Assembly (NCBI RefSeq): GCF_001854245.1
Contig: NZ_CP015381.1
Coordinates: forward strand, 3,569,001-3,633,000
DNA: 64,000 nucleotides
DNA from: Desulfococcus multivorans
Lineage (GTDB): Bacteria; Desulfobacterota; Desulfobacteria; Desulfobacterales; Desulfococcaceae
Direction: 5' to 3'
The notes beneath the pieces were generated by a model. That model saw only the letters and a list, made by a program, of their open reading frames with translations, had not been told where the DNA came from and ran no database searches. Both the position numbers and the translations under genes were made by a program. This document shows positions 1-64,000 of the stretch, piece by piece. The number at the start of each line of letters is the position of its first letter. The stretch's first letter is position 1.

Positions 1-1
1 T

Positions 2-1075
2 AAGACCTCCCGGCGCCTGGTCCGGCTGACCCGCGCCTTCATCGGGTGGATGCCGGGAGGACCGGCCGTCGTCGCCTTCACGGCCTGCGCCCTTTTCACC
101 GCCTTCACCGGGGCATCCGGGGTCACCATCGTGGCCCTGGGAGGGCTCCTCCTGCCCGCCCTCGGCGAAACCGGTTACAGCGAAAAATTCAGCCTCGGCC
201 TGGTCACCGCCTCCGGCAGCCTGGGGCTGCTGCTGCCGCCTTCCCTGCCGTTGATTCTCTACGGCATCGTGGCCCAGCAGCTGGACGTCGGCCGGACGGT
301 CACCTTCGAAGACCTGTTTCTGGCGGGAATCCCGCCGGCGATTCTGATGGTGCTCCTCCTGTCCCTCTACAGCCTGTGGGCGAACCGACACTCCCCGACG
401 CCCCTCACCCGCTTCTCCGGTCGGGAGGCGTGGGCGGCCCTGAAGGAGGCCGCATGGGAGGTTCCGCTGCCGCTGTTCATACTGGGGGGCATCTATTCCG
501 GCTACTTTGCCGTATCCGAGGCCGCAGCGGTGACGGCCCTCTACGTGCTGGTGGTGGAGGTCCTCGTCTACCGGGAGATTTCCTTTTCAGCCCTGCCGGG
601 CATCATGCGGGAATCCATGGTGATGGTCGGCGGCATTCTCCTGATCCTGGGGGTTTCCCTCGCCTTCACCAATTTCCTCATCGACGCGGAGGTCCCGGAC
701 CGCCTCTTCCAGGCGATCCAGGCCCGGGTGACCGACCCGATGATTTTTCTCATCCTCCTCAACATCCTGCTTCTCGTACTCGGCATGCTCCTCGATATCT
801 TTTCGGCCGTTATCATCATGGTGCCCCTGATCCTGCCGGTGGCCGTGAGCTACGGGATCGATCCGGTCCACCTGGGAATCGTCTTTCTGGCCAACATGCA
901 GATCGGCTATTTCACCCCGCCCGTCGGCATGAACCTCTTCATCGCCGGCTACCGGTTCAAGAAACCGGTGATCGAGCTCTACCGAGCCGCTCTCCCCTTC
1001 ATGGCGGTCCTCCTCGCCGCCGTGGTGATCATCACCTATTTTCCCCGCCTGAGCCTGCTCTTCATCCGGCCATAG
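2..1075 (+). CDS. dctM: TRAP transporter large permease (DctM type), 5' end outside window
   Basis: The frame is already open at base 2 (KTSRRLVRLTRAF...), so this is the C-terminal ~357 residues of a longer protein; the ATG at 50 is internal. The product is a very hydrophobic multi-helix membrane protein. The stretch GWMPGG...FTAFTGASGVT is the conserved start of the DctM core, followed by LGLLLPPSLPLI and, near the end, GYFTPPVGMN, both typical of DctM loops. The large permease forms the Na+-driven translocation channel of tripartite ATP-independent periplasmic transporters for organic acids and works with a small DctQ subunit and a periplasmic binding protein, presumably encoded just upstream. 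The substrate cannot be told from this subunit. Confidence 0.9.
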   Translation, partial: KTSRRLVRLTRAFIGWMPGGPAVVAFTACALFTAFTGASGVTIVALGGLLLPALGETGYSEKFSLGLVTASGSLGLLLPPSLPLILYGIVAQQLDVGRTVTFEDLFLAGIPPAILMVLLLSLYSLWANRHSPTPLTRFSGREAWAALKEAAWEVPLPLFILGGIYSGYFAVSEAAAVTALYVLVVEVLVYREISFSALPGIMRESMVMVGGILLILGVSLAFTNFLIDAEVPDRLFQAIQARVTDPMIFLILLNILLLVLGMLLDIFSAVIIMVPLILPVAVSYGIDPVHLGIVFLANMQIGYFTPPVGMNLFIAGYRFKKPVIELYRAALPFMAVLLAAVVIITYFPRLSLLFIRP

Positions 1076-1207
1076 CCCCGAAATCCATCCCGGCGAAAAA
1101 AGACTTGCCATGGGATTCCTTTTCGATCTATGAATATGACCACATGGTCATTTCAACCGGCCCATGCGCCGATCACGCCCCGACCGCGGGCGCTTCAAGG
1201 AGAATCC

Positions 1208-2317
1208 ATGGAAATGTCGTTCTGCGATCCAGCCCTCGCCCCTATTCTCGACAAGATCGAGGCCGGCCGACGCCTCGATGTCGAGGACGGCATGGCCCTC
1301 TATGCCAGTTCCGACCTCGTCGGGGTGGGGCGGCTGGCCGACCGGGTCCGTCAAAGTCGCCACGGCTCCCGGGCCTACTATGTCTACAACCAGCACATCA
1401 ACTACACCAACGTCTGCCGCAACCGATGCCGCTTCTGCGCCTTTGCCCGGGACGCGGGGGAGCAGGGCGCCTATACCTACACGGCGGCTGAGGTGCGGGA
1501 GCGGCTGCTCTCCCGCATCGACGAACCCATCCGGGAGGTACACATCGTGGGCGGCGTCAACCCGGCCCTGCCCTTCGACTACTACCTCGATCTGCTCACC
1601 ACCGTTCGGGAGATCCGTCCCCATGCCGTAATCAAGGCCTTCACCGCCGTGGAGATCGACCACCTTGCCGGGATCTCCGGCCTCGGCATGGCAGGTACCC
1701 TGGCGGCGCTCGAGGATGCCGGCCTCGGCATGGTCCCCGGCGGCGGCGCGGAGGTCCTCAACCACCGGGTCTGGTCGGCCCTCTTTCCCCGCAAAATCGA
1801 CGGCGAACGGTGGCTCGAGGTCATGGCGGACATCCACGGGGCGGGGTTGAGCGCCAACGCCACCCTGCTTTACGGACACATCGAAACCATCGAGGAGCGG
1901 GTCCGTCATCTGGTCCGCCTGCGGGAGCTTCAGGATCGGACAGGCGGGTTCTCGGCCTTCATCCCCCTCGCCTTCCACGCCGAAAACACCCGGCTCAGCC
2001 ATCTGCCCGCCACCACCGGGTTCGACGACCTCAAGACCGTGGCCGTGGCCCGGCTCATGCTCGACAATATCGACCACATCAAGGCCTACTGGGTCATGAT
2101 CGGCGAAAAACTGGCCCAGGTGGCCCTCTCCTTCGGCGCCGACGACCTGGACGGCACCATCGTGGAGGAGAAGATCACCCACATGGCCGGCGCCGCCTCC
2201 CCCAAGGGTCTGGCCCGGGAGGAGATGGAACGGCTCATCACCGGCGCCGGTTTCACCCCGGTGGAGCGGGATTCCTTTTATCGGCCGGTGGCCGCCGAGG
2301 CCGGAGGCGCCCCATGA
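1208..2317 (+). CDS. mqnE: Aminofutalosine synthase MqnE (radical SAM)
   Basis: A radical SAM enzyme of the CofH/MqnE/MqnC group that joins the chorismate-derived 3-enolpyruvoylbenzoate to SAM to make aminofutalosine, an early step of the futalosine route to menaquinone. The [4Fe-4S] motif is C70-x3-C74-x2-C77 (CRNRCRFC), preceded by HINYTNV. Downstream are VGGVNP, KAFTAVEI, PGGGAE, GHIETIEER and KAYWVMIG, all diagnostic of MqnE rather than MqnC. I chose ATG 1208 because AAGGAGA lies 5 bases upstream and the protein then starts as family members do; an upstream ATG at 1130 would add 26 atypical residues. Length is 369 aa, normal for the family. The stop overlaps the mqnC start (ATGA), so translation is probably coupled. 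Confidence 0.93.
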   Translation: MEMSFCDPALAPILDKIEAGRRLDVEDGMALYASSDLVGVGRLADRVRQSRHGSRAYYVYNQHINYTNVCRNRCRFCAFARDAGEQGAYTYTAAEVRERLLSRIDEPIREVHIVGGVNPALPFDYYLDLLTTVREIRPHAVIKAFTAVEIDHLAGISGLGMAGTLAALEDAGLGMVPGGGAEVLNHRVWSALFPRKIDGERWLEVMADIHGAGLSANATLLYGHIETIEERVRHLVRLRELQDRTGGFSAFIPLAFHAENTRLSHLPATTGFDDLKTVAVARLMLDNIDHIKAYWVMIGEKLAQVALSFGADDLDGTIVEEKITHMAGAASPKGLAREEMERLITGAGFTPVERDSFYRPVAAEAGGAP

Positions 2318-3393
2318 CGGCGCTCCATCGGGTCCTCGAAAAAGCCGAGGCCGGAACGCGCCTCGACCCGGAGGACGCCCGCCTTCTCCTCGAAGAGGCC
2401 GATCTGCTGACCCTGGGCCGCCTGGCCCACCGTTCGCGGCTTTTCCACCATCCCGAGCCGCTGGTCACTTTCGTCATCGACCGCAACATCAACTACACCA
2501 ATATCTGCGTCTCGGGCTGCCGGTTCTGCGCCTTCTTCAGGCCCCCCGGCCACGCCGAGGGCTATGTCGTCTCCCGGGAGACGCTGCGGGAAAAGATCCG
2601 GGAGACCCTCGATCTGGGCGGCACCCAGATCCTGTTGCAGGGCGGCATGCACCCGGACCTCGGGATCGACTATTACCGGGACCTGCTCGAATTTATCCAC
2701 CGGGAGTTCGACATCCACGTCCACGGATTCTCCCCGCCGGAGATCGCCTTCATCGCGAAAAGCGCCGGCCTCACCCTGGCGGAAACCCTGAAAGCCCTCA
2801 TGGATGCCGGCCTGGGCTCCATTCCCGGCGGCGGCGCCGAGATCCTCGTGGACGAGGTCCGGGCCCGGGTATCCCCCCACAAGTGCTCGGCGGGGGAATG
2901 GCTCGCGGTGATGGAAACCGCCCATGGGCTGGGGCTGCGAACCACGGCGACCATGATGTTCGGGCATCTGGAGCGTCCCCGGGACATCGTCCGCCACCTT
3001 GACGAGATCCGGCGGCTCCAGGACCGGACAGGCGGCTTCACGGCCTTCATCCCCTGGACCTTCCAGCCCGCCAACACCGCCATTTCCGTCGCCCCCAGGA
3101 CATCGGCGGAGTATCTGAAGGTTCTGGCCCTCTCCCGGATCTATCTCGACAATGTCCCCAACCTCCAGGCATCCTGGGTGACCCAGGGACCCAAGATCGC
3201 CCAGACGGCCCTGGCCTTCGGCGCCAACGATCTGGGCAGCACCATGATCGAGGAGAACGTGGTGGCGGCCGCCGGCGTCGCCTTCAGGCTCCCCAAATCC
3301 GAGATGGTCCGGCTCATCAGATCGGCAGGATTTGAGGCGGTTCAGCGGGACTGCTTCTACACCCACCTGAAGACGGCATCCCCGTCCCCATGA
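2314..3393 (+). CDS. mqnC: Cyclic dehypoxanthinyl futalosine synthase MqnC (radical SAM)
   Basis: The second radical SAM enzyme of the futalosine pathway; it cyclises dehypoxanthine futalosine. The cluster ligands are C65-x3-C69-x2-C72 (CVSGCRFC). Diagnostic MqnC strings are GGTQILLQGG, FSPPEI, PGGGAEI, TTATMMFGH, AFIPWTFQP, QASWVTQGPK and STMIEENV. It is 359 aa. The start is the ATG at 2314, inside the mqnE stop (4-base overlap). The same frame stays open far upstream across mqnE, but that extension is out-of-frame mqnE sequence and was discarded. It ends in an ATGA overlap with the amidohydrolase gene. MqnE and MqnC share the NINYTNI/GGGAE framework, so they are ancient paralogues in tandem. 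Confidence 0.93.
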   Translation: MTALHRVLEKAEAGTRLDPEDARLLLEEADLLTLGRLAHRSRLFHHPEPLVTFVIDRNINYTNICVSGCRFCAFFRPPGHAEGYVVSRETLREKIRETLDLGGTQILLQGGMHPDLGIDYYRDLLEFIHREFDIHVHGFSPPEIAFIAKSAGLTLAETLKALMDAGLGSIPGGGAEILVDEVRARVSPHKCSAGEWLAVMETAHGLGLRTTATMMFGHLERPRDIVRHLDEIRRLQDRTGGFTAFIPWTFQPANTAISVAPRTSAEYLKVLALSRIYLDNVPNLQASWVTQGPKIAQTALAFGANDLGSTMIEENVVAAAGVAFRLPKSEMVRLIRSAGFEAVQRDCFYTHLKTASPSP

Positions 3394-4586
3394 ATGCCGC
3401 AGCCCCCAGAGTCCTCGACACCCGACAGGACGCTGCGACCCACCGGGCCGGCTGGGTGGTCGCGGCTCCCGATCGGATCATCCGGAACGGCTGTGTCGCC
3501 GCGGCGGACGGCCGCATCATCGCCGTGGGACCGCGCGCCGCCATGCCTGCGGGCCTCCCGGTTCAGGACCACGGTCCCGGGACGCTCATGCCGCTGCTGA
3601 TCAACGCCCACACCCACCTCGAGCTGTCGGCCCTGGCCGGAAGGTTGCCGTTGGACCGGGGGTTCCGGTTCTGGGTGCGCCGGCTCATGGCGGAACGCGC
3701 GGCCCTGAGCCCCAAGGCCCTGGTCGACGCTGCGAAAGAGGGCATCGATGCCCTTGCGGCCGGGGGATGCGGGGTGACGGCGGAGGTGTCGACCCTGGGC
3801 CTCACCTGGGAACCGCTCAGGGATTCGGGGCTTTCGGGGGTCTGGTTTCGAGAGTTTCTGGGAAACCCCCCAGCTGGAACCGAGGCGGCCCTCCCCGATT
3901 CGACGCCGCTTCTGACCGCCGCGGCAGCCGGACACGGCCCCCATACCACCGACCCGGCCTTTCTGAGGCGCCTCAAGACCACGGCGCGCCGCGGGGGAAG
4001 GCCGTTCTCGATCCATTTGGGGGAATCGGAGGACGAACAGGATTTTCTCACGACGGGAAAGGGGGCCTGGGCCGACTTTCTGACGGAACGGGGGATCGAC
4101 TTCTCCGGGTGGCCCCTCCCGGCCGACGGGCCGGTGCCCTATGCGGACCGTCTCGGGATTCTGGACGCCGGAACCCTGGCCGTCCACCTGATCCATGCCG
4201 GCCCGGGGGATTTCGACATCCTTCGGGAGCGCGGGGTCCACGTCTGCCTCTGCCCCCGGAGCAACCGGAATCTCCACGGCAGACTGCCGGACCTGCCGGG
4301 CATGCTCGACGCGGGACTCGCTCCCTGCCTGGGAACCGACAGCTTGGCCGGCACCGAATCCCTTTCGATCCGAGACGAAATGGCCTTCTCGGCCCGGGCC
4401 TATCCCGGCGTGCCGCCGGAAACGATCCTGGCCATGGCGACCCGAAACGCCGCCGCCGCCCTGCACCTGTCGGATCAATTCGGCAGCCTCGCGCCGGGGA
4501 AATCGGCAGGCATCCAGTACCTGCCCGCCACCGCACCCACCCCGTCCGCCCTGATGGAGCGCATTGTCCATGACCCCACGACATGA
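3390..4586 (+). CDS. Amidohydrolase, probable aminofutalosine deaminase (MqnF/MqnX role)
   Basis: A metal-dependent amidohydrolase of 398 aa. The metal-binding H74-x-H76 (NAHTHLE) follows strand 1, FSIHLGES supplies the later His, and CLGTDS near residue 315 carries the metal Asp. The overall layout is that of the ATZ/TRZ-like deaminases. Its place between mqnC and mqnA, with 4-base and 17-base overlaps, points to conversion of aminofutalosine to futalosine, the step done by MqnF/MqnX-type deaminases in organisms that do not use MqnB directly on aminofutalosine. The family identification is firm; the exact substrate is inferred from context. Confidence 0.82.
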   Translation: MNAAAPRVLDTRQDAATHRAGWVVAAPDRIIRNGCVAAADGRIIAVGPRAAMPAGLPVQDHGPGTLMPLLINAHTHLELSALAGRLPLDRGFRFWVRRLMAERAALSPKALVDAAKEGIDALAAGGCGVTAEVSTLGLTWEPLRDSGLSGVWFREFLGNPPAGTEAALPDSTPLLTAAAAGHGPHTTDPAFLRRLKTTARRGGRPFSIHLGESEDEQDFLTTGKGAWADFLTERGIDFSGWPLPADGPVPYADRLGILDAGTLAVHLIHAGPGDFDILRERGVHVCLCPRSNRNLHGRLPDLPGMLDAGLAPCLGTDSLAGTESLSIRDEMAFSARAYPGVPPETILAMATRNAAAALHLSDQFGSLAPGKSAGIQYLPATAPTPSALMERIVHDPTT

Positions 4587-5520
4587 CCCCTGTTTCCCCG
4601 GCGGGACTCCGGAAGACACCGGGAGCCGCTCATACGAACCGGTTCGGGTCGGCCGCATCAGCTACATGAACGTGGCCCCCGTCTACTACGGTCTCAACAA
4701 CGGGCAAAAACCCGACTGGATGGCGATGACCTGCGCACCGCCCGCCGCCCTGAACGCCATGATGGCGGCGGGCGAACTGGACGTCAGCCCGGTCTCATCG
4801 GCGGCCTATGCCCGGCATCAGGACAAATGGCTGATCCTGCCGGACCTCTCCATCGCCTGTTTCGGGCCGGTCATGAGCGTCCTGCTGGTGAGCCGCCACC
4901 CTTTCGCCGGCCTGGCAGGCAGAAAGGTCGTCCTGACCCGTGAATCCGCAACGGCCGCGGCGCTCACCCGATACCTCCTGGCATCGGACGGCATCCGCCC
5001 GTGTCTCACCGTCGGCCGCGTTCGCAGAGCGGACGACCTGCCCGACGACACCGGCGCCGCCCTGGTCATCGGCGACGCCGCTCTCCGGGAGCCCTGGGCC
5101 GCCCGGTTCGACCACGTCTGGGATCTGGGAGCGATGTGGCGGGAACGGACCGGTCTGCCCTTTGTCTTCGCCCTCTGGGTCGTCCGGAAATCCTTTGCCG
5201 AAGCCCATCCGGACCGGGTGTCGGCCGTCCTCCACCAGTTTTACCGCTCCAGGAGCGCCGGAGCCGGACACCTCTCCCGGATCCTTCCCGAAGCGGCGGA
5301 CCGCCTCGGGATCTCGCCGGAGATGTGCCGGCGCTACTACCACCGGCTCCGCTACACCCTCGATTCCGCCCAAATGGCGGGCCTCTCCGCGTTCTTTCGG
5401 GGGCTCTATGCCGAAAGGATCATTTCCCGGCCGGTGGGCCTCTCCCTCTTTCGGGATCCCGGACTCCAGGACGCCCCCGGCCACGAAAGACCTATCGCGT
5501 CAGCGTGCCGTAGATCCTGA
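4570..5520 (+). CDS. mqnA: Chorismate dehydratase MqnA
   Basis: A periplasmic-binding-protein-fold enzyme that dehydrates chorismate to 3-enolpyruvoylbenzoate, the first committed step of the futalosine pathway. The N-terminal signature VRVGRISYMNVAPVYYGL is typical, followed by ELDVSPVSSAAYAR (substrate pocket region) and the C-terminal FVFALWVV. Length is 316 aa from ATG 4570; a TTG two codons upstream is also in frame. Residues 1-26 precede the conserved part and are unusually long, so a later start near the VRVGRI region is possible. It overlaps the deaminase gene by 17 bases and its 3' end overlaps the convergent NorD-like gene by 29 bases. mqnB and mqnD are not in the window. Confidence 0.9.
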   Translation: MTPRHDPCFPGGTPEDTGSRSYEPVRVGRISYMNVAPVYYGLNNGQKPDWMAMTCAPPAALNAMMAAGELDVSPVSSAAYARHQDKWLILPDLSIACFGPVMSVLLVSRHPFAGLAGRKVVLTRESATAAALTRYLLASDGIRPCLTVGRVRRADDLPDDTGAALVIGDAALREPWAARFDHVWDLGAMWRERTGLPFVFALWVVRKSFAEAHPDRVSAVLHQFYRSRSAGAGHLSRILPEAADRLGISPEMCRRYYHRLRYTLDSAQMAGLSAFFRGLYAERIISRPVGLSLFRDPGLQDAPGHERPIASACRRS

Positions 5521-8269
5521 GCAGCTTGGCCGGCAGTTCCCGGACATCCGAGATGACATTGTGGTGAAAGCTGCCGTAGAGGTCGTCCAACCGCTCGTCG
5601 CCAAGGATATTGACGGTGATGGCCCGGGCATGGACGCCTTTGGCCCGGGCTTCGGCAATGGCCTTCCGGGTGTCGGCAATGGCGTATTCCCGCTTGTAGC
5701 CCGTATCGTTGGGGAAACCGTCCCCCAGAATGATGAGCAGCCGAACCCTGGCCGCCGTCGCCGCCAGCTGGGCCGTCGCGTGGCGGACGGCCGCGCCCGT
5801 TCGGGTGCTGCGCTGGGGGGTCACGGCGCTGATCCGCCCTCGAACGGCATCGTCCACCGGCGCGTCGAAATCCTTGATCCGGTAGTAGTCGACCCCCAGG
5901 CGCCCGGTCCCGGAAAATCCCGCCACCGCGAAATTGTCCCCCACCACCGTCAGGGCCTCCGCAAAGAGCACGACGGCCTCCTTTTCCAGGTCAAGCACCG
6001 TGGCGGCGGATTCGAAAACCCGATTGGCGGTGGAACGGGACAGGTCCACCAGCAGCAGCACCGCCACGTCCCGCTGTTGCTTGACGCGCTTGATATAGAG
6101 CCGGTCCGAGGGAAGAATCCCCGCCTTTCGTTCGACGGCGAAGTCGATGAGCGCCCGGTAGTCGAAATCGTCCCCTTCGGTCCAACGGCGCAGCAGGACG
6201 AGGCCCTCGGGCCTGAGCAGTTCAAAGGCCCTGCGGATGTTCCGGACCAGGCCGCGGCGGGACCGGAGGACCTCCTGGTAGACATCGTCGGCAGCCGCAC
6301 CGAGGGGTCGTTCCAGCACCCGGACGTGATCATGGAGATAATCCCCCAGCTGATGATCCCATTCCCGGTACCAGTAGACCGGATAGGGCACATCCTCCGC
6401 CGGTCCTGCCGCCGTGCCCGTTTCGCCCAGAACCGCCGCGAGCACCTCGGCCGGAAGCCCGGCGTTCAACGGATCGGGCGGTAAACCCTTCCCCGCATCG
6501 GGGGAGAGGGTCATTTCCCGGAGGTCTTGCGAAGAAAGGGCGCCCTGCTGCATCACGAGGCGCTTCAGCAGGTCCTGTCGATAGACCTTGACGCCTTTTG
6601 CCTTCAGCAGGGTCTGGATGCGTTGGGCCGTACGATGGTGATCGATGTGGGCCGAAAAATGGAGATCCGATCGGAACCGACGGCCGAAGGGCGGTGACAG
6701 GGGGCTGGGGTGCCCGTCCCCGGCGATCAGGCGCCGGACCAGGGGGTAGCTCTCGAAAACCAGAGCCCCGACGGCGTTCACGTCGCTTTCCGGGGTGATC
6801 CGGCCTTCAAAACACCGCTCCACCGCTTCGAGGGACCGACGAAACCCGGGGTCGCGGATATCGAGCGTCTCCCCCATCCCTATCCGCCGGTAGAGCCAGG
6901 AGAGAAGCTCCCGGGGCCGCTCCTCGGGGGGTGCGATACCGGCGGCCCGGACCAGAAAGGGAAAAGCCCTTTTCACCACCCCGGGATACACCCGGCCAAG
7001 GATCACCCGCAGACGACCCTGTTCGAAAACGGTAAAGAGGTCTCGGGCCAGTGCCGGTTCCGGGAAGATTCCGAAAAACCGCTCGAGATCCGGCTCGAGA
7101 TCCGGCTCGAGATCCGATCGATGCGCGGCGTCCGACTCCGGCAGCGACACGTGCAGCCCCTCCAGGGTCCGCTCCAGATCGAAGTCATAGGTGCCGAATT
7201 CGTAAACCGCCGATTCGAGGCGCACGAGACACGTGTACATCTCCCGATTCTCGTCACGGGAGGGAAACCGACCGATCTCGTCGGCGAGATAGATGCACCG
7301 GCCGTCGGAAAGGACCAACGGCGGCGTGGAAGCCCCCTCGAGGGCGCCGGCAGCCGTCGCCGACATGGGCCGGAGGGCGATCCTCAGCCCGGTTCGGGCC
7401 TTGAGATACCGATTGAGCCGCCCCCGAATTTCGGGAAGGGCCACGGTGACCAGAAGCTCCCGATAGGCATCGATGCCCTGCCGGGAGGCGAGGGAGAGGA
7501 AACGGAGGCCCTCATCCGCGTTGCGGCCGAAGGCCTCGAGACCCGCGGTGACGAATCGGCGCAGGCCGTCCTCCGAAAGCCGGCAGAGCTTTTCCGAAAG
7601 GGCGGTCATGAAGGGACGTACGAGGCGGACGTCCGCACGCGCCACCCGCCGAAGCTGGGATATCTGCGCGTTCCGTTTCGCCTCGGGGAGGGCGGCCGTC
7701 GTTTCGGGCACGGCCCTGGCGAGGTGGAGGCATTCATTATAGGGAAGGTCCCGGGAAAAGATCTCCAGCAGCAGCCCCAGAAAGGCGGCGGCGGCGCCGG
7801 GGTGCCCCGCCTCCAGGAGGGTCGCGAGGTAGTCGAAGGGTTTTTTGAGGGTGTACTCCCCCTTTTTCCGCATGACCCCGACCGCCCGGGAGAAGCGATC
7901 GATCAAATCGTCGTCGCCGTGCCTCAGGACCGGCACCCAGTAACGGGCGAGCATCCGGCCGAGATTGACGCCCTTTTCCCCGACATACCGGATCATCCCG
8001 CGATATGCGGCGATGCGGTCTGCGGAGACCTCACCCAGAAGCCGGGCGTAGCCTTCGGCCGTCAGATACCCCAGCTCGATGTCCCTGACCATGGCCCAGA
8101 GGGTCTCTTCCTCCAGCAGGTCGAGATCGTCCCTGGAAACGCGGGAGCGCTTGGGAGAAAGAATGGCCGCCACCTTCGCGCTCAGTTCGGGATCCACCAC
8201 GGCAAGACGCTCGCTCAGAAGCGCCGTGCCGTCGTCACCGCCCGTGGAAGGGACGTCAGAAGAGGTCAT
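5492..8269 (-). CDS. vWA-domain protein, NorD/CbbO-like
   Basis: A 925-aa protein with a C-terminal von Willebrand factor A domain (about residues 735-925). The MIDAS DxSxS is visible as [10 protein letters not shown], followed by TRTGAAVRH (MIDAS Thr) and [11 protein letters not shown]. The long helical N-terminal part with [16 protein letters not shown] and [13 protein letters not shown] before the vWA domain is the NorD/CbbO layout. These proteins act with a MoxR-type AAA+ ATPase (next gene, 14-base overlap) as a metal-insertion or remodelling pair for NO reductase or Rubisco; neither target is present nearby, so the client is unknown. A 12-base unit is repeated three times at 7081-7116 (EPDLEPDL). 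It is convergent with mqnA. Confidence 0.85.
7081..7116. repeat. Three perfect 12-base direct repeats inside the NorD-like gene
   Basis: The unit GCTCGAGATCCG occurs three times in a row, in frame, giving a DLEP repeat in the protein on the minus strand. It is probably a slippage-type expansion in a linker ahead of the vWA half. Confidence 0.9.
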
Positions 8270-9074
8270 CGATCAGATCCCCCAGTGTCTCCTGGAGACG
8301 CTCGTCATCCGTGAGGGGCAGACAGACGGCCGACCGGCATGCCTCCCGGACGGGCACATGCAGGCGGATCAGCCTTGCCGCGTAGATGAGCAGGCGGGTC
8401 CCGGCGCCTTCGGTGAGACCGTGTTCCCGGATATTCCGAATCTTTCCGGCAAGGGTCACCAGCTTCGCGGCGGTCTCCCGGTCGATTTCCCCCTCCCGGG
8501 AAACGATCTCGGTCTCCAGGTCGGGGGCGGGATAGTCGAAATCCATGGCGATGAAGCGTTGTCGAGTGCTTTGCTTCAGGTCCTTGAGGACCGACTGATA
8601 GCCCGGGTTGTAGGAGATGACGAGAACGAAATCGGGGTGGGCGATCAGAACCTCTCCTGTTTTATCGATGGCCAGGGTCCGCCGGTTGTCGGTGAGGGGA
8701 TGGATGACCACCGTGGTATCCTTCCGGGCCTCGACGACCTCGTCCAGGTAGCAGATGGCGCCCATCCGGACGGCCCGGGTCAGGGGGCCGTCCTCCCAGA
8801 CGGTTTCATCGCGCTTCAGGAGATACCGTCCGATGAGATCGGAAGCAAAGAGGTCTTCATGGCAGGCAACGGTCACCAGCGGACGATCCAGCCGATAGGC
8901 CATGTGCTCCACGAAACGAGTCTTCCCACACCCGGTGGGGCCTTTCAGCATCACCGGCAGCCGTGCCGCGTAGGCCGCCTCGAAGACGGCGACCTCGTCT
9001 CCCGTCTCCAGATAGTAGGGGGCCTGTCTGATCCGGTAGCACTCCCTCATCGCCGCCATGGTACCATCCGTCAT
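8256..9074 (-). CDS. MoxR-family AAA+ ATPase, NorQ/CbbQ-like
   Basis: A 272-aa AAA+ ATPase. Walker A is GPTGCGKT at residues 45-52, Walker B is [10 protein letters not shown] near 105, sensor region [11 protein letters not shown], and [14 protein letters not shown] is characteristic of CbbQ/NorQ. Together with the overlapping vWA gene it forms a chaperone-like ATPase/vWA pair. I placed the start at the ATG whose first base is 9074 because GGAGGA stands 7 bases upstream on the minus strand; the frame stays open to 9194, but that extension has no Shine-Dalgarno site and would overlap the promoter region of the divergent TraB gene. Confidence 0.87.
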
Positions 9075-9213
9075 TCCGTCGTCCTCCAATTGATCTTGCG
9101 TTGCATCGGCAAACATGTCTATATCCATCACGCCCGGCGCGGACATCCGCTTCGGGCGCGCCGGGCGGAATGTCCGGCCCGTTTCATACGACAAATTAAG
9201 GAATTATAGCATA

Positions 9214-10383
9214 ATGGAAACAAACCACAACCCGAATGTCCACCGCTGCCGGGCGGGCGGGAAGGAGATCATCCTGGTGGGAACGGCCCATGTCTCCAGG
9301 GAGAGCGCCGAGCTCGTCCGAAGGACCATCGAGGCTGAAAAACCCGACACGGTCTGTGTGGAGCTCTGCGCATCCCGATACCAGGCCATCCGGCAGCAGG
9401 ACCAGTGGCGGGAGATGGATATCGTCAAGGTCGTTCGGGAAAAGAAGGCCTTTCTGCTCCTTTCGAACCTCATGCTGGCGGCCTTCCAGAAACGCATCGC
9501 CCAGAAACTCGACGTCGTCCCCGGACAGGAGATGCTGACGGCCATGGAGACGGCGGATGCCGTGGGAGCCCGGATTCACCTGGCTGACCGGGACATCCGG
9601 GTGACCCTGTCGCGGACCTGGCGGATCATGGGATTCCGGGACAGGATGAAGCTCCTCTTTCAGCTCATTCTCTCCATGGGGGATCTGGGGGAGATCAGCG
9701 AGGCGGACGTGGAGCGCATGAAGGAGCAGGACATCCTGGAAAGCCTCCTGGATGACGTCGGCAGATCCCTCCCGGTTCTCAAAAGCATCCTCATCGACGA
9801 GCGGGACCAGTATCTGACCCACCGCATCCGGACCGCACCCGGATCGAAGATCGTCGCGGTGGTGGGGGCCGGTCACGTGCCCGGCATCCTCGCCGGTTGG
9901 GAGAAGGAGATCGACATCGCGGCCCTGGAGGAGATCCCGCCCAAGGGCCGTCTTTCGGGGGCACTCAAGTGGCTTCTGCCCCTCCTCATCGCGGCGATCT
10001 TTCTCGTCGGGTTTTTCGGAGGCGGCGCCGAGGCGGGGGCCCGGATGGCCTTCTCGTGGGTGGTGGCCAACGGCGTCTTCGCGGGGCTCGGCGCTGCCGC
10101 GGCCCTGGCCCATCCGGCGACCGTCGTCTCGGCCGTCGCAGCCGCGCCCCTGACCTCCCTCAACCCCATGGTGGCGGCGGGGTGGGTCTCGGGTCTGGTG
10201 GAGGCTTTGGTGAAAAAGCCCCGGGTCATGGACTTCGAGGATCTGCCCAAAGACATCCTCTCCGTCCGGGGCTTCTGGCGCAACAAGGTGACCCGCGTGC
10301 TCCTCGTGGTGGTCTTCACCAACCTGGGCAGCACCGTCGGAACCTTCGTGGCCATCCCCCTCATGGTCAACGTCCTGGGATAG
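9214..10383 (+). CDS. TraB/PrgY-family membrane protein
   Basis: A 389-aa protein. The N-terminal domain starts with EIILVGTAHVSRES and VCVELCASRY, and AVVGAGHVPGI closes the soluble part; these Gly-His motifs define the TraB/PrgY/GumN-like superfamily (Tiki-related metal-dependent fold). The C-terminal ~150 residues hold several hydrophobic helices, so the protein is probably anchored in the inner membrane. TraB/PrgY proteins reduce pheromone activity in enterococci, but the role in chromosomal bacterial copies is not established. Start at ATG 9214 (AAGGA 11 bases upstream); the frame is open further upstream but without a usable site. The 3' end overlaps the convergent ASKHA gene by 17 bases. 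Confidence 0.85.
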   Translation: METNHNPNVHRCRAGGKEIILVGTAHVSRESAELVRRTIEAEKPDTVCVELCASRYQAIRQQDQWREMDIVKVVREKKAFLLLSNLMLAAFQKRIAQKLDVVPGQEMLTAMETADAVGARIHLADRDIRVTLSRTWRIMGFRDRMKLLFQLILSMGDLGEISEADVERMKEQDILESLLDDVGRSLPVLKSILIDERDQYLTHRIRTAPGSKIVAVVGAGHVPGILAGWEKEIDIAALEEIPPKGRLSGALKWLLPLLIAAIFLVGFFGGGAEAGARMAFSWVVANGVFAGLGAAAALAHPATVVSAVAAAPLTSLNPMVAAGWVSGLVEALVKKPRVMDFEDLPKDILSVRGFWRNKVTRVLLVVVFTNLGSTVGTFVAIPLMVNVLG

Positions 10384-12022
10384 CTGTTCGAGCCCCGGCA
10401 AGGCAGAGCGAGGAAGGCGTATGCGGTTGTACCTCGACGAGCGATAACGCGGGCGGGGGTGCGCTCCCGTCGCCGACGCGGACGGAGGGGAATAAGGAGG
10501 GCTCGGTATGGGGCAGAAACCTGGCCGCGCTGAACCGGTTCATGAGCTCCTGGTTGACGTTGAGCTCCAGATAGGTAATTCGGTCCCGGATGCGCGCCGT
10601 CTCGGCCATGGGGTCGTCCAGGGTCAGGGCCATGGCGGCCCCGCCCAGGGAGCTGTTGCCCAGGGGGCGGTAGCATTCCATGGGAAGATCCGGGATCATG
10701 CCGATGGTGATGGCCGACCGGGGCTTGATGAACGAGCCGAAGGTTCCGGCTACGTAAAAACGGTCGAGGTCCCGGGGGGTCATTCCCACCGAGAGGGTGA
10801 TGGTCTCCAGGATGGTGTACATGGCGGCCTTGGACCGGATGAGGCTGTCGATGTCGGCCTGGCTCATCATGAGGGGACGGCCCGTAGCCGAATCCTCGGC
10901 CTGCACCACCACGATATGGTTCATGCCGTCGATGACCGCGAGGTGTTCCCCGCACTTCTCCGGCACCAGCTTCCCCCGGATATCGAGCATCCCCGACAGA
11001 AAGAGGTGGGCGGCCAGGTCGATGACACCCGAGCCGCAGATGCCCCTGGGCGGCAGCCCGCCGATGGTTTCGTAGCGGATCCGGCGCGTTGCGGGATCCA
11101 CGGTCACCGTGTCGATCACCCCGGGAGCCGCCATCATGCCCATGCGGGCGACCCCGCTTTCCAGGGCCGGCCCTGCCGCGCCGGCGCAGGCGATGAGCCA
11201 GTCCCGGTTGCCCAGGATCACCTCGGCGTTGGTGCCGACATCCACGAGGATGGCGGTCTCCGGCATCTCGTTCATGCCGGAGAAAAGAATCCCGGCGATG
11301 AGATCGCCGCCGAAGTAGCTGCCGACATTGGGGAAGACCATGACCCGCGCCCCTGGGCTGAGCGCCAGGCCCAGCTCGGCCGCCGTGAGCAGATCCGGGG
11401 CGTTGACGGCGGGAATATACGGCTCCCGGATGAGCCAGCGCGGCGGAATCCCCATGAAGAGGTGGCTCATGGCCGTGTTTCCGGCGATGGTTGCCAGGTG
11501 GATGTCCGCGGTGGAAAAGCCCGATCGGGTGCACATCCCCGAGACGGTGCGGTTGATCCCGTCGACGACCATGGCTTGAAGCTCGGCCAGCCCTTCGGGC
11601 GTATCGGCGTGGTGTATCCGGGCCAGAACGTCCGGCCCCACCGCGATCTGGGGGTTGTTGAAGGCGTCCTCATCCAGGATCCGGGCGTCGGCCAGATCCA
11701 CCAGCCGAAGGACGATGCGGGTGGTGCCGAGATCCACCGCCAGGCCCGCCATGACGCCGGGCGCCGACGGATCGGTCGCGGCCAGAAGCAGATGGGCGTC
11801 CCGGTCCTTGAAGAGGAGACAGCGGGCTGTGTAGCGCCACTCTCTGATCTGCTCGGGGATCCGTTTCAGGAGGGGGAGATCGATCCGGACCCTCTCAGCG
11901 CCCACATCCCGTTTGAGGGCCTGAACAAGGCGGTCGGCGTCGGCGGTGTTGTCCCTGAGGCTGGGCGGCGTCAGCGTGACGGTCGCGACCCGGCGGCTGC
12001 CGCCCCTCCTATCCGCGGTCAT
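10367..12022 (-). CDS. ASKHA-domain activase (RACo/DUF4445-like) lacking the 2Fe-2S domain
   Basis: A 551-aa protein of the family of ATP-dependent reductive activators of corrinoid proteins. The ASKHA ATPase region starts with LAVDLGTTRIV (phosphate-1 loop, about residue 95), followed by TIAGNTAM, NVGSYFGGDL, LVDVGTNAE and VAGTFGSFI, all typical of RACo-type proteins. The usual N-terminal plant-type ferredoxin domain with four cysteines is absent; instead there are ~90 residues like the family's middle linker domain. Family members normally end near FLPHTEPSLFPS; here ~37 extra, low-complexity residues follow and run into the end of the TraB gene, as if an original stop had been lost. The start overlaps the sir2 stop (ATGA). 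Confidence 0.83.
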   Translation of the reverse strand: MTADRRGGSRRVATVTLTPPSLRDNTADADRLVQALKRDVGAERVRIDLPLLKRIPEQIREWRYTARCLLFKDRDAHLLLAATDPSAPGVMAGLAVDLGTTRIVLRLVDLADARILDEDAFNNPQIAVGPDVLARIHHADTPEGLAELQAMVVDGINRTVSGMCTRSGFSTADIHLATIAGNTAMSHLFMGIPPRWLIREPYIPAVNAPDLLTAAELGLALSPGARVMVFPNVGSYFGGDLIAGILFSGMNEMPETAILVDVGTNAEVILGNRDWLIACAGAAGPALESGVARMGMMAAPGVIDTVTVDPATRRIRYETIGGLPPRGICGSGVIDLAAHLFLSGMLDIRGKLVPEKCGEHLAVIDGMNHIVVVQAEDSATGRPLMMSQADIDSLIRSKAAMYTILETITLSVGMTPRDLDRFYVAGTFGSFIKPRSAITIGMIPDLPMECYRPLGNSSLGGAAMALTLDDPMAETARIRDRITYLELNVNQELMNRFSAARFLPHTEPSLFPSVRVGDGSAPPPALSLVEVQPHTPSSLCLAGARTAIPGR

Positions 12023-12765
12023 CTCATTCCCTCCAGTTCGGAGATCAGGGCGTTCATCACCTCGCCGGCGCCCCCCTTGATCAGGTAGTCGCTGACGACG
12101 CCGGTGAGCGGCGTCCGCTCCGGATTGATCTCGATGACGAGGGCCCCGGCATCCCTGGCGATGACGGGCATGTAGGCCGCGGGATGCACCACGGCGGAGG
12201 TCCCCACCACGAGCATCAGGTCGCATTCCGCCGCGAGCTGCCGGGAACGCCGAAGGGCCTCGGGGGGGATCGCCTCTCCGAAGAAGACCCAGTCGGGCCG
12301 AAGGACGCCGCCGCACGGACATCTCGGCGGCAGCCTGGCGATATCGACGTCGCGGGTCGGCGTCCTGCCCCCGCAGTCCATACACCGCTGCAGGGCACAG
12401 GTGCCGTGGAATTCCAGAACCTCCGTGTTGCCCGCCGCCTGGTGAAGCCCGTCGACGTTCTGGGTGATAACGGCCTTCAGCCGCCCCATGGCCTCCAGGC
12501 GCGCCAGTCCCTTGTGCCCGTCATTGGGCGCGGCCCGGTCGATGATCGTCTTGAGATCCCGGATCAAAACACGCCAGACCGTTTCCGGGTCCTTCTCGAA
12601 GGTGTCGATGTGTCCGAACACCATGGGATCGACCCGCTCCCAGATGCCGCCCCTGCCGCGGAAAGGCGGGATGCCGCTCTCCACGGAAATGCCGGCGCCC
12701 GTGAGGGCGACGACGCGTTTGGCCGCCATCAGATTCTCCGCCGCACGTCGAATCATATCCTTCAT
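12019..12765 (-). CDS. cobB: Sir2-family NAD-dependent protein deacylase
   Basis: A 248-aa sirtuin. The NAD-binding motif GAGISVESGIPPFRG begins at residue 23; QNVDGLH and the catalytic His in LEFHGT follow; the zinc site is CMDCGG...CPCGG, and VVGTSAVVHPA and IEINPE complete the Rossmann part. It removes acetyl or related acyl groups from lysines at the cost of NAD+. It sits in one operon with an AcuC-type deacetylase and an AcuB-like protein, overlapping the MBL-fold gene upstream and the ASKHA gene downstream by 4 bases each. Control of acyl-CoA synthetases by lysine acylation would fit, as for AcuC plus SrtN in Bacillus, but this is an inference. Confidence 0.92.
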   Translation of the reverse strand: MKDMIRRAAENLMAAKRVVALTGAGISVESGIPPFRGRGGIWERVDPMVFGHIDTFEKDPETVWRVLIRDLKTIIDRAAPNDGHKGLARLEAMGRLKAVITQNVDGLHQAAGNTEVLEFHGTCALQRCMDCGGRTPTRDVDIARLPPRCPCGGVLRPDWVFFGEAIPPEALRRSRQLAAECDLMLVVGTSAVVHPAAYMPVIARDAGALVIEINPERTPLTGVVSDYLIKGGAGEVMNALISELEGMR

Positions 12766-13604
12766 AACGTAAACTCCATATCCGCGCCCACGGCAAAACA
12801 GTCGAGGGATTTTCCGCAGTCGGAAACGACCTTCCGGCAGGCCGCGACGATCTCGTCGACCTCCCGGTCCGTCCGGTCCTGGTTAAGATGGAACAGCCCC
12901 AGGCGCCTCACCCCGGCATCCATGGCCAGCGCGAGAGCGTCCAGATAGGTGGAGTGCCCCCACCCGCAGCGACGCCCGTATTCCTCGGGGGTGTACTCGG
13001 CGTCGTGCATCATCAGATCCGCGTCAAGGACGAATTCCAGATACCTTTCATAGGAAACGCCGCCGCCGTGCCGATGGCGCAATTCGTTGTCCGTCAGGAA
13101 TACGAAGCTTTTGCCGTCTTCGGAAAACTTGTACCCCCGTCCGCTGTTCGGGTGGTTCATCGGGATCGACTGGACGGAAACGGATCCGATCTGAAAGGCG
13201 GTGCTGCACATCATGTCGTCCGCGTAGGAGATCCGTGCGCTGGTGTCGCCATAGGGTACGGGAAAATAGGGCGGGGCCATGACCTTGGACAGCATCGTCT
13301 CCACAAATTTGGAATAGGGGCAGCGATACATCTGAAGTCGGGTCCGGGAGCTGTAGACCGGCTTGAAATACGGAAAACCCATCAGATGATCCCAGTGGGC
13401 GTGGGTGAAAATCAGGTGGTAATCAAATAGTCCCTCGGCCGCCAAACGATGCCCCAGCCGCCGGATTCCGGTCCCCGCGTCGACGATGATAACGTCCCCC
13501 GCACGGCCCCGGATCTCGATGCACGTGGTGTCCCCCCCATATTTGATGTAATCCCTGCCCGAAACAGGGATGGAGCCTCTGGAGCCCCAGCATCTGATCA
13601 GCAT
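12762..13604 (-). CDS. MBL-fold metallohydrolase
   Basis: A 280-aa metallo-beta-lactamase-fold protein. The metal motif is H68-x-H70-x-D72-H73 (THAHWDH), with DAGTGIRRLG before it, IPMNHPNSGRGYKF in the middle, MHDAEYT and GWGHSTY as the later ligands. This layout is seen in RNase Z/PhnP-like phosphodiesterases fused to, or acting beside, signalling modules. The exact substrate is unknown. I start at the ATG at 13604, with AAGGG 6 bases upstream; a 10-residue longer form begins at 13634. Its last four bases overlap the sir2 start. Confidence 0.85.
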   Translation of the reverse strand: MLIRCWGSRGSIPVSGRDYIKYGGDTTCIEIRGRAGDVIIVDAGTGIRRLGHRLAAEGLFDYHLIFTHAHWDHLMGFPYFKPVYSSRTRLQMYRCPYSKFVETMLSKVMAPPYFPVPYGDTSARISYADDMMCSTAFQIGSVSVQSIPMNHPNSGRGYKFSEDGKSFVFLTDNELRHRHGGGVSYERYLEFVLDADLMMHDAEYTPEEYGRRCGWGHSTYLDALALAMDAGVRRLGLFHLNQDRTDREVDEIVAACRKVVSDCGKSLDCFAVGADMEFTL

Positions 13605-13661
13605 AATATCCCTTGACGGCTCGCACAAACCCAAAAATTCTCAAATCCCAACCCGTGTCTT

Positions 13662-14510
13662 TCAACGGCGGACCCTTCCCAGAAACGTATGCCAGATTCC
13701 GTCCCGTTCGCGATGGGCCGCAATCTCGACGGATTCGGCGAGAAGCCGTCGCCGGACCTCGGCGGCCTGGCTCCGCAAAAGTCCCGACAGAATGAGCCAT
13801 CGCTTCCCATCAGCGGCATCGGATGCCAACATCCCCATCATCACCTCGAAGTGGATATTGGCGATCATCAGGTCCGCCGGAATGCAGGCCGCCTCTTCGG
13901 CCTTTCCCTGAAACACCAGGACGTTCCGTGAGAGGCCGTTGAGCGCGACGTTTCGAATCGCGGTCCGGGCCGCCAGAAAATTGAAATCGAAGGCGATAAC
14001 CCTTCGGCATCCGGCCCTGGCCGCGGCAAGAGCCAGGAGTCCGGTCCCGGTGCCCACATCGACGGCGGTTCGGATCGTATCCCCTTTACAGACCTGCTCG
14101 ATGAGTTCGAGGCAATCCCGGGTGGTGGGATGGGTTCCCGTGCCGAAAACGACCCCGGGATCCAGAACGATCCGCGCCGTCGCCCCCCCGTCATCCGGCG
14201 AGGGGTCCCACGGCGGGACGATCAGGAACTTCCCCACGGAAAAGCGTTTGAACCGTTCACCGAGCCAGTCTTCATAGCGCATCCGGTATTCGTCCACGAG
14301 GACCCGGCCGGGTTGGGTCGTCAGAATCCTTTCGACACTCTCCCTCGCCGGCTGGGAAAAAAAAAGGAAAGAATACCCATCCTCCACCCAATTGCCGATA
14401 TATGAGGCGCCGACCTCCCCGGGGGCGACATCGACGCGCCCCTCGACATAGTAGATGTGGAGATCCTGATAGGGACTTCCGCCCAAACCGGGGGCCGCGA
14501 CATCACTCAT
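13662..14510 (-). CDS. PrmA-like SAM-dependent methyltransferase (ribosomal protein L11 type)
   Basis: A 282-aa class I methyltransferase. The N-terminal half resembles the L11-docking domain of PrmA; VLDPGVVFGTGTHPTT is the hallmark PrmA string before motif I (DVGTGTGLLALAA), then IANIHFEVM replaces the usual NPxY-like NANIL region and LSGLL follows. PrmA trimethylates ribosomal protein L11. The identity to true PrmA is moderate in the N-terminal part, so a related substrate is possible. It overlaps the AcuB-like gene by 8 bases. Confidence 0.82.
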   Translation of the reverse strand: MSDVAAPGLGGSPYQDLHIYYVEGRVDVAPGEVGASYIGNWVEDGYSFLFFSQPARESVERILTTQPGRVLVDEYRMRYEDWLGERFKRFSVGKFLIVPPWDPSPDDGGATARIVLDPGVVFGTGTHPTTRDCLELIEQVCKGDTIRTAVDVGTGTGLLALAAARAGCRRVIAFDFNFLAARTAIRNVALNGLSRNVLVFQGKAEEAACIPADLMIANIHFEVMMGMLASDAADGKRWLILSGLLRSQAAEVRRRLLAESVEIAAHRERDGIWHTFLGRVRR

Positions 14511-15180
14511 CTTTCGGCAGACGGTCGAGGTGCCATTCCATCGGATCGATGAGGGTGTAGCCCAGGCCGATCAGTTTTTTCTTGATCCGGGCCACGTTGT
14601 TGGTCAGCAGGTAAGGAAACACGGCCCGTTTTGAGGCGTCCCAGTGCCGGGCCACCAACACGCTCCCGAACGAGATGTTCTCCTCGGTGATGGCGTCGAC
14701 GATCCGCTTCAGCTGACCGACTTTCTCCTCCACGAGAATCCCCAAAAGGGTGCCCGGCTCCCCGATGCCCAGAACATTGGTGAACGCGCGCATCAGGTCC
14801 CGAACGGAGAGGATGCCCTTCAGCTTGTTGTTTTCGTCCACCACCGGCAGCGCCCCCACCTTCCGCTGCTGGATGATCAAAAGGGCGTCCTGGATCGTGT
14901 GCATGGGCTTGAGGACGGCCGGGGTCTTGCTCATGATGTCTCTGGCGCTGATCCTGCTCAGCCGGTCCCGCTCCCTGGCGCTGTCGAAATCGTCCAGCAG
15001 GATGGAAGGGGTGGCGCTTCTGAGATCCCTGTCCGTCACGATGCCCACCAGGGTGTTGGTATCGTCCGTCACCGGCAGGTGGCGGATGCTGTGCTCGTCC
15101 ATGAGGGCTCTTGCCTCGATGAGGCTGGTTTCCGGCTTGATGGTGATCACACGTTTGGTCATCGATTTGTCGACAAACAT
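14503..15180 (-). CDS. acuB: AcuB-like protein: two CBS domains plus ACT-like domain
   Basis: A 225-aa protein. CBS 1 covers about residues 1-55 (MTKRVITIKPETSL...VGIVTDRDL), CBS 2 about residues 77-135 (DIMSKTPAVLKPMHTI...GILSVRDLM), and the last ~80 residues (GTLLGILVEEKVGQL...) look like an ACT domain. CBS-CBS-ACT is the architecture of AcuB from the Bacillus acetoin/acetate utilisation locus, and the gene lies next to an AcuC homologue as in Bacillus. CBS pairs usually bind adenine nucleotides. A strong GGAGGCGAGGT site precedes the ATG. No AcuA acetyltransferase is seen in the window. Confidence 0.82.
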   Translation of the reverse strand: MFVDKSMTKRVITIKPETSLIEARALMDEHSIRHLPVTDDTNTLVGIVTDRDLRSATPSILLDDFDSARERDRLSRISARDIMSKTPAVLKPMHTIQDALLIIQQRKVGALPVVDENNKLKGILSVRDLMRAFTNVLGIGEPGTLLGILVEEKVGQLKRIVDAITEENISFGSVLVARHWDASKRAVFPYLLTNNVARIKKKLIGLGYTLIDPMEWHLDRLPKDE

Positions 15181-15229
15181 ACCTCGCCTCCGATAATTGG
15201 ATGTGGTTGAAGGGCCTGCCGCAGAGCGC

Positions 15230-16186
15230 CTACCCTTTCAGCAGGATCTCGACATGATTCCTGATGAGCTCCGGCAGCCGGTCGAGATTGTAGCCGCCTT
15301 CCAGAATGGAGACGATCCGGCCGCCGGTATAACGGTTCGCCAGGCCCATCAGCGTCTCCATGATCCATGAAAAACCTTCCGTGGAGAGATTGATGCCCGA
15401 CATGTCGTCGTCCTTGTGGGCGTCGAATCCCGTGGAGACCAGAATGAATTCCGGCTCGAACCGGGAAAAGGCGGGCAGGAGATCCCGCTCGATGGCGGCC
15501 ATGTACTCCTGGTCTCCCTGTCCCGGGAGAATCGGGGTGTTCAGGGTGTAGCCGTGTCCGGCGTCGACCCCCTCTTCGAACTCCCTGCCGGTGCCGGGAA
15601 AGGCAAAGGAGGGGTGTTCGTGGATGGAATAGTAAAAAACGGTGGAATCGTATTCGAAGATGTGCTGGGTGCCGTTGCCGTGATGGACGTCAAAGTCGAC
15701 GATGCCCACGCGGCTCACCCCCCATTCGTCCTGAAGATATCGCGCGGCAATGGCCACGTTGTTGAAATAGCAGAACCCCATGGCCTTGCTGATCTCCGCG
15801 TGATGTCCGGGCGGCCTGACGGCGCAGAAGGCATTGTCGATCTCCCCTTCCATCACCCGCCTCACGGTGTCGATAACGCCGCCCACGGCCAGCGTGGCGA
15901 CCTCGTAAGTTTCCCGGCACATCTGATTGTCCGGGTAGTCGAGCTCGCACATGCCCATGATGCAGGCCTCCTCGAACCGCATGATGTAGTTGACGTGATG
16001 CACCTGCTCGATGTACTTCTGATTCATGCGTCTGGCCGGTATGATCGTCAGTTTGGGGAGAAGACCGGCCGCTTCGAGCCCCTTGTAGGCCGCTCGAAGC
16101 CGATCGGACGACTCGGGATGCATACGGCCGGTGTCATGGAGCAGGAACCTCTCGTCGTACAGAAAGCCCGTTCTTTTCATAACCAT
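15230..16186 (-). CDS. acuC: AcuC-type histone deacetylase family protein
   Basis: A 318-aa zinc-dependent deacetylase of the class I/II HDAC superfamily. RPPGHHAE carries the tandem catalytic His pair, DFDVHHGNGTQ the first zinc ligands, STGFDAHKDD the second zinc Asp, and LEGGYN the C-terminal active-site loop; all catalytic residues are intact. Bacterial AcuC removes acetyl groups from acetyl-CoA synthetase to reactivate it. It is followed 49 bases later by the AcuB-like gene and preceded by the CooC-like gene. ATG 16186 and ATG 16180 are both possible starts; the difference is two residues. Confidence 0.9.
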   Translation of the reverse strand: MVMKRTGFLYDERFLLHDTGRMHPESSDRLRAAYKGLEAAGLLPKLTIIPARRMNQKYIEQVHHVNYIMRFEEACIMGMCELDYPDNQMCRETYEVATLAVGGVIDTVRRVMEGEIDNAFCAVRPPGHHAEISKAMGFCYFNNVAIAARYLQDEWGVSRVGIVDFDVHHGNGTQHIFEYDSTVFYYSIHEHPSFAFPGTGREFEEGVDAGHGYTLNTPILPGQGDQEYMAAIERDLLPAFSRFEPEFILVSTGFDAHKDDDMSGINLSTEGFSWIMETLMGLANRYTGGRIVSILEGGYNLDRLPELIRNHVEILLKG

Positions 16187-16207
16187 CCCCCATCACTCAA
16201 AAGCGTT

Positions 16208-16957
16208 CTAGTCGATGATTTTTTCAAAGATCTCGTAGGCGGCGCGAACCGCGGGGTTGTCCTCGGGAATCTCCACGGTCGGGCGCCCATTCAGATCGTA
16301 TTCATAGACAGTATCGTCCTCCTGTATGACGCCCGCAAGCGTCAGGCCGGCATCGCGGATGATCTCGAGGGCGGCGGCGTCGGGGGCGCCCTTGGCCTGG
16401 TTCATGATCAGACAGCTCCTGCCGGCCACGATATTCAACTCCCCGGCCAGCTGGTGAATCCTGACGGCGGCCTGAAGGCCCCTGCGGGATGCGTCGGTCA
16501 CCAGGAGGAGGACGTCGACGTTCCGCGTGGTCAGGCGGCTGATGTGCTCCATTCCCGCCTCGTTGTCCATGACGACGTAAGGATAGTTGGCCGCGAGTTT
16601 CTCCAGAAACCCCACAAGAATGCTGTTGGCGGCGCAGTAACAACCGGAACCTTCCGGCTGCCCCATAACGAGGAGGTCATAGCCGTCCTCCTCGGCGATG
16701 GCCTCCTCCAGCCGCATGGACATGAACACGTCCTTGGTCATGCCGTCGGGCACCTTGCCTTTTTTCATGTCCTCCCGGGCGTTGCCGACGGTGTCGTGCA
16801 CCTCGAGCCCGAGCACCTCGTTCAGATTGGCGTTGGCATCCGCGTCCACGGCGAGAACGGGCGTTTTATGCTTTTGAACAAGATATTTGATCAGGAGCCC
16901 GGCGACGGTGGTCTTGCCGGTGCCGCCTTTTCCGGCCAGTGCGATGGTATAACTCAT
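16208..16957 (-). CDS. cooC: CooC-type ATPase, CO dehydrogenase nickel-insertion accessory protein
   Basis: A 249-aa MinD/ParA-class ATPase with a deviant Walker A (GKGGTGKTT, residues 9-17), DADANANL, and a Cys-x-Cys pair in GSGCYCAANS that in CooC proteins binds Ni or Zn at the dimer interface. CooC uses ATP to help load nickel into the C-cluster of CO dehydrogenase, or of CODH/acetyl-CoA synthase. No cooS/acs gene is in the window. Start at 16957 with GAGGAA nine bases upstream; the frame is open to 17017 but without a site. It is the first gene of the leftward seven-gene run, so the promoter should lie in the following 360-base gap. Confidence 0.88.
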   Translation of the reverse strand: MSYTIALAGKGGTGKTTVAGLLIKYLVQKHKTPVLAVDADANANLNEVLGLEVHDTVGNAREDMKKGKVPDGMTKDVFMSMRLEEAIAEEDGYDLLVMGQPEGSGCYCAANSILVGFLEKLAANYPYVVMDNEAGMEHISRLTTRNVDVLLLVTDASRRGLQAAVRIHQLAGELNIVAGRSCLIMNQAKGAPDAAALEIIRDAGLTLAGVIQEDDTVYEYDLNGRPTVEIPEDNPAVRAAYEIFEKIID

Positions 16958-17317
16958 GGTTTCAGATTCCTCGTTTGTGCTTGAAAGGTTAATACAAAAT
17001 ATAAATATATATATCATTTTCAGCGCGGGAAGTCAGTCAAAATCATTCGTCAGGGCACTTTTCCGGTGATCCGGCTTTCCCGACATCCTTTCCGCCGTTG
17101 GCGTCAGATTGCCTAACGAGCGCTCGAACTTTTTTATATTCAGTGCTGGAAATCGCTTGCATTGCCCATTTCCATATGCTATTTTTTCAGAAAATTATGG
17201 TTTAAAATCAGGCAGCTAAATAAATGATGCAAAATTAATAAACGCCGTTTAGTAAACGGGGACCGGCGGCTGTGCCTGAGGCCTCCAACCCCCAACAACA
17301 CATGAGAGGGAGTCGAC
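16958..17317. other. Divergent intergenic region between cooC-like and acyl-CoA dehydrogenase genes
   Basis: About 360 bases, locally AT-rich, without a convincing gene on either strand. It must hold the promoters of both the leftward seven-gene operon and the rightward acyl-CoA dehydrogenase gene. It contains a perfect 10-base palindrome (17117-17126) that could be a repressor site. GAGAGGGAG lies just before the acyl-CoA dehydrogenase ATG. Confidence 0.7.
17117..17126. promoter_or_regulatory. Perfect palindrome CGAGCGCTCG, possible TetR-type operator
   Basis: A 10-base perfect palindrome in the divergent regulatory region, about 190 bases before the acyl-CoA dehydrogenase start. Palindromes of this kind are common operators of TetR-family regulators of fatty-acid genes. 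No regulator gene is adjacent, so the assignment is tentative. Confidence 0.35.
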
Positions 17318-18475
17318 ATGGAGTTTGAACTGACCAAAGAGCAAACGCGCATCCAGCAGTCTGTCAGGGAGTTCGTCAAGAAAGAGTTTCAGAAGGACCT
17401 GATCATGGAGATGGATGAAAAGCACGAGTATCCCGTGGACATCTGGAAAAAAGCCGCCGAACTGGGATTCATCGGCATCCATTTTCCGGAAAAATATTCG
17501 GGCATGGGGTACGGCGTCATGGAAAACATTCTCGTGGCCGAGGAACTCTGCCGCGGTGATTCCTCTGTTGGGGCCTGCCTCATTCTTGCGGATTTCGCTT
17601 CGGAGATCGTCCTCCATTTCGGCTCGGACGAGCAGAAAGCCAAATGGCTGCCCAAGGTCGCCGAGGGCGAGGTTCTCTCCTGCGGCGCCTTCACGGAGCC
17701 GGACCACGGCTCGGATATCACCCGCATGGAGACCACGGCCGTCAAGGAAGGGGATGAATGGGTCGTCAACGGCACCAAGATCTTCATCACCAACGGCGGC
17801 CCCCTGGCCGGTTTCTACAGCGTCCTCTGCCAGACCGATCCCGACGCCTCGCCCGGCCACCGGGGCCAGAGCCTCATCCTTGTCGAGGCCGACCGGCCGG
17901 GGGTGTCGGCCACCAGCGTCGGCACCAAGATGGGCATCCGCCCCATGTACACGGCGGAGGTCGTTTTCAAGGACGTCCGGGTGCCGGCGGCCAACCTGAT
18001 CGGCAAGGAGAACAGGGGCTTCTACCAGGTGCTCGAATTCTTCGACGAAAGCCGTATTCTCATCGCCGCCCAGGGGCTCGGAACGGCCCAGGGCGCATTT
18101 GACCGGGCCCTTGCCTACGTCAAGTCGCGGGAACAGTTCGGCCGGAAGATCGCCCAGTTCCAGATCACCCAGCACAAGATCGCGGACATGGCCACCAAGA
18201 TCGAACAGGCCCGTCTCCTCGTCTACAAGGCCGCATGGAACTTCGATCAGGGACGCATCGATCCCAAGCTGACCTCCATGGCCAAGATGGCGGCCGGCCG
18301 CTGCGCGGTGGAGGTCTGCGACGAAGCCATTCAGCTCCTGGGCGGTTACGGCTACATGCTCGACTACGAGGTCGAGCGGTTCGCCCGGGACGCCAAGATC
18401 TGCGAACTCTACGAAGGCACCAAGGAGATCCAGAAGAACACCATCGCCAGCGCTATCATGGGAAAACTGAAGTAA
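17318..18475 (+). CDS. Acyl-CoA dehydrogenase
   Basis: A 385-aa flavoprotein that oxidises an acyl-CoA to the 2-enoyl-CoA. FAD/acyl-CoA motifs AFTEPDHGSD and FITNGG are followed by the C-terminal signature QLLGGYGYMLDYEVER; the likely catalytic Glu is in LYEGTKEIQ. This is the ordinary single-domain short/medium-chain or aromatic/alicyclic-type family; the chain length or ring specificity cannot be read from the sequence. It is not followed by electron-transfer flavoprotein genes. Start at ATG 17318, after GAGAGGGAG. Confidence 0.92.
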   Translation: MEFELTKEQTRIQQSVREFVKKEFQKDLIMEMDEKHEYPVDIWKKAAELGFIGIHFPEKYSGMGYGVMENILVAEELCRGDSSVGACLILADFASEIVLHFGSDEQKAKWLPKVAEGEVLSCGAFTEPDHGSDITRMETTAVKEGDEWVVNGTKIFITNGGPLAGFYSVLCQTDPDASPGHRGQSLILVEADRPGVSATSVGTKMGIRPMYTAEVVFKDVRVPAANLIGKENRGFYQVLEFFDESRILIAAQGLGTAQGAFDRALAYVKSREQFGRKIAQFQITQHKIADMATKIEQARLLVYKAAWNFDQGRIDPKLTSMAKMAAGRCAVEVCDEAIQLLGGYGYMLDYEVERFARDAKICELYEGTKEIQKNTIASAIMGKLK

Positions 18476-18497
18476 CCGTTCCCGCTCCTGGAAACGT

Positions 18498-18527
18498 CTC
18501 GGCCCGGCGCCCCTTCACCGGGCCGAG
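18498..18527 (+). terminator. 10-bp perfect hairpin after acyl-CoA dehydrogenase gene
   Basis: CTCGGCCCGG and CCGGGCCGAG form a perfect 10-bp stem with a 10-base loop 22 bases after the stop codon. No U-run follows, so it may be a weak or Rho-assisted terminator or only an mRNA 3' stabiliser. Confidence 0.35.
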
Positions 18528-18600
18528 GTGAACCCCCGGCACTTTGCCGATACGCTTCACCGTCTCTGTGGAGACGGCCATCCCAAGAGTCGAGGCCTGC

Positions 18601-20307
18601 ATGCTGAGCATCCGAAAAATCGGGGTCTTCGGACGAACCTACCGTCATCTCAACCGGTACCGTCATATCCTGGGCATCCTCATCAAATACGGATTCGGAG
18701 ACCTCATCGAGCGCCTGAACATCGACCAGTACATCGAGACCGGCCTCCAGATGCTCTCCAGCAGCAAGCGATCCACGGTGCCCGGGCACCACAAGCTTAC
18801 CCGGGCCGAGCGGGTCCGCATGGCCGTAGAGGAGTTGGGTCCCACCTACATCAAGCTGGGCCAGCTCCTCTCCACCCGGTCCGATTTTCTCCCGCCCCAC
18901 TACATCGATGAACTGTCAAAGCTGCAGGACGAGGTTCCGCCCTTTCCCTTCGCGGAGGTCCGAACGGTTTTCGAATCCGAATTCCACAGGCCGCCCGAGG
19001 AACTGTTCGCGACATTCGCCCCCGAACCCTTTGCCTCGGCCTCCATCGGCCAGGTGCACAAAGCCGTGACCCGCAATGGGGACATCGTCGCGGTCAAGGT
19101 CCAGCGGCCGGGCATCCAACAGACCATCGAGGTGGACGTCGAAATCATGCTGCACCTGGCGACCCTGATGGAGCGGAACATCGAGGAGGCGGCGTTTCAT
19201 CGGCCGGTCAAGATCGTCGAAGAGTTCGCCCGAAGCATCGAGAAAGAGATCGACTACACCATCGAGGCCGGTCATATCGAGCGTTTCGCCCGCCAGTTCC
19301 TCAGCGTCGACGCCCTGTACGTTCCCAAGGTCTTCCGGGAGATGACCACCGAACGCATCCTCACCATGGAGTTCGTCAAGGGGATCAAGATTTCCAGAAC
19401 CAGCGCACTGGAGGCGGCCGGCCTCGACAAGCGGCGGGTGGTGGACCTGGGGGCGGACCTGCTGCTGCGGCAGGTGTTCGACTACGGGTTCTTCCACGCC
19501 GATCCCCACCCCGGAAACATACTCGTCCTGCCCGGCCACGTCATCTGCCTTCTCGACTTCGGCATGATGGGAAGCCTCGACCGTTATACCAAGAAGGCTT
19601 TCGTGGATCTGATATACGGTGCGGCCCGGCGCGACGAGTTCCGGACGGCCCAGGTGCTCCTCCGGCTCACCAGTTGGGAGACGGAGCCGGACGTCCGCCT
19701 CCTGGAGCGGGATGTGGCGGACATGATGGGCCAGTATCTCTACAGGCCCCTCAAGGACATCAAGGTGAACAAGCTGCTCCAGGACCTGCTGGCCTTGACC
19801 TCTCGGCACCACCTTCGCATCCCGCCGGATCTCTTCCTCATGCTGAAGGCCTTCAGCTCCGTCGAAGGCATCGCCCGCCTTCTCAACCCGGAATTCGACA
19901 TGGTGGCCCGGGCGGTGCCCTTTCTCAAGCGGGAGAAAATGGCCCGTTTCCGACCCGAGAGGATCGCCGAGGAGATCCTCTCCGTTTCCGGGGACCTCGC
20001 CGCCTTTTTCCAGCAATTCCCCAGGGAGGCCCTGGAGGTGGTCCGCCTCATGAAACGGCAGCGGCTCACGGTCCGGTTCGAGCATCACGGCCTTGAGAAT
20101 CTGATCGAAACCCACGACCGGATCAGCAACAAGCTCTCTTTTGCCATCATCACCGCCGCTTTGATCATCGGATCGGCCATCATCGTCATCGCCAAGATTC
20201 CGCCCCTCTTCTTCGGCATCTCCCTCATCGGCATCATCGTCTTCATCGCCGCCGCCGTCCTGGGGCTCTGGCTCATCTTCGCCATCATGCGCAAAAAGCG
20301 GATCTGA
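18601..20307 (+). CDS. UbiB/AarF (ABC1) family atypical kinase
   Basis: A 568-aa protein of the ADCK/UbiB atypical kinase family. The family KxGQ motif is YIKLGQLLSTR, the Ala-rich loop is ASASIGQVHKA, the catalytic loop is HADPHPGN and the metal-binding DFG is LLDFGMMG. Two hydrophobic helices close the C-terminus, separated by a short Pro-containing turn, giving a membrane anchor as in UbiB. In aerobes UbiB supports ubiquinone biosynthesis or transport; an anaerobe with the futalosine pathway would more likely use it in menaquinone or lipid handling. Start at ATG 18601 (GAGG upstream); the open frame begins at 18544. Confidence 0.9.
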   Translation: MLSIRKIGVFGRTYRHLNRYRHILGILIKYGFGDLIERLNIDQYIETGLQMLSSSKRSTVPGHHKLTRAERVRMAVEELGPTYIKLGQLLSTRSDFLPPHYIDELSKLQDEVPPFPFAEVRTVFESEFHRPPEELFATFAPEPFASASIGQVHKAVTRNGDIVAVKVQRPGIQQTIEVDVEIMLHLATLMERNIEEAAFHRPVKIVEEFARSIEKEIDYTIEAGHIERFARQFLSVDALYVPKVFREMTTERILTMEFVKGIKISRTSALEAAGLDKRRVVDLGADLLLRQVFDYGFFHADPHPGNILVLPGHVICLLDFGMMGSLDRYTKKAFVDLIYGAARRDEFRTAQVLLRLTSWETEPDVRLLERDVADMMGQYLYRPLKDIKVNKLLQDLLALTSRHHLRIPPDLFLMLKAFSSVEGIARLLNPEFDMVARAVPFLKREKMARFRPERIAEEILSVSGDLAAFFQQFPREALEVVRLMKRQRLTVRFEHHGLENLIETHDRISNKLSFAIITAALIIGSAIIVIAKIPPLFFGISLIGIIVFIAAAVLGLWLIFAIMRKKRI

Positions 20308-20316
20308 CGCCGTCCG

Positions 20317-21834
20317 CTATCGGTAGAAAGCGTAGTCGATGCCGTATTTCCTCGCCTTGTAGGCCACCTTCCGCACGGTCGTCTTGAGCAGCTCCGCCGA
20401 CTGGGTGATGTTGCCCCGGGTGTTCTTCAAGGCGTCGACGATCATCTCCCGTTCCACCTTGGCGACGGCTTCCTCCAGGGAGAGATCCGGAAGCGTGTCG
20501 GACGTCTTCCCGGTCTGAAGGGTGGGGGGCAAATGGTAACTGTGAACCACGCCCTCCTCGCAGAGCAGAACGGCCCGTTCGATACAGTTTTCCAGCTCCC
20601 GGACGTTCCCGGGCCAGTGATAGGCCATGAGCATGTCGATGGCCGGGGTGGAAAAGCGGCGGATGTCCTTGCCGTTCTCCAGGCTGTATTTCTCGAGAAA
20701 ATGATCGGCCAGAAGCAGGATATCGGTCTTGCGTTCCCTCAGGGGCGGCATGTAGATGGGAAAAACGTTCAGTCGATAGTACAGGTCCCCCCTGAATGCG
20801 CCCTCCTCCACCGCCTGTTCCAGGTTCTTGTTGGTGGCGGCGATCACCCGGACGTCTGTCTTGATGGTCTTGTGGCCGCCGATCCGCTCGAACTCCCTCT
20901 CCTGGAGCACCCTCAGGAGGTTCACCTGGACATCCGAGGTGATGGAGCCGATCTCGTCCAGAAAGATGGTCCCCTTGTGGGCCAGTTCGAATCTGCCGAG
21001 CTTCTGCCGGACAGCGCCGGTGAACGCCCCTTTTTCGTGCCCGAAAAGCTCGCTCTCGATCAGGTTGGCGGGCAGGGCCGCGCAGTTCATCTTGACGAAT
21101 GGGTTCTTGGCCCGCCGGCTGTTGTAATGGATGGAGTTGGCAACCAGTTCCTTGCCGGTGCCGGACTCGCCCCGGATCAGCACCGTGGCGTTGCTCCTGG
21201 AGACCTGGGAGATCATCTGGAACACCTCCCGCATCTTGTTGGAGTTGCCGATGATGTTGTTGATGCGGTACTTGTTTTCCAGCTCGCTTTTGAGCCTCTG
21301 GTTCTCCTCCCGCAGCTGCTGTCTTTCGAGGTGGATCTTCTCCAGATTGATGACGTGTTGGGCGATCATCATGGCGATGACGCTCAACAGCTCCGTTCCG
21401 CTGTTGAGGGAATAGGACGGGTCGAAGTGCCGGTCCACGCTCAGGGCGCCGATAACCTGGTTCCCCTTGGTGATGGGCACGCAAAAATAGGAGAACTCGT
21501 CCTTGGCCTTTCGGGAATCGGTGCGGTCCAGGAAGAGGGGTTCTTCGCTGATCTTGGGCAGGGCGACCGGCTTGCCGCTTTCGATGACCCGACCGATGAT
21601 CCCCTCCCCCAACTTGTATTTTCCCCGGGCGATGGCGGTTCGGGAAAGCCCGTGGGCCACCTCGATGCTGATCTCGTTCCGGAGCGGATTCAGGATGGTG
21701 ACCGTCCCCCGGATCATGTCCAGGGCGTCGGAAAGGATGGCGAGAACCTTGTAGAGGGATTTTTTCAGGTCGAGATGTTCGTTAAGGGTCTTACTGATCT
21801 CGTAAAGGAGTGTGATTTCTTCTATTTTCTTCAT
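20317..21834 (-). CDS. GAF-domain sigma-54 transcriptional activator, NifA-like
   Basis: A 505-aa bacterial enhancer-binding protein. A GAF domain fills about residues 1-170; the AAA+ domain has Walker A GESGTGKE near 220, the sigma-54-contacting GAFTGA near 268, and the Walker B-type FLDEIG. A Fis-type HTH lies at the C-terminus ([15 protein letters not shown]...). The N-terminal [13 protein letters not shown]...[10 protein letters not shown] is like NifA regulators and their paralogues in Desulfobacterota. No nif genes are nearby, so the target is unknown. Start at the ATG at 21834; the frame upstream to 21921 is repeat DNA. It is convergent with the UbiB gene (9-base gap). Confidence 0.88.
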
Positions 21835-21870
21835 AATGCCCCGGTTCGTCCCATGATGAGGCTGAGGGTT

Positions 21871-21990
21871 ATAGGCTGAAGGCTGAAGACTGAAGGGGTG
21901 CATCCGTGACGAACGGTGCACTTACCTCCTTCCGGCTTCGGTCTTCGGTCTTCCGCCTTCGGTCTCCAGTCTCCAGTCTTCAGCCTCTAT
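21871..21990. repeat. Degenerate heptamer repeats forming an inverted pair
   Basis: The left arm (21871-21896) is a run of GGCTGAA/GACTGAA units. The right arm (about 21927-21990) contains the complementary TTCGGTC/TTCAGCC/CCAGTCT units and ends in AGCCTCTAT, which is complementary to ATAGGCT at the left start except for one extra base. A long imperfect hairpin is possible, with a loop containing GTGCATC...GGTGCAC. Confidence 0.75.
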
Positions 21991-22183
21991 CCCGTCACCA
22001 TTACAAAAGCCGAAAGTTGAGATGTATATTAACAATATAACATTTTTGCAATAAATAACTGACGCTTCGACATTTTCAAGACGGCTTGGAGCCCAGGGGG
22101 ATTTCGCGGACCGGGTCCGCGCCTGCCAAAGCGGCGCATTCCCCCGGCCTTCAGCCCGAGCCTCTGAAACGGGAAAGTTTGTT

Positions 22184-22213
22184 TTGACAGTGTGTCCTGA
22201 CTTGGCTTACTGT
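22184..22213 (+). promoter_or_regulatory. Possible sigma-70 promoter for ptsP
   Basis: TTGACA at 22184-22189 and TACTGT at 22208-22213 with an 18-base spacer. The -35 is perfect but the -10 matches only three of six bases. Confidence 0.3.
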
Positions 22214-22395
22214 AAGGCTGTCGTGTTGTTTCCGCCACGGTTGCCGTGGATGCGGCCCTGCCCACAGCCTGCCGGATGCCGCATGGGATGCCGCCCGTGA
22301 GCCTCATGCAGGGATCGATCCCAGGACACGGCCGGGAGGTGCATGCCGTGTTCAGGGCTGTCCAGGGCTTCGGAAAAATTGGGGAGGTTCCGTTT

Positions 22396-24672
22396 ATGTC
22401 CCGTAAAGATCGAGATCATTTCAACCTGCTGTGCGACATCGGGGAGCTTGCGGCACTGGTCACCGGAAGCCACAACATCGAAACCTTCATGGACAGCGCT
22501 GTCCGGCTGGTTTCCCGGCATCTAAAGGCCGACGTCTGCTCCATCTACCTCTATGACGAATCCGCGGAGGAGCTGATTCTGAGGGCCACCATAGGGCTCA
22601 ACCCCAAGGCGGTGGGGCGGATTCGCATGAAACCCGGCGAAGGCCTCGTGGGAGCGACCTTCGAAAACCTTCACCCCATCCGGGAATCCGCCGCCGGCGG
22701 CAATCCCCTGTTCAAATACTTCGAGGAGGCCGACGAGGAACGCTTCGAGTCCTTCCTGGCCGTCCCGATTCAACGGGGCGTTCAGCGGATCGGGGTCCTG
22801 GTGGTACAGCACGAGACAGCGGACTATTTTTCCGAAAGAGACGTCATGGCGCTGAAAGCCTCGGCGTCCCAACTGGCCGGCGCCGTCGAGAACGCGCGGC
22901 TGCTCATGGATCTTTACGAGGCCACCGGGACCCACCCCGAGGTCCAGGCCCCGGCATCCCTCCAATTCATCCGGGGGCAGTCGGCCTCCGAAGGTATCGC
23001 CCAGGGTCCCATCACCTTTTTCAAGAAAAGCCACGTCGCCTTTCTGTCGGGCGACGCCCACCGGAACGAAAACTTTACGGTGGAGGATTTTCACGAGGCC
23101 GTCCGGCAAACCTCCCGGCAGCTCGCCGATTTGCAGTCCCGACTGGCCGAGCGGCTTCCTGAAAGCGCGTCCCTCATCTTCACGGCCCATTTCATGATCC
23201 TGAAGGACCCCAAGTTCATCGACCGGATCGTCCACCAGATCGCCGAGGGCGTCTCCCCGCCGGAGGCCGTTAAAAACGTGGCCCGCCACTACATCAACGT
23301 CTTCGCGTCGAGCAGCCATGCCTATATCCGTGAAAAGGTCAGCGATATGGAGGACCTGGCGGGCCGCATCCTGAAAAATCTCTTCCGGCGGGGCGCTGAA
23401 AAGCAGGAGAATGAAAAGGGAAAGATTGTCGTGGCGGCGGAGCTCTATCCGTCCGAAATATTGAAAATGGCCTCCGAGGAGGTCCAGGGCGTCATCCTGG
23501 TCAAAGGCGGCATCACCTCCCATGTCTCCATCCTGGCGCGCTCCCTCAAAATCCCGCTGGTGATCGCCGATCATCCTCACCTGATGCATCTGCCGGAAGA
23601 GACGCCGGTCCTTCTCGACGCCAACGTGGGAAACATCTATATCCGACCGGATCAGGAGATCCTCCTCCAGTTCGCCGGACAGGAGGCTGCCGGCAAGATC
23701 GCAGCCGCATCTCCGAGCACGGTGTGCCGGATCACCCAGACCGGCGACGGAACGCGCGTCCGCCTCCTGGCCAACATCAACCTCCTGAGCGAGCTCTCCA
23801 CGGCCAAGGAACTGAATGCCGAAGGCATCGGCCTCTACCGGACCGAGTTCCCCTTCATCATCCGCCCGACCTTTCCGTCGGAGGAAGAGCAGTATCTCGT
23901 CTACAAACATCTTTTCGATGAAATGGCGGACCGGGAGGTCACCATACGCACCCTTGACATCGCCGGGGACAAGGCCCTGGTCTATGCAAACGCCACCAGC
24001 GGAAAGAACCCCGACCTGGGGCTCAGGTCGATCCGCTTTTCCCTCCGGAACCGCCCCCTGTTCGAACAGCAGCTTCGGGCCATCCTCCGGGCGGGCGCGG
24101 AGGCTCGGCATCTCCGGATCATGTTCCCCATGATCTCCTCGCTGGACGAATTCCGCGATGCCCGTTCGGTTGTCGATGCCTGCGTGCGTGACCTGAAACG
24201 GGAAGACCTCCCCCATCACCCCGGCCCGTCCATCGGGATGATGGTGGAAGTCCCCTCGGTGGTGGAGATCATGCCGGCCCTGGCCCGGGAGGCCGATTTC
24301 TTCTCCATCGGCACCAACGATTTCATCCAGTACACCCTGGCCGTCGACCGCACCAACGAAAAGGTGGCCGACTATTACCGAGCCTATCATCCGGCGGTGC
24401 TGCGGGGACTGGCCAGGGTCGTCCGTGCGGCGAAGACCGCCGGACGCGAGATCGCCGTCTGCGGCGAGATGGGGCATGAGACGGCGTACATTCCCTTCCT
24501 GCTGGGCATCGGCATCCGCATCCTGAGCGTCGGCCCGCAGTTTCTGCCGGCGCTCCGCGAACGCATTGCCGGCCTGACCCTGGCGGAAGCCGAGCGGCAT
24601 GCCCGACTCCTGCTGGCTGAAGACACCCTGGCCGGTGCCCTCAAAGTGCTTGAAACCCCGACGTCGGGATAG
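22396..24672 (+). CDS. ptsP: PtsP: GAF-domain phosphoenolpyruvate-protein phosphotransferase (enzyme I Ntr)
   Basis: A 758-aa protein. A GAF sensor domain (about residues 15-175) is followed by a complete PTS enzyme I: N-terminal helical region, phosphohistidine site H376 in GGITSHVSILARS, PEP-binding GLYRTEFPF, IGTNDFIQYTLAVDR and the catalytic C689 in VCGEMG. It takes phosphate from PEP and passes it to an NPr/HPr protein in the regulatory nitrogen PTS rather than for sugar uptake; no NPr or EIIA gene is in the window. Start at ATG 22396 with GGGGAGG nine bases before; the 50 residues possible upstream lack conservation. Confidence 0.92.
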   Translation: MSRKDRDHFNLLCDIGELAALVTGSHNIETFMDSAVRLVSRHLKADVCSIYLYDESAEELILRATIGLNPKAVGRIRMKPGEGLVGATFENLHPIRESAAGGNPLFKYFEEADEERFESFLAVPIQRGVQRIGVLVVQHETADYFSERDVMALKASASQLAGAVENARLLMDLYEATGTHPEVQAPASLQFIRGQSASEGIAQGPITFFKKSHVAFLSGDAHRNENFTVEDFHEAVRQTSRQLADLQSRLAERLPESASLIFTAHFMILKDPKFIDRIVHQIAEGVSPPEAVKNVARHYINVFASSSHAYIREKVSDMEDLAGRILKNLFRRGAEKQENEKGKIVVAAELYPSEILKMASEEVQGVILVKGGITSHVSILARSLKIPLVIADHPHLMHLPEETPVLLDANVGNIYIRPDQEILLQFAGQEAAGKIAAASPSTVCRITQTGDGTRVRLLANINLLSELSTAKELNAEGIGLYRTEFPFIIRPTFPSEEEQYLVYKHLFDEMADREVTIRTLDIAGDKALVYANATSGKNPDLGLRSIRFSLRNRPLFEQQLRAILRAGAEARHLRIMFPMISSLDEFRDARSVVDACVRDLKREDLPHHPGPSIGMMVEVPSVVEIMPALAREADFFSIGTNDFIQYTLAVDRTNEKVADYYRAYHPAVLRGLARVVRAAKTAGREIAVCGEMGHETAYIPFLLGIGIRILSVGPQFLPALRERIAGLTLAEAERHARLLLAEDTLAGALKVLETPTSG

Positions 24673-24675
24673 GGA

Positions 24676-25080
24676 TTATTTTATCGTCACCACCGGACAG
24701 GCGGCCTCCATGATGACGTATCGGGCATTCGATCCGAACAGCATCTTCCCGACCTTGGACCGGCGCCTGACGCCCATGACGATTTCATCGGCACCGCACT
24801 CTTCGGCATAACGGACAATGTCTTCCCCGGGCTTCAATCCCCGGATGAGCAGATGGGTTTCGCAGGGAAGGGATCGTTCCCTGCAGCGCCGTTCCGCGTA
24901 GGCCAGGTCATCCTCGGCCCGCTGAATGTCGTCGCTGTCCTTGCCGGACCCGCCGGTGAGGGACCGGATGAGGACCACCTTCCCCTTGAAGGCCTCGGCA
25001 TGCTTCAAACCCAGTTCGAGGGCATCCCTAGCCGCATTGGAGCCGTCATATGCCACCAGAATGATCATTTGCTTTTCCAT
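24676..25080 (-). CDS. Universal stress protein (UspA family)
   Basis: A 134-aa single-domain Usp. It begins IILVAYDGSNAARDAL, the usual first strand and helix, and ends with EIVMGVRRRSKVGKMLFGS and CPVVTIK, the ATP-loop region; the second Gly of the G-x2-G-x9-G(S/T) loop is Arg here, so nucleotide binding may be altered. Start at 25080, with GGAGG and GGGGGG upstream; the open frame runs on to 25179 without conservation. It ends 3 bases from the convergent ptsP stop. Confidence 0.88.
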   Translation of the reverse strand: MEKQMIILVAYDGSNAARDALELGLKHAEAFKGKVVLIRSLTGGSGKDSDDIQRAEDDLAYAERRCRERSLPCETHLLIRGLKPGEDIVRYAEECGADEIVMGVRRRSKVGKMLFGSNARYVIMEAACPVVTIK

Positions 25081-25408
25081 GGTCCCCCCAGTCTCCTCCC
25101 GGCCTTCGTCCAGATCGCCGGGAATCCGAGTCGACACCGTTTTTTGCGGATCGCGATTCAACATGATATGGTATCTCAATTTTCGGCTTTCATGCGATGA
25201 CCGGATAGAGGCACCGGCCTGTGAAAATCGACAGTTGAAATGGTATCATGCAATTCAGAGATTAACATAATGATATTACAGCAGTGTCATGAAACAATCA
25301 AGATGAACCCTGGGATCGCGGGCCGGCGTTACCCTGACAGGAGGATCGTCCCATGAGCGGAGCGTTCCCGATCCCGCGATCCCAGGCCGAAAGGGGCTGA
25401 TTGACGCC
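25081..25408. other. Intergenic region, no gene seen
   Basis: About 330 bases between the divergent usp and LpxH-like genes. Around 25230-25290 it is AT-rich, which fits promoters. I see no RNA gene, repeat or convincing small reading frame. Confidence 0.5.
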
Positions 25409-26170
25409 ATGATCCTGATCGCCGACGCCCACGTCAACACCGCCAAGGGCACCCACCGCCATTTTTTCCGGATGCTGGACGCCCTCGAGGGGACCCGTGA
25501 AGACATCGTTTTCATGGGAGATATCTTCGACTTGTGGATCGCCCTGCCCGGCTACGAACAGCGCGTCCACGCCCGGTTTCTCGCGTGGTGCCGCCGCCAG
25601 GGAATGCACCGGAAGATCGGCTACATCGAGGGAAACCATGAATTTTTCCTGGCCGAGGAGAAAGGAGACGCCTTTTCGTGGGCCACCGATCGGGCCTTCA
25701 GGATCGACGGCCGCGGCAGCCTTTTCTGTCACGGGGACCGCATCAACCCCCTCGATCGCAACTACCTTCTCTTCAGGAAACTCACCAAGAACCGGTTCGT
25801 CAAGGAGATGCTCCGTCGACTCCCCTGGGGGCCCTTCATTGCCGAGATCGTCAAGAAGCAGCTGAAACACACCAACCCGACCTTTCGAAACCACCTCCCA
25901 CGGAAAGCGCTCCTGGATCTCCTGTCGGCCGCCCGGACATCGGGCATCGACCGCGTTTTTGCGGCCCATTTTCACCAGGAGGCCTTTTTCGAACAAAACG
26001 GGGCACATCTCCACCTCCTCCCCGCCTGGATGGACACCGGCAGGATCACCCGCTTCGACCCTCGCACCGGCCGGGTCGTCCACCTGCCGTGGCAGGCCCT
26101 GTCGGAAGGCCGGATGCCGCGACATCGACGCGTGCCGGACCGCGCTGTCGCAGCCGTCAAAATCGGTTGA
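25409..26170 (+). CDS. Metallophosphoesterase, LpxH-like (UDP-2,3-diacylglucosamine hydrolase family)
   Basis: A 253-aa calcineurin-like phosphoesterase. The five blocks are visible: ADAH at the start (D-x-H), FMGDIFDLW (GDxxD), EGNHEFF (GNHE), FCHGD, and AAHFHQE (HxH). The order and the block GDIFDLWI are those of LpxH, which cleaves UDP-2,3-diacylglucosamine to lipid X in lipid A synthesis. Sequence drift outside the motifs leaves a related phosphatase possible. Start at ATG 25409, preceded by AAAGGGG. It is followed by a 95-base gap and then birA. Confidence 0.8.
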   Translation: MILIADAHVNTAKGTHRHFFRMLDALEGTREDIVFMGDIFDLWIALPGYEQRVHARFLAWCRRQGMHRKIGYIEGNHEFFLAEEKGDAFSWATDRAFRIDGRGSLFCHGDRINPLDRNYLLFRKLTKNRFVKEMLRRLPWGPFIAEIVKKQLKHTNPTFRNHLPRKALLDLLSAARTSGIDRVFAAHFHQEAFFEQNGAHLHLLPAWMDTGRITRFDPRTGRVVHLPWQALSEGRMPRHRRVPDRAVAAVKIG

Positions 26171-26265
26171 CTTGTCTCCCCTTTTTCGTTAACCTTCCCC
26201 TTAAAATAAATTAACCAGAACATCCCAAACCGCGTTGGACACCCCGGCGCACGCATAGAGGGGTC

Positions 26266-27225
26266 ATGAAAGCCGCCATATTGAATATCCTCCGAACCCG
26301 TCGGGAGGTGGTCTCCGGGGAGACGCTGAGCACCGCCCTGGGCACCTCCCGGGTCGCCGTCTGGAAACATATCCGGAAGCTCCAGGACCTGGGATACGAC
26401 ATCTTCGCCGGACCAAAGGGCTACCAGCTCCTGGACACCCCCGACACCCCCTTCCCCTGGGAATTTCCAGGGCGGGAAGATCGCATCCACTATCTTCCCC
26501 GGACAGCCTCCACCATGATCGCAGCCCGTGACCTCGCCCGAAACGGCGCGCCCCATCTCACGACGGTCATCGCCGGAATCCAGACCCACGGACGGGGAAG
26601 ACTCCAGCGTCAATGGCTGTCCGAAGCGGGCGGCGTTTACATGACCGTGATCGTCCGGCCCGATATCCCGCTGCTGCTGAGTTCCCGGGTCAATTTTATC
26701 GCATCCCTCACCATGACCCGACTCCTCAGGGATCGCTACGGCCTCGATGCCCGGGCCAAATGGCCCAACGACATCCTGGCGGGCGGGAAGAAGCTCCTCG
26801 GCATGCTTTCGGAAATGGAGATCATCGGCGATATGACGGCCCACATCAACATCGGCATGGGGCTCAACGTCAACAATGACCCCACCCCCCACGAACCCGG
26901 CGCCGTTTCCATGGCACGCCTTTTGGGGAAACGGATATCGCGGAAAGACCTCATCGCCGCCTTTCTCGACGACTTCGAAGCGCGTTTGGCCGGGGTCGAT
27001 TACGACACGGTGGTGGATTCCTGGAAGACCGTGGCCATGCCCCTGGGCCGTCGGGTCCGGGTGGCCACCGCCACCGAGGTCATAGAGGGCCTCGCCGCCG
27101 ACGTGGACCCGGACGGTGCCCTGATCCTGACCCTTGACGACGGCACGCAGCAGAAGGTGATTTACGGGGACTGCTTTTTCCCGTCCCCCCAGGACAACGA
27201 AAACAAAGGAACACCCGCATCATGA
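26266..27225 (+). CDS. birA: BirA: biotin-protein ligase with N-terminal HTH repressor domain
   Basis: A 319-aa bifunctional protein. Residues 1-60 form a winged helix (SRVAVWKHIRKL recognition helix). The ligase domain has TASTM, the biotinyl-AMP loop HGRGRLQRQW, WPNDI, GMLSEME and GLNVNN, and a C-terminal SH3-like domain. It activates biotin and transfers it to carboxylase carrier proteins; the HTH lets biotinyl-AMP-bound BirA repress biotin genes. It is the first gene of a biotin operon (birA-bioY-bioM-bioN), overlapping bioY by 4 bases, which suggests it controls its own transporter. AGAGGGG precedes the ATG. Confidence 0.94.
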   Translation: MKAAILNILRTRREVVSGETLSTALGTSRVAVWKHIRKLQDLGYDIFAGPKGYQLLDTPDTPFPWEFPGREDRIHYLPRTASTMIAARDLARNGAPHLTTVIAGIQTHGRGRLQRQWLSEAGGVYMTVIVRPDIPLLLSSRVNFIASLTMTRLLRDRYGLDARAKWPNDILAGGKKLLGMLSEMEIIGDMTAHINIGMGLNVNNDPTPHEPGAVSMARLLGKRISRKDLIAAFLDDFEARLAGVDYDTVVDSWKTVAMPLGRRVRVATATEVIEGLAADVDPDGALILTLDDGTQQKVIYGDCFFPSPQDNENKGTPAS

Positions 27226-27800
27226 CGCAAACCCCGAATACAGAGCAGCTCCGCCGGACCGTCCAGGCGTCGCTTTTCGCCGCGCTCATCGCCGCAGGCG
27301 CCTTTCTGGCCGTTCCCATCGGCCCTGTGCCCATCGTTCTCCAGAACATGTTCGTCCTCCTGGCCGGGCTGCTTCTGGGACCCCGGTGGGGCCTGGCCGG
27401 CGTCGGCATCTACCTTCTGGCCGGCGCCATCGGTCTCCCGGTCTTTGCCGGCGGTACCGGCGGCATCGGCCGTATGCTGGGCCCCACGGGGGGGTATCTC
27501 CTGGCCTATCTGCCGGCGGTCTGGATCGTCGGCATCGTGAGCCGGAAGGCCGGGGGCCGGGTGATGGGCGACGTCGTCGCCATGAGCCTGGGAGCCCTCG
27601 TCATCTACGCCATGGGCGTACCCTATCTCAAGGTCGTGACCGGGATGTCCTGGTCCAGGGCCGCGGCGGTGGGAATGCTGCCGTTTCTCATCGGCGACGT
27701 CCTCAAGATCGCGGCCGCCGTCCCCATCGCCCGAACCCTCCGACCGATGACGGTCGGCAGGCTCGCATCCCATCCGGCTGATGGCTATTCTCGAGGTTAG
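27222..27800 (+). CDS. bioY: BioY: S component of biotin ECF transporter
   Basis: A 192-aa membrane protein with six hydrophobic helices. The BioY pattern is clear: FAALIAAGAFLAVPIGPVP, LLAGLLLGPRWG, YLLAGAIGLPVFAGG, and GPTGGYLLAY. It binds biotin at the membrane and, with the two genes after it, makes a full energised transporter. It starts inside the birA stop (ATGA) and overlaps bioM by 20 bases. Confidence 0.95.
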   Translation: MTQTPNTEQLRRTVQASLFAALIAAGAFLAVPIGPVPIVLQNMFVLLAGLLLGPRWGLAGVGIYLLAGAIGLPVFAGGTGGIGRMLGPTGGYLLAYLPAVWIVGIVSRKAGGRVMGDVVAMSLGALVIYAMGVPYLKVVTGMSWSRAAAVGMLPFLIGDVLKIAAAVPIARTLRPMTVGRLASHPADGYSRG

Positions 27801-28530
27801 CGGCCTCATCCACCGGTTTCCCGACGGAACGACGGCCCTTTCCGGCATCGATCTTGTCGTCCGGGAAGGTGAGTTCGTCGTGGTGGCCGGCGCCAACGGC
27901 TCGGGAAAGACCACCTTTCTCCGGCACCTGAACGCCCTTCTTCTGCCCCATGACGGCCGGGTCCTCGTGGACGGCGTTTCGACGGCCGACGATCCGATCC
28001 GCGCCCGGAGGACGGTGGGGATGGTGTTTCAGGATGCCGACAGCCAGATCGTGGGAGAAACCGTTTACGACGACGTAGCCTTCGGGCCTGAAAACCTCGG
28101 GCTCGAGCCCGATCGGATCCATCGCAGGGTTACGGCGGCCATGGCGGCCGTGGGGCTTGCCGGTTTCGAGGACCAGCGGCCCCATCTCCTGTCGGGGGGA
28201 GAAAAACGCCGGGTGGCCATTGCGGGGATCCTGGCCATGCGATCCCGGGTCCTGGTTTTCGACGAGCCTTTTTCCAACCTGGACTACCCGGGGGTCCGCC
28301 AAGTGCTCGCACAGATCGTCGCCCTCCACCGACAAGGCCACACCATCCTCCTCACCACCCACGATCTGGAAAAGGTCCTGGCCCACGCCGACCGCCTGGT
28401 GGTGATCAGCGCAGGGCGCGTCGCCCGGAACGGTCTCCCGGCCGAGACGGTAAAAGGCATCGACGCCCTCGGCGTGCGGGAGCCCGAAGCCTCCCGCAAC
28501 GGGATGCCCCTGTCGTCATGGCTGAGATAA
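27781..28530 (+). CDS. bioM: BioM: ATPase subunit of biotin ECF transporter
   Basis: A 249-aa ABC ATPase. Walker A GANGSGKTT near residue 40, Q-loop FQDADSQIVG, signature LSGGEKRRVAIAG, Walker B VLVFDEPFSNLD and the switch His in TTHDLE are all intact. Its position between bioY and an EcfT-like gene identifies it as the dedicated ATPase BioM. Bases 28518-28530 also encode the start of bioN. Confidence 0.93.
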   Translation: MAILEVSGLIHRFPDGTTALSGIDLVVREGEFVVVAGANGSGKTTFLRHLNALLLPHDGRVLVDGVSTADDPIRARRTVGMVFQDADSQIVGETVYDDVAFGPENLGLEPDRIHRRVTAAMAAVGLAGFEDQRPHLLSGGEKRRVAIAGILAMRSRVLVFDEPFSNLDYPGVRQVLAQIVALHRQGHTILLTTHDLEKVLAHADRLVVISAGRVARNGLPAETVKGIDALGVREPEASRNGMPLSSWLR

Positions 28531-29279
28531 CGACCCTGGGCTTCCGCCCCGGCCGCTCCCTTTTCCATCGGCTCGACGCACGGTTCAAGCTCCTCTGCCT
28601 GGCCGTAATCGGCATCGCGGTCCTCCAATGCGGGATCTGGGGCCTGGCCGGACTGACCGTACCGGGCCTTGCGGGCATTTTCCGCCTCGGCATCCCCCTT
28701 CGCTCGATGCTGAAAGAGCTGCGCTATCTCGCCGTGCTGCTCTTTCTGGTCTTCGCGGCACGGGCCCTGTCCACGCCGGGGTCGGTCCTTTTCTCCGCCG
28801 CGGGGATCAGCGTGACCCGGGAAGGCGTCGCAGCCGGGGTGCTGGTCTGCTGGCGTCTGGCCGGCGTCGTTCTGGCCGGCATCATCTTCATCGCCGCCAC
28901 CCGGCCCTCGGAGATCCGCGGGGCCGTAATCCGGCTTCTGGCACCGATCCCCTTCATCCCCGAACAGCAGGCCGGCACCATGATCAGCCTCCTGGTCCGC
29001 TTCATCCCCATGATCCTGAACCAGGCCCGGGAAACCGCCGACGCCCAGCGCGCCCGGTGCATCGAGTGCCGGAAAAACCCGGTCTTCCGGGTGGCGACCC
29101 TCTGCATCGCCCTGCTGCGGCGCATCTTCGAAGATGCCGAACGGCTCGTCGTCGCCATGGAGGCCCGATGCTACACCGAGGATCGCACCGGGCCCCGGTT
29201 TTCGGCAACCTCCCGGGACTGGACGGCGCTGATCGTCACGGCCGCCGCCTGCGCCGTCGCGGCAGCCCTCCCCTTCTGA
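28518..29279 (+). CDS. bioN: BioN: EcfT-type transmembrane subunit of biotin transporter
   Basis: A 253-aa membrane protein. It opens with LFHRLDARFKLL, typical of CbiQ/EcfT proteins, has about five hydrophobic helices and carries two Ala-Arg-x coupling motifs, QRARCIE and MEARCYT, that contact the ATPase. It completes BioMNY. The start ATG lies 13 bases inside bioM. Confidence 0.92.
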   Translation: MAEITTLGFRPGRSLFHRLDARFKLLCLAVIGIAVLQCGIWGLAGLTVPGLAGIFRLGIPLRSMLKELRYLAVLLFLVFAARALSTPGSVLFSAAGISVTREGVAAGVLVCWRLAGVVLAGIIFIAATRPSEIRGAVIRLLAPIPFIPEQQAGTMISLLVRFIPMILNQARETADAQRARCIECRKNPVFRVATLCIALLRRIFEDAERLVVAMEARCYTEDRTGPRFSATSRDWTALIVTAAACAVAAALPF

Positions 29280-29481
29280 CGGCCCCGAGCCGGCCGCCCT
29301 CGAAATTCCGCGGGGTGCGGACCCCATCCGTTCCGGCAATTGACACACCCTCCCCGCTATAGTAAAGCCTAAACGATTCGTATCCGGAACCGGTCATGGG
29401 CGCCGGGCTTCGAACCATCCGCGGATCCCGTTTCACAGCCCCGTCAACAACCGGCACGATTGCGCAAAGGAGCCGTCTCTC

Positions 29482-30846
29482 TTGAAAATCGTCATTATCG
29501 GCGCCGGCGAGGTGGGATTTCACATCGCCAGCCACCTTTCCCGGGAAAACAAGGAGGTCGTCATCGTCGACGACAACGCCGAGGCCATCCGTCGCGTCTC
29601 GGACCACATCGATGTCCAGACCATCATCGGCCGGGGCGGCAGCCCGGCAATCCTGGAACAGGCCGGGGTCAGGGAAGCCGAGATCATGCTCGCCGTCACC
29701 AACAGCGACGAGACCAACCTGGTGGCCTGCATGGTGACCCACATCCTTTCGCCGTCCACCAAGAAGTTGGCCCGGATCCGAGGGGGCGACTACGACCAGT
29801 ATCACGAGGCCTTTTGCCGAAACCCTCCCAACATCGACACCGTCATCAACCCCGAAATGGAGGTGGTCAAGACCATCGAGCACCTGATGAGCGTCCCCGG
29901 TGCCACGGACGTGGGGGAATTCGCCGGCGGGCGGGTCAAGTTCATCGGGGTCCGCCTCGACGAGACCACCCCCATCGTCGGGGCCCGGCTTTCGGACCTC
30001 CCCGGACGGATCCCGGGACATCGCCCCCTGATCTTCTGCATCATCCGGAACGAGCGTCTCATCGTACCCTCGGGAAAGGACCGGTTGACAGCCGGCGATC
30101 TCATCTATTTCATCACCGAGGACAAGGACCTGGAGGCATCCCTCAGGATCTTCGACAAGCACGCCGAACCCATCCGGCGGGTGCTGATCATCGGGGGCGG
30201 GCGCATCGCCCTCCGGCTGGCCCTCCGGCTCGAAGAGAAGTCGGTTCACACCAAGATCATCGAACAGCGTTCCGACCGATGCTCCATTCTTGCCGAAAAA
30301 CTGAACCGATCCGTGGTGCTCTGCGGCGACGGCTCGGACCAGGCCCTGTTGCGGGAGGAAAACATCCAGGATTCGGACGTGGTCATCACCCTGACCGACG
30401 ACGAGGAGACCAACATCCTGGCCTCCCTCCTGGCCAAGCAACTGGGAGCCCGAAAGACCATCACCAAGATCAGCAAGTTCAGCTATTTTCCTCTGATGCA
30501 CACCATCGGCATCGACCAGGTGGTGGACCCGCGCCTGTCGGCCATCAACACCATCCTCCAGCACATCCGCCGGGGCAAGGTGTTGAGCAGCGTCTCCATC
30601 CGGGGCGAGGACGCCGAGATCATGGAGGCGGTGGCCCTGGAGACCACCGACATCGTAGGCAAGCCCCTGATGGACATCACCTTCCCCAAGGGCGTCCTCA
30701 TCACCACTATCCTGAGGGGCGAGGAGGTAATCATTCCAACGGGACAGAGCGTGGTGGCGCCCAACGACCGGATCATCATCTTCGCCCGCCGGGAAGCCAT
30801 CCCGAAGGTCGAAAAAATCCTGTCGGTCAAGCTGGAGTATTTTTAA
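29482..30846 (+). CDS. trkA: TrkA: cytoplasmic NAD-binding potassium uptake regulator
   Basis: A 454-aa protein with two RCK units. The first NAD fold begins KIVIIGAGEVGFHIA with VVIVDDN; the second begins RVLIIGGGRIALRLA; each is followed by a TrkA-C domain. TrkA gates the TrkH channel in response to nucleotides. The start is a TTG at 29482, with AAAGGAG nine bases upstream; no ATG fits. The stop is directly followed by the trkH ATG. Confidence 0.93.
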   Translation: MKIVIIGAGEVGFHIASHLSRENKEVVIVDDNAEAIRRVSDHIDVQTIIGRGGSPAILEQAGVREAEIMLAVTNSDETNLVACMVTHILSPSTKKLARIRGGDYDQYHEAFCRNPPNIDTVINPEMEVVKTIEHLMSVPGATDVGEFAGGRVKFIGVRLDETTPIVGARLSDLPGRIPGHRPLIFCIIRNERLIVPSGKDRLTAGDLIYFITEDKDLEASLRIFDKHAEPIRRVLIIGGGRIALRLALRLEEKSVHTKIIEQRSDRCSILAEKLNRSVVLCGDGSDQALLREENIQDSDVVITLTDDEETNILASLLAKQLGARKTITKISKFSYFPLMHTIGIDQVVDPRLSAINTILQHIRRGKVLSSVSIRGEDAEIMEAVALETTDIVGKPLMDITFPKGVLITTILRGEEVIIPTGQSVVAPNDRIIIFARREAIPKVEKILSVKLEYF

Positions 30847-32301
30847 ATGCGATGGCACTACATCTTCTACGTCGTCGGCATCCTGCTCTTCTTCCTCGGC
30901 CTTTTCATGCTCCTGCCCCTTGCAACGGCCCTGATCTATCGGGATGAGCCCCTCCTGCCCCACTTCCTGTCCATAGGCGTCTGCCTTGCCGTGGGCGGCC
31001 TTCTTTTTCTGTCGCTCCGGGGGAAAAACGCCCGAAACGATTATGTCTCGCCCCGGGAGGGCATGGGGATCGTCGCCGTCGGCTGGATGGCCGTAGGGGC
31101 CTTCGGCGCACTGCCCTTCTACCTGGGCGGCCAGTTCGGCGGCATCACCGACTGCCTCTTCGAGTCGGTGTCGGGATTCACCACCACCGGCGCATCCATC
31201 CTGAGGGAGATCGAGCCGGTCTCCAAGGGAATGCTGTTGTGGCGGAGCTTCATCCAATGGCTGGGCGGCATGGGCATCATCGTCCTCTCCCTGGCCATCC
31301 TTCCCATCCTGGGGGTGGGGGGCATGCAGCTCTACAAGGCCGAAGTGCCGAGCCCGGTGCCGGACAAGCTCAAGCCCCGCATCCGCGACACGGCCATGAT
31401 CCTCTGGAAGGTCTACGCCCTGATCACGGCGGTCGAGGTGGTGCTCCTGATGTTCGGCGGCATGGATCTCTTCGACGCCCTGAACCACGCCTTCACCACC
31501 CTGCCCACCGGCGGATTCTCGACGGAAAACGCCTCGGTGGCCCATTTCGACAGCGGTTACATCGACATGGTCATCACCCTCTTCATGCTGCTGGCCGGCA
31601 TCAACTTCACCCTCCACTATCAGTTTCTCAAGGGGCAGACCCTGGCCTTCTGGCGGGATGCCGAGTGCCGCTTCTTTCTGGGGACGACCCTGTTCCTGAC
31701 CCTCGTCATCGCCTTCGACATATTCGGCACCGTCTATGAGACGGCGACGGGGGCTTTCCGGTACAGCGTCTTCCAGGCGGCGTCCATCATCACCACAACG
31801 GGATTCGCCACGGCCGACTATGAACAGTGGCCTGCCATGTCCCAGATCATCCTGCTGCTGTGCATGTTCATCGGCGGCTCCGCCGGTTCGACGGGGGGCG
31901 GCATGAAATGCCTCCGGGTCATGGTCTGCTTCAAGTACTGCTACAAGGAACTCTTCTCCCTCATCCACCCCCATGCGGTCACCCACGTCAAGATCGCCGG
32001 CAAAACCGTGCCCGAGGACGTCGTGCGGAGCGTCCTCGGCTTTCTGGCCCTCTATATGATGCTTTTCGCCGTCGCCGTGGTCCTGCTGGCCGGGACCGGG
32101 GTCGATCTCGTCACCGCCTTCGGCGCCGTCGCCGCCGCCATCGGCAACATCGGCCCCGGCCTCGGCATGGTGGGCCCGGTGGAGAACTACGCCGACATCC
32201 CTCTTTTCGGCAAATGGATCCTCATCTGGTGCATGCTCCTGGGGCGCCTCGAGATCTACACCGTCATCATTCTGCTGGTGCCCGAGTTCTGGCGGAAATA
32301 A
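30847..32301 (+). CDS. trkH: TrkH: potassium uptake channel subunit
   Basis: A 484-aa integral membrane protein with four membrane-pore-membrane repeats. Selectivity-loop strings are visible: VSGFTTTGAS, TTLPTGGFST, ITTTGFATADY and AAIGNIGPGL, plus FIGGSAGSTGGG of the gating region. It conducts K+ inward under control of TrkA, with which it forms a two-gene operon (no gap). Confidence 0.94.
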   Translation: MRWHYIFYVVGILLFFLGLFMLLPLATALIYRDEPLLPHFLSIGVCLAVGGLLFLSLRGKNARNDYVSPREGMGIVAVGWMAVGAFGALPFYLGGQFGGITDCLFESVSGFTTTGASILREIEPVSKGMLLWRSFIQWLGGMGIIVLSLAILPILGVGGMQLYKAEVPSPVPDKLKPRIRDTAMILWKVYALITAVEVVLLMFGGMDLFDALNHAFTTLPTGGFSTENASVAHFDSGYIDMVITLFMLLAGINFTLHYQFLKGQTLAFWRDAECRFFLGTTLFLTLVIAFDIFGTVYETATGAFRYSVFQAASIITTTGFATADYEQWPAMSQIILLLCMFIGGSAGSTGGGMKCLRVMVCFKYCYKELFSLIHPHAVTHVKIAGKTVPEDVVRSVLGFLALYMMLFAVAVVLLAGTGVDLVTAFGAVAAAIGNIGPGLGMVGPVENYADIPLFGKWILIWCMLLGRLEIYTVIILLVPEFWRK

Positions 32302-32374
32302 GCCCTGCCCCGGAGACCGTCGTGCCGCCGGGGACCCGCTTCCCGAAAAAACCGCGGACGCGACCTTTTTTTTA

Positions 32375-32403
32375 TTGACAACCCCAACAGATCCGGATAT
32401 AGA
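32375..32403 (+). promoter_or_regulatory. Strong sigma-70 promoter for the tRNA-Lys/tRNA-Glu operon
   Basis: TTGACA (32375-32380) and TATAGA (32398-32403) are separated by exactly 17 bases, 18 bases before the tRNA-Lys. This is the best sigma-70 match in the window. Confidence 0.8.
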
Positions 32404-32421
32404 AGCGGGGTCTTTTTTTGA

Positions 32422-32494
32422 GGGCCGTTAACTCAGACGGTAGAGTATCTGCCTTTTAAGCAGAGAGTCGCTGGTTCGAGCCCAGCACGGCCCA
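32422..32494 (+). tRNA. tRNA-Lys (anticodon TTT)
   Basis: GGGCCGT pairs with ACGGCCC in the acceptor stem; the anticodon loop CTTTTAA carries TTT; the T arm is GCTGG-TTCGAGC-CCAGC. The discriminator is A and CCA is not encoded. Confidence 0.96.
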
Positions 32495-32525
32495 TAAGCC
32501 TTATCGGCCGTAAAAAAAGATGCAC

Positions 32526-32603
32526 GTCCCCATCGTCTAGCCTGGTCCAGGACACCGGCCTTTCACGCCGGCAACAGGGGTTCGAATCCCCTTGGGGACG
32601 CCA
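32526..32603 (+). tRNA. tRNA-Glu (anticodon TTC)
   Basis: Acceptor GTCCCCA pairs with TGGGGAC; the anticodon loop CTTTCAC carries TTC; the T arm is CAGGGG-TTCGAAT-CCCCTT. Discriminator G is followed by an encoded CCA, unlike the neighbouring tRNA-Lys. Confidence 0.96.
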
Positions 32604-32633
32604 ATAGACAATTACATGATTTCCTATGTAATA

Positions 32634-32668
32634 GCCGCCTGAAGATCTTATCTTCGGGCGGCTTTTTT
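32634..32668 (+). terminator. Intrinsic terminator of the tRNA operon
   Basis: GCCGCC-TGAAGAT and ATCTTC-GGGCGGC form a 12-13 bp stem around a 3-base loop, followed by six T. It lies 31 bases after tRNA-Glu. Confidence 0.88.
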
Positions 32669-33251
32669 GTTGCGGACACAGATTCCGGACACAAAAATCT
32701 TCCCGGTTTGAACACCCCGCCTCGTCTTGCGGCCAAATGCGGGAACGCTGAAAACACGACCCCGTCCTGATTCAGGAGCCTCCATTACTGGGTGTTGCCG
32801 TCTAAGGCTGTCACCGGATACGCAGAAGAACCGAAGATGTATCTGCAGGGATTTTCACCCTGAAATACACGATTGAACGTATTGAGACTCTCACCCGGAT
32901 ATGGTAGGAAATTCTAAAATAGAATTCTGATACATACGCACTTCGATCCGTAGGATATGGTTCTCTCCGAGCCTGTTGCTGAAGCTGAATCCCTTCATCC
33001 GTCCCTATCGGGACTGCACATAACACCCTCTCAATCCAAGGAGAAGTTCAGCATTAGCGGTTTCATGGCTTATCTGTCTTCAAAATGGCCGCATAGAGTA
33101 CCTGTCGAGGGTTTAAACCGTAAATGCCGATTCCGCAGTACAGACGCAGGACCGGAGCATCGGCCGGCAATGAAAGGAGGTGGTGTGAGGCCTATCGGTT
33201 TCTAACAGAGTACCACAGCCGTTCATGAATCCTACAAAAAGGGGTGAAACA
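32669..33251. other. Long intergenic region before the cytochrome gene
   Basis: About 580 bases with mixed composition, less GC-rich than the flanks. It holds a short inverted repeat (AATTCTA/TAGAATT, 32910-32926). Two open frames of 71 and 82 codons on opposite strands overlap each other around 32957-33026; neither has a good start site or a recognisable product. It may be remnant mobile DNA or the cytochrome promoter region. Confidence 0.5.
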
Positions 33252-34916
33252 ATGAAATCAAATCACATCAAGGTTTCAGTTCGGGTAGGATCGAATCAGA
33301 ATGGATCTTTGTCCTTTTTTTCAAAAACGCGAAGCGCATTGGGGGCAATTCTTATCGCCGGCTGCCTGGTGGGCGTCGTCTTTGGGTATGCCACCGCGAA
33401 ATCAAACAAAAGCGGCGACATAGACATTGAGCTGACCAACATTGAAAAATTGGGAAAGTACGTATTCTTCGACAAGATATCCTCACCCAAACGCATGGGG
33501 TGCGTCACCTGCCACGATCCCAAAACCGGTGGAACGGGAAGCGTTGCAGGGGTCAACCTGCATCAGGTGGCGATCACCGGTGCCAACCCGCACACGATCG
33601 GCAACCTCAAGCCGCCGACCAACGCCTATGCAACCTTCATCGGTCCGCTCGCGCCTTGCAACTTCGGCGTACCCGGTTGGTGCGGCGGCAACTTCTGGAA
33701 TTCCCGATCGGAAGGCAACGAATGGCCTCCGCAATTTCCGGAAGGGGCTGCAAAACATCTTGGGGAGGAAGTATTCTATAAAACAGATGGTACACCTCTT
33801 CCGGACGACCTTCAGGATGCCTACAGCCTCTATTTCGGTCCAACCGCAGATCAGGCATTGAATCCGATGCCGAATCCAGTCGAACAGAACATCGACAGAA
33901 AAGCGGTTTGTCAACACGTCAAATCGGCAAAATACGCACCCCTTTACAAGCTTGTCTGGGGTGTTGATATCGATTGCAGCGACACGCCGGTCGCCGTCAG
34001 TGCTCCGGATATGGATCCTCTCGTCAACACACAGGCAGATCCTTCGCTTTTTCCCGAAAAAGCGTTCGACATCAGCTTCAAACGAATCATGCTGGCGGTC
34101 TGTGCCTGGCAGGCCTCGCCAGATCTCAACTCGTTCAGCTCCAGACGGGACATCGAACTTCGCAACGATGAAGACGGTCTGTTTCCCCTGGACGGCTTTA
34201 CGGATGAAGAGAATCTGGGGCATGATCTGTTCTATGGCGTGGAAAGTGCGTTGAACCCTGACGGCAAGTCCGCAGGGTGTGCAGGCTGTCACAGCGACAA
34301 TCCCGGCGCTGACACCGGTGAAGAGCCTGAACAACTTTATTCGGATGACGGCTTCCATAACATCGGCGTGCCCCGGAACCCGGAGATTCCACCCACGTAC
34401 AATGCCGACGGCACGCTGATTGATCCCGACCTGGGCCTTGCGGGTCTGACGGGTGTGGTGGGAGACCCATTGTCTCCCGGATGTACGGCCGGTGGATTCA
34501 GAAGAAATTGTGATCATCGCGGGTTCCACAAGACGACGACGCTTCGCAACGTGAACAAGCGCAAAGGCGAGGGGTTTACAAAGGCATACACCCACAACGG
34601 CTGGTTCAAGAGCATGGAGAGCATCGTCCATTTTTACAACACCGGTCTGATCGGGGGACCAACCGCCGACTCTTTCGGGATCACGAGATGCCCGGACGGC
34701 ATAGAGACGGAAAGGGATGCCCTGGCGAACAACTGCTGGCCGGCACCTGCGTATGCCAATCCCCTCCAACCCGGAAGCCCGACCTTTGGCGCCGTACTAG
34801 GAGGGGGGCGTTTTGGAGACCTGGGGCTGACCCTGGAGGAAGAGGCTGCAATCGTTGCCTACCTGAAAACGTTCACGGACACGCATACCGCCAAGGCGCC
34901 TAAGCCGTATAAGTAG
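33252..34916 (+). CDS. Di-heme cytochrome c peroxidase / MauG-family protein
   Basis: A 554-aa protein with an N-terminal membrane or signal segment (about residues 29-50) and two c-type heme motifs, C84-VT-C87-H88 and C343-AG-C346-H347. The spacing and the strings GKYVFFD, FWNSRSEG, DDGFHNIGV, KTTTLRN and YTHNGWFKS are those of the di-heme CcpA/MauG superfamily, which either reduces H2O2 or carries out oxidative protein chemistry in the periplasm. It is longer than common CcpA (about 330-400 aa) because of insertions between the hemes, which favours the MauG-like branch. ATG 33252 is preceded by GGGGTG. It stands alone, just ahead of the giant-protein operon. Confidence 0.88.
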   Translation: MKSNHIKVSVRVGSNQNGSLSFFSKTRSALGAILIAGCLVGVVFGYATAKSNKSGDIDIELTNIEKLGKYVFFDKISSPKRMGCVTCHDPKTGGTGSVAGVNLHQVAITGANPHTIGNLKPPTNAYATFIGPLAPCNFGVPGWCGGNFWNSRSEGNEWPPQFPEGAAKHLGEEVFYKTDGTPLPDDLQDAYSLYFGPTADQALNPMPNPVEQNIDRKAVCQHVKSAKYAPLYKLVWGVDIDCSDTPVAVSAPDMDPLVNTQADPSLFPEKAFDISFKRIMLAVCAWQASPDLNSFSSRRDIELRNDEDGLFPLDGFTDEENLGHDLFYGVESALNPDGKSAGCAGCHSDNPGADTGEEPEQLYSDDGFHNIGVPRNPEIPPTYNADGTLIDPDLGLAGLTGVVGDPLSPGCTAGGFRRNCDHRGFHKTTTLRNVNKRKGEGFTKAYTHNGWFKSMESIVHFYNTGLIGGPTADSFGITRCPDGIETERDALANNCWPAPAYANPLQPGSPTFGAVLGGGRFGDLGLTLEEEAAIVAYLKTFTDTHTAKAPKPYK

Positions 34917-34983
34917 CTCTGACGGAACCCGGCCTCGATACCTTGATACCCTGATCACGAACAACGACGATGCCGAATGTCGC

Positions 34984-35008
34984 CGCGCCGGTCATTGCAT
35001 CCGGCGCG
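34984..35008 (+). terminator. Hairpin after cytochrome gene, no T-run
   Basis: CGCGCCGG and CCGGCGCG pair perfectly (8 bp) around a 9-base loop, 68 bases after the cytochrome stop. No T-run follows, so termination is uncertain. Confidence 0.3.
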
Positions 35009-35204
35009 CAGGCATCGACCGCTCGAAGAAAGTTGCTGTATGGAATTTTGCTGTGCGGCAACAGAATCGCTCAGTTGGGGGAACATGTTACGAATATATA
35101 TAACTATTTGCATAGGTATTAACGCCTAAATGGAACTATGTGTAATACCCACATAAATTAAGTAATTATCCCTATAGATTATCATATAATTTTTTGATAG
35201 AGAC

Positions 35205-35233
35205 TTGACAACCCTGACAGCTGAATCTACGTT
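35205..35233 (+). promoter_or_regulatory. Possible promoter of the giant-protein operon
   Basis: TTGACA at 35205-35210 with TACGTT (35228-35233) after 17 bases, next to the AT-rich tract. The -35 is perfect and the -10 weak. It would give a 5' leader of about 330 bases. Confidence 0.3.
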
Positions 35234-35567
35234 TCGTGCAAGTCGCATATTTTGAGACTGGGCAATATTTCCTGAACATCCCTTCAGCACCATAATATCA
35301 GGTCAACCGTACCTGTGAATAAAGGGTTCGCCGGCGGCCCGATCCAGCCGATCCATGAATTTCCGTCCTTTTATGCAAGCGCCATCGCCCTGTTTGGGAT
35401 CCACAACGCCGCCTGCTTGATCAACAAAGCCATCCCCACAATGTTACGCCGTCGGCGGACTTGACCCGTCGTCCGGAGGAAGAAACGCATCAGTTTCGAT
35501 AAATACGGTCCACCCATGCCGGCATGTTGCATCCGGGATCGTTGAACGAGTCAAAGTGAGGTGGAAA

Positions 35568-37013
35568 ATGCGCCATCCAGCGAACAGTTTTACAGTTAAA
35601 GACCTGCTCTGTTTCCCCAACCTCTCCGCGCCGCTATCCTACTACTTCGTTCCTCTCCACGCCGATCTCGACCGCAGCGAAACCGGCACCCCGCTCTGGA
35701 ATCTCATCTCCCTGGGACAAACCGGCTACCTGATGTTGACCGCCGCCTGGCGCGCCTCCGAACAGTCGCTTGCCGCTCTGCGCACCGAAATTGCCCGGCA
35801 GGAGGCGATCGCCGACCCCACCACCCTCCGCCTGGCCCCGGCCCCGGCACAGGTTGCCCGCTGTAACCTGCTCCTGGGAGACGGCGCCGGGCAGTTCCAG
35901 GTGATAGCCACCAGCGCCACCTCCGGTATAGCGCCCTACTCAGCCCTGTTCAACCTTTTCCTGACCGAGGAGCAGTTTGCCGCGGTTGCCGCTGCCCTCA
36001 CCGGCAACCCCAGGCGCCTGGCGGTGGAGTACGACGTCGCCTTGGCGGCCCCGGTCACGGGCAGCGCCCGGTTCATCCCCCTTTCATCTCAACTGCTCCC
36101 CCGGCTGGCCGAATATCTCGACAGCGGACCGCCTGGCTTTCGCCTCGCCCTGCAGGCGGCGGTTGAAGAGGGCCTGGCAATGATCGATATGGACCTGCCC
36201 GAGCAGGCGTCCGAAGGGCTGGTCAACGACCTCTACAACCGGGTCCTCGCCCGTGCCGCCGAACGCCTGCCCAGGCTGATCCGCACCCGGCACGGCGATT
36301 CGCTCACCGAATTTCAGGTGATGGTGAGCCTGACGACGGACGCTTTCCAACCCTTCCATCCCCGGGTGGATCTGGCATCGCTGAATCTGACCGGAAACCC
36401 GATTGGTTTTGTCGCCTCACGAACCCATGAGGCCGGTGCCGGAAAACAAGCGAAGAAACAGGCCCGGACGCGACAACTCCGGTTGAACTTCGACCCGCGG
36501 GGCGCCCCCATTGCCTGGATCCGCCTGCAGTGGGAAACGGCGCATGCCGTGCTCAAACCTCCCCTTTTCGGACCTGTCCGTATGGCCGGTCCCGCAGACC
36601 AACCGTTACGCCTGACCGTCGGGTATACCGATGGGTCCCCCACATTCAGAAAGGAGTTGATGCCGTCGCATGAGACTGAAATGCCGTTACGTCCCGAAGC
36701 GGTGGGCCTGACCCGGCTTGTCGTCGATGCCCGGCCGTTTGCGGCTTCGAACGTCCGCCGGGTAAAAGTCCGGCTGAGCTATCATCCGCCGCACCGTCCG
36801 GCTCCCCGCCAGTATTTTATCCAGTTTGAAAAGGATTCCTGGACCACATGGATCTGGCTGGTCTCCCCCACCCGGGCTCCGGAGCACTACCTGGATGCTC
36901 GCTGGCAGATCGTTTGCACGGATGGGAGCATCATCACCCCATCCGCTGCGATTCTTCGTTCCTCGGATTCCGTTCTGACGCTTTCAGGAGAAAAAGCCGA
37001 TGTTACAAATTGA
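35568..37013 (+). CDS. Protein of unknown function, smallest member of the giant beta-rich paralogue group
   Basis: A 481-aa protein I do not recognise. No signal peptide or membrane helix is visible. The first ~200 residues look like a reduced form of the core shared by the other large proteins in this operon: an opening beta segment (LLCFPNLSAPLSYYFVPL), then near residue 120 YSALFNLFLTEEQ...ALTGNPRRLAVEYDV, which lines up with xxATFSLxLxxxG...PVGVxYDL in the paralogues. The C-terminal half is beta-rich with RRVKVRLSYHPP and WTTWIWLVSP, like the Ig-type modules of its neighbours. ATG 35568 follows GAGGTGG closely (an in-frame GTG lies at 35556). Its stop overlaps the next gene by 14 bases. 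Confidence 0.75.
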   Translation: MRHPANSFTVKDLLCFPNLSAPLSYYFVPLHADLDRSETGTPLWNLISLGQTGYLMLTAAWRASEQSLAALRTEIARQEAIADPTTLRLAPAPAQVARCNLLLGDGAGQFQVIATSATSGIAPYSALFNLFLTEEQFAAVAAALTGNPRRLAVEYDVALAAPVTGSARFIPLSSQLLPRLAEYLDSGPPGFRLALQAAVEEGLAMIDMDLPEQASEGLVNDLYNRVLARAAERLPRLIRTRHGDSLTEFQVMVSLTTDAFQPFHPRVDLASLNLTGNPIGFVASRTHEAGAGKQAKKQARTRQLRLNFDPRGAPIAWIRLQWETAHAVLKPPLFGPVRMAGPADQPLRLTVGYTDGSPTFRKELMPSHETEMPLRPEAVGLTRLVVDARPFAASNVRRVKVRLSYHPPHRPAPRQYFIQFEKDSWTTWIWLVSPTRAPEHYLDARWQIVCTDGSIITPSAAILRSSDSVLTLSGEKADVTN

Positions 37014-39354
37014 CAAAGTACAGACCATTGAAGAGGTCACCGTCTATGGTGATCACGAAAAGATCAACGTCTTTTATCTCATTCCCCAGCAGCCCAGATA
37101 CCGGCGCTATACGGACGGCAAGCTGGCCTTCAGCTTCATGAAATACCGCTTCCCCGTCGACCGGCCCGATGGTCGCAAAGGGGGCGGGTTCGTCCTGTTT
37201 GATGTCGAATTTGTCGTCGATGCCGCCAAGTTGCCGAAGATCAAGGAAGTCCTGGCCGGTCAGGTCGCTCAGGATGCCAACCGGTTGGGAATCTCTCCCG
37301 TACCGGATGTGATTTTCGGCCCGATCAACTACGCCAAAGGCACCACCCAGTTGATCGTCGCCGGGTCCGACGGGCTGTTTGTGGAAAAGCTCCACAACCC
37401 CGGCAAGCCCTCTCTGTACGGCAACAACATCGCCACCTTCGGACTGGAGCTGAGCGAAAACGGTGCCACCTTTTTCGAAGAGGCCATGAAAACCCCCGGC
37501 GGCTCCTCGGTTGCCGTCGTCTATGATCTCTGGTTCTGGGCGCGGCTGCCGGAGATCACCGTGGACGGCTACTTCTACGCCTCCAATTTCTACAGCTTCT
37601 ACCAGACCATTGATACCGACTGGAACCTCTGGTCGGAGGACTCCTACCGGGAAACGATCCGTGAGCAGTTGATCCAGTCCGAAGCCATGGATCTGAAATT
37701 CGACTGGGGCCTGGTGGACGACGAAAAGATCCGCGGCCCCATCCGTGACTGGGCCACCCGCGCCCTTGAGGACGCGGTCGAGCGCAAGATGATCCAGGCG
37801 GTTGCGCCGGTACCCGACGACCAACGCAAGACCCCGGACGGCATTGAAGACGTCACCCGCGATATCTCCAACACCCAGATCTCCAATGTCACCATCCACT
37901 ACAGCGAAGCGCAGTCCGTCGAGTGGAACATCGCTCCGCCCGGGCAGCTGCAGAGCATCGTGGACCAGAAAATGCCGGACGGCTCGCCGGTCAGGTGGGA
38001 GGACTACTTCCACGTGATTGACCTGGACGACGAGTTCTTCAGGCAACTGCGGGTCAACACCTTTGTCAACGCCGATTTCGATCATCTGCCCATCCGGTCG
38101 GTCGAAGTCAAGCTGTTGTACAACGGACGACCGATGGCCAACCTGGAACCCAACCAGCCCGAAGGCGAAGTGGTCCTCAACAAACCGGACGCCATCGGCA
38201 AATTTGCCGCTTACGTCGAAAACGACAACTGGAAATACAAGTACAGCTACCAGGTCAACTACATCGGCGAGAGCCGCATCTATCAGTCGCCGGAAGTCGA
38301 AACCAACGAGGGCAACCTGACGATCGGGGTCGACGATGTCGGTATTCTGGATGTGAGCGTCTCCGCCGGTGACCTGGACTGGAACGAAATTGATCGCGCC
38401 CTGGTCGTCTTCCGCTATGAGGATCGCAACGTCGAGCCGTTCGAAGACCAGTTCGTGCTCTCCCCCAGCCAGCTTACCCATAAAGTGCGGAAAGTCATCT
38501 TTGAGCCGATGCGCAAAAACTACAGATATCAGGTCAAATACTTCATGAAAAACGGCAAGGAAGTTCAGGGCAGCGAGCTGGAAAGCCGCTCTTCCAACCT
38601 GTTCATCAACGACGTGTTTGGCGGACGCAAAACCGTCAGCGTGCGCGGGGCCGGCGATTTCGCCAATCGCATCCAGTCGGTCTTCGTCAACCTGACCTAC
38701 ACCGACGTCCGGAACGACTACACCCAGACCCGCAGCCAGGCCCTGACCGCCGCCGTCACCTTCTTCGATTGGGTGATCCCGGTCATCAGCGAAACCGGGG
38801 GCAAAGTCACCTACAGCGCCGATGTGGTCTACAGGGACGGCACCAGCGAGCATATCCCCGAAACGCAAGCCGTCAGCGACACCATCCTCCTGCCGCCCCC
38901 GGTCGAGGCCTTCCTGGAAATCAACCTGGAGCCGGCGCTTCTGGATTGGACCCGGGTGAAACTGGTCCGGGCGTCGCTCAGCTACCACGATCCGGAAGGC
39001 GGGGTTTCGGTGGCCAAGGACTTCATTTTCAGCGCTCAGAAGGCCGCCGGCCAGACCTGGAAGATCGAGCTGAAGAACGGGGACCACAAGACCTATGCCT
39101 ACAAAATCACCTACTTCATGATGGACGGCCTGCAGAAAACCATCGGGCCGAAGGACAGCACCGATCTGACCCTGATCCTCGACCCCGACGAAAGGAATAC
39201 CGAGGCGATCCCATTGCGCAGGATCAAAGATACCCAGGTCGAGGCGGTGAAGCTGAAGACGGCCAGACAGATGGAGACCATCGGCTGGAAGTCTTTCGCG
39301 ATCGAATCCGCCCAGGCAGAGCCTGCCGGGCAGGAAGCCGCCCGGCAAGAATAG
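37000..39354 (+). CDS. Giant beta-rich paralogue, 784 aa, unknown function
   Basis: Not a family I can name. The core (about residues 5-230) begins VQTIEEVTVYGDHEKINVFYLIP, includes a GGGF turn and KPSLYGNN-IATFGLELSENG near 135, then VAVVYDLWFWARLPEITVDG. The same blocks occur at the same positions in the proteins starting at 39468 and 41850. Residues ~330-740 contain about four beta modules of ~95 residues, each with a pattern like (V)SAGDLDWxxI...VxFRYED...YRYQVKYFMKNG, suggesting Ig-like tandem domains. No signal peptide, no cysteine-rich part, no catalytic motif. CAGGAG lies nine bases before the ATG. The hydrophilic tail (EPAGQEAARQE) is followed by a 113-base gap. Confidence 0.8.
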   Translation: MLQIDKVQTIEEVTVYGDHEKINVFYLIPQQPRYRRYTDGKLAFSFMKYRFPVDRPDGRKGGGFVLFDVEFVVDAAKLPKIKEVLAGQVAQDANRLGISPVPDVIFGPINYAKGTTQLIVAGSDGLFVEKLHNPGKPSLYGNNIATFGLELSENGATFFEEAMKTPGGSSVAVVYDLWFWARLPEITVDGYFYASNFYSFYQTIDTDWNLWSEDSYRETIREQLIQSEAMDLKFDWGLVDDEKIRGPIRDWATRALEDAVERKMIQAVAPVPDDQRKTPDGIEDVTRDISNTQISNVTIHYSEAQSVEWNIAPPGQLQSIVDQKMPDGSPVRWEDYFHVIDLDDEFFRQLRVNTFVNADFDHLPIRSVEVKLLYNGRPMANLEPNQPEGEVVLNKPDAIGKFAAYVENDNWKYKYSYQVNYIGESRIYQSPEVETNEGNLTIGVDDVGILDVSVSAGDLDWNEIDRALVVFRYEDRNVEPFEDQFVLSPSQLTHKVRKVIFEPMRKNYRYQVKYFMKNGKEVQGSELESRSSNLFINDVFGGRKTVSVRGAGDFANRIQSVFVNLTYTDVRNDYTQTRSQALTAAVTFFDWVIPVISETGGKVTYSADVVYRDGTSEHIPETQAVSDTILLPPPVEAFLEINLEPALLDWTRVKLVRASLSYHDPEGGVSVAKDFIFSAQKAAGQTWKIELKNGDHKTYAYKITYFMMDGLQKTIGPKDSTDLTLILDPDERNTEAIPLRRIKDTQVEAVKLKTARQMETIGWKSFAIESAQAEPAGQEAARQE

Positions 39355-39384
39355 CAAGAACAGATGGATCCGAAAGAGGTGGTC

Positions 39385-39480
39385 ATGTCATCAGCTACCC
39401 TGCCAAGCAAGCCGCGGAATTTCACCCTTCCGGCTTGCGGCGGCAATTTTGACGTCAGGAGTCTGCTATGCTCTTTCTAA
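39385..39480 (+). CDS. Possible 31-aa coupling peptide between two giant genes
   Basis: An ATG preceded by AGAGGT opens a frame that ends with TAA 12 bases past the start of the next gene. The product begins MSSATLPSKP and ends RSLLCSF. An ATG at 39364 would add seven residues. There is no similarity I recognise; it may only serve translational coupling or be chance. Confidence 0.25.
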   Translation: MSSATLPSKPRNFTLPACGGNFDVRSLLCSF

Positions 39481-41795
39481 AGCCGCCGTATCTCATCATC
39501 GAAGGGGTTGCCGTCTTCCCCGACCATGCCAACGAGCGCCAGTTCTACTATCTGCCGGCAATGCCCCGAATATCCACCGTGTTTGATCCCACGGTTGGGC
39601 CGGATGGGGCTCAAATCCCGCAGATTTCGCTGATCAGGTTTCGTGACGCGCCCCAAAACGGCGGGTTTCTCACCTTTCAGGTCGACCTGGGCATCGACCG
39701 GGAGCGCCTGGATACCATTGCCGCCGAGTATAAGCGCATCACCCGGCTGCGCGATAACCCGATCCCCGCCCCGGTCATCCTCGAAAACGGCACCGTTCAG
39801 CTGATCATCCTGGGTGAAACAACGCCCCCACCGCCCGCAGCCGGCCGTCCGCCCGCCCCTCCCGACGATGCCGCCCGCCGGTTCGTGCTCAGGATCAACC
39901 CGCCCTATGCCGCCAAACCGGCGCTCTACGGCGATAATCAGGCCATCTTCTCGGTGGAACTGGACCAGGACGGCGTGCAGTTGATCGAAACCGCCCTGTT
40001 CCAGGGCGAACTGATGCCCGTCGGCGTCATCTACGCGTTGGACTTCTTCGCCCTGCGTCCCGCGTTCACCGTGAAAGTCAGCGCCGACTGGGATCGGGTC
40101 CAGACGCACTTTGAGGAGTCCTTCGGCTTTGATTACCTCTTTTCCTCGGTCGAGATCGACAATGTGGTGGACAAACTGATCGAAGATCGGGTGATCCGGA
40201 TCGACGTCGATTCCTTCCTCCCTGAGGGGGAAGACGCCGGATCCTGGGTGGGGCGGCGGGACCAGGCCGTCAACGACTTCAAGGATATGGTTCTGGAGAG
40301 CTTCTTCGCGCCCAGCATCGAACCCGTGAAGGAAGAAGAGGACGGCTGGGACAAGTTCACCCACACCGCCGAACGACTGTCCCTCCTGGCGGCCACGGGC
40401 GGCTGGGGCGGCGTCACCAAGTTTTCGTATAAGCGGATCGACTACACCCGCGTGGATCAGAAGCGCATCAACCTGACCATGAACGAACGGGTCAGCGTCA
40501 AGCGCAGCATTTATCCGCAGGCCAACCTCAGGGGTCTGGGTCAGCCCATCCGCGATCTGATCACTCAGGGTCTGGTCGATCCTTCGCGCTTCTTACAATC
40601 GGTGACGCTCAACGATCCCTGGTTCCAGAAACGGCAGGTCAAAGCCCACGCCCTGGTCAACTTTGACAACGACAGCGTCGAAGCGCTCAACCTGACCCTG
40701 AAGTACGGCAGTGAGCCGAAAACCCTGCGCCTGACCAGGACCGAGGCCTCCGGCCGGCAAGAATGGAACAGCATCATCGCCGGCGGGATGATGCAGCGCG
40801 ACGTGGCGTACCAGTATCGGGTGCTCTTCAAAAACGTCGATACGGCGGAACGCCCGGGGATCATCGATTCAGGCACCCTGACCACCCAGGGGGATGAGTT
40901 CGACCTCTCGCCCCGCGGCGAGGGACTCTATTTCATCGACGAGATCCAGTTCGGCGCCGACCTGCTTCCCTGGGAGCGGTTTCCGAACGTCTCGATCGAG
41001 GTGCGCTACACCGATGATCAGAATGACATCCACCTGGCCGAAACGTTTCTGCTCACCAGGGCCAGACCCGAGGCGACCTGGAAGCGCTTCCGCCTGGACG
41101 CCGCTCTCGACGGATACCAGGTGCGCATCGGCTATCTGGCCGCCGACCACCGCGACATCCATACCGGTTGGCAGACCACCAATCAGGAATTGTTCCTGAT
41201 CCGCGATCCGCGGCCGACCCGGCGCACGGTCCAGGTGATCCCGGCCGTCTCCTGGGAACTTGCCTCGATGGTCATCGTCGAGATGACCTACGTGGACGAA
41301 GCCAACGGCGTGGAAGAGCGACAGACGCTTTCGTTCTTCAATACCGATCAGGATCGCCTGCCCAAAACCTTCACCGCCAACCTGGTTGATCCCGAAAACC
41401 GTCTGGTCGGCTATACCGCCGCCATTTTGCTCAAAGACAACCGGCTGATCAACATTCCCAGCTCGACCACGGCCGCTTCGGCCATCTTTATCCGCACCGA
41501 CATGATCGGCCATCGCATCGTGACCGTCCAGCCGGCCCAGGTCAATTTTGCAGCAAACGGCATCCTGCGCATGGAAGCCGATCTGAATTTTGCCGACGAC
41601 GGGGCCGGGCTGAGCTTTGCCGACAGCTTCACGTTCTGGTCACCTGGGGAGACGGGGTTCTTCGAGTATGACTATACCTCCGCCGAACGCAATAAATACA
41701 CCTGTAAGGCGCGGTTGGTGATGGCCAACGGTCTGGTCCGGGAGCGGGACCTCGGCCTGCTCAATGGGGATCGGTTGATCCTGCCCGCGGCATAG
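39468..41795 (+). CDS. Giant beta-rich paralogue, 775 aa, unknown function
   Basis: The second clear paralogue. The core starts PYLIIEGVAVFPDHANERQFYYLP, has NGGFLTFQVDL, then KPALYGDN-QAIFSVELDQDG near residue 148 and LMPVGVIYALDFFALRPAF, with a following helix (DWDRVQTHFEESFGFDYLF). A Pro/Ala-rich insert (TTPPPPAAGRPPAPP) interrupts the core. Residues ~330-400 (YKRIDYTRVDQKRINLTMNERVSVKRSIYPQ) match GYDFRYNR...QRSYAPQG-type segments in the 41850 protein. About three Ig-like modules follow (VSIEVRYTDDQND, MVIVEMTYVDEANG, LRMEADLNFADDG). No signal peptide. CAGGAG stands six bases before the ATG. Confidence 0.8.
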   Translation: MLFLKPPYLIIEGVAVFPDHANERQFYYLPAMPRISTVFDPTVGPDGAQIPQISLIRFRDAPQNGGFLTFQVDLGIDRERLDTIAAEYKRITRLRDNPIPAPVILENGTVQLIILGETTPPPPAAGRPPAPPDDAARRFVLRINPPYAAKPALYGDNQAIFSVELDQDGVQLIETALFQGELMPVGVIYALDFFALRPAFTVKVSADWDRVQTHFEESFGFDYLFSSVEIDNVVDKLIEDRVIRIDVDSFLPEGEDAGSWVGRRDQAVNDFKDMVLESFFAPSIEPVKEEEDGWDKFTHTAERLSLLAATGGWGGVTKFSYKRIDYTRVDQKRINLTMNERVSVKRSIYPQANLRGLGQPIRDLITQGLVDPSRFLQSVTLNDPWFQKRQVKAHALVNFDNDSVEALNLTLKYGSEPKTLRLTRTEASGRQEWNSIIAGGMMQRDVAYQYRVLFKNVDTAERPGIIDSGTLTTQGDEFDLSPRGEGLYFIDEIQFGADLLPWERFPNVSIEVRYTDDQNDIHLAETFLLTRARPEATWKRFRLDAALDGYQVRIGYLAADHRDIHTGWQTTNQELFLIRDPRPTRRTVQVIPAVSWELASMVIVEMTYVDEANGVEERQTLSFFNTDQDRLPKTFTANLVDPENRLVGYTAAILLKDNRLINIPSSTTAASAIFIRTDMIGHRIVTVQPAQVNFAANGILRMEADLNFADDGAGLSFADSFTFWSPGETGFFEYDYTSAERNKYTCKARLVMANGLVRERDLGLLNGDRLILPAA

Positions 41796-41849
41796 ACGCC
41801 GGCGTCATGCAACGGCACCAGCCTCCCGCAGAATGAGAGGGAACATCCT

Positions 41850-44800
41850 ATGTTAATGACAGGCAGCAAAGTACAGACCATCGAAGGGATCACCGTTTTC
41901 CCGGATCATGCGGACCAGCAGCAATGGTGGTACCTGCCGGGTCCGGTAGGGCTGGCCCGGCGGAATAACGTCTCCCAGTTCACCCTCATCCGCTACCGCC
42001 CGGCCGTCGCCGACGGCGGCGTGCAGGGAGGCGGCTTTTTGACGATGGAGGTGGAACTCAGGCTCCTGCCCGCAGTGGAACGCGAGATCCTCAGCAGGCT
42101 CTCGAGCATGACCACCGGCCGGCCGCGGCTCTCCGTCGTTCCCTTTGACGAGGGCACGGTCCAGATCGTCGCCCTGAACATCCAGGGCAGCGGGGGCACC
42201 AACGCTCCCGCTCCCTTGCCGGGCGCCTTTGTGGCGGTCGAAGCCGTGCTGGGCGCCACCAAACCCTCCCTGGCCGGCAACAACAATGCCGTCTTCAGCC
42301 TGACCCTCAGCCAGGAGGGTTCGATTATCCTCGATCAGGCCTTCCGCCAGGGGGCCATGCCGGTCGGCGTCATCTATGACTTGAAATACACCGCCCTGCA
42401 GCCCGCCCTGGACGTCGAGATTAAAGCCAACTACAAACGGATCTACGACCACCTGAGTATGGGCATCGATCTGAGCGCCGGCGCGGTGATCTACGGCGTT
42501 CCGGTCTTTCTGGAGGCGGGCATCGACCTCGCCTTTGAAAAGCTCAGGCAGGACGGGGTGATTGAGATCAAGGTGATTAACTTCGCCAACAGCGCCGACG
42601 CTGCCGAGAAGGAGCAATGGGCCCTGGATTTCTTCAAGCAGCAGATCCTGGCCGAATGGTTCAAGCCCACCCTGCCTCCGGTCACCTTCGACAACGGCGG
42701 GACCCGCCCGCCTACCGGGACGGGCACCCCGACCGGGACGGGCACCTCGACCGGGGGTGGTGCGTCTACCGGGGGCGGTGCCTCCACCGGGGGCGGTGCC
42801 TCCACCGGGGGCGGTGCCTCCACCGGGGGCGGTGCCTCCACCGGAGGTGGTGCCTCCACCGGGGGCGGTGCCTCCACCGGGGGCGGCGCCTCCACCGGGG
42901 GCGGCGAACAACCCGAGAGTGGCGGCGGCCGGCTCATCGCTCGCTCCCCCACCAACCCGGTCGCCGCCGTCAAACCCCCTGCCCGGGAATCGCTCGGGCT
43001 CGTCGCCCCTCAATCGGTGGTCCGTGAAGTGTGGGCCTACCCCTTCCTGGAGACCGGACGCCAGGCCGCCCGCCTGGAGAAACGCGTCGAGCCGCCCACC
43101 CCCGGTTATGATATCCAGCTTTCCCAGCTCGCCACGAGCGACCAGGTGACCCTGACCTTTCTGGGCGGGGAAACCGCTCCGTCCGTGCGCATCAACCAGG
43201 TTGTGCAGACCCTGACCGACCAACGCCGGTTGACGCTGGATGTCGCCCCCGGGGCGTCCCTCGACATCAAGGCCGACTACCCGGCGGCCCCCGCCGTGCA
43301 GCAGGCGTTCCGCCTGTTCTTCGACTTTGACAAACCCCGCCCCCAGAACTGGTCGGTCCAGCCGCCCAGCCCCAGCTACCAGGGCTATCTCAACAACCGC
43401 ACCAACCCGCTCGACTCGCGATTTGAAACCAGCACCGGCGGATCAACCGTTCCGATCGGCGGGGCGCGGGGCGCCGACGCCCTCCGCGCCTGGCTGCAAA
43501 ACGTCCTGGGTTCTCCGAAGCGGGTCAGCGTGGATGCGTATGCCAGTTATGAAGGAGATCCCTCCAAAGCCGCCCACAACCGGGAGCTGACCCAGCGCCG
43601 CCTCGACGCGGCGATTGGCATCATCGGCAGCGCTGCCCAGATCACTTCCAGCGGCGCTCACGGCTTTGACGACGCCCATCAGGCCGGGCGAGTCAGCGAC
43701 CCGAACGATCGGGTGGTGCTCGTCCGCGGCGCTTCCGCCGGGGGCAGGGCCGTCTCCATCCAGGGCACGCTCACCCGTCCGGCACCAACAGGCGGCGGCC
43801 AGCCGGCAGGCGGCGGTCAGCCAACGGGCGGCGGTCAGCCAACGCCCACCATCCCCAATATGCCGCCCATGGGCATCCGGCTGGCCTTCAGCCTGAAGAA
43901 GATCCAGCAGATCGAAGACAAAACCTTCACGCTCCGCTATAACCGTCAGTCGACCGTGCAGCGCAGTTACGCCCCCCAGGGATTGCTCCGTCTGCTGGCC
44001 GCCGACCTGGACGGACCGCCGCACTTCATTGAAGTCGACCTTGACAGTCCGTTCTTCCGCAAGCTCGACCTGGAGATTCAGGCGCCGCCCGTCTTCGAAC
44101 AGATCGGGCTGCTCAAGTCCGATGTCGCCATCGAGTACGGCCGGCCTTCCGAACCGGCCACTTTCAAGTTCAAAGACGTCAGCTTTCGCCCCGGCGGGCC
44201 CCAGATCGAGCATGCCGCCTTCTTCCTCAACTCCCGGCTCGACCTGAATTACAGCTACACGCCCCAATACCACTTCGATCCCCTCTCCGGCTGGGACGGC
44301 GAAAAGCTCAGCTACGATCTGCCGAGGACCGCCACCCTGGACCGCACGCTGCTGATCAACCCCTTCCGCGACTTCGGCTTTATGGAAGTGAAGGTCGTCC
44401 CCGGTGACCTGGACCCGGGCATGATCGACTCGACCGAAGTCCACCTGCACTATGAAGACCCGGGCAAGTGGTCGCGAGACAAAGTCCTCACCGTTCAACC
44501 CTCCGGCCCCACCCAGACCTGGAAGCTCAGATTGAGCGATCCGGAGCGGCGCGAGTTCAGCTATCGCTTCGTTCACCGCCTCAAGGACGGCACCACCCGG
44601 GAAACCCGGCCCATCTCGACCGGCATCCCCTCGGTCACCGTGAACGACCCGTTTGAAGAACCGTTGATCGTCGAGTTCTTCCCCAACTACGACGGCTCCA
44701 CGATCAACACCGTGTTTGTGAAGGTGGTCTATGCCGACCCACCCAACCGGATCCGCCGGGAAGAACAGCTGCGCTTCGTCGGGACGACCCAGGAATCCCA

Positions 44801-46415
44801 GCGGCTGCGCTTCGCCCGCCTGGATCCGACAGTGGACACGATTTCCTTCCAGATCACGATCCTCGGCAAGGACAACTCCGTCCGGCAGCTTTCTGCCGTG
44901 ACCACGGAAAACTCAATCATCTTTCTCGGTGAACATTTGACCGGTGAATCGATAACCAAAAGGAGAACAACAATGGAAAGGACGACCAGCCACGGCACGG
45001 AAGCCTACAAGGGGGCAGAAGGAAAGAATTACGGATACCAGCAGCCAACCGAAGGAGGAAAAGGCGCCGAAACCAACCCGTCGGATGGGGACAAGCGCCA
45101 ACTGGCCAGGGAAACCTTCGACAATTTGCTGGAGATCTTGTTTGGAGACACAGGCGGTACCCAGCCCGGCGGAACGACCACCGGTCAGCCCGACGGCAGC
45201 GGCGCCTACACGCCGGGCACGCCCACGCCGGGAACGGGTACCACCACCAATCCCGGCGGGCAGCCGCCCTCTGCGGAACAGCCCGCCGCCACTCCCGACA
45301 GGGGCGGCCACGCCGAGGAAGCCTTCGGGATTCCCGTCGGTTCCGTGCGCGAAAGCTTCCGTATGGAACGCGCCAGAGAGCAGGTTCGCAGAGCGGCATC
45401 CATCCAACCGTCTCCGGCCCCGACCGTGACATCCGGTCATCCGGCGGCCTACAAGCACCAGTCCGACGCCAACCGGGCGCCGTTCCGATCCGAGCGCATC
45501 TTCGCACCTTCCTATGGTCAGCATGGCCGCAGCGCGGTCCAAACCATGGAAGTCGTGGCCGCGTCAGCCGGCGCCGCCGGCCGGCCGGAATCCGCCCCCG
45601 CCGCCCCGCGCCTGGCCGGCATTCCGCTGGACGCCTACTGGGCCAGCTTCGGCTCGGCCGCTGAACGCGCCCAGGAACGCATCAGGATTGCCGCCAAGCC
45701 GGAGGCCGTGACGAGGCAAGTGCTCGAAATGATCATCGGCGCGGACGACCGCATCCAGGTCAACAACACTCAGGTCTATCCATGGCGCTGTATCTGCTCG
45801 CTGCTGATCACCGCCCAGACCGGCGGCATGTACCTTGGCACCGGCTGGCTGGTCAGCCCGCGCCTGCTGCTCACCGCAGGACACTGTGTGTACATGGCGG
45901 ATGAAGGCGGATGGGCCGCCCAGATCGAAGTGATTCCGGGCCGAAACGGCACGACCTATCCCTACGGCAGCGTGATTTCCCGCGATTTCCGCAGCGTGAT
46001 GGGCTGGACGGTCGACAATGACCGCGACTATGACTACGGCGCCATCCTGCTGCCCGAAGACCACCGCCTGGGCGACCAGTTGGGCTGGTTTGGCTTTGCC
46101 AATCGCGCCGACAGCCACTTGAGCGGTCTGACCCTCAACCTGGCCGGCTACCCTGGTGACGGCGGCCCGACCCACCAGGACGGCACCCAGTGGTTCAATT
46201 CCCGGGCGGTCAGCACGGTCAGGGAACGCCAGATCACCTATGAGATCGACACCTATGGCGGCCAGAGCGGATCCCCGGTCTGGGAGCTTTCTTCGGATGG
46301 CAGCCGGTACGGCGTGGGCATCCATACCTGGGGCACCACCGTCAACAACGGTGCCACCCGCATCACCCAGGACGTGTTCGACAACATCGTTTCCTGGACG
46401 GCGCAGGTGCCGTGA
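41850..46415 (+). CDS. Giant 1521-aa fusion: paralogue core, GGGAST repeats, OmpA-like segment, Ig-like modules, trypsin/V8-like protease
   Basis: Residues 1-270 are the paralogue core (VQTIEGITVFPDHADQQQWWYLP; KPSLAGNN-NAVFSLTLSQEG near 137; PVGVIYDLKYTALQPAL). Residues ~285-355 are Thr/Gly-rich with eight GGGAST units. Residues ~487-632 resemble an OmpA-like fold (LFFDFDKP; VSVDAYASYEGD; NRELTQRRLDAA). Residues ~690-1030 are beta modules as in the paralogues (GDLDPGMIDSTEVHLHYED). Residue 1042 is a Met preceded in the DNA by AAAGGAGA; after it come ~270 Pro/Gly/Ala-rich residues and a chymotrypsin-fold serine protease: H1345 in LLTAGHC, D1395 in DYDYGAIL, S1473 in GGQSGSP, the V8/glutamyl-endopeptidase pattern. 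No signal peptide. It may be translated both as a fusion and as a separate 480-aa protease. GAGAGGGA precedes ATG 41850. Confidence 0.85.
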   Translation: MLMTGSKVQTIEGITVFPDHADQQQWWYLPGPVGLARRNNVSQFTLIRYRPAVADGGVQGGGFLTMEVELRLLPAVEREILSRLSSMTTGRPRLSVVPFDEGTVQIVALNIQGSGGTNAPAPLPGAFVAVEAVLGATKPSLAGNNNAVFSLTLSQEGSIILDQAFRQGAMPVGVIYDLKYTALQPALDVEIKANYKRIYDHLSMGIDLSAGAVIYGVPVFLEAGIDLAFEKLRQDGVIEIKVINFANSADAAEKEQWALDFFKQQILAEWFKPTLPPVTFDNGGTRPPTGTGTPTGTGTSTGGGASTGGGASTGGGASTGGGASTGGGASTGGGASTGGGASTGGGASTGGGEQPESGGGRLIARSPTNPVAAVKPPARESLGLVAPQSVVREVWAYPFLETGRQAARLEKRVEPPTPGYDIQLSQLATSDQVTLTFLGGETAPSVRINQVVQTLTDQRRLTLDVAPGASLDIKADYPAAPAVQQAFRLFFDFDKPRPQNWSVQPPSPSYQGYLNNRTNPLDSRFETSTGGSTVPIGGARGADALRAWLQNVLGSPKRVSVDAYASYEGDPSKAAHNRELTQRRLDAAIGIIGSAAQITSSGAHGFDDAHQAGRVSDPNDRVVLVRGASAGGRAVSIQGTLTRPAPTGGGQPAGGGQPTGGGQPTPTIPNMPPMGIRLAFSLKKIQQIEDKTFTLRYNRQSTVQRSYAPQGLLRLLAADLDGPPHFIEVDLDSPFFRKLDLEIQAPPVFEQIGLLKSDVAIEYGRPSEPATFKFKDVSFRPGGPQIEHAAFFLNSRLDLNYSYTPQYHFDPLSGWDGEKLSYDLPRTATLDRTLLINPFRDFGFMEVKVVPGDLDPGMIDSTEVHLHYEDPGKWSRDKVLTVQPSGPTQTWKLRLSDPERREFSYRFVHRLKDGTTRETRPISTGIPSVTVNDPFEEPLIVEFFPNYDGSTINTVFVKVVYADPPNRIRREEQLRFVGTTQESQRLRFARLDPTVDTISFQITILGKDNSVRQLSAVTTENSIIFLGEHLTGESITKRRTTMERTTSHGTEAYKGAEGKNYGYQQPTEGGKGAETNPSDGDKRQLARETFDNLLEILFGDTGGTQPGGTTTGQPDGSGAYTPGTPTPGTGTTTNPGGQPPSAEQPAATPDRGGHAEEAFGIPVGSVRESFRMERAREQVRRAASIQPSPAPTVTSGHPAAYKHQSDANRAPFRSERIFAPSYGQHGRSAVQTMEVVAASAGAAGRPESAPAAPRLAGIPLDAYWASFGSAAERAQERIRIAAKPEAVTRQVLEMIIGADDRIQVNNTQVYPWRCICSLLITAQTGGMYLGTGWLVSPRLLLTAGHCVYMADEGGWAAQIEVIPGRNGTTYPYGSVISRDFRSVMGWTVDNDRDYDYGAILLPEDHRLGDQLGWFGFANRADSHLSGLTLNLAGYPGDGGPTHQDGTQWFNSRAVSTVRERQITYEIDTYGGQSGSPVWELSSDGSRYGVGIHTWGTTVNNGATRITQDVFDNIVSWTAQVP
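42762..42905 (+). repeat. Eight tandem 18-base units encoding GGGAST
   Basis: Units read GCCTCCACCGGGGGCGGT with few third-position changes (first unit GCGTCT..., fifth ACCGGAGGTGGT). Near-identity at silent positions shows recent expansion by slippage or recombination. More degenerate Thr/Gly units lead in from about 42704. The encoded linker joins the core to the OmpA-like part. Confidence 0.95.
44958..44975 (+). promoter_or_regulatory. Internal Shine-Dalgarno and in-frame ATG before the protease part
   Basis: AAAGGAGA followed after 7 bases by ATG (44973-44975), in frame with the 41850 gene at codon 1042. The codons across the site (ITKRRTT) look like translated ribosome-binding sequence rather than domain sequence. 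Confidence 0.7.
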
Positions 46416-46522
46416 ATGCAGAAGATCGCCAAGACCCGACGCTGCTTAAACGCCGGGTCTCGGCGCTCGGAAAACCGGGGCCGGCGGACGAACGTCCGGC
46501 TTCCGCGGATGAGGAAGGTCGG

Positions 46523-46789
46523 ATGAACGACAAAGGATCCATTGCAGGACGGGTGGTGGACGCAGCCGGTCGGCCGGTCTCCGGGGTGACCATCACCATC
46601 AGCAGCAGCACACAGCCAACCAGCGACCTGGCGACCCTGACCAACGCCGATGGGCGCTTCCGGCTGAGCGGACTGGCGCCGGGTCCATACGGTCTCAGTG
46701 CTCACCGCCGAGGCCAACCGGTCGGCGAGGCCGAGGCCGAAGTCCGGCCCGGGCAGCCGGCGGAAGTCGAGATCCGGCTCCATGAATAG
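46523..46789 (+). CDS. Small carboxypeptidase-regulatory-like (Cna-B type) protein
   Basis: An 88-aa protein made of one transthyretin-like beta domain: SIAGRVVDAAGRPVSGVTITIS, then TNADGRFRLSGLAPGPYGLS and EVEIRL. This is the carboxypeptidase regulatory-like/CnaB-type fold found on many surface and TonB-linked proteins. I prefer ATG 46523 because GAGGAAGG lies 4 bases upstream; a GTG at 46412 that overlaps the protease stop (GTGA) would give a 125-aa form with a disordered 37-residue front. The last 8 bases overlap the next gene. Confidence 0.8.
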   Translation: MNDKGSIAGRVVDAAGRPVSGVTITISSSTQPTSDLATLTNADGRFRLSGLAPGPYGLSAHRRGQPVGEAEAEVRPGQPAEVEIRLHE

Positions 46790-47804
46790 CGACCCGAGCC
46801 GCGTCGACACTCTCCATCCGGCGCTCGACCAGGCGCTGGCTGCATTCCCGGCGGAATTGGCCGCCCGTGCCGCCGCCGCGCTGCAGTACCTGCTGCGGGA
46901 ACGCCTCGCCGGCGGCGGCAAAGACGCCTGGACTTCCAGCCGTCTGACGGGTGATGGTTTTCCGGTCGAGATCACCTTTACCACCGCCGATCAGCGGCTG
47001 CGCTACACCGTCGAACCGGCCGGCCCCCGGGCAGCTCCTGCAGAGCGGCTGGAAACCGCCATGCAGGCCGTCACCGATCTGGGCCCGGCTCCGATTTCCG
47101 CGGAAACGGCCGCCGCCTTCCGCAGCCTGCAACGCCCCGGCGGTCTCTTCTTTGGGGCCTATGTGGGCGGGCGACACAGTCCGGCGGACGATCAGTTCAA
47201 ACTCTATGTGGAAACGCCCTTCGAGGCGGCAACCGACGGCTCGCTGCCGGCGGGGCCGGCAGGCCTGCTCGGTGACTACCCGCAGCCGCGCCGGATCGAT
47301 CGCCCCGTCCACCTGCGTATGATCGCCTGGTCTCCGGCCTCCGACCAGTGGGAACTGTATTACCGGGTCAAGGATCTGGCCCCCCACCACCTGGCCGCCG
47401 TGCTGGCGCCCGCCGGTCTCGCCCACCTGGCCGACGAGCTGGAAGGTTATCTCCGGGAAACCTATGGCCATGCTTTTGCCGAACGGCTGCCGGGCGAATC
47501 GGTCGGGGTCAGCTATACCTGGCAGGCGGGCGAGACGGCGCACACCGCCACCCTGTTTTTTTTCGCCCGTACCTTCTGGGGGGGCGACGCCCGCATCCGG
47601 CGGGAGTTTGGGCGCTGGTCCACGGCTCTGGGCTGGGATGATCGCGAATACCAGCGGGTTACAGCGCCGCTGGCCGGCCGCCGCCTGTGGAAAACGTATC
47701 ACGGCATCCTGGGCGTCACCCTGCTGCCCACCGGGGAACCGGCGCTCAGCATCGGTGTTCGCCCGCCGGAAACGACCCTGAAAACCCCGGCAGGCAAGCG
47801 GTGA
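46782..47804 (+). CDS. Protein of unknown function, 340 aa (possible prenyltransferase-like fold)
   Basis: I do not recognise this with certainty. It is soluble, with alternating alpha/beta character and Arg/Lys/Tyr on predicted strands: FPVEITFTTADQRLRYTVEP, GAYVGGRHSPADDQFKLYVE, WELYYRVKDL, SVGVSYTWQAG, TATLFFFARTFWGG, ALSIGVRPP. Five such strand blocks with conserved basic and Tyr positions recall ABBA-type aromatic prenyltransferases, and the next gene encodes a terpene-cyclase-like protein, but this is only a suggestion. Start at ATG 46782 inside the preceding gene; the GTGA at its end overlaps the next start. Confidence 0.72.
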   Translation: MNSDPSRVDTLHPALDQALAAFPAELAARAAAALQYLLRERLAGGGKDAWTSSRLTGDGFPVEITFTTADQRLRYTVEPAGPRAAPAERLETAMQAVTDLGPAPISAETAAAFRSLQRPGGLFFGAYVGGRHSPADDQFKLYVETPFEAATDGSLPAGPAGLLGDYPQPRRIDRPVHLRMIAWSPASDQWELYYRVKDLAPHHLAAVLAPAGLAHLADELEGYLRETYGHAFAERLPGESVGVSYTWQAGETAHTATLFFFARTFWGGDARIRREFGRWSTALGWDDREYQRVTAPLAGRRLWKTYHGILGVTLLPTGEPALSIGVRPPETTLKTPAGKR

Positions 47805-48640
47805 ATCCGGCGGCGGCCGAAATCGCACGCCTGCAGGACCCGGACGGCTGCTTCCCCTCCGAAGTGCTGGATCGGGAAGGTCGGCGCCCGGACTGCAACG
47901 GCTTTACCACGGCCCTGGTGCTGCGCCAACTGCGCCACCTGCCGGACGAGGTCCTGCCGACACGGACGTACTCCGCCGCCCTGGACTTCCTGGAAAGCTG
48001 CCGATCTTCCCAACTGGAAGGGGCTTTCGGCTTCCGGCCGGAGACGCAGCGCCCCGCCTGGGCACCCCGCCTGCCCGCCGACCTGGATGATACCGCCATC
48101 CTGACCCTGGAGTTGCTGCGGGCCGGACGGATCAGCCGTCGCGCCGGGTTGCGGACCGTCCTGACCGTGCTGGTTCCCCATCGGTTTTCGGGCCGGACGG
48201 GCGAGATCTACCCGCCCTGGGTCATGCCCGGGGCCTTCCTGACCTGGGTGGGGAAACCGGGCCGGCGCAACGTGATCGACTGCTGCGTGAATGCCAACGC
48301 CGCAGCGCTCATGGCCCGGGTGGGCGGCGCCGGCCTCCCCGGATACGCCGAAGCGGTCGGCACAATTACCCAGGGCGTCGCCTGGGCCGGCGGGCAGCCC
48401 AGCCGACAGCAGGCTGTCACGCCCTTTTATCCTTCGATTCACGGCTTGCACGAAGCCGTCGAACATGCCGTGGAATGCGGAGTGACCGACCTGGGCCCGA
48501 CCCTCGCCCGGCTGCGGGAGCTGGCGGCCGGCGCTCCCCCCGCCCGTGGCTGCTGCTGCAGCGCTTACGGGGGCACCGTCTGGAGCTGTCCCGCCCTGGT
48601 CGCCGCCCAGGCGCTGCGCCGGATCCAAATGTCAGCCTAA
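47801..48640 (+). CDS. Alpha/alpha-toroid protein with DxDDTA motif (class II terpene-cyclase-like)
   Basis: A 279-aa protein starting at GTG 47801, which overlaps the preceding stop by 4 bases. It looks like the prenyltransferase/squalene-cyclase toroid: repeated helices, LQDPDGCFPSE at the start, and D-L-D-D-T-A (about residue 98) matching the DxDDTA acid motif of squalene-hopene and class II diterpene cyclases. VIDCCVNANAAALMA and FYPSIHGLHEAV are also seen in short bacterial members. At under 300 aa it is less than half of a squalene cyclase (about 630 aa), so it is either a single-domain cyclase or a non-catalytic relative. The Cys cluster GCCCSAYGG near the C-terminus is unusual. Confidence 0.72.
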   Translation: MNPAAAEIARLQDPDGCFPSEVLDREGRRPDCNGFTTALVLRQLRHLPDEVLPTRTYSAALDFLESCRSSQLEGAFGFRPETQRPAWAPRLPADLDDTAILTLELLRAGRISRRAGLRTVLTVLVPHRFSGRTGEIYPPWVMPGAFLTWVGKPGRRNVIDCCVNANAAALMARVGGAGLPGYAEAVGTITQGVAWAGGQPSRQQAVTPFYPSIHGLHEAVEHAVECGVTDLGPTLARLRELAAGAPPARGCCCSAYGGTVWSCPALVAAQALRRIQMSA

Positions 48641-48714
48641 CGGCGCCGGGTTGATGAAACCGTGTTGTTATCTCCCCGATCGTGGGTGGATTCATCATTC
48701 AGGAGGATATTGCG

Positions 48715-51700
48715 ATGTCATTCTTTGGCTATCCGGATCTTGATCGCCCCATCCCGTTTGAGGACGGTATGATTTACTACCCCTTCGGGGGCGGGCCCTT
48801 TGCCCTGACCCCCAACCGCTGTTCGGTAGCCGAACAGGCAGACGACCGGGTGGGTTTTTCCCTCGACCTGTACCGTCCGGCACTGACGCTGCCTGGAACA
48901 CAGGGCTATGCGCTCCTGGAAATGCGGCTCAACGCCCAATACGCCACGGATAAGGCACTCAACCGGATTCGCAGCCGGCACCCGAACGCCACCCTGTCGA
49001 ATTGCGCCCTGACCGACTGGTACTTTCGCCTGGTCCCGGGAGCCCTCGGCCTGAACCTTCCTCCGGAGTTGCTGGCGCCCGTCCAGCTCGCCGCCAACAA
49101 TCTCGGCTCGGCCCGGCTGGTAATCCGGCTGTCGTTGGAAGGCGGTTTGATCCTGAAGGAGATCCTCTGCAACAGCCTGCAGCCTGTCTACGCCGTCGCC
49201 GAAGCCCGGATGCAGGGAATTTCGCCAAGGGTAGACGCCGTCGTCCGCTTCCGGGCACAGGAATTGCTCCCCGCCATCGCCGCCGCGGCAGGCGGCCGCC
49301 TGTCCCGGCAGACCCTGGTCAACTTCTTCACACAGGATCCAGCGGGCCTGCCCGCCGAGATCACCGGGCGGACCGACCTCATCCAGACTCCGGCCTTCAG
49401 GGAAGCGATGGTCGATCGGATCATCGCCCGCTTTGGCACTTATCTGCCGGCCGCCGAGGACTTAAACGACCCGGATATCCAGCTTCAGGCCCCGGATGAC
49501 GGCGACAGGGACATCTTTTGGTCACTCTCCCAGCCGTTCCCGGCCTCCCGCAGCGTCGTGATGCAGTTCGATGCCCTCTCCGGCGTCCGCCGCCGGCTTC
49601 AGGCGTTGGGCAGCGAGGTTTTCATTCATCAGCACACGGCCGCCGCCCTGACCGAACTGGAGCAGTCGCACCTGATGATCTTCTGCAACCTGCCCATCCA
49701 GCGGATCGGCGTCGCCGCCATCGGCGCCAACCTGACCTTTCCGCCCAACCCCCCGGACCGCCCGCAAAGCAGGCAGATCACCGTGACGCTCGAGCCGCCG
49801 GACGATCTCGTCCAAACCCAGGTCAGACTGTCGCCCGGTGAAAGCCTGCAGTACCGCTACAACACCTTTGCGGTCATCGCCGACGACCTGGGGGTGCGCG
49901 AAGTTCACGGCCCCACCCTTTCCGGGTCCGGATCGCCGCTACGGCTTTTCCCCAACCAGTTCCCGATTGAATTCGCAACCATAGAAGCCACCCCCGAATT
50001 GCTCGGCCTCGCCGCCCTGACCGGGACCTGCGGCTACCGCTACGGCGGGCAGGAACACAGCCTGCCGTTCAGCCTCGATGACGGGCGGCCCTCCATCAGC
50101 CTGTCCCTGCCCCAGGGCAGCGAAGCCGTCAGCCTCACCTGCACGGCTGCGGATCGCTTCACCGGCAAGCAGCTCCGACTCCGGCCCTTCGAGTCCTGGC
50201 CGGTTCTCCTGGATTTGGTTACCTTCCCCGAATATGGCTACCACGAAGTGGAAATAACCTGCCGGTTTGACCGGGGGGAGCGCCTGTACGCCATAGAAGT
50301 CCTGCCCGTCCTGGCCGGTGAAACCTTTGACAACATGACCACCCTGGTCTTTACCCCCGACCAACCCAGCCGGCGCTACGGCTGGTTCGCCCCCTCCCCC
50401 TTCCATCCCGAGTTCCGCTACCGCCCTTACGCCGCCGGCGGCCCGCCAGAGGCCTGGCAGACCGTCCCGTACCCGGTCGAACGCCTGACCATCCAGCCCC
50501 GGCAGCCGGAAACCCGCCCGGTGCGGGAAATGCCGGTCCTTTCTGAACGGATGACCCCGCGGCCGGAACGAATACCCCTCCAACCCCATAGCGAAGCCGC
50601 CGAGGCCGGCGTCAGACAATGGCCGAAAGGGGTGCCCATCTGCCCGCAGCCCGAACCCACCGATACCCTGCTCTACAGCCTGCCGGGCGATCCCTCCGTA
50701 AAACTGTACATTCCCCGGTATTCGCTCGACATCCTGAGCGTCTCCGGGCAGCAGCGCTACCGGATCGCCATGGCCGACCATGGTGGCGTCGCTTCGCTCA
50801 CCGTCGGCCTGGTCAAGGGTTTGGCTCCGGCCATCCAGGATGCCGGCCGCGACGCTCAGGAATACCCGCACGAGATCGCCGTCTCCCTGGACTTTCTCCC
50901 TCAACCGCCGTCCGGCGCCCGGAAAACCCTGTCCTTCCAGGAGGTGACGGTCCAGGGAGCGGTGATCACCGCCAAACTGACCTTTGCCACGCTCCAGGAG
51001 CGGGACAACGTCTTCCAGGCCCTGACCCAAACCGACCGCCAGGCGCGCCTGATCGTCAAGCGGGTGATCGAAGTGGCCCTGCCGCGGACGGCCCCGCCGA
51101 AGACCGACTTCAACGACATCCGCGTTAAGAAGGTCACCGCCGGCCTGCCGCCGCGACCGCTGACCGCAACGCTCCAGCCCAATCTGCTCAACGCCGGCAT
51201 GCGCGTTCCCGCCGGCAGGATCACCCCGATCAATACCCCCGATCCGCTGAATATCGCGGTGGTGGTCCGCCCGGTGAACACGCGCCATTCAACCGACACC
51301 CGCCGCCCGGTCAATACCCTGACCGCCGTCGACACCAGTCTGTTGGGCAACGTGGAGCGCCACCCGAACCGCATACACCTGCGGACAAGCGAGGCAAGCC
51401 GGTTATCCGGCTTGCAGCCCGACCTCACCAATCGCGTCACCGGGCGCCTTACCCGCTTCCCACCCACCTTCCCGCCGATCATCAATCGCGGCTTACCCGT
51501 GCCGGTGCTGGCTTTTCTCGGTAAAGAGACCATCACCGTGGGCGGCACCGCTTTCGTCCAGGTGAATTTGAGCGTTACCAACTGGCAGGACTACGCGAAT
51601 GATGACTTCAAGCCCTCGCCCGACCTTCCCCCCTGCGGCAAGAACACCAACGCCTCCCGCACCTGGGTGGATATCTACGACGCCGCGGCCAACCGGCGGC

Positions 51701-53178
51701 TATATGGCTTTTGCGCGCTCTCATCGCCCAGAACCCTGACCCGGTTGTGGTTTCGGGTGCCGGCGGGAAAACTGCCGAAGCAGGTCTACGTTCAGCTCGA
51801 AGACCGGCGCACCAAGGTGGTGCGCAAATCCGACCCTGTCGAGACGCGTTCCGCCAAACCCCAGCCGCCCCAATACCTGGAAGCGGTCCGGGAGCTGGAT
51901 CAGACGGTCCAGCCCGCCCCGTTCACCTTCCCCTACAACCTGCACGGCTACATATTCCAGGGCATCGTCCCGGGCACCGACGCCGGCAGCGGCCTGATTC
52001 GCTACCGCCTGCAGTCCCAGGGGAAATTCCACACCTATCTGCAGGACAGCGCCAACCCGAAGATGGTGTACTACTTTCCCGATGAATTCAAGATTGCCCG
52101 GCGGCAGGAAGCGCCGTTCACCCCCTTTATCACCGTCCGGGTGGCCTCCCGGACCGGCACCCAGGACACCGATGTCCTGTTTGACTATATCGTTGCACCA
52201 TACACCCACCTGCAGCGCCTCGACGAGGCGCGTCCGGCGTTGCTGGCTGAGCCCCGGTTTGGCGCCGCCACCGTCGAATTCCAGCCTTTCCTGACCAGCG
52301 ATGTGCGCTTCTTCATCGACCGGCCCACTGAGCGGGGGTCGGTGCAGGAGGAACGCACCGGGGTCTCTCTCGTCCTGCAGGATTTGATCAAAGACTCGCT
52401 GGTGATGAAACTGCCGGACTTTCGCGTGCTCTTTGATGCGCTGCAGCGCGACACCGCCTCGCTGTTCCTGGGACGGATGGAGATCGAAGTGCCGGGTGAA
52501 AACAAAGAGGTGATCCCCTTCACCGCCCGCCTGGACGACCTGGTGGGAGAGCTGTTCCTGTACGGCGTCGAGGCGGGCAGCGATGCCGGCTACAATGTCT
52601 CGCTGCTCAATGCCATCGAAAGCCCACTGCAGATCGACGCCTTGAACGTCAGCCTGCACCTGAACGGACAGACCCTGCCCGCGATTACCCAGGGATTGAC
52701 CTTCCCGATACGGAATCTGGCCTCCGGCGCCAAAGTCGATTTCAAGGTCGTCCCGCAATTCCCGATCCCGGGCTCGCACCCTCCCGAAATACGCATCAGC
52801 CTGCAGGACGTGCAGGTCCTGCCGGATGCAGCCGCCGTCTGGGACAGCATCCTCGACCGCACCACCCTGGAATATTTCAACACCATCACGGTCAAAGCCA
52901 TCCCGACCCTCTTTACCCCGGTGGCCGGCCGCGAGGACGAACAGATCAGCGTCATTCTCGTGGAGTTCCAGGGCGGCGGCACCGCCGAATTGACGGCGAG
53001 CCGGCTCGAGGCGCAGGTACGCATTGACTACCCGATTGATGATGTCATCCTGCGCCGAGGCCTGGACGAAACCTACAGCTACACCGTTACGGTTATCCGG
53101 GTGAATGGAAGGCAGGATCGGGATCCCGAGCCGCGACGACAATCCGCCCAGCTCTTCTACGTGAGCGTACTCAAGTAA
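48715..53178 (+). CDS. Giant beta-rich paralogue, 1487 aa, unknown function
   Basis: The longest intact member of the group. A divergent core occupies about residues 1-260: IPFEDGMIYYPFGGGPFAL, YALLEMRLNAQY, then near 124 AANNLGSARLVIRLSLEGGLILKE and PVYAVAEARMQGISPRVDA, in the same order as in the paralogues. The rest is beta-rich with many short modules (YHEVEITCRFDRG, DILSVSGQQRYRIAM, TITVGGTAFVQVNLSV, QISVILVEFQGGG). Residues ~840-960 are a Thr/Asn/Arg-rich stretch. No signal peptide or membrane helix is seen, and no enzyme motif. A strong AGGAGG lies 9 bases before ATG 48715; an in-frame ATG at 48682 is less likely. It is the last gene of the operon and is followed by a hairpin. Confidence 0.8.
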   Translation: MSFFGYPDLDRPIPFEDGMIYYPFGGGPFALTPNRCSVAEQADDRVGFSLDLYRPALTLPGTQGYALLEMRLNAQYATDKALNRIRSRHPNATLSNCALTDWYFRLVPGALGLNLPPELLAPVQLAANNLGSARLVIRLSLEGGLILKEILCNSLQPVYAVAEARMQGISPRVDAVVRFRAQELLPAIAAAAGGRLSRQTLVNFFTQDPAGLPAEITGRTDLIQTPAFREAMVDRIIARFGTYLPAAEDLNDPDIQLQAPDDGDRDIFWSLSQPFPASRSVVMQFDALSGVRRRLQALGSEVFIHQHTAAALTELEQSHLMIFCNLPIQRIGVAAIGANLTFPPNPPDRPQSRQITVTLEPPDDLVQTQVRLSPGESLQYRYNTFAVIADDLGVREVHGPTLSGSGSPLRLFPNQFPIEFATIEATPELLGLAALTGTCGYRYGGQEHSLPFSLDDGRPSISLSLPQGSEAVSLTCTAADRFTGKQLRLRPFESWPVLLDLVTFPEYGYHEVEITCRFDRGERLYAIEVLPVLAGETFDNMTTLVFTPDQPSRRYGWFAPSPFHPEFRYRPYAAGGPPEAWQTVPYPVERLTIQPRQPETRPVREMPVLSERMTPRPERIPLQPHSEAAEAGVRQWPKGVPICPQPEPTDTLLYSLPGDPSVKLYIPRYSLDILSVSGQQRYRIAMADHGGVASLTVGLVKGLAPAIQDAGRDAQEYPHEIAVSLDFLPQPPSGARKTLSFQEVTVQGAVITAKLTFATLQERDNVFQALTQTDRQARLIVKRVIEVALPRTAPPKTDFNDIRVKKVTAGLPPRPLTATLQPNLLNAGMRVPAGRITPINTPDPLNIAVVVRPVNTRHSTDTRRPVNTLTAVDTSLLGNVERHPNRIHLRTSEASRLSGLQPDLTNRVTGRLTRFPPTFPPIINRGLPVPVLAFLGKETITVGGTAFVQVNLSVTNWQDYANDDFKPSPDLPPCGKNTNASRTWVDIYDAAANRRLYGFCALSSPRTLTRLWFRVPAGKLPKQVYVQLEDRRTKVVRKSDPVETRSAKPQPPQYLEAVRELDQTVQPAPFTFPYNLHGYIFQGIVPGTDAGSGLIRYRLQSQGKFHTYLQDSANPKMVYYFPDEFKIARRQEAPFTPFITVRVASRTGTQDTDVLFDYIVAPYTHLQRLDEARPALLAEPRFGAATVEFQPFLTSDVRFFIDRPTERGSVQEERTGVSLVLQDLIKDSLVMKLPDFRVLFDALQRDTASLFLGRMEIEVPGENKEVIPFTARLDDLVGELFLYGVEAGSDAGYNVSLLNAIESPLQIDALNVSLHLNGQTLPAITQGLTFPIRNLASGAKVDFKVVPQFPIPGSHPPEIRISLQDVQVLPDAAAVWDSILDRTTLEYFNTITVKAIPTLFTPVAGREDEQISVILVEFQGGGTAELTASRLEAQVRIDYPIDDVILRRGLDETYSYTVTVIRVNGRQDRDPEPRRQSAQLFYVSVLK

Positions 53179-53204
53179 ATGCCGACGTTTTATAAATCGT
53201 ATTC

Positions 53205-53231
53205 CGTTATGCTGCATGTTGCAGCATAACG
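53205..53231 (+). terminator. Perfect 12-bp hairpin closing the giant-protein operon
   Basis: CGTTATGCTGCA and TGCAGCATAACG pair perfectly around TGT, 26 bases after the last stop. No T-run follows, so it may be a Rho-independent-like pause, an mRNA 3' stabiliser or a protein-binding palindrome. Confidence 0.45.
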
Positions 53232-53366
53232 AGAGAATATGACCTGAAAAATCTCTTTACAAAATAAGACCGTTCATTTATTGAGATATTAAACAATTAG
53301 CTGTGAATCGATCCGGTCGGATTCGGAAGACACTGGAACATCCGCTTTCGCCAGGGAGTCAAAAAT

Positions 53367-54467
53367 ATGACGAATATCAAACGGATCGGCATACTGACCG
53401 GCGGTGGAGACTGCCCGGGATTGAATGCCGTGATTCGGGCGGTCGTGAGATGCGCCGTCGGGCGGTACCACATCGAGTGCCTCGGCGTGCTCGATTCATT
53501 CGACGGCCTGATCGAAGGCCCGGCGATCATTCCCCTGAGCTGGCACAGGACAAAGGGACTTCTGTTTCAGGGGGGGACGATTCTGGGGTCGACCAACAGG
53601 GGTGATCCTTTTGCCTACAAGGTCCGCGTCGGGGAACAGATCGTTGAGGAAGATCGATCGGAGGCGGTGATGGCCAATGTCGAGAAGCTGGAACTGGACG
53701 GCTTGATTATCATTGGTGGGGACGGCACAATGGCGATTGCCAATAAATTCTGGCAGCGCAAAAGGCTCAAGCTGGTCGGCGTCCCCAAAACCATCGACAA
53801 TGACATCTGGGGAACCGATGAAACCTTTGGATTTCACTCCGCGGTTGAAATCGCCACGGACGCCATCGATCGGCTGCAAACCACCGCCACCAGCCATCAC
53901 CGGGTGATGATTCTGGAGACCATGGGGCGCAATGCCGGCTGGATCGCCCTTCATGCCGGCCTGGCATCCGGCGCGGACGTCATTCTCATACCTGAGATTC
54001 CATTCAGCCTGGGGGCTGTTGTCGCTAAAATCATGGAGCGCAGCAGCCGCGGCAGCAGGTCCACCATTATCTGCGTGTCCGAGGGCGCGGCACCGATAGG
54101 TGGAAAGCAGGTCACTCGGGAACTCGTCCCGGATTCGGCGGAACCCGTCCGGCTCGGGGGCATTGCGGAGCGGCTGTGCAGAGAATTGAAAGGGCGGATC
54201 CAGACCGAGTGTCGCTACACGGTGCTCGGACATATTCAGCGCGGGGGCATCCCGACCGGGTATGACCGCATCTTGTGCACCCGTATGGGTACGGCTGCGG
54301 TGCACGCATTTGTCGAGGGTCAATTCGGCAAAATGGTCGCCCTTCGGAAAAACGAGATCGAGATGATCCCCATTACGGAGATCGCGGGAAAAAATCGTTT
54401 TGTCGATACCGGGAACGATCTCATTCGGGCCGCGCGTGACACGGGTGTCTATTTCGGGGATGAGTAG
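53367..54467 (+). CDS. pfkA: 6-phosphofructokinase, group with Gly/Lys signature
   Basis: A 366-aa phosphofructokinase. GILTGGGDCPGLNAVIR is the N-terminal phosphoryl-donor loop; IIGGDGTM places Gly at the position (G120) that is Asp in PPi-dependent enzymes; PKTIDND has Lys (K141) where bacterial ATP enzymes have Gly; MGRNAGWIA and GHIQRGG follow. G+K is known from an ATP-using branch of group III enzymes, so ATP is the likely donor, but the donor is not certain. It has its own GGGAG-ATG start, follows the giant-protein operon after a 188-base gap and is convergent with the diguanylate cyclase gene. Confidence 0.92.
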   Translation: MTNIKRIGILTGGGDCPGLNAVIRAVVRCAVGRYHIECLGVLDSFDGLIEGPAIIPLSWHRTKGLLFQGGTILGSTNRGDPFAYKVRVGEQIVEEDRSEAVMANVEKLELDGLIIIGGDGTMAIANKFWQRKRLKLVGVPKTIDNDIWGTDETFGFHSAVEIATDAIDRLQTTATSHHRVMILETMGRNAGWIALHAGLASGADVILIPEIPFSLGAVVAKIMERSSRGSRSTIICVSEGAAPIGGKQVTRELVPDSAEPVRLGGIAERLCRELKGRIQTECRYTVLGHIQRGGIPTGYDRILCTRMGTAAVHAFVEGQFGKMVALRKNEIEMIPITEIAGKNRFVDTGNDLIRAARDTGVYFGDE

Positions 54468-54508
54468 CGGTTGCCGTACCGGTAGGGTCGGGAACGACGA
54501 CACTCACA

Positions 54509-56449
54509 CTAACCGACGTCGCTCGTACCGGGGAAGGCGGCACCTTTCTCCCGAGGGGGTTGACAGACGCGGTTCCTGCCCCCTTTTTTGGCGGCATACA
54601 ACGCCTCGTCCGCCAGCAGCATCAGGGCATCCTCATCGGCGATCTCCCGATCATAGACAGCGACGCCGATGCTCGACGTCAGGGGAATCTCCGTGCCGTT
54701 ATAATCGGCGGGGGTGTTTTCAATGGTCGATCTGAGACGCTCGGCCATGACCAGCGCCGCCGCGAGGTCGGTGTGGGGCAGCAGGATGCTGAACTCCTCG
54801 CCGCCCACGCGCCCGGCGATGTCGGTTTGACGGAGGGACTTCCGGAAAATCGCCGCCACATGCCGCAGGGCCGCATCGCCGGCTGCATGACCGCGGGTAT
54901 CGTTGACCCGCTTGAAATGATCCAGATCGAGCATCAGCAGGGAAAAAGGCTCGCCGTAGCGCCGGGCACGCTCCATCTCCTTCCGGATCGTCCCCATGAA
55001 ATAGGCGCGGTTCCAGAGCTCGGTAAGGGCGTCGGTGGTGGCCAGCCGCTCCAGCCGCTCCCGGGTCCTGTGATTTTCGGTAATGTCCCGCATCTGCTCC
55101 ACAATGTAGACGATCCTGCCGTCCTGATCCAGTATGGGGTTGCTGCAGCAATGCAGATGCACCCCGAGTTCAGGCATGAATTTTTCAAGCTCGGCGGGCT
55201 CTCCGGTTTCATGGACCTTCCGGGTGGCGCATATATCACACTCACGGTCCCGCCCGATCAGCTCATAGCATTTTTTATGTCTGGCCGCTTCCACCGTCGT
55301 GCCGAAAGCCTCGCACGCCGCCTTGTTGCAGAGGGCTATGGTGCGATCCGGATGCTGAATGGTGAGCAGATCGTGAATGGCATCGATGACGCCCTCGAGC
55401 AGATTCTTCTGTGCCAGGAGTTCCTTCTGGGCCTGTTTCTGTTCGGTAATGTCCCTGGCCCACTCCACAAAGCACTCCACCTCCCCGTTCGCATCGAGTA
55501 TGGGAATGACGCGCATATCCAGCCATGTCCCGTCCGGCAGCCGGATCTCTTCCTGAAACGGGGTCTTGGTATCCAGAACCGATATGGGCCGACAATCCGG
55601 GCAGATATCGTCGTACCCCCTGTAGGTCTGATGGCACTTCGTGCCCAGAATCCGTTTTTCGGGTTCGACGGCGCCCATCCCGTTCCAATTGCTGTACAGG
55701 ATATTCATCTCCGGATCCTGTATGGTGATCATGTCCGGCACCAGGGCCAGCATTCTCTGGAATCGCTCCTCGCGCTCCATGAGGGCCGCCTCGGACCGCT
55801 GCCGCTCGCGTTCGAGTTCAAAACGGTGCTGAAAGTAGACGGCCTTCTGGTGCCGCCGCAACAAAAAAAACAACAGCCCCGAGACAACGAGCAGTCCGAA
55901 TATCGACAGCCGGTCAATGCGTTTGTGGGCGTCGCTCAACTGACGCGTCCGCTGGGCCACGAGGGTTTCCAGGCGATCCTTGTAACGGTTGAGTTCCGCT
56001 TCCATCAGGGCTTTGTGGGTGGCATCGTGAATGATGGACAGGAGCAGCCGCTTTCCGGAGGAGTCCGGCACGGGCGCACTGTAGACCTCAACGGTCCGGA
56101 CCTCCCCGTCCGCCAGGCGATGGGGAAAAATGAAATAGTTCCGGTCTTCTTTTTCGGCCCTTTTGTATTCGGCCTCCACGTCGCGGGGATCGAGGATGTT
56201 GATCTCCTGAATGCGCATGCCCCGCATCCGGTCGAGGGGGTAACCGTAAAAGACGACCGCCTTTCTGTTGGCGTCGACGATGGCACCGCTTTCAGGATCG
56301 ATGAGCAGCGCCATGATATTGTGGTTCTGCAGTTCAACGGGCAGTTTGCCGTCATAAATCATCTGGGCCTGCCCCACCGAGACGAAGGCGTGGCCCTGGG
56401 ATCCCCCCATGAAAAACGTCAGACACATCAACAGCCCCAACCACTTCAT
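54509..56449 (-). CDS. Membrane-bound PAS-PAS-PAS diguanylate cyclase
   Basis: A 646-aa protein. A signal/anchor segment (MKWLGLLMCLTFFMGG) opens the protein; a periplasmic PAS-like domain with IDPESGAIVDANRKAVVFYG follows; a coiled coil and a transmembrane helix (IFGLLVVSGLLFFLL) near residue 185 lead to two cytoplasmic PAS domains, both with paired cysteines (DICPDC; CDIC), and a GGDEF domain with active-site RVGGEEF. No EAL domain is present, so it should make cyclic di-GMP; the inhibitory-site RxxD is not evident upstream of GGEEF. I start at 56449, where GGGAG stands 8 bases upstream; two upstream ATGs are in frame. Confidence 0.88.
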   Translation of the reverse strand: MKWLGLLMCLTFFMGGSQGHAFVSVGQAQMIYDGKLPVELQNHNIMALLIDPESGAIVDANRKAVVFYGYPLDRMRGMRIQEINILDPRDVEAEYKRAEKEDRNYFIFPHRLADGEVRTVEVYSAPVPDSSGKRLLLSIIHDATHKALMEAELNRYKDRLETLVAQRTRQLSDAHKRIDRLSIFGLLVVSGLLFFLLRRHQKAVYFQHRFELERERQRSEAALMEREERFQRMLALVPDMITIQDPEMNILYSNWNGMGAVEPEKRILGTKCHQTYRGYDDICPDCRPISVLDTKTPFQEEIRLPDGTWLDMRVIPILDANGEVECFVEWARDITEQKQAQKELLAQKNLLEGVIDAIHDLLTIQHPDRTIALCNKAACEAFGTTVEAARHKKCYELIGRDRECDICATRKVHETGEPAELEKFMPELGVHLHCCSNPILDQDGRIVYIVEQMRDITENHRTRERLERLATTDALTELWNRAYFMGTIRKEMERARRYGEPFSLLMLDLDHFKRVNDTRGHAAGDAALRHVAAIFRKSLRQTDIAGRVGGEEFSILLPHTDLAAALVMAERLRSTIENTPADYNGTEIPLTSSIGVAVYDREIADEDALMLLADEALYAAKKGGRNRVCQPPREKGAAFPGTSDVG

Positions 56450-56806
56450 AACGGATCTCCCGAAGGTTTGATGCATTCGTAACAGTCGCTTCAGCAAAAC
56501 CTCGAAACAGCTTATCGCGTTTATATTCCCGGGCAACAATACAATGGGGTCGGCATTAAAAATACCGAGTCTTTACGAAACCGTCAAGGTCTGAAAGCGG
56601 ACGCCGCATCCGCAGTCGCCCAGGGTGTTGTCGGGGAAGGCATATTCCGGGAATCGGCCGGGTCTGTCAAGGGAAATGATCGGAGGCGCTTTTCAGCCTC
56701 GGCAAGAAAAAGGGGGGCAAACGCCCCCCATGTCGGCTTCGAAAGAAACCGGAAAATACAACTTGTGTTCAATGCCTTATGTCCGGGTCGACAGACAGCC
56801 TGCGAC
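56450..56806. other. Intergenic region containing the TRAP-operon terminator
   Basis: About 360 bases. Near the diguanylate cyclase start it is AT-rich and probably holds that promoter. At 56707-56729 is the terminator of the leftward TRAP operon. The 62-codon open frame on the minus strand spans the terminator and is not a gene. Confidence 0.6.
56707..56729 (-). terminator. Intrinsic terminator after the TRAP permease
   Basis: On the minus strand GGGGGGC and GCCCCCC form a 7-bp stem with a GTTT loop, followed by five T, about 80 bases after the permease stop. Confidence 0.85.
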
Positions 56807-58984
56807 CTATGCCGTCTGGGCCGCCCTCTCCCGCCGGAGACGCCGCCGTTCGTCGATGGGCAGCACCAGGGTGGGATCCTTTCTGATCCGGATCTTCTGC
56901 ATGAAGAAGACGATCACCCACATGCCGATGCCGAGCGTGTCCACCAGGATTGTAGGCAGGTCGATGCCGAAGACGATCCAGTTCACCAGATGGGGAAAGA
57001 AAAGGAAGGTGGTGGCAAAGGCGCAGATAATCCACTCCTTGACGGTGAAACCGCAGAGGAAATACCCCATGCTGAGGGCCCCGAAGGCGACGGTGCCCAA
57101 CATGACGGTCACGACGGTGGAGGCCACCTGATACCAGGGAATGAAATGCCCCGGTCCGCCCAGGAGAAACCCCGGGGAATAGACGAAGAGGAGCGGGCCG
57201 ATATAAAGCATCTTGGCGAACTTGAAGGAGGTCCACCCGGTCTTCCAGGGGTCGGATCCCGCGATGGCGGCGCCGGCGTATGCGGCCACGCAGACCGGCG
57301 GGGTGATGTTGGAGTCCTGGCTGAACCAGTAGACCACCATGTGGGACGCGATGAGGGCCCAGGAGACCTTGGCCATGATCTCGAGCCGCTGGGGGTCGTC
57401 GGCCAGGAGCTGTCCCAGGGGGAGCTGAAGCTCCCGGAAGCTGACGCCCCAGTAACTCTGGGAGATCATGTCGGTCAGAGCCCCGACGGCCAGGACCGCC
57501 GTGATGAGGTAGGCGGCGGTCACCGGCACGCCCATGCCCAGAATCAGGGAGGCGAGGGCCACCAGCAGGACGGCCACCGGCAGGGAGCCGAAGGAGAGGT
57601 CGATGATGATCTGGGAGAACTTGAGCCCGATCCCGGAGAGCTGGATGGTGCCGACAATGATGCCGATGACGCCGACGGTGGCGCCGATGATGAGGGTGGC
57701 GTTGGCCCCTTCGATCATGGCGTCGAGAATCTGCTTGACGCCCATCTTGTTTTCAGGCGTGAACCAGCTGACCACGATGCAGGATATAATGGCCCAGAAG
57801 GCGGCGTATCCCGGAGAGAAACCCACGATCATCATGACGACGATGATGACCAGCGGCAGGGACATGAACCACTGTTTCTTGAGGATCTCCAGGGCCGTGG
57901 GGTCTTCGGGCCGCCGCTTCCCGACGATGCCGTAGCGCTTGGCCTCGAAATGGACCATGGTGAAAACCGACAGGAAGTACATCAAGGCCGGGAAGATCGC
58001 CATAATCATGATCTGGACGTAGGGAATCTCGGTCATCTCAGCCATCAGGAAGCCGCCGGCACCCATGATGGGCGGCATGAACATCCCGCCGATGGAGGCG
58101 GAGGGCTCGATGGCGCCGGCCACGTGGGGACGGAACCCGGCCTTCTTCATCATGGGGATGGTGAAGGCGCCGGTGGAGACCGTGTTGGCGATGGCGGAAC
58201 CCGAGACCGACCCGAAGAACCCCGAGGCGATGACGGCCACCTTGGCCGGACCGCCGATGCTCTTGCCGGCAACGGCCATGGGGACGTCGATGAAAAAACG
58301 GCTCGCCCCCGAGGCCTTGAGAAACGATCCGAAGAAGATGAAGAGGATGACGTAGGTCACGAGCACCGTCGCCATGATGCCGAAGACGCCCTCCTGCTTG
58401 TAGTAGATGTGGTTGAGGGCCCGGTCGATCTTGAAACCGGTGTGGGCGAAGGCGTTGAGCAAAGGGATATTCTGGAGCAGGTCGCCCCAGAAGGCGTAGG
58501 CGAGAAAGAGGGCGCCGACAATGGTCATGGACCATCCCAGGGCCCGTCGAGCCACCTCGAGGGAGACGAGGATCCCCAGCGCGCTCACAAAGGTGTCCAT
58601 GCGGGTCTCGGAGCCCATGCGGTAGTTGATGGCCTCGTACTCCATGACGAAATAGCCCACCACGAAAACGGCCGCCGCCGCCATGATCAGGTCGACGGCG
58701 GTGGGACGGTGGGCGGGGGATGAGGCCTTGAGCGGATAGATCAGAAAGACCATCACATAGGTGAGCACGACGTAGACCCCCAGAAAATACTGGGTATCCA
58801 CAGGGACGGCGGCGCAGTACATGTAAAAAGCCACCATGAACGCGCCCATGGCGCTGGTGATATATTTCCAGAAACCGGAAAAGACGCGGCCGGAGCGGGA
58901 GTCCTTCTGGACCAGCTTCTCCAGTTTCTCTTTGTTCTCCGCTGACAGGTCAGCCTGTTCTGCAGCATGTTCGGGTTCTGACAT
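56807..58984 (-). CDS. TRAP transporter fused permease (4TM-12TM)
   Basis: A 725-aa fusion of the small (DctQ-like) and large (DctM-like) TRAP permease subunits. After a hydrophilic front, about four helices form the small part; the large part shows GSVSGSAIANTVSTG, MPPIMGAGGF, VGVIGIIVGTIQ and GMGVPVTAAY. Fused TRAP permeases of this type pair with TAXI binding proteins, and such a gene lies 112 bases upstream in transcription order. AAGGAAG precedes the ATG; an intrinsic terminator follows. Dicarboxylates or amino acids are typical TAXI-TRAP substrates; the one used here is unknown. Confidence 0.93.
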   Translation of the reverse strand: MSEPEHAAEQADLSAENKEKLEKLVQKDSRSGRVFSGFWKYITSAMGAFMVAFYMYCAAVPVDTQYFLGVYVVLTYVMVFLIYPLKASSPAHRPTAVDLIMAAAAVFVVGYFVMEYEAINYRMGSETRMDTFVSALGILVSLEVARRALGWSMTIVGALFLAYAFWGDLLQNIPLLNAFAHTGFKIDRALNHIYYKQEGVFGIMATVLVTYVILFIFFGSFLKASGASRFFIDVPMAVAGKSIGGPAKVAVIASGFFGSVSGSAIANTVSTGAFTIPMMKKAGFRPHVAGAIEPSASIGGMFMPPIMGAGGFLMAEMTEIPYVQIMIMAIFPALMYFLSVFTMVHFEAKRYGIVGKRRPEDPTALEILKKQWFMSLPLVIIVVMMIVGFSPGYAAFWAIISCIVVSWFTPENKMGVKQILDAMIEGANATLIIGATVGVIGIIVGTIQLSGIGLKFSQIIIDLSFGSLPVAVLLVALASLILGMGVPVTAAYLITAVLAVGALTDMISQSYWGVSFRELQLPLGQLLADDPQRLEIMAKVSWALIASHMVVYWFSQDSNITPPVCVAAYAGAAIAGSDPWKTGWTSFKFAKMLYIGPLLFVYSPGFLLGGPGHFIPWYQVASTVVTVMLGTVAFGALSMGYFLCGFTVKEWIICAFATTFLFFPHLVNWIVFGIDLPTILVDTLGIGMWVIVFFMQKIRIRKDPTLVLPIDERRRLRRERAAQTA

Positions 58985-59096
58985 GGATTTTCTTCCTTAA
59001 CTTGTCAAAAGGGATTCGTTTTTCGACGGATACGCCGGGGGAAGGACGGACGCCCTTCCCCGTTGAGGCTCTGGAACCTTCAGGGAAAGCCGAACC

Positions 59097-60065
59097 TTAC
59101 GGCATGAGCTTTTCCGGAATCTCCTTGCCCTGCTCCTGCCAGAATTTCACGGCGCCGGGATGCAGCGGTACAGAGGCCCCGTTGAAGGCGTTGTCCGGGT
59201 TCATCTCATCGAAGGATTTGGACGCCCCCACCATGGCCTCCATACCCGCCGGGGACCAGAGATGCTTCATGATCTGGTATACGGCTTCATCCGACATGTC
59301 CTTTCTGACGGCGAGGATGGTGGAATCCTGAAAGGTCTTGCACTCCGGCATCGTCTTGCCGTAGGTACCGGCGGGGATCACCGTGGGGCTGTAGGCATAG
59401 GCATCGTAAAATCCGCTCTTCTCGGCATCGACACCCAGATCCAGGAGACGGATCTTGACCTGGACGCTGGCTTCGATGATGGAGGCGTTGGGATAGCCCA
59501 CCAATACCCAGAAGGCATCGATTTTGCCGTCCTTGAAGGCGCTTGCGGCCGCCGAATATCCCATGAAGGTCGGCTTGAAGTTCTCCCACACCCCGATGTG
59601 GCGGAAGAAGCGCTCGGCGCTGGCGGCGGCTCCTGAGCCGGCATTGCCCACGGCGACCCGTTTGCCCTTGAGGTCATAAGCGCTCTTGATGTCGCTGTCG
59701 GCATTGACGACCAGCTGGGCCGGCGCGCCGTAGAGATACCCCACCGAGCGGATATTCTGATAGGTCCGTGTGTCCATGGGCAGCTTGCCCTTGTAGCCGA
59801 GATCCATATCCACGGCGTAACAGAGACCGAAGTCCGACTCTCCCCCGGAGACGCGCTTGAGGTTCTCCACCGACCCCCCCGATCCCACGGCGGTGGTCAC
59901 CATGTTGGGGTCCACCTTGGAGATGTATACGGCCATGGCGTTGGCGAAGGTGTTGAAGGTGCCGCCGGTGGGCCCGCCGCCGATCTTGACGTTGGTGGTT
60001 TCAGCCATTGCCGGGCCAAAGGCGAGAGCGGTGGTCAACAAACTCAGAACGATCCATTTTTTCAT
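59097..60065 (-). CDS. TAXI family TRAP transporter solute-binding protein
   Basis: A 322-aa periplasmic protein with a Sec signal peptide (KKWIVLSLLTTALAFGPAMA, cleavage likely after AMA). The TAXI signature is visible as KIGGGPTGGTFNTFA, then AVGSGGSVENLKRV, KGKRVAVGNAGSGA and FWVLVGYPNASI. It captures the substrate for the fused permease downstream. Start at 60065 with AAGGAGA eight bases upstream. Confidence 0.93.
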   Translation of the reverse strand: MKKWIVLSLLTTALAFGPAMAETTNVKIGGGPTGGTFNTFANAMAVYISKVDPNMVTTAVGSGGSVENLKRVSGGESDFGLCYAVDMDLGYKGKLPMDTRTYQNIRSVGYLYGAPAQLVVNADSDIKSAYDLKGKRVAVGNAGSGAAASAERFFRHIGVWENFKPTFMGYSAAASAFKDGKIDAFWVLVGYPNASIIEASVQVKIRLLDLGVDAEKSGFYDAYAYSPTVIPAGTYGKTMPECKTFQDSTILAVRKDMSDEAVYQIMKHLWSPAGMEAMVGASKSFDEMNPDNAFNGASVPLHPGAVKFWQEQGKEIPEKLMP

Positions 60066-60273
60066 GACGATGTCTCCTTGAAAAGGGTGTAAAGATTTAT
60101 CCATACCTATTTCAAGGATATACCGCGCCCCCGGGGAAAACAATTCGAGCTTTTCTCATTCCGGCAGCCGGATTTTTCGGATTTCTCTGTCAGAAAAATT
60201 TTGACGCCGACCCGACAGGCCCGCCGCCGACGGCCGGCACGTCAAACCCTTCAGGCCCCTGGAATCCGGTCAG

Positions 60274-60912
60274 TTACAGCTCTACCAGTTTGTTCTGAAT
60301 GGCAAACCGGGAAAGCTCGGCATTGTTGCGCAGGTCGAGCTTCTTGAGAAGCCGATGCCGGTAGGTGTCCACCGTCTTGACGCTCACCCCGTAGGCCTCG
60401 GCGATCTCCCGGTTGGTCTGGCCCATGGCGAGCCGCCGGAGAACCTGGAGTTCCCGCATGGAGAGGGCGTCGATGGGCGAGGCCGACTTGTCCCCCTTGA
60501 GCACCCGGAGGGCGAGGACCTCCACTGCGTCCTCCGACAGGTAACGGTGGCCGGCGATGAGCCGCCGGACGGCCCGCACCAACTGCTCGGGCGCCGACTG
60601 CTTGGTGATGTATCCCATGGCGCCGGCCTCGATGGCCCGCACCACGTATTGCCGCTCCTCGTGCATGGTCAGCACCAGGATGGGCAGATCGGGCATCGTT
60701 TCATGGAGACGGGTGATCACCTCCAGGCCGTCGATGTCCGGCATGGAAATGTCGACGACGGCGATGTCCGGTGCATGCCGGGCCGCCTCCCTGAGCGCCA
60801 CCCGACCGTTTTCGGCCTCGGCCGTTACCGCCATGTCGCCGCTCTCTTCGATGATCCGCCGAAGCCCGGCGCGGACGATGCTGTGATCATCCGCCAGAAG
60901 CACCTTGATCAT
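60274..60912 (-). CDS. NarL/FixJ-type response regulator
   Basis: A 212-aa two-component regulator. The receiver has the acidic pair ADD near residue 8, phosphoacceptor D54 in VVDISMPD, TMHEE and K in ITKQS; the C-terminal LuxR-type HTH has LSMRELQVLRRLAMGQTNREIAE and KTVDTYRHRLLKKL. It overlaps its kinase gene by 4 bases and lies just upstream of the TAXI-TRAP genes, which it could control. Confidence 0.93.
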   Translation of the reverse strand: MIKVLLADDHSIVRAGLRRIIEESGDMAVTAEAENGRVALREAARHAPDIAVVDISMPDIDGLEVITRLHETMPDLPILVLTMHEERQYVVRAIEAGAMGYITKQSAPEQLVRAVRRLIAGHRYLSEDAVEVLALRVLKGDKSASPIDALSMRELQVLRRLAMGQTNREIAEAYGVSVKTVDTYRHRLLKKLDLRNNAELSRFAIQNKLVEL

Positions 60913-62210
60913 GATTTCACCTCCGTGTTGCGTTCCAGTGTGAGGGCCTGCACCGGAAGAATCAGACGGACCCGGGTCCCCTCACCCGGCCGGGAATAGA
61001 CTTCCAGGTGCCCACCCACCAGGGAGGCCCGCTCGCGCATGCCCGCCACCCCCAGAGCCTCGGCAGCACCCAGGGTTTCCGCGGCATCCAGGACCGAGAC
61101 CGGAAAGCCCCTTCCGTCGTCTTCCACCGACAGGATAAGCCGACCGTCGACCTGCTGCAGCCGGACCTCCACTTTGGCAGCGCGGGCATGACGCGCCACG
61201 TTGGTCAGGGCCTCCTGGGCGATGCGGTAGGCGGCGGTGGCGACGGTGTCGTCCATCTTCGGGATGGATGCGGCATCGAAAAGACAGGTGACACCCGTCC
61301 GCCGTTCAAAATCCGAAGTATAGAGCTCCAGGGCGTCCACCAGCCCCAGATCGTCCAGGATTCCCGGCCGGAGACGAAACGCCAGGCTTCGGACGTCCTG
61401 GATCGTCCCGTCGATGAGCCGGCACATGTCCCGGGCGCGCTCCGCCCCCATCGGGTCGGCCGCCTTGAGCCGCTCCAGCAGCCAGACCGCGTCCATACGC
61501 AACGCCGTCAACACCTGCCCCAACTCGTCGTGGAGCTCCCGAGAGATGACCGCCCGCTCCTTTTCCTGGTTGGTGATGATGGAGGCCGACAAGCGGCGCA
61601 GCTTGTCCTGGGCCTTCTTGGCGGCAGTGATGTCCGTAGCGATGCCGCAGAGTCTGCGCACCTTGCCGGTCTCGTCGAAGAGCGGAAATTTGACGGTCAG
61701 ATAGGTATGAAGCCCGTCGTTCTGGACGATGCGCTTTTCAACCTGGACCGGCGCGGCGCTCTCGAAGACCGCCGCGTCCCCGGCCTGGAACTGGGCGGCT
61801 ACCGGCTGTGGCAGGATCTCCGTGTCCGTCTTACCCCGAACCGCCTCGTTCTGCACGCCGAAAAGCTCCTCGAAACGGGAGTTGACGAGCATATACCGCC
61901 CGGTCAGATCCTTGATGTAGATCACCGCCGGCGTGTACCGCAATATGTCGCCGATCTCCTTGGTGCGGAGTTGAACCTTCCGTTCCAGTTCCTTGGAATA
62001 GCGGCTCAACTCCTCCTTGGCCCGGCGGAGGGCCTTTTCCGCCTGCTTCTGCTCGGTGACGTCGACGGAGACCGCAAGGGAGCGGACGATGCGGCCGTCC
62101 GAATCCCTGTCGGCAATGGCCGACAGGAGGATGTCGATGACCTCGCCGTTTTTACGGACGTACCGGTAGGGAATGTCCTTGCTAATCTTTAACAGTGAGC
62201 GGTCGTTCAA
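60909..62210 (-). CDS. PAS-domain sensor histidine kinase, 5' end lost to an insertion sequence
   Basis: A HisKA_3/NarX-type kinase partner of the adjacent regulator. A truncated PAS (IPYRYVRKNGEVIDILL...SVDVTE) is followed by a full PAS, the dimerisation/His box ISRELHDELGQVL and an HATPase domain with EDDGRGF and GVAGMRERA. The first recognisable residues begin in the middle of a PAS domain. The DNA upstream belongs to an IS1634-type element, so the original N-terminus, probably including more sensor domains, is missing. A TTG at 62210 could still start a shortened kinase of 433 aa. The catalytic half is intact. Confidence 0.85.
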   Translation of the reverse strand: MNDRSLLKISKDIPYRYVRKNGEVIDILLSAIADRDSDGRIVRSLAVSVDVTEQKQAEKALRRAKEELSRYSKELERKVQLRTKEIGDILRYTPAVIYIKDLTGRYMLVNSRFEELFGVQNEAVRGKTDTEILPQPVAAQFQAGDAAVFESAAPVQVEKRIVQNDGLHTYLTVKFPLFDETGKVRRLCGIATDITAAKKAQDKLRRLSASIITNQEKERAVISRELHDELGQVLTALRMDAVWLLERLKAADPMGAERARDMCRLIDGTIQDVRSLAFRLRPGILDDLGLVDALELYTSDFERRTGVTCLFDAASIPKMDDTVATAAYRIAQEALTNVARHARAAKVEVRLQQVDGRLILSVEDDGRGFPVSVLDAAETLGAAEALGVAGMRERASLVGGHLEVYSRPGEGTRVRLILPVQALTLERNTEVKS

Positions 62211-64000
62211 TGAACATAACCACCCGAAATCACGATACCGCTTTTTGAAAAGTCCGAAAAAGGTAGTGCCACAGAATTGTGCTTTTATGCTTGATGCATG
62301 GTTTTCAAGCAGCTATCATGGGAGTGACGCTGAGAATGGAGGCTCCCATGTTTGCACGCATCAAAAAGTCCGGCAGATATCAATACCTGCAGATTGTCGA
62401 AAATCGCAAAGAGACCGGTAAGGTCAGACAACGCGTGATTGCCACATTGGGTCGTATGGACCAGCTGCATGACAAGGGCCGGGTCGAGACGCTGATTCGT
62501 TCCCTTTCGCGCTTCAGTGAACGGGCACTGTTGATCCTTTCCGGCAAAAGCGACGTGTCCATGGATGCCGTAAAGATCGGCCCGGTGCTGATTTTCGAGC
62601 GGTTGTGGCGGGAGACCGGCATCAAAACAGCTATCGAACGACTCTTGATCGATCGCAGATTCGAGTTCGATGTGGAACGGGCCATATTTCTGACCGTACT
62701 GCATCGTTTGATGGTTTCCGGTTCGGATCGATCCTGCCACAGATGGCAAAGAGACTATCTCATCGACGGTGCGCATCACCTCGAACTGCATCACCTGTAT
62801 CGGGCCATGGCCTTCCTGGGAGAGGAACTCGAAGACCAGGAAGACGCCGTCCCGTTTTCGCCGCGCTGCTGCAAGGATCTGATCGAAGAATCGCTCTTCA
62901 CGCACCGCAGAGACCTGTTTTCAAGCCTGGATCTCGTCTTTTTCGACACCACCTCGATCTACTTCGAAGGCTGCGGCGGCGAAGCTCTCGGACAAAGGGG
63001 TTTCAGCAAGGACCATCGGCCGGATCTGAAGCAGATGGTTGTGGGCGCGGTCATCGATGACAAAGGGCAGCCGATCTGCTGCGAGATGTGGCCCGGCAAC
63101 ACCACCGACGTCAAGACGCTGCTGCCGATTGTGGCGAGACTGCGAAACCGTTTCAACATCGGCCGTCTCTGCATTGTTGCCGATCGCGGGATGATCAGCG
63201 CCGATACCCTGAAGACGCTGGAGGATCCGGAAAATACCATCCCCTACATCCTGGGCACCCGCATGCGCCGGGTCAAGACGATTCGGGAGGTCATACTCTC
63301 GCATCCGGGCAGATACCGGGAAGTCCGCGGCGAAGGTGCGGACTCGAAAGACCCGGCGCCGCTCAAGGTCAAAGAGGTGATGCACCAGGGCGACCGCTAC
63401 GTCATCTGCCAGAACCCGAAACAGGCCCGAAAGGACGCCCGGGACCGGGATGCGATCATCGCCGCACTCCGGGAGCAGATCAGAAAAGGCCCCAAAAGCC
63501 TTGTGGGCAACAAGGGTTACCGAAAATACGTGACCCTCGAAAAGGGCAGTGCCGGCATCGACGAAGACAAAGTCAAGTACGAGGCCCGCTTTGACGGCAA
63601 ATGGGTGCTGAAAACCAACACCGATCTGGACAGCGCCCAGGTCGCTCTCAAGTACAAGGAGCTGTGGCGGGTGGAGAGAGTCTTCCGGGACGTCAAATCA
63701 CTGCTGGAAACACGGCCGATCTTCCATCAGCGGGACCAGACCATCCGCGGCCATGTCTTCTGCAGCTTCCTTGCACTGGTGATGCGAAAGGAGCTGGATC
63801 GACGTCTCGAGGCGGCCGGTCATCACTTCGAATGGGCGGATGTCAAACAGGACCTGAAAGCACTGCAGCAGGTGACCATCGAAGAAGGCGATAGACGTCT
63901 CGCGATCCGGAGTAGAAGCAAGGGCGTTTGCGGCAAAATCTTCCAGGCGGTCGGCGTCGCCATGCCGCCGACGATCCGGGAGGTGTGAGCCCATGCGGAT
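62185..64000 (+). mobile_element. IS1634-family insertion sequence, left end approximate, right end outside window
   Basis: It contains an intact transposase. The left boundary must lie between the kinase PAS codons (about 62180) and the transposase start; the exact terminal repeat cannot be fixed because the right end is not in the window. Confidence 0.7.
62348..63988 (+). CDS. IS1634-family transposase
   Basis: A 546-aa DDE transposase of the IS4/IS1634 type. It begins FARIKKSGRYQYLQIVEN, and the catalytic acids are in FFDTTSIYF (D), VADRGM (D) and VERVFRDVKS (E); GHVFCSFLAL follows. GGAGG lies five bases before ATG 62348. The frame is intact, so the element may still be active. Confidence 0.93.
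   Translation: MFARIKKSGRYQYLQIVENRKETGKVRQRVIATLGRMDQLHDKGRVETLIRSLSRFSERALLILSGKSDVSMDAVKIGPVLIFERLWRETGIKTAIERLLIDRRFEFDVERAIFLTVLHRLMVSGSDRSCHRWQRDYLIDGAHHLELHHLYRAMAFLGEELEDQEDAVPFSPRCCKDLIEESLFTHRRDLFSSLDLVFFDTTSIYFEGCGGEALGQRGFSKDHRPDLKQMVVGAVIDDKGQPICCEMWPGNTTDVKTLLPIVARLRNRFNIGRLCIVADRGMISADTLKTLEDPENTIPYILGTRMRRVKTIREVILSHPGRYREVRGEGADSKDPAPLKVKEVMHQGDRYVICQNPKQARKDARDRDAIIAALREQIRKGPKSLVGNKGYRKYVTLEKGSAGIDEDKVKYEARFDGKWVLKTNTDLDSAQVALKYKELWRVERVFRDVKSLLETRPIFHQRDQTIRGHVFCSFLALVMRKELDRRLEAAGHHFEWADVKQDLKALQQVTIEEGDRRLAIRSRSKGVCGKIFQAVGVAMPPTIREV

What the first reader, a model, noticed from the sequence alone, without database searches (positions are those of the whole stretch)
35568..53178. 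Undescribed operon of five giant, signal-less, beta-rich paralogues
Eight genes in one direction with overlaps or gaps of at most 113 bases encode five large proteins (481-1521 aa). They share an N-terminal block order: ~20-residue beta opening with xxDHxxxxxFYYLP, a GGGF turn, then near residue 120-150 a KPxLxGNNxAxFSLxLxxxG segment and PVGVIYDLxFxxLxPAxxV. Ig-like modules follow. I know of no named family or system with this set. The extra genes (protease domain, OmpA-like segment, CnaB-like protein, toroid protein) suggest a multi-protein assembly with its own processing enzyme. Assembly, surface display or defence are all only hypotheses.
Basis: partly seen in the sequence, partly recalled or inferred. 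Interest (0 to 1): 0.92.

Follow-up and report, generated by a model that had tools for sequence, protein, structure and literature searches.

The report
Mobile giant-protein system with swappable proteases
A block of eight linked genes, most of them for large, related, undescribed proteins, recurs across distant bacteria, sometimes beside or fused to one of several unrelated cutting enzymes, which suggests a new kind of multi-protein machine, possibly for cell defence or controlled cell death.

Summary
Window 35556-53178 is a tight eight-gene block. P0002, P0003 and P0004 are clear paralogues; ortholog profiles tie P0001 and the N-terminal part of P0008 to the same ~280-residue core, and the C-terminal part of P0008 only weakly. 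The core matches no family in Pfam, NCBIfam, PHROGs or PADLOC and no PDB fold significantly. Beta-sandwich modules follow it in the P0003 model.

I hold 26 clusters of this type in four named phyla, a Fibrobacter MAG and the window's unnamed phylum. Subunits 2-3-4 are consecutive in 22 of 26. Occurrence is patchy and the tree conflicts with taxonomy, so the block moves horizontally. P0006 is a remote DMATS (prenyltransferase) homologue; P0007 carries an invariant DxDDTA motif, but its toroid fold could not be confirmed.

Seven of 26 clusters hold a recognised protease, of unrelated folds: V8-type (fused to P0004 here), caspase, EAD1-trypsin. A simpler type pairs one core protein with a caspase in 11 of 11 related genomes. 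Five of five V8-type proteases keep a Glu just before the expected mature start, suggesting self-activation.

Best reading, moderate confidence: a mobile multi-subunit scaffold that holds and releases a protease, probably for conflict or regulated death. An extracellular role is the main rival.

The parts
35556..37013 (+). P0001 (485 aa; 481 from ATG 35568): short core subunit plus extra C-terminal part; family 1
   Evidence: core homology by profile only; orthologs next to P0002
37000..39354 (+). P0002 (784 aa): core plus further modules related to those of P0003; no cysteine; 45% identical to the G346 ortholog
39468..41795 (+). P0003 (775 aa): core (about 1-280) plus four beta-sandwich modules (about 376-775)
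   Evidence: AlphaFold2 model pLDDT 80.5, pTM 0.41; fold searches
41850..46415 (+). P0004 (1521 aa): core, low-complexity linkers, weakly OmpA-like segment, modules related to P0002/P0003, linker, C-terminal V8-type protease
41850..42689 (+). P0004 core domain (residues 1-280), modelled alone
   Evidence: pLDDT 84.6; best PDB E 0.017, best VIA Z 4.7
43230..43800 (+). Weakly OmpA-like segment of P0004 (residues 461-650)
   Evidence: profile A9: 10 of 11 sub-threshold PDB rows are YfiB (8), PA0833 (1) or YiaD (1), E 0.31-0.79, OmpA-C relatives by recall; the top row (KtrA, E 0.063) is not; PF00691 not found here
45627..45653 (+). LDAYWASFG motif before the protease domain, shared with L037 and L038; only ASFG in L057
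   Evidence: position
45726..45728 (+). Glu1293, last residue before the predicted mature protease start (E-MIIGADDR)
   Evidence: Glu in this place in 5 of 5 V8-type proteases; position; cleavage is inferred
45729..46412 (+). Protease catalytic domain; His1345, Asp1395, Ser1473 present; His1492 in GIHTWG
   Evidence: PF00089 38.9 bits (cut-off 20.6); glutamyl endopeptidase 1p3c E 2.2e-21; residues
46412..46789 (+). P0005 (125 aa): CarboxypepD_reg / CnaB-like small beta protein
   Evidence: PF13620 66.1 bits (cut-off 32.3); a like gene sits beside the V8-type proteases of L037 and L057
46782..47804 (+). P0006 (340 aa from ATG 46782): remote DMATS/ABBA prenyltransferase homologue; KLY at 47199, ELYYRV at 47352
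   Evidence: TIGR03429 matches 8 of 13 members, best E 2.7e-5, far below its cut-off; profile to DMATS structure 6zrx E 5.8e-4
47801..48640 (+). P0007 (279 aa from GTG 47801): unclassified protein with DLDDTA at 48080; squalene-cyclase-like toroid only by motif
   Evidence: D-x-DDTA invariant in 8 of 8 clean orthologs; no Pfam match; no toroid among PDB rows up to E 10
48715..53178 (+). P0008 (1487 aa from ATG 48715): fusion of two subunits, 8N and 8C, that are separate genes in most relatives

Best explanation
The block encodes one horizontally moving multi-subunit system. Shown by sequence: paralogous subunits with a shared ~280-residue core, with beta-sandwich modules in at least P0003 and its close paralogues, kept in a fixed order across phyla; usually with a DMATS-like protein, often with a DxDDTA protein, and in about a quarter of clusters with a protease of one of several unrelated folds. 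Inferred: the subunits form one large leaderless hetero-oligomer that senses a stimulus and holds a protease as a zymogen. In the window the V8-type protease is tethered to subunit P0004 and would free itself by cutting after Glu1293. Once free it cuts Glu-containing targets, as a conflict or regulated-cell-death response; relatives use a caspase or an EAD1-recruited trypsin in the same role. P0006 and P0007 are taken to modify or regulate the assembly; this step is the least supported.
For: Core homology among subunits. Subunits 2-3-4 consecutive in 22 of 26 type A clusters (in the window the family-4 gene is listed there by its protease part). Distinct proteases in or beside the cluster: V8-type in the window, L037, L038 and Paracoccus; caspase in L039, L040, L042; Trypsin_2-EAD1 in Paracoccus and Caldilineaceae; matrixin-EAD1 in Caldilineaceae. 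On the P0003 tree the V8-type and caspase states need 3 changes over the 18 rows scored of 23. Three of the five EAD1 copies of the Caldilineaceae genome lie beside its cluster. A third type, one core protein without the other subunits, has a caspase 3.7-4.2 kb away in 11 of 11 genomes; where scanned, the caspase carries peptidoglycan-binding domains (3 of 3), and CHAT-TPR (3 of 3) and subtilase (3 of 3) genes lie upstream. Catalytic residues intact. Glu before the mature start in 5 of 5. Patchy distribution and tree conflict with taxonomy. Published precedents for swapped proteases in bacterial immunity: PMC12799240 (passages) and PMC7159879 (passages and section 32).
Against: Nineteen of 26 clusters gave no match to the protease queries; two of these hold unverified Cys-peptidase-like genes, several are cut off, and trypsin families were not searched genome-wide. 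No EAD1 in the window's genome, and only 2 of 22 cluster genomes have any, one of them far from its cluster. No nuclease, pore former or STAND ATPase was recognised in the window block. Subunits 2-4 are cysteine-poor (0.12-0.15% against 0.82% in 105 neighbours) and related subunits are exported in type B, which fits an extracellular role better. P0003 and the P0004-type core have no phage or viral-contig relative in the searches made, and no defence-island test was made. Type C genomes are of one order, so 11 of 11 is not 11 independent events. No assembly was modelled.
Confidence: 0.4

Rival explanations
1. Extracellular or surface assembly: a leaderless giant complex that leaves the cell by lysis or an unknown route, binds cell walls through the OmpA-like segment and carries proteases or other enzymes as cargo.
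For: Type B relatives of the same subunits carry signal-like starts (31 of 35 sequences at or above hydropathy 1.9; profile matches). Cysteine depletion of families 2-4. V8-type proteases are known as secreted enzymes (recalled). Sub-threshold OmpA-like rows and PG_binding domains on type C caspases. The Paracoccus cluster also holds PLD and tyrosinase genes.
Against: No signal-like start in any of 112 type A sequences. Depletion is weaker in family 1 (0.42%), 8C (0.33%) and 8N (0.70%), and exported type B subunits are not uniformly cysteine-poor (0.00-0.91%). P0007 is cysteine-rich (2.85%), as expected inside the cell. EAD1 neighbours in two lineages point to cytosolic signalling. Flanks were not searched for secretion genes, so their absence is not shown.
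Confidence: 0.33
2. A biosynthetic machine: P0006 prenylates and P0007 cyclises a small molecule or peptide, the giant proteins scaffold the pathway, and the proteases mature a precursor.
For: DMATS-like P0006, DxDDTA motif of P0007, P450 genes annotated beside the Pararhizobium cluster and a P450-like ORF by eye beside L120.
Against: No P0006 or P0007 relative was found in type B and type C loci examined or in several complete type A clusters (L039, L040, L041, L049). P0006 is far below the DMATS cut-off and a diphosphate-site Lys of DMATS aligns with a conserved Glu (site roles recalled). P0007's cyclase fold is unconfirmed. P450s were not searched for systematically.
Confidence: 0.1
3. A structural or adhesive protein set with incidental protease neighbours.
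For: Ig/FnIII-like modules resemble adhesins and receptors; most clusters gave no protease match.
Against: Protease fused in frame to P0004 in the window; caspase linkage 11 of 11 in type C; no anchor or signal recognised.
Confidence: 0.15

Closest known systems
EAD / EACC1-caspase / NucA-trypsin conflict systems (PMC7159879; passages and section 32 read)
   Same: Constant core plus variable proteases (trypsin, caspase); EAD1 coupling in two of our lineages; patchy distribution
   Different: No EACC1, NucA, MoxR-vWA or GAP1 component was recognised; the constant core here is a set of paralogous giant proteins; the window's genome has no EAD1
EACC2/TRADD-N caspase systems with ECF sigma factor and TPR protein (PMC8195603; passages read)
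   Same: Type C loci also combine a caspase, a sigma-70 region 2 protein and a TPR protein
   Different: Type C has a giant core protein, a CHAT domain and a subtilase; whether it shares EACC2 or TRADD-N was not tested
canu caspase-nuclease and trypsin-nuclease immunity (PMC12799240; passages read)
   Same: Unrelated proteases recurrently paired with one conserved partner; Ig-like folds and TPR proteins in the loci
   Different: No nuclease recognised in the window block or in the L122 type C proteins scanned
V8/glutamyl endopeptidases (S1B)
   Same: Window protease domain aligns with 1p3c over residues 1295-1502 and keeps the triad
   Different: Fused behind about 1,290 residues of a scaffold protein with no signal peptide
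DMATS aromatic prenyltransferases
   Same: P0006 is a remote homologue; KxY kept
   Different: Far below the curated cut-off
Type B exported cluster in the window's phylum (no description found)
   Same: Same core and matching subunits (P0004-B810, P0003-B598/B660, P0008C-B495)
   Different: Signal-like starts; a different sixth gene; no P0006, P0007 or protease relative seen

Membership tests
Glutamyl endopeptidase (V8-type, S1B) | Trypsin-fold domain with His, Asp, Ser triad | tested here: met
   PF00089 38.9 bits against cut-off 20.6; best PDB match 1p3c E 2.2e-21; H1345, D1395, S1473
Glutamyl endopeptidase (V8-type, S1B) | Cleavage after Glu | not testable with these tools
   Only the pocket His in GIHTWG seen; signature recalled
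EAD-coupled conflict systems | EAD1 domain in the system | tested here: not met
   0 matches in G000; 2 of 22 genomes positive, one with copies beside its cluster; also met in Paracoccus
canu / trypsin-nuclease systems | Protease paired with a gated nuclease | tested here: inconclusive
   No nuclease family in the 8 window proteins, but the cores match no family at all, so a remote nuclease could be missed
Gasdermin systems | Gasdermin pore protein beside the protease | tested here: inconclusive
   No family match in the 8 window proteins; folds of P0001 and P0008 not modelled
DMATS aromatic prenyltransferase (TIGR03429) | Score above the curated cut-off | tested here: not met
   23.7 bits against 163.85
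DMATS aromatic prenyltransferase (TIGR03429) | Homology to solved DMATS structures | tested here: met
   Profile of 13 sequences to 6zrx E 5.8e-4 and 6zry 6.5e-4 over positions 56-296; remote
Squalene-hopene cyclase / class II cyclase | Family or structure match for P0007 | tested here: not met
   No Pfam match; profile of 8 clean orthologs: no cyclase among PDB rows up to E 10. Weak SQHop matches in a looser set (2 of 11) include L050 (20.9 bits against 26.1), whose kinship to P0007 is not supported (hhalign 2.9%)
Squalene-hopene cyclase / class II cyclase | D-x-D-D motif | tested here: met
   D-x-DDTA in 8 of 8 clean orthologs; motif meaning recalled
OmpA-like peptidoglycan-binding domain (PF00691) | Match to PF00691 | tested here: not met
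   None of three genome places lies in the window; only sub-threshold relatives
Known anti-phage systems (PADLOC) | Match to a system gene beyond the protease domain | tested here: not met
   Only Avs1b 13.7 bits and LmuA 12.1 bits, both on the protease domain
CarboxypepD_reg / CnaB-like | Match to PF13620 | tested here: met
   66.1 bits against cut-off 32.3, P0005

The most novel reading that the evidence does not exclude
A new class of bacterial immune or cell-death machine, spread by horizontal transfer across at least four named phyla: a large hetero-oligomer of paralogous subunits built on a core fold with no PDB match found, which tethers a self-activating protease zymogen and lets evolution swap that protease for a caspase or an EAD1-trypsin. 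An exported sister lineage (type B) would have turned the same assembly to work outside the cell.
Probability: 0.33. Interest if true: 0.92.

Novelty: categorically new. Interest (0 to 1): 0.78.

Why it matters
A conserved block of about 17.6 kb, most of whose proteins match no named family, recurs as a unit across phyla. Recurrent linkage to caspases, EAD1-trypsins and a fused V8-type protease would make it a new entry point to bacterial programmed death or immunity, and the core may add an unseen fold. Clusters in named strains (Lysobacter, Streptomyces, Microbacterium, Nonomuraea, Hydrogenophaga) make it directly testable.

Tried and rejected
Phage origin: P0003 has no match in 50,697 phage records, and profile A3 (P0004-type core) no relative in viral contigs; other subunits were not tried. 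Plasmid-borne only: just 3 plasmid records match P0003; two are sibling Paracoccus plasmids, of which I used one. Standard families: nothing beyond chance-level rows for P0001, P0002, P0003, P0007 and P0008 in four libraries.

Core fold: the best PDB match had E 0.017 and the best VIA Z was 4.7 over 108 residues; this does not show that the fold is new. In BFVD one Medusavirus stheno protein of unknown function matched at E 6.7e-7; its sequence could not be checked. Whole P0003 matched TEP1, alpha-2-macroglobulin, C3 and many FnIII chains, none above Z 7.5: a common beta-sandwich arrangement, so a complement-like reading was dropped.

P0007 as a toroid: I first took the weak squalene-cyclase matches of a loose ortholog set as support. 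A recheck with 8 clean orthologs found no such structure, and the toroid-like proteins of L050 and L030 did not align with the P0007 profile (2.9% and 17%). The toroid call is withdrawn to 'by motif only', and I lowered the biosynthetic rival from 0.12 to 0.10 for it.

Cys-peptidase-like genes at L046 14122 and L029 18179 looked C39/papain-like by eye, but Pfam gave nothing for either, a PDB search with the L046 one gave nothing, and the two do not match each other; they are not counted as proteases. P0006 and P0007 as proven enzymes: not claimed. Empty site in relatives: the downstream gene's best matches in 5 same-genus or same-family genomes are only 31-35% identical, so no boundary could be read.

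Papers: searches returned no paper; the listings (15 of 52 shown; titles and abstract starts) showed none that describes this set, apart from the two EAD papers then opened. Open-licence PMC only. (6 of 13 listed) brought PMC12799240. So 'undescribed' means not found by these searches.

Not carried through or dropped: two borderline Burkholderiales-order matches, G569 and G1017, the sibling Paracoccus plasmid H3, and five of the eleven type C loci (only six regions were read).


Full report
WHAT IS THERE. The window (G000:C1:3569001-3633000 of an unnamed 4.46-Mb one-contig genome) holds eight same-strand genes at 35556-53178. Four-base GTGA overlaps join P0004/P0005 and P0006/P0007, and P0008 has an AGGAGG site before ATG 48715, as expected of one transcription unit. 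All four P0003 matches in the genome lie inside this block.

ARE THE FIVE RELATED? Single sequences relate P0002, P0003 and P0004 strongly (phmmer E 2.6e-21 to 7e-42) and P0008 to P0004 only weakly (BLAST E 0.001). Profiles of orthologs raise this to E 1.9e-66 (P0002-P0003), 1e-49 (P0003-P0004 core), 9.5e-15 (P0001-P0003) and 6.2e-10 (P0004 core-P0008N); P0008C stays weak to the type A families (50% at best); P0006 and P0007 show nothing. So the claim of five related giants stands for the core, though the written motifs fit three of them.

STRUCTURE. P0003 was modelled with 31 sequences (pLDDT 80.5, pTM 0.41, so the arrangement of domains is uncertain): an alpha/beta core to about residue 280, then four beta-sandwich modules. 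The sandwiches resemble FnIII/Ig-type modules in general. The core of P0004, modelled alone with 42 sequences (pLDDT 84.6), has no PDB match below E 0.017 and no VIA Z of 5 or more. One giant-virus protein (Medusavirus stheno) matched at E 6.7e-7.

RELATIVES. With the window, G346 of the same order, Pararhizobium and Paracoccus plasmids and two clusters of the order of G579 I hold 26 type A clusters: Actinomycetota, Chloroflexota, Acidobacteriota and Pseudomonadota, a divergent Fibrobacter MAG, and the window's unnamed phylum. From the listing: subunits 2-3-4 consecutive in 22 of 26 (not in L029, L030, L050, L056); the order 8C-8N-(1)-2-3-4 in 16 of 26 (17 if the doubled family 2 of L029 is allowed), while the window and L037 have P0008 downstream; family 6 in 16 of 26; family 7 in 11 of 26. 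Misses include clusters cut by contig or stored ends (L043, L045, L050, L052 among them). Type B, a six-gene cluster with signal-like starts, was read in eight genomes of the window's phylum, with subunits matching P0004, P0003 and P0008C.

TYPE C. In the order of G579, 16 of 342 genomes matched A4: 4 with type A, 11 with a single core protein, 1 borderline not examined. All 11 single-core genomes have a caspase 3.7-4.2 kb from the core match; the two type A genomes put beside them (G906, G910) have none. Where scanned, the caspase carries PG_binding domains (3 of 3 proteins), and neighbours include CHAT-TPR (3 of 3), subtilase (3 of 3) and a sigma-70 region 2 protein (1 of 1). Two of the six regions read (L124, L125) lack genes of those sizes upstream.

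PROTEASES. Seven of 26 type A clusters hold a recognised protease in or beside them: V8-type in the window, L037, L038 and Paracoccus; caspase in L039, L040, L042; trypsin-EAD1 in Paracoccus and L038. The other 19 gave no match to the query proteases. Caspases occur in 16 of 22 cluster genomes, but inside the cluster in only 3. On the P0003 tree (23 rows) the V8-type and caspase states need 3 changes over the 18 rows scored (L043, L045, L052, L029 and L046 left out because their slot is cut off or unclear). His-Cys dyads are intact in 6 of 6 complete caspases; the 157-aa second copy in L039 lacks them. In 5 of 5 V8-type proteases (two of them from one Caldilineaceae genome) a Glu stands just before the stretch that aligns with the mature start of known glutamyl endopeptidases (that mature start is recalled). 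LDAYWASFG before the protease is shared by the window, L037 and L038.

EAD1. Only 2 of 22 cluster genomes hold EAD1; in G577 (Caldilineaceae) 3 of 5 copies flank the cluster, in G584 the single copy is on another contig. In Paracoccus a trypsin-EAD1 and an EAD1 protein precede the cluster, followed by an AAA_16 ATPase with sub-threshold STAND/NACHT matches. This supports a conflict context in two lineages and does not hold for the window.

P0006 AND P0007. P0006 homologues match DMATS in 8 of 13 members, far below the curated cut-off, and their profile matches DMATS structures at E 5.8e-4. KLY is nearly invariant, but a Lys of the DMATS diphosphate site aligns with a conserved Glu (site roles recalled). 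P0007 keeps D-x-DDTA in 8 of 8 clean orthologs, but no family or PDB match supports a toroid. Activity is unproven for both.

TRANSFER. The window's P0003 is nearest to an Actinobacteria MAG (66%, clade support 100/100), not to G346 of its own order, which groups with Nitrotoga and an alphaproteobacterium. A mis-binned MAG contig cannot be excluded. Frequency is low: 5 of 297 phylum genomes match P0003, the other four being type B; 8 of 291 in the order; 1 of 301 in the phylum of G577, that genome itself; 3 of 349 in the order of G581, one certain. One same-genus and four same-family genomes have no P0003 match.

LOCATION. No type A sequence of 112 shows a signal-like stretch, whereas 31 of 35 type B sequences do. 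Families 2-4 average 0.12-0.15% cysteine against 0.82% for 105 neighbouring proteins of 400 aa or more, about 10% of which are as low; families 1, 8N and 8C are less depleted (0.42, 0.70, 0.33%), and exported type B subunits range from 0.00 to 0.91%. This fits extracellular use of families 2-4 but is not decisive.

JUDGEMENT. That the block is one conserved, mobile system is well supported. That the protease is a tethered, self-releasing zymogen is likely from sequence. That the purpose is defence or regulated death is inferred from context and stays close to even with an extracellular role. The closest published systems share the logic of a constant core with swappable proteases (PMC7159879, passages and section 32; PMC8195603, passages; PMC12799240, passages), but their defining parts were not found in the window.

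Noticed in passing
window 32422-32603: tRNA-Lys and tRNA-Glu genes lie about 3 kb before the block, a common kind of insertion site; no boundary was tested.
   Followed up: no
window 33225-34916: Upstream gene has a signal-like start and two CxxCH motifs (CVTCH, CAGCH), so a di-haem cytochrome c peroxidase/MauG-like protein by eye.
   Followed up: no
window 62279-63988: 569-aa ORF that reads like an IS transposase (by eye).
   Followed up: no
L038 16311-20846 and L058 1-4164: The Caldilineaceae cluster carries several extra tandem copies of the P0008C and P0008N families behind the main set.
   Followed up: partly
L122-L127: Type C loci: single core protein, a second 840-1007-aa unknown protein, and a caspase with peptidoglycan-binding domains, in the order of G579.
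   Followed up: partly
L012-L015, L032-L035: Type B: six-gene exported relatives in the window's phylum whose first gene (about 436 aa) has no Pfam match in L014.
   Followed up: partly
L030 28729-30825: A 698-aa Paracoccus protein at the P0006/P0007 position looks like a toroid fused to an ABBA-type part by eye; Pfam finds nothing, NCBIfam only a weak SCO2321 match.
   Followed up: partly
L036 16251-19970: A methylamine dehydrogenase gene set lies next to the Paracoccus cluster.
   Followed up: no
L120 15819-17033 (reverse-complement coordinates): A 404-aa ORF behind the G906 cluster looks like a cytochrome P450 by eye; P450 genes are annotated beside the Pararhizobium cluster too.
   Followed up: no
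model of P0004 core: A Medusavirus stheno protein of unknown function (A0A7S7YF07) is the only match below E 0.001 of the core in the viral structure library.
   Followed up: no
L056, L084, L085: A divergent cluster of the same families sits in a Fibrobacter succinogenes MAG.
   Followed up: no
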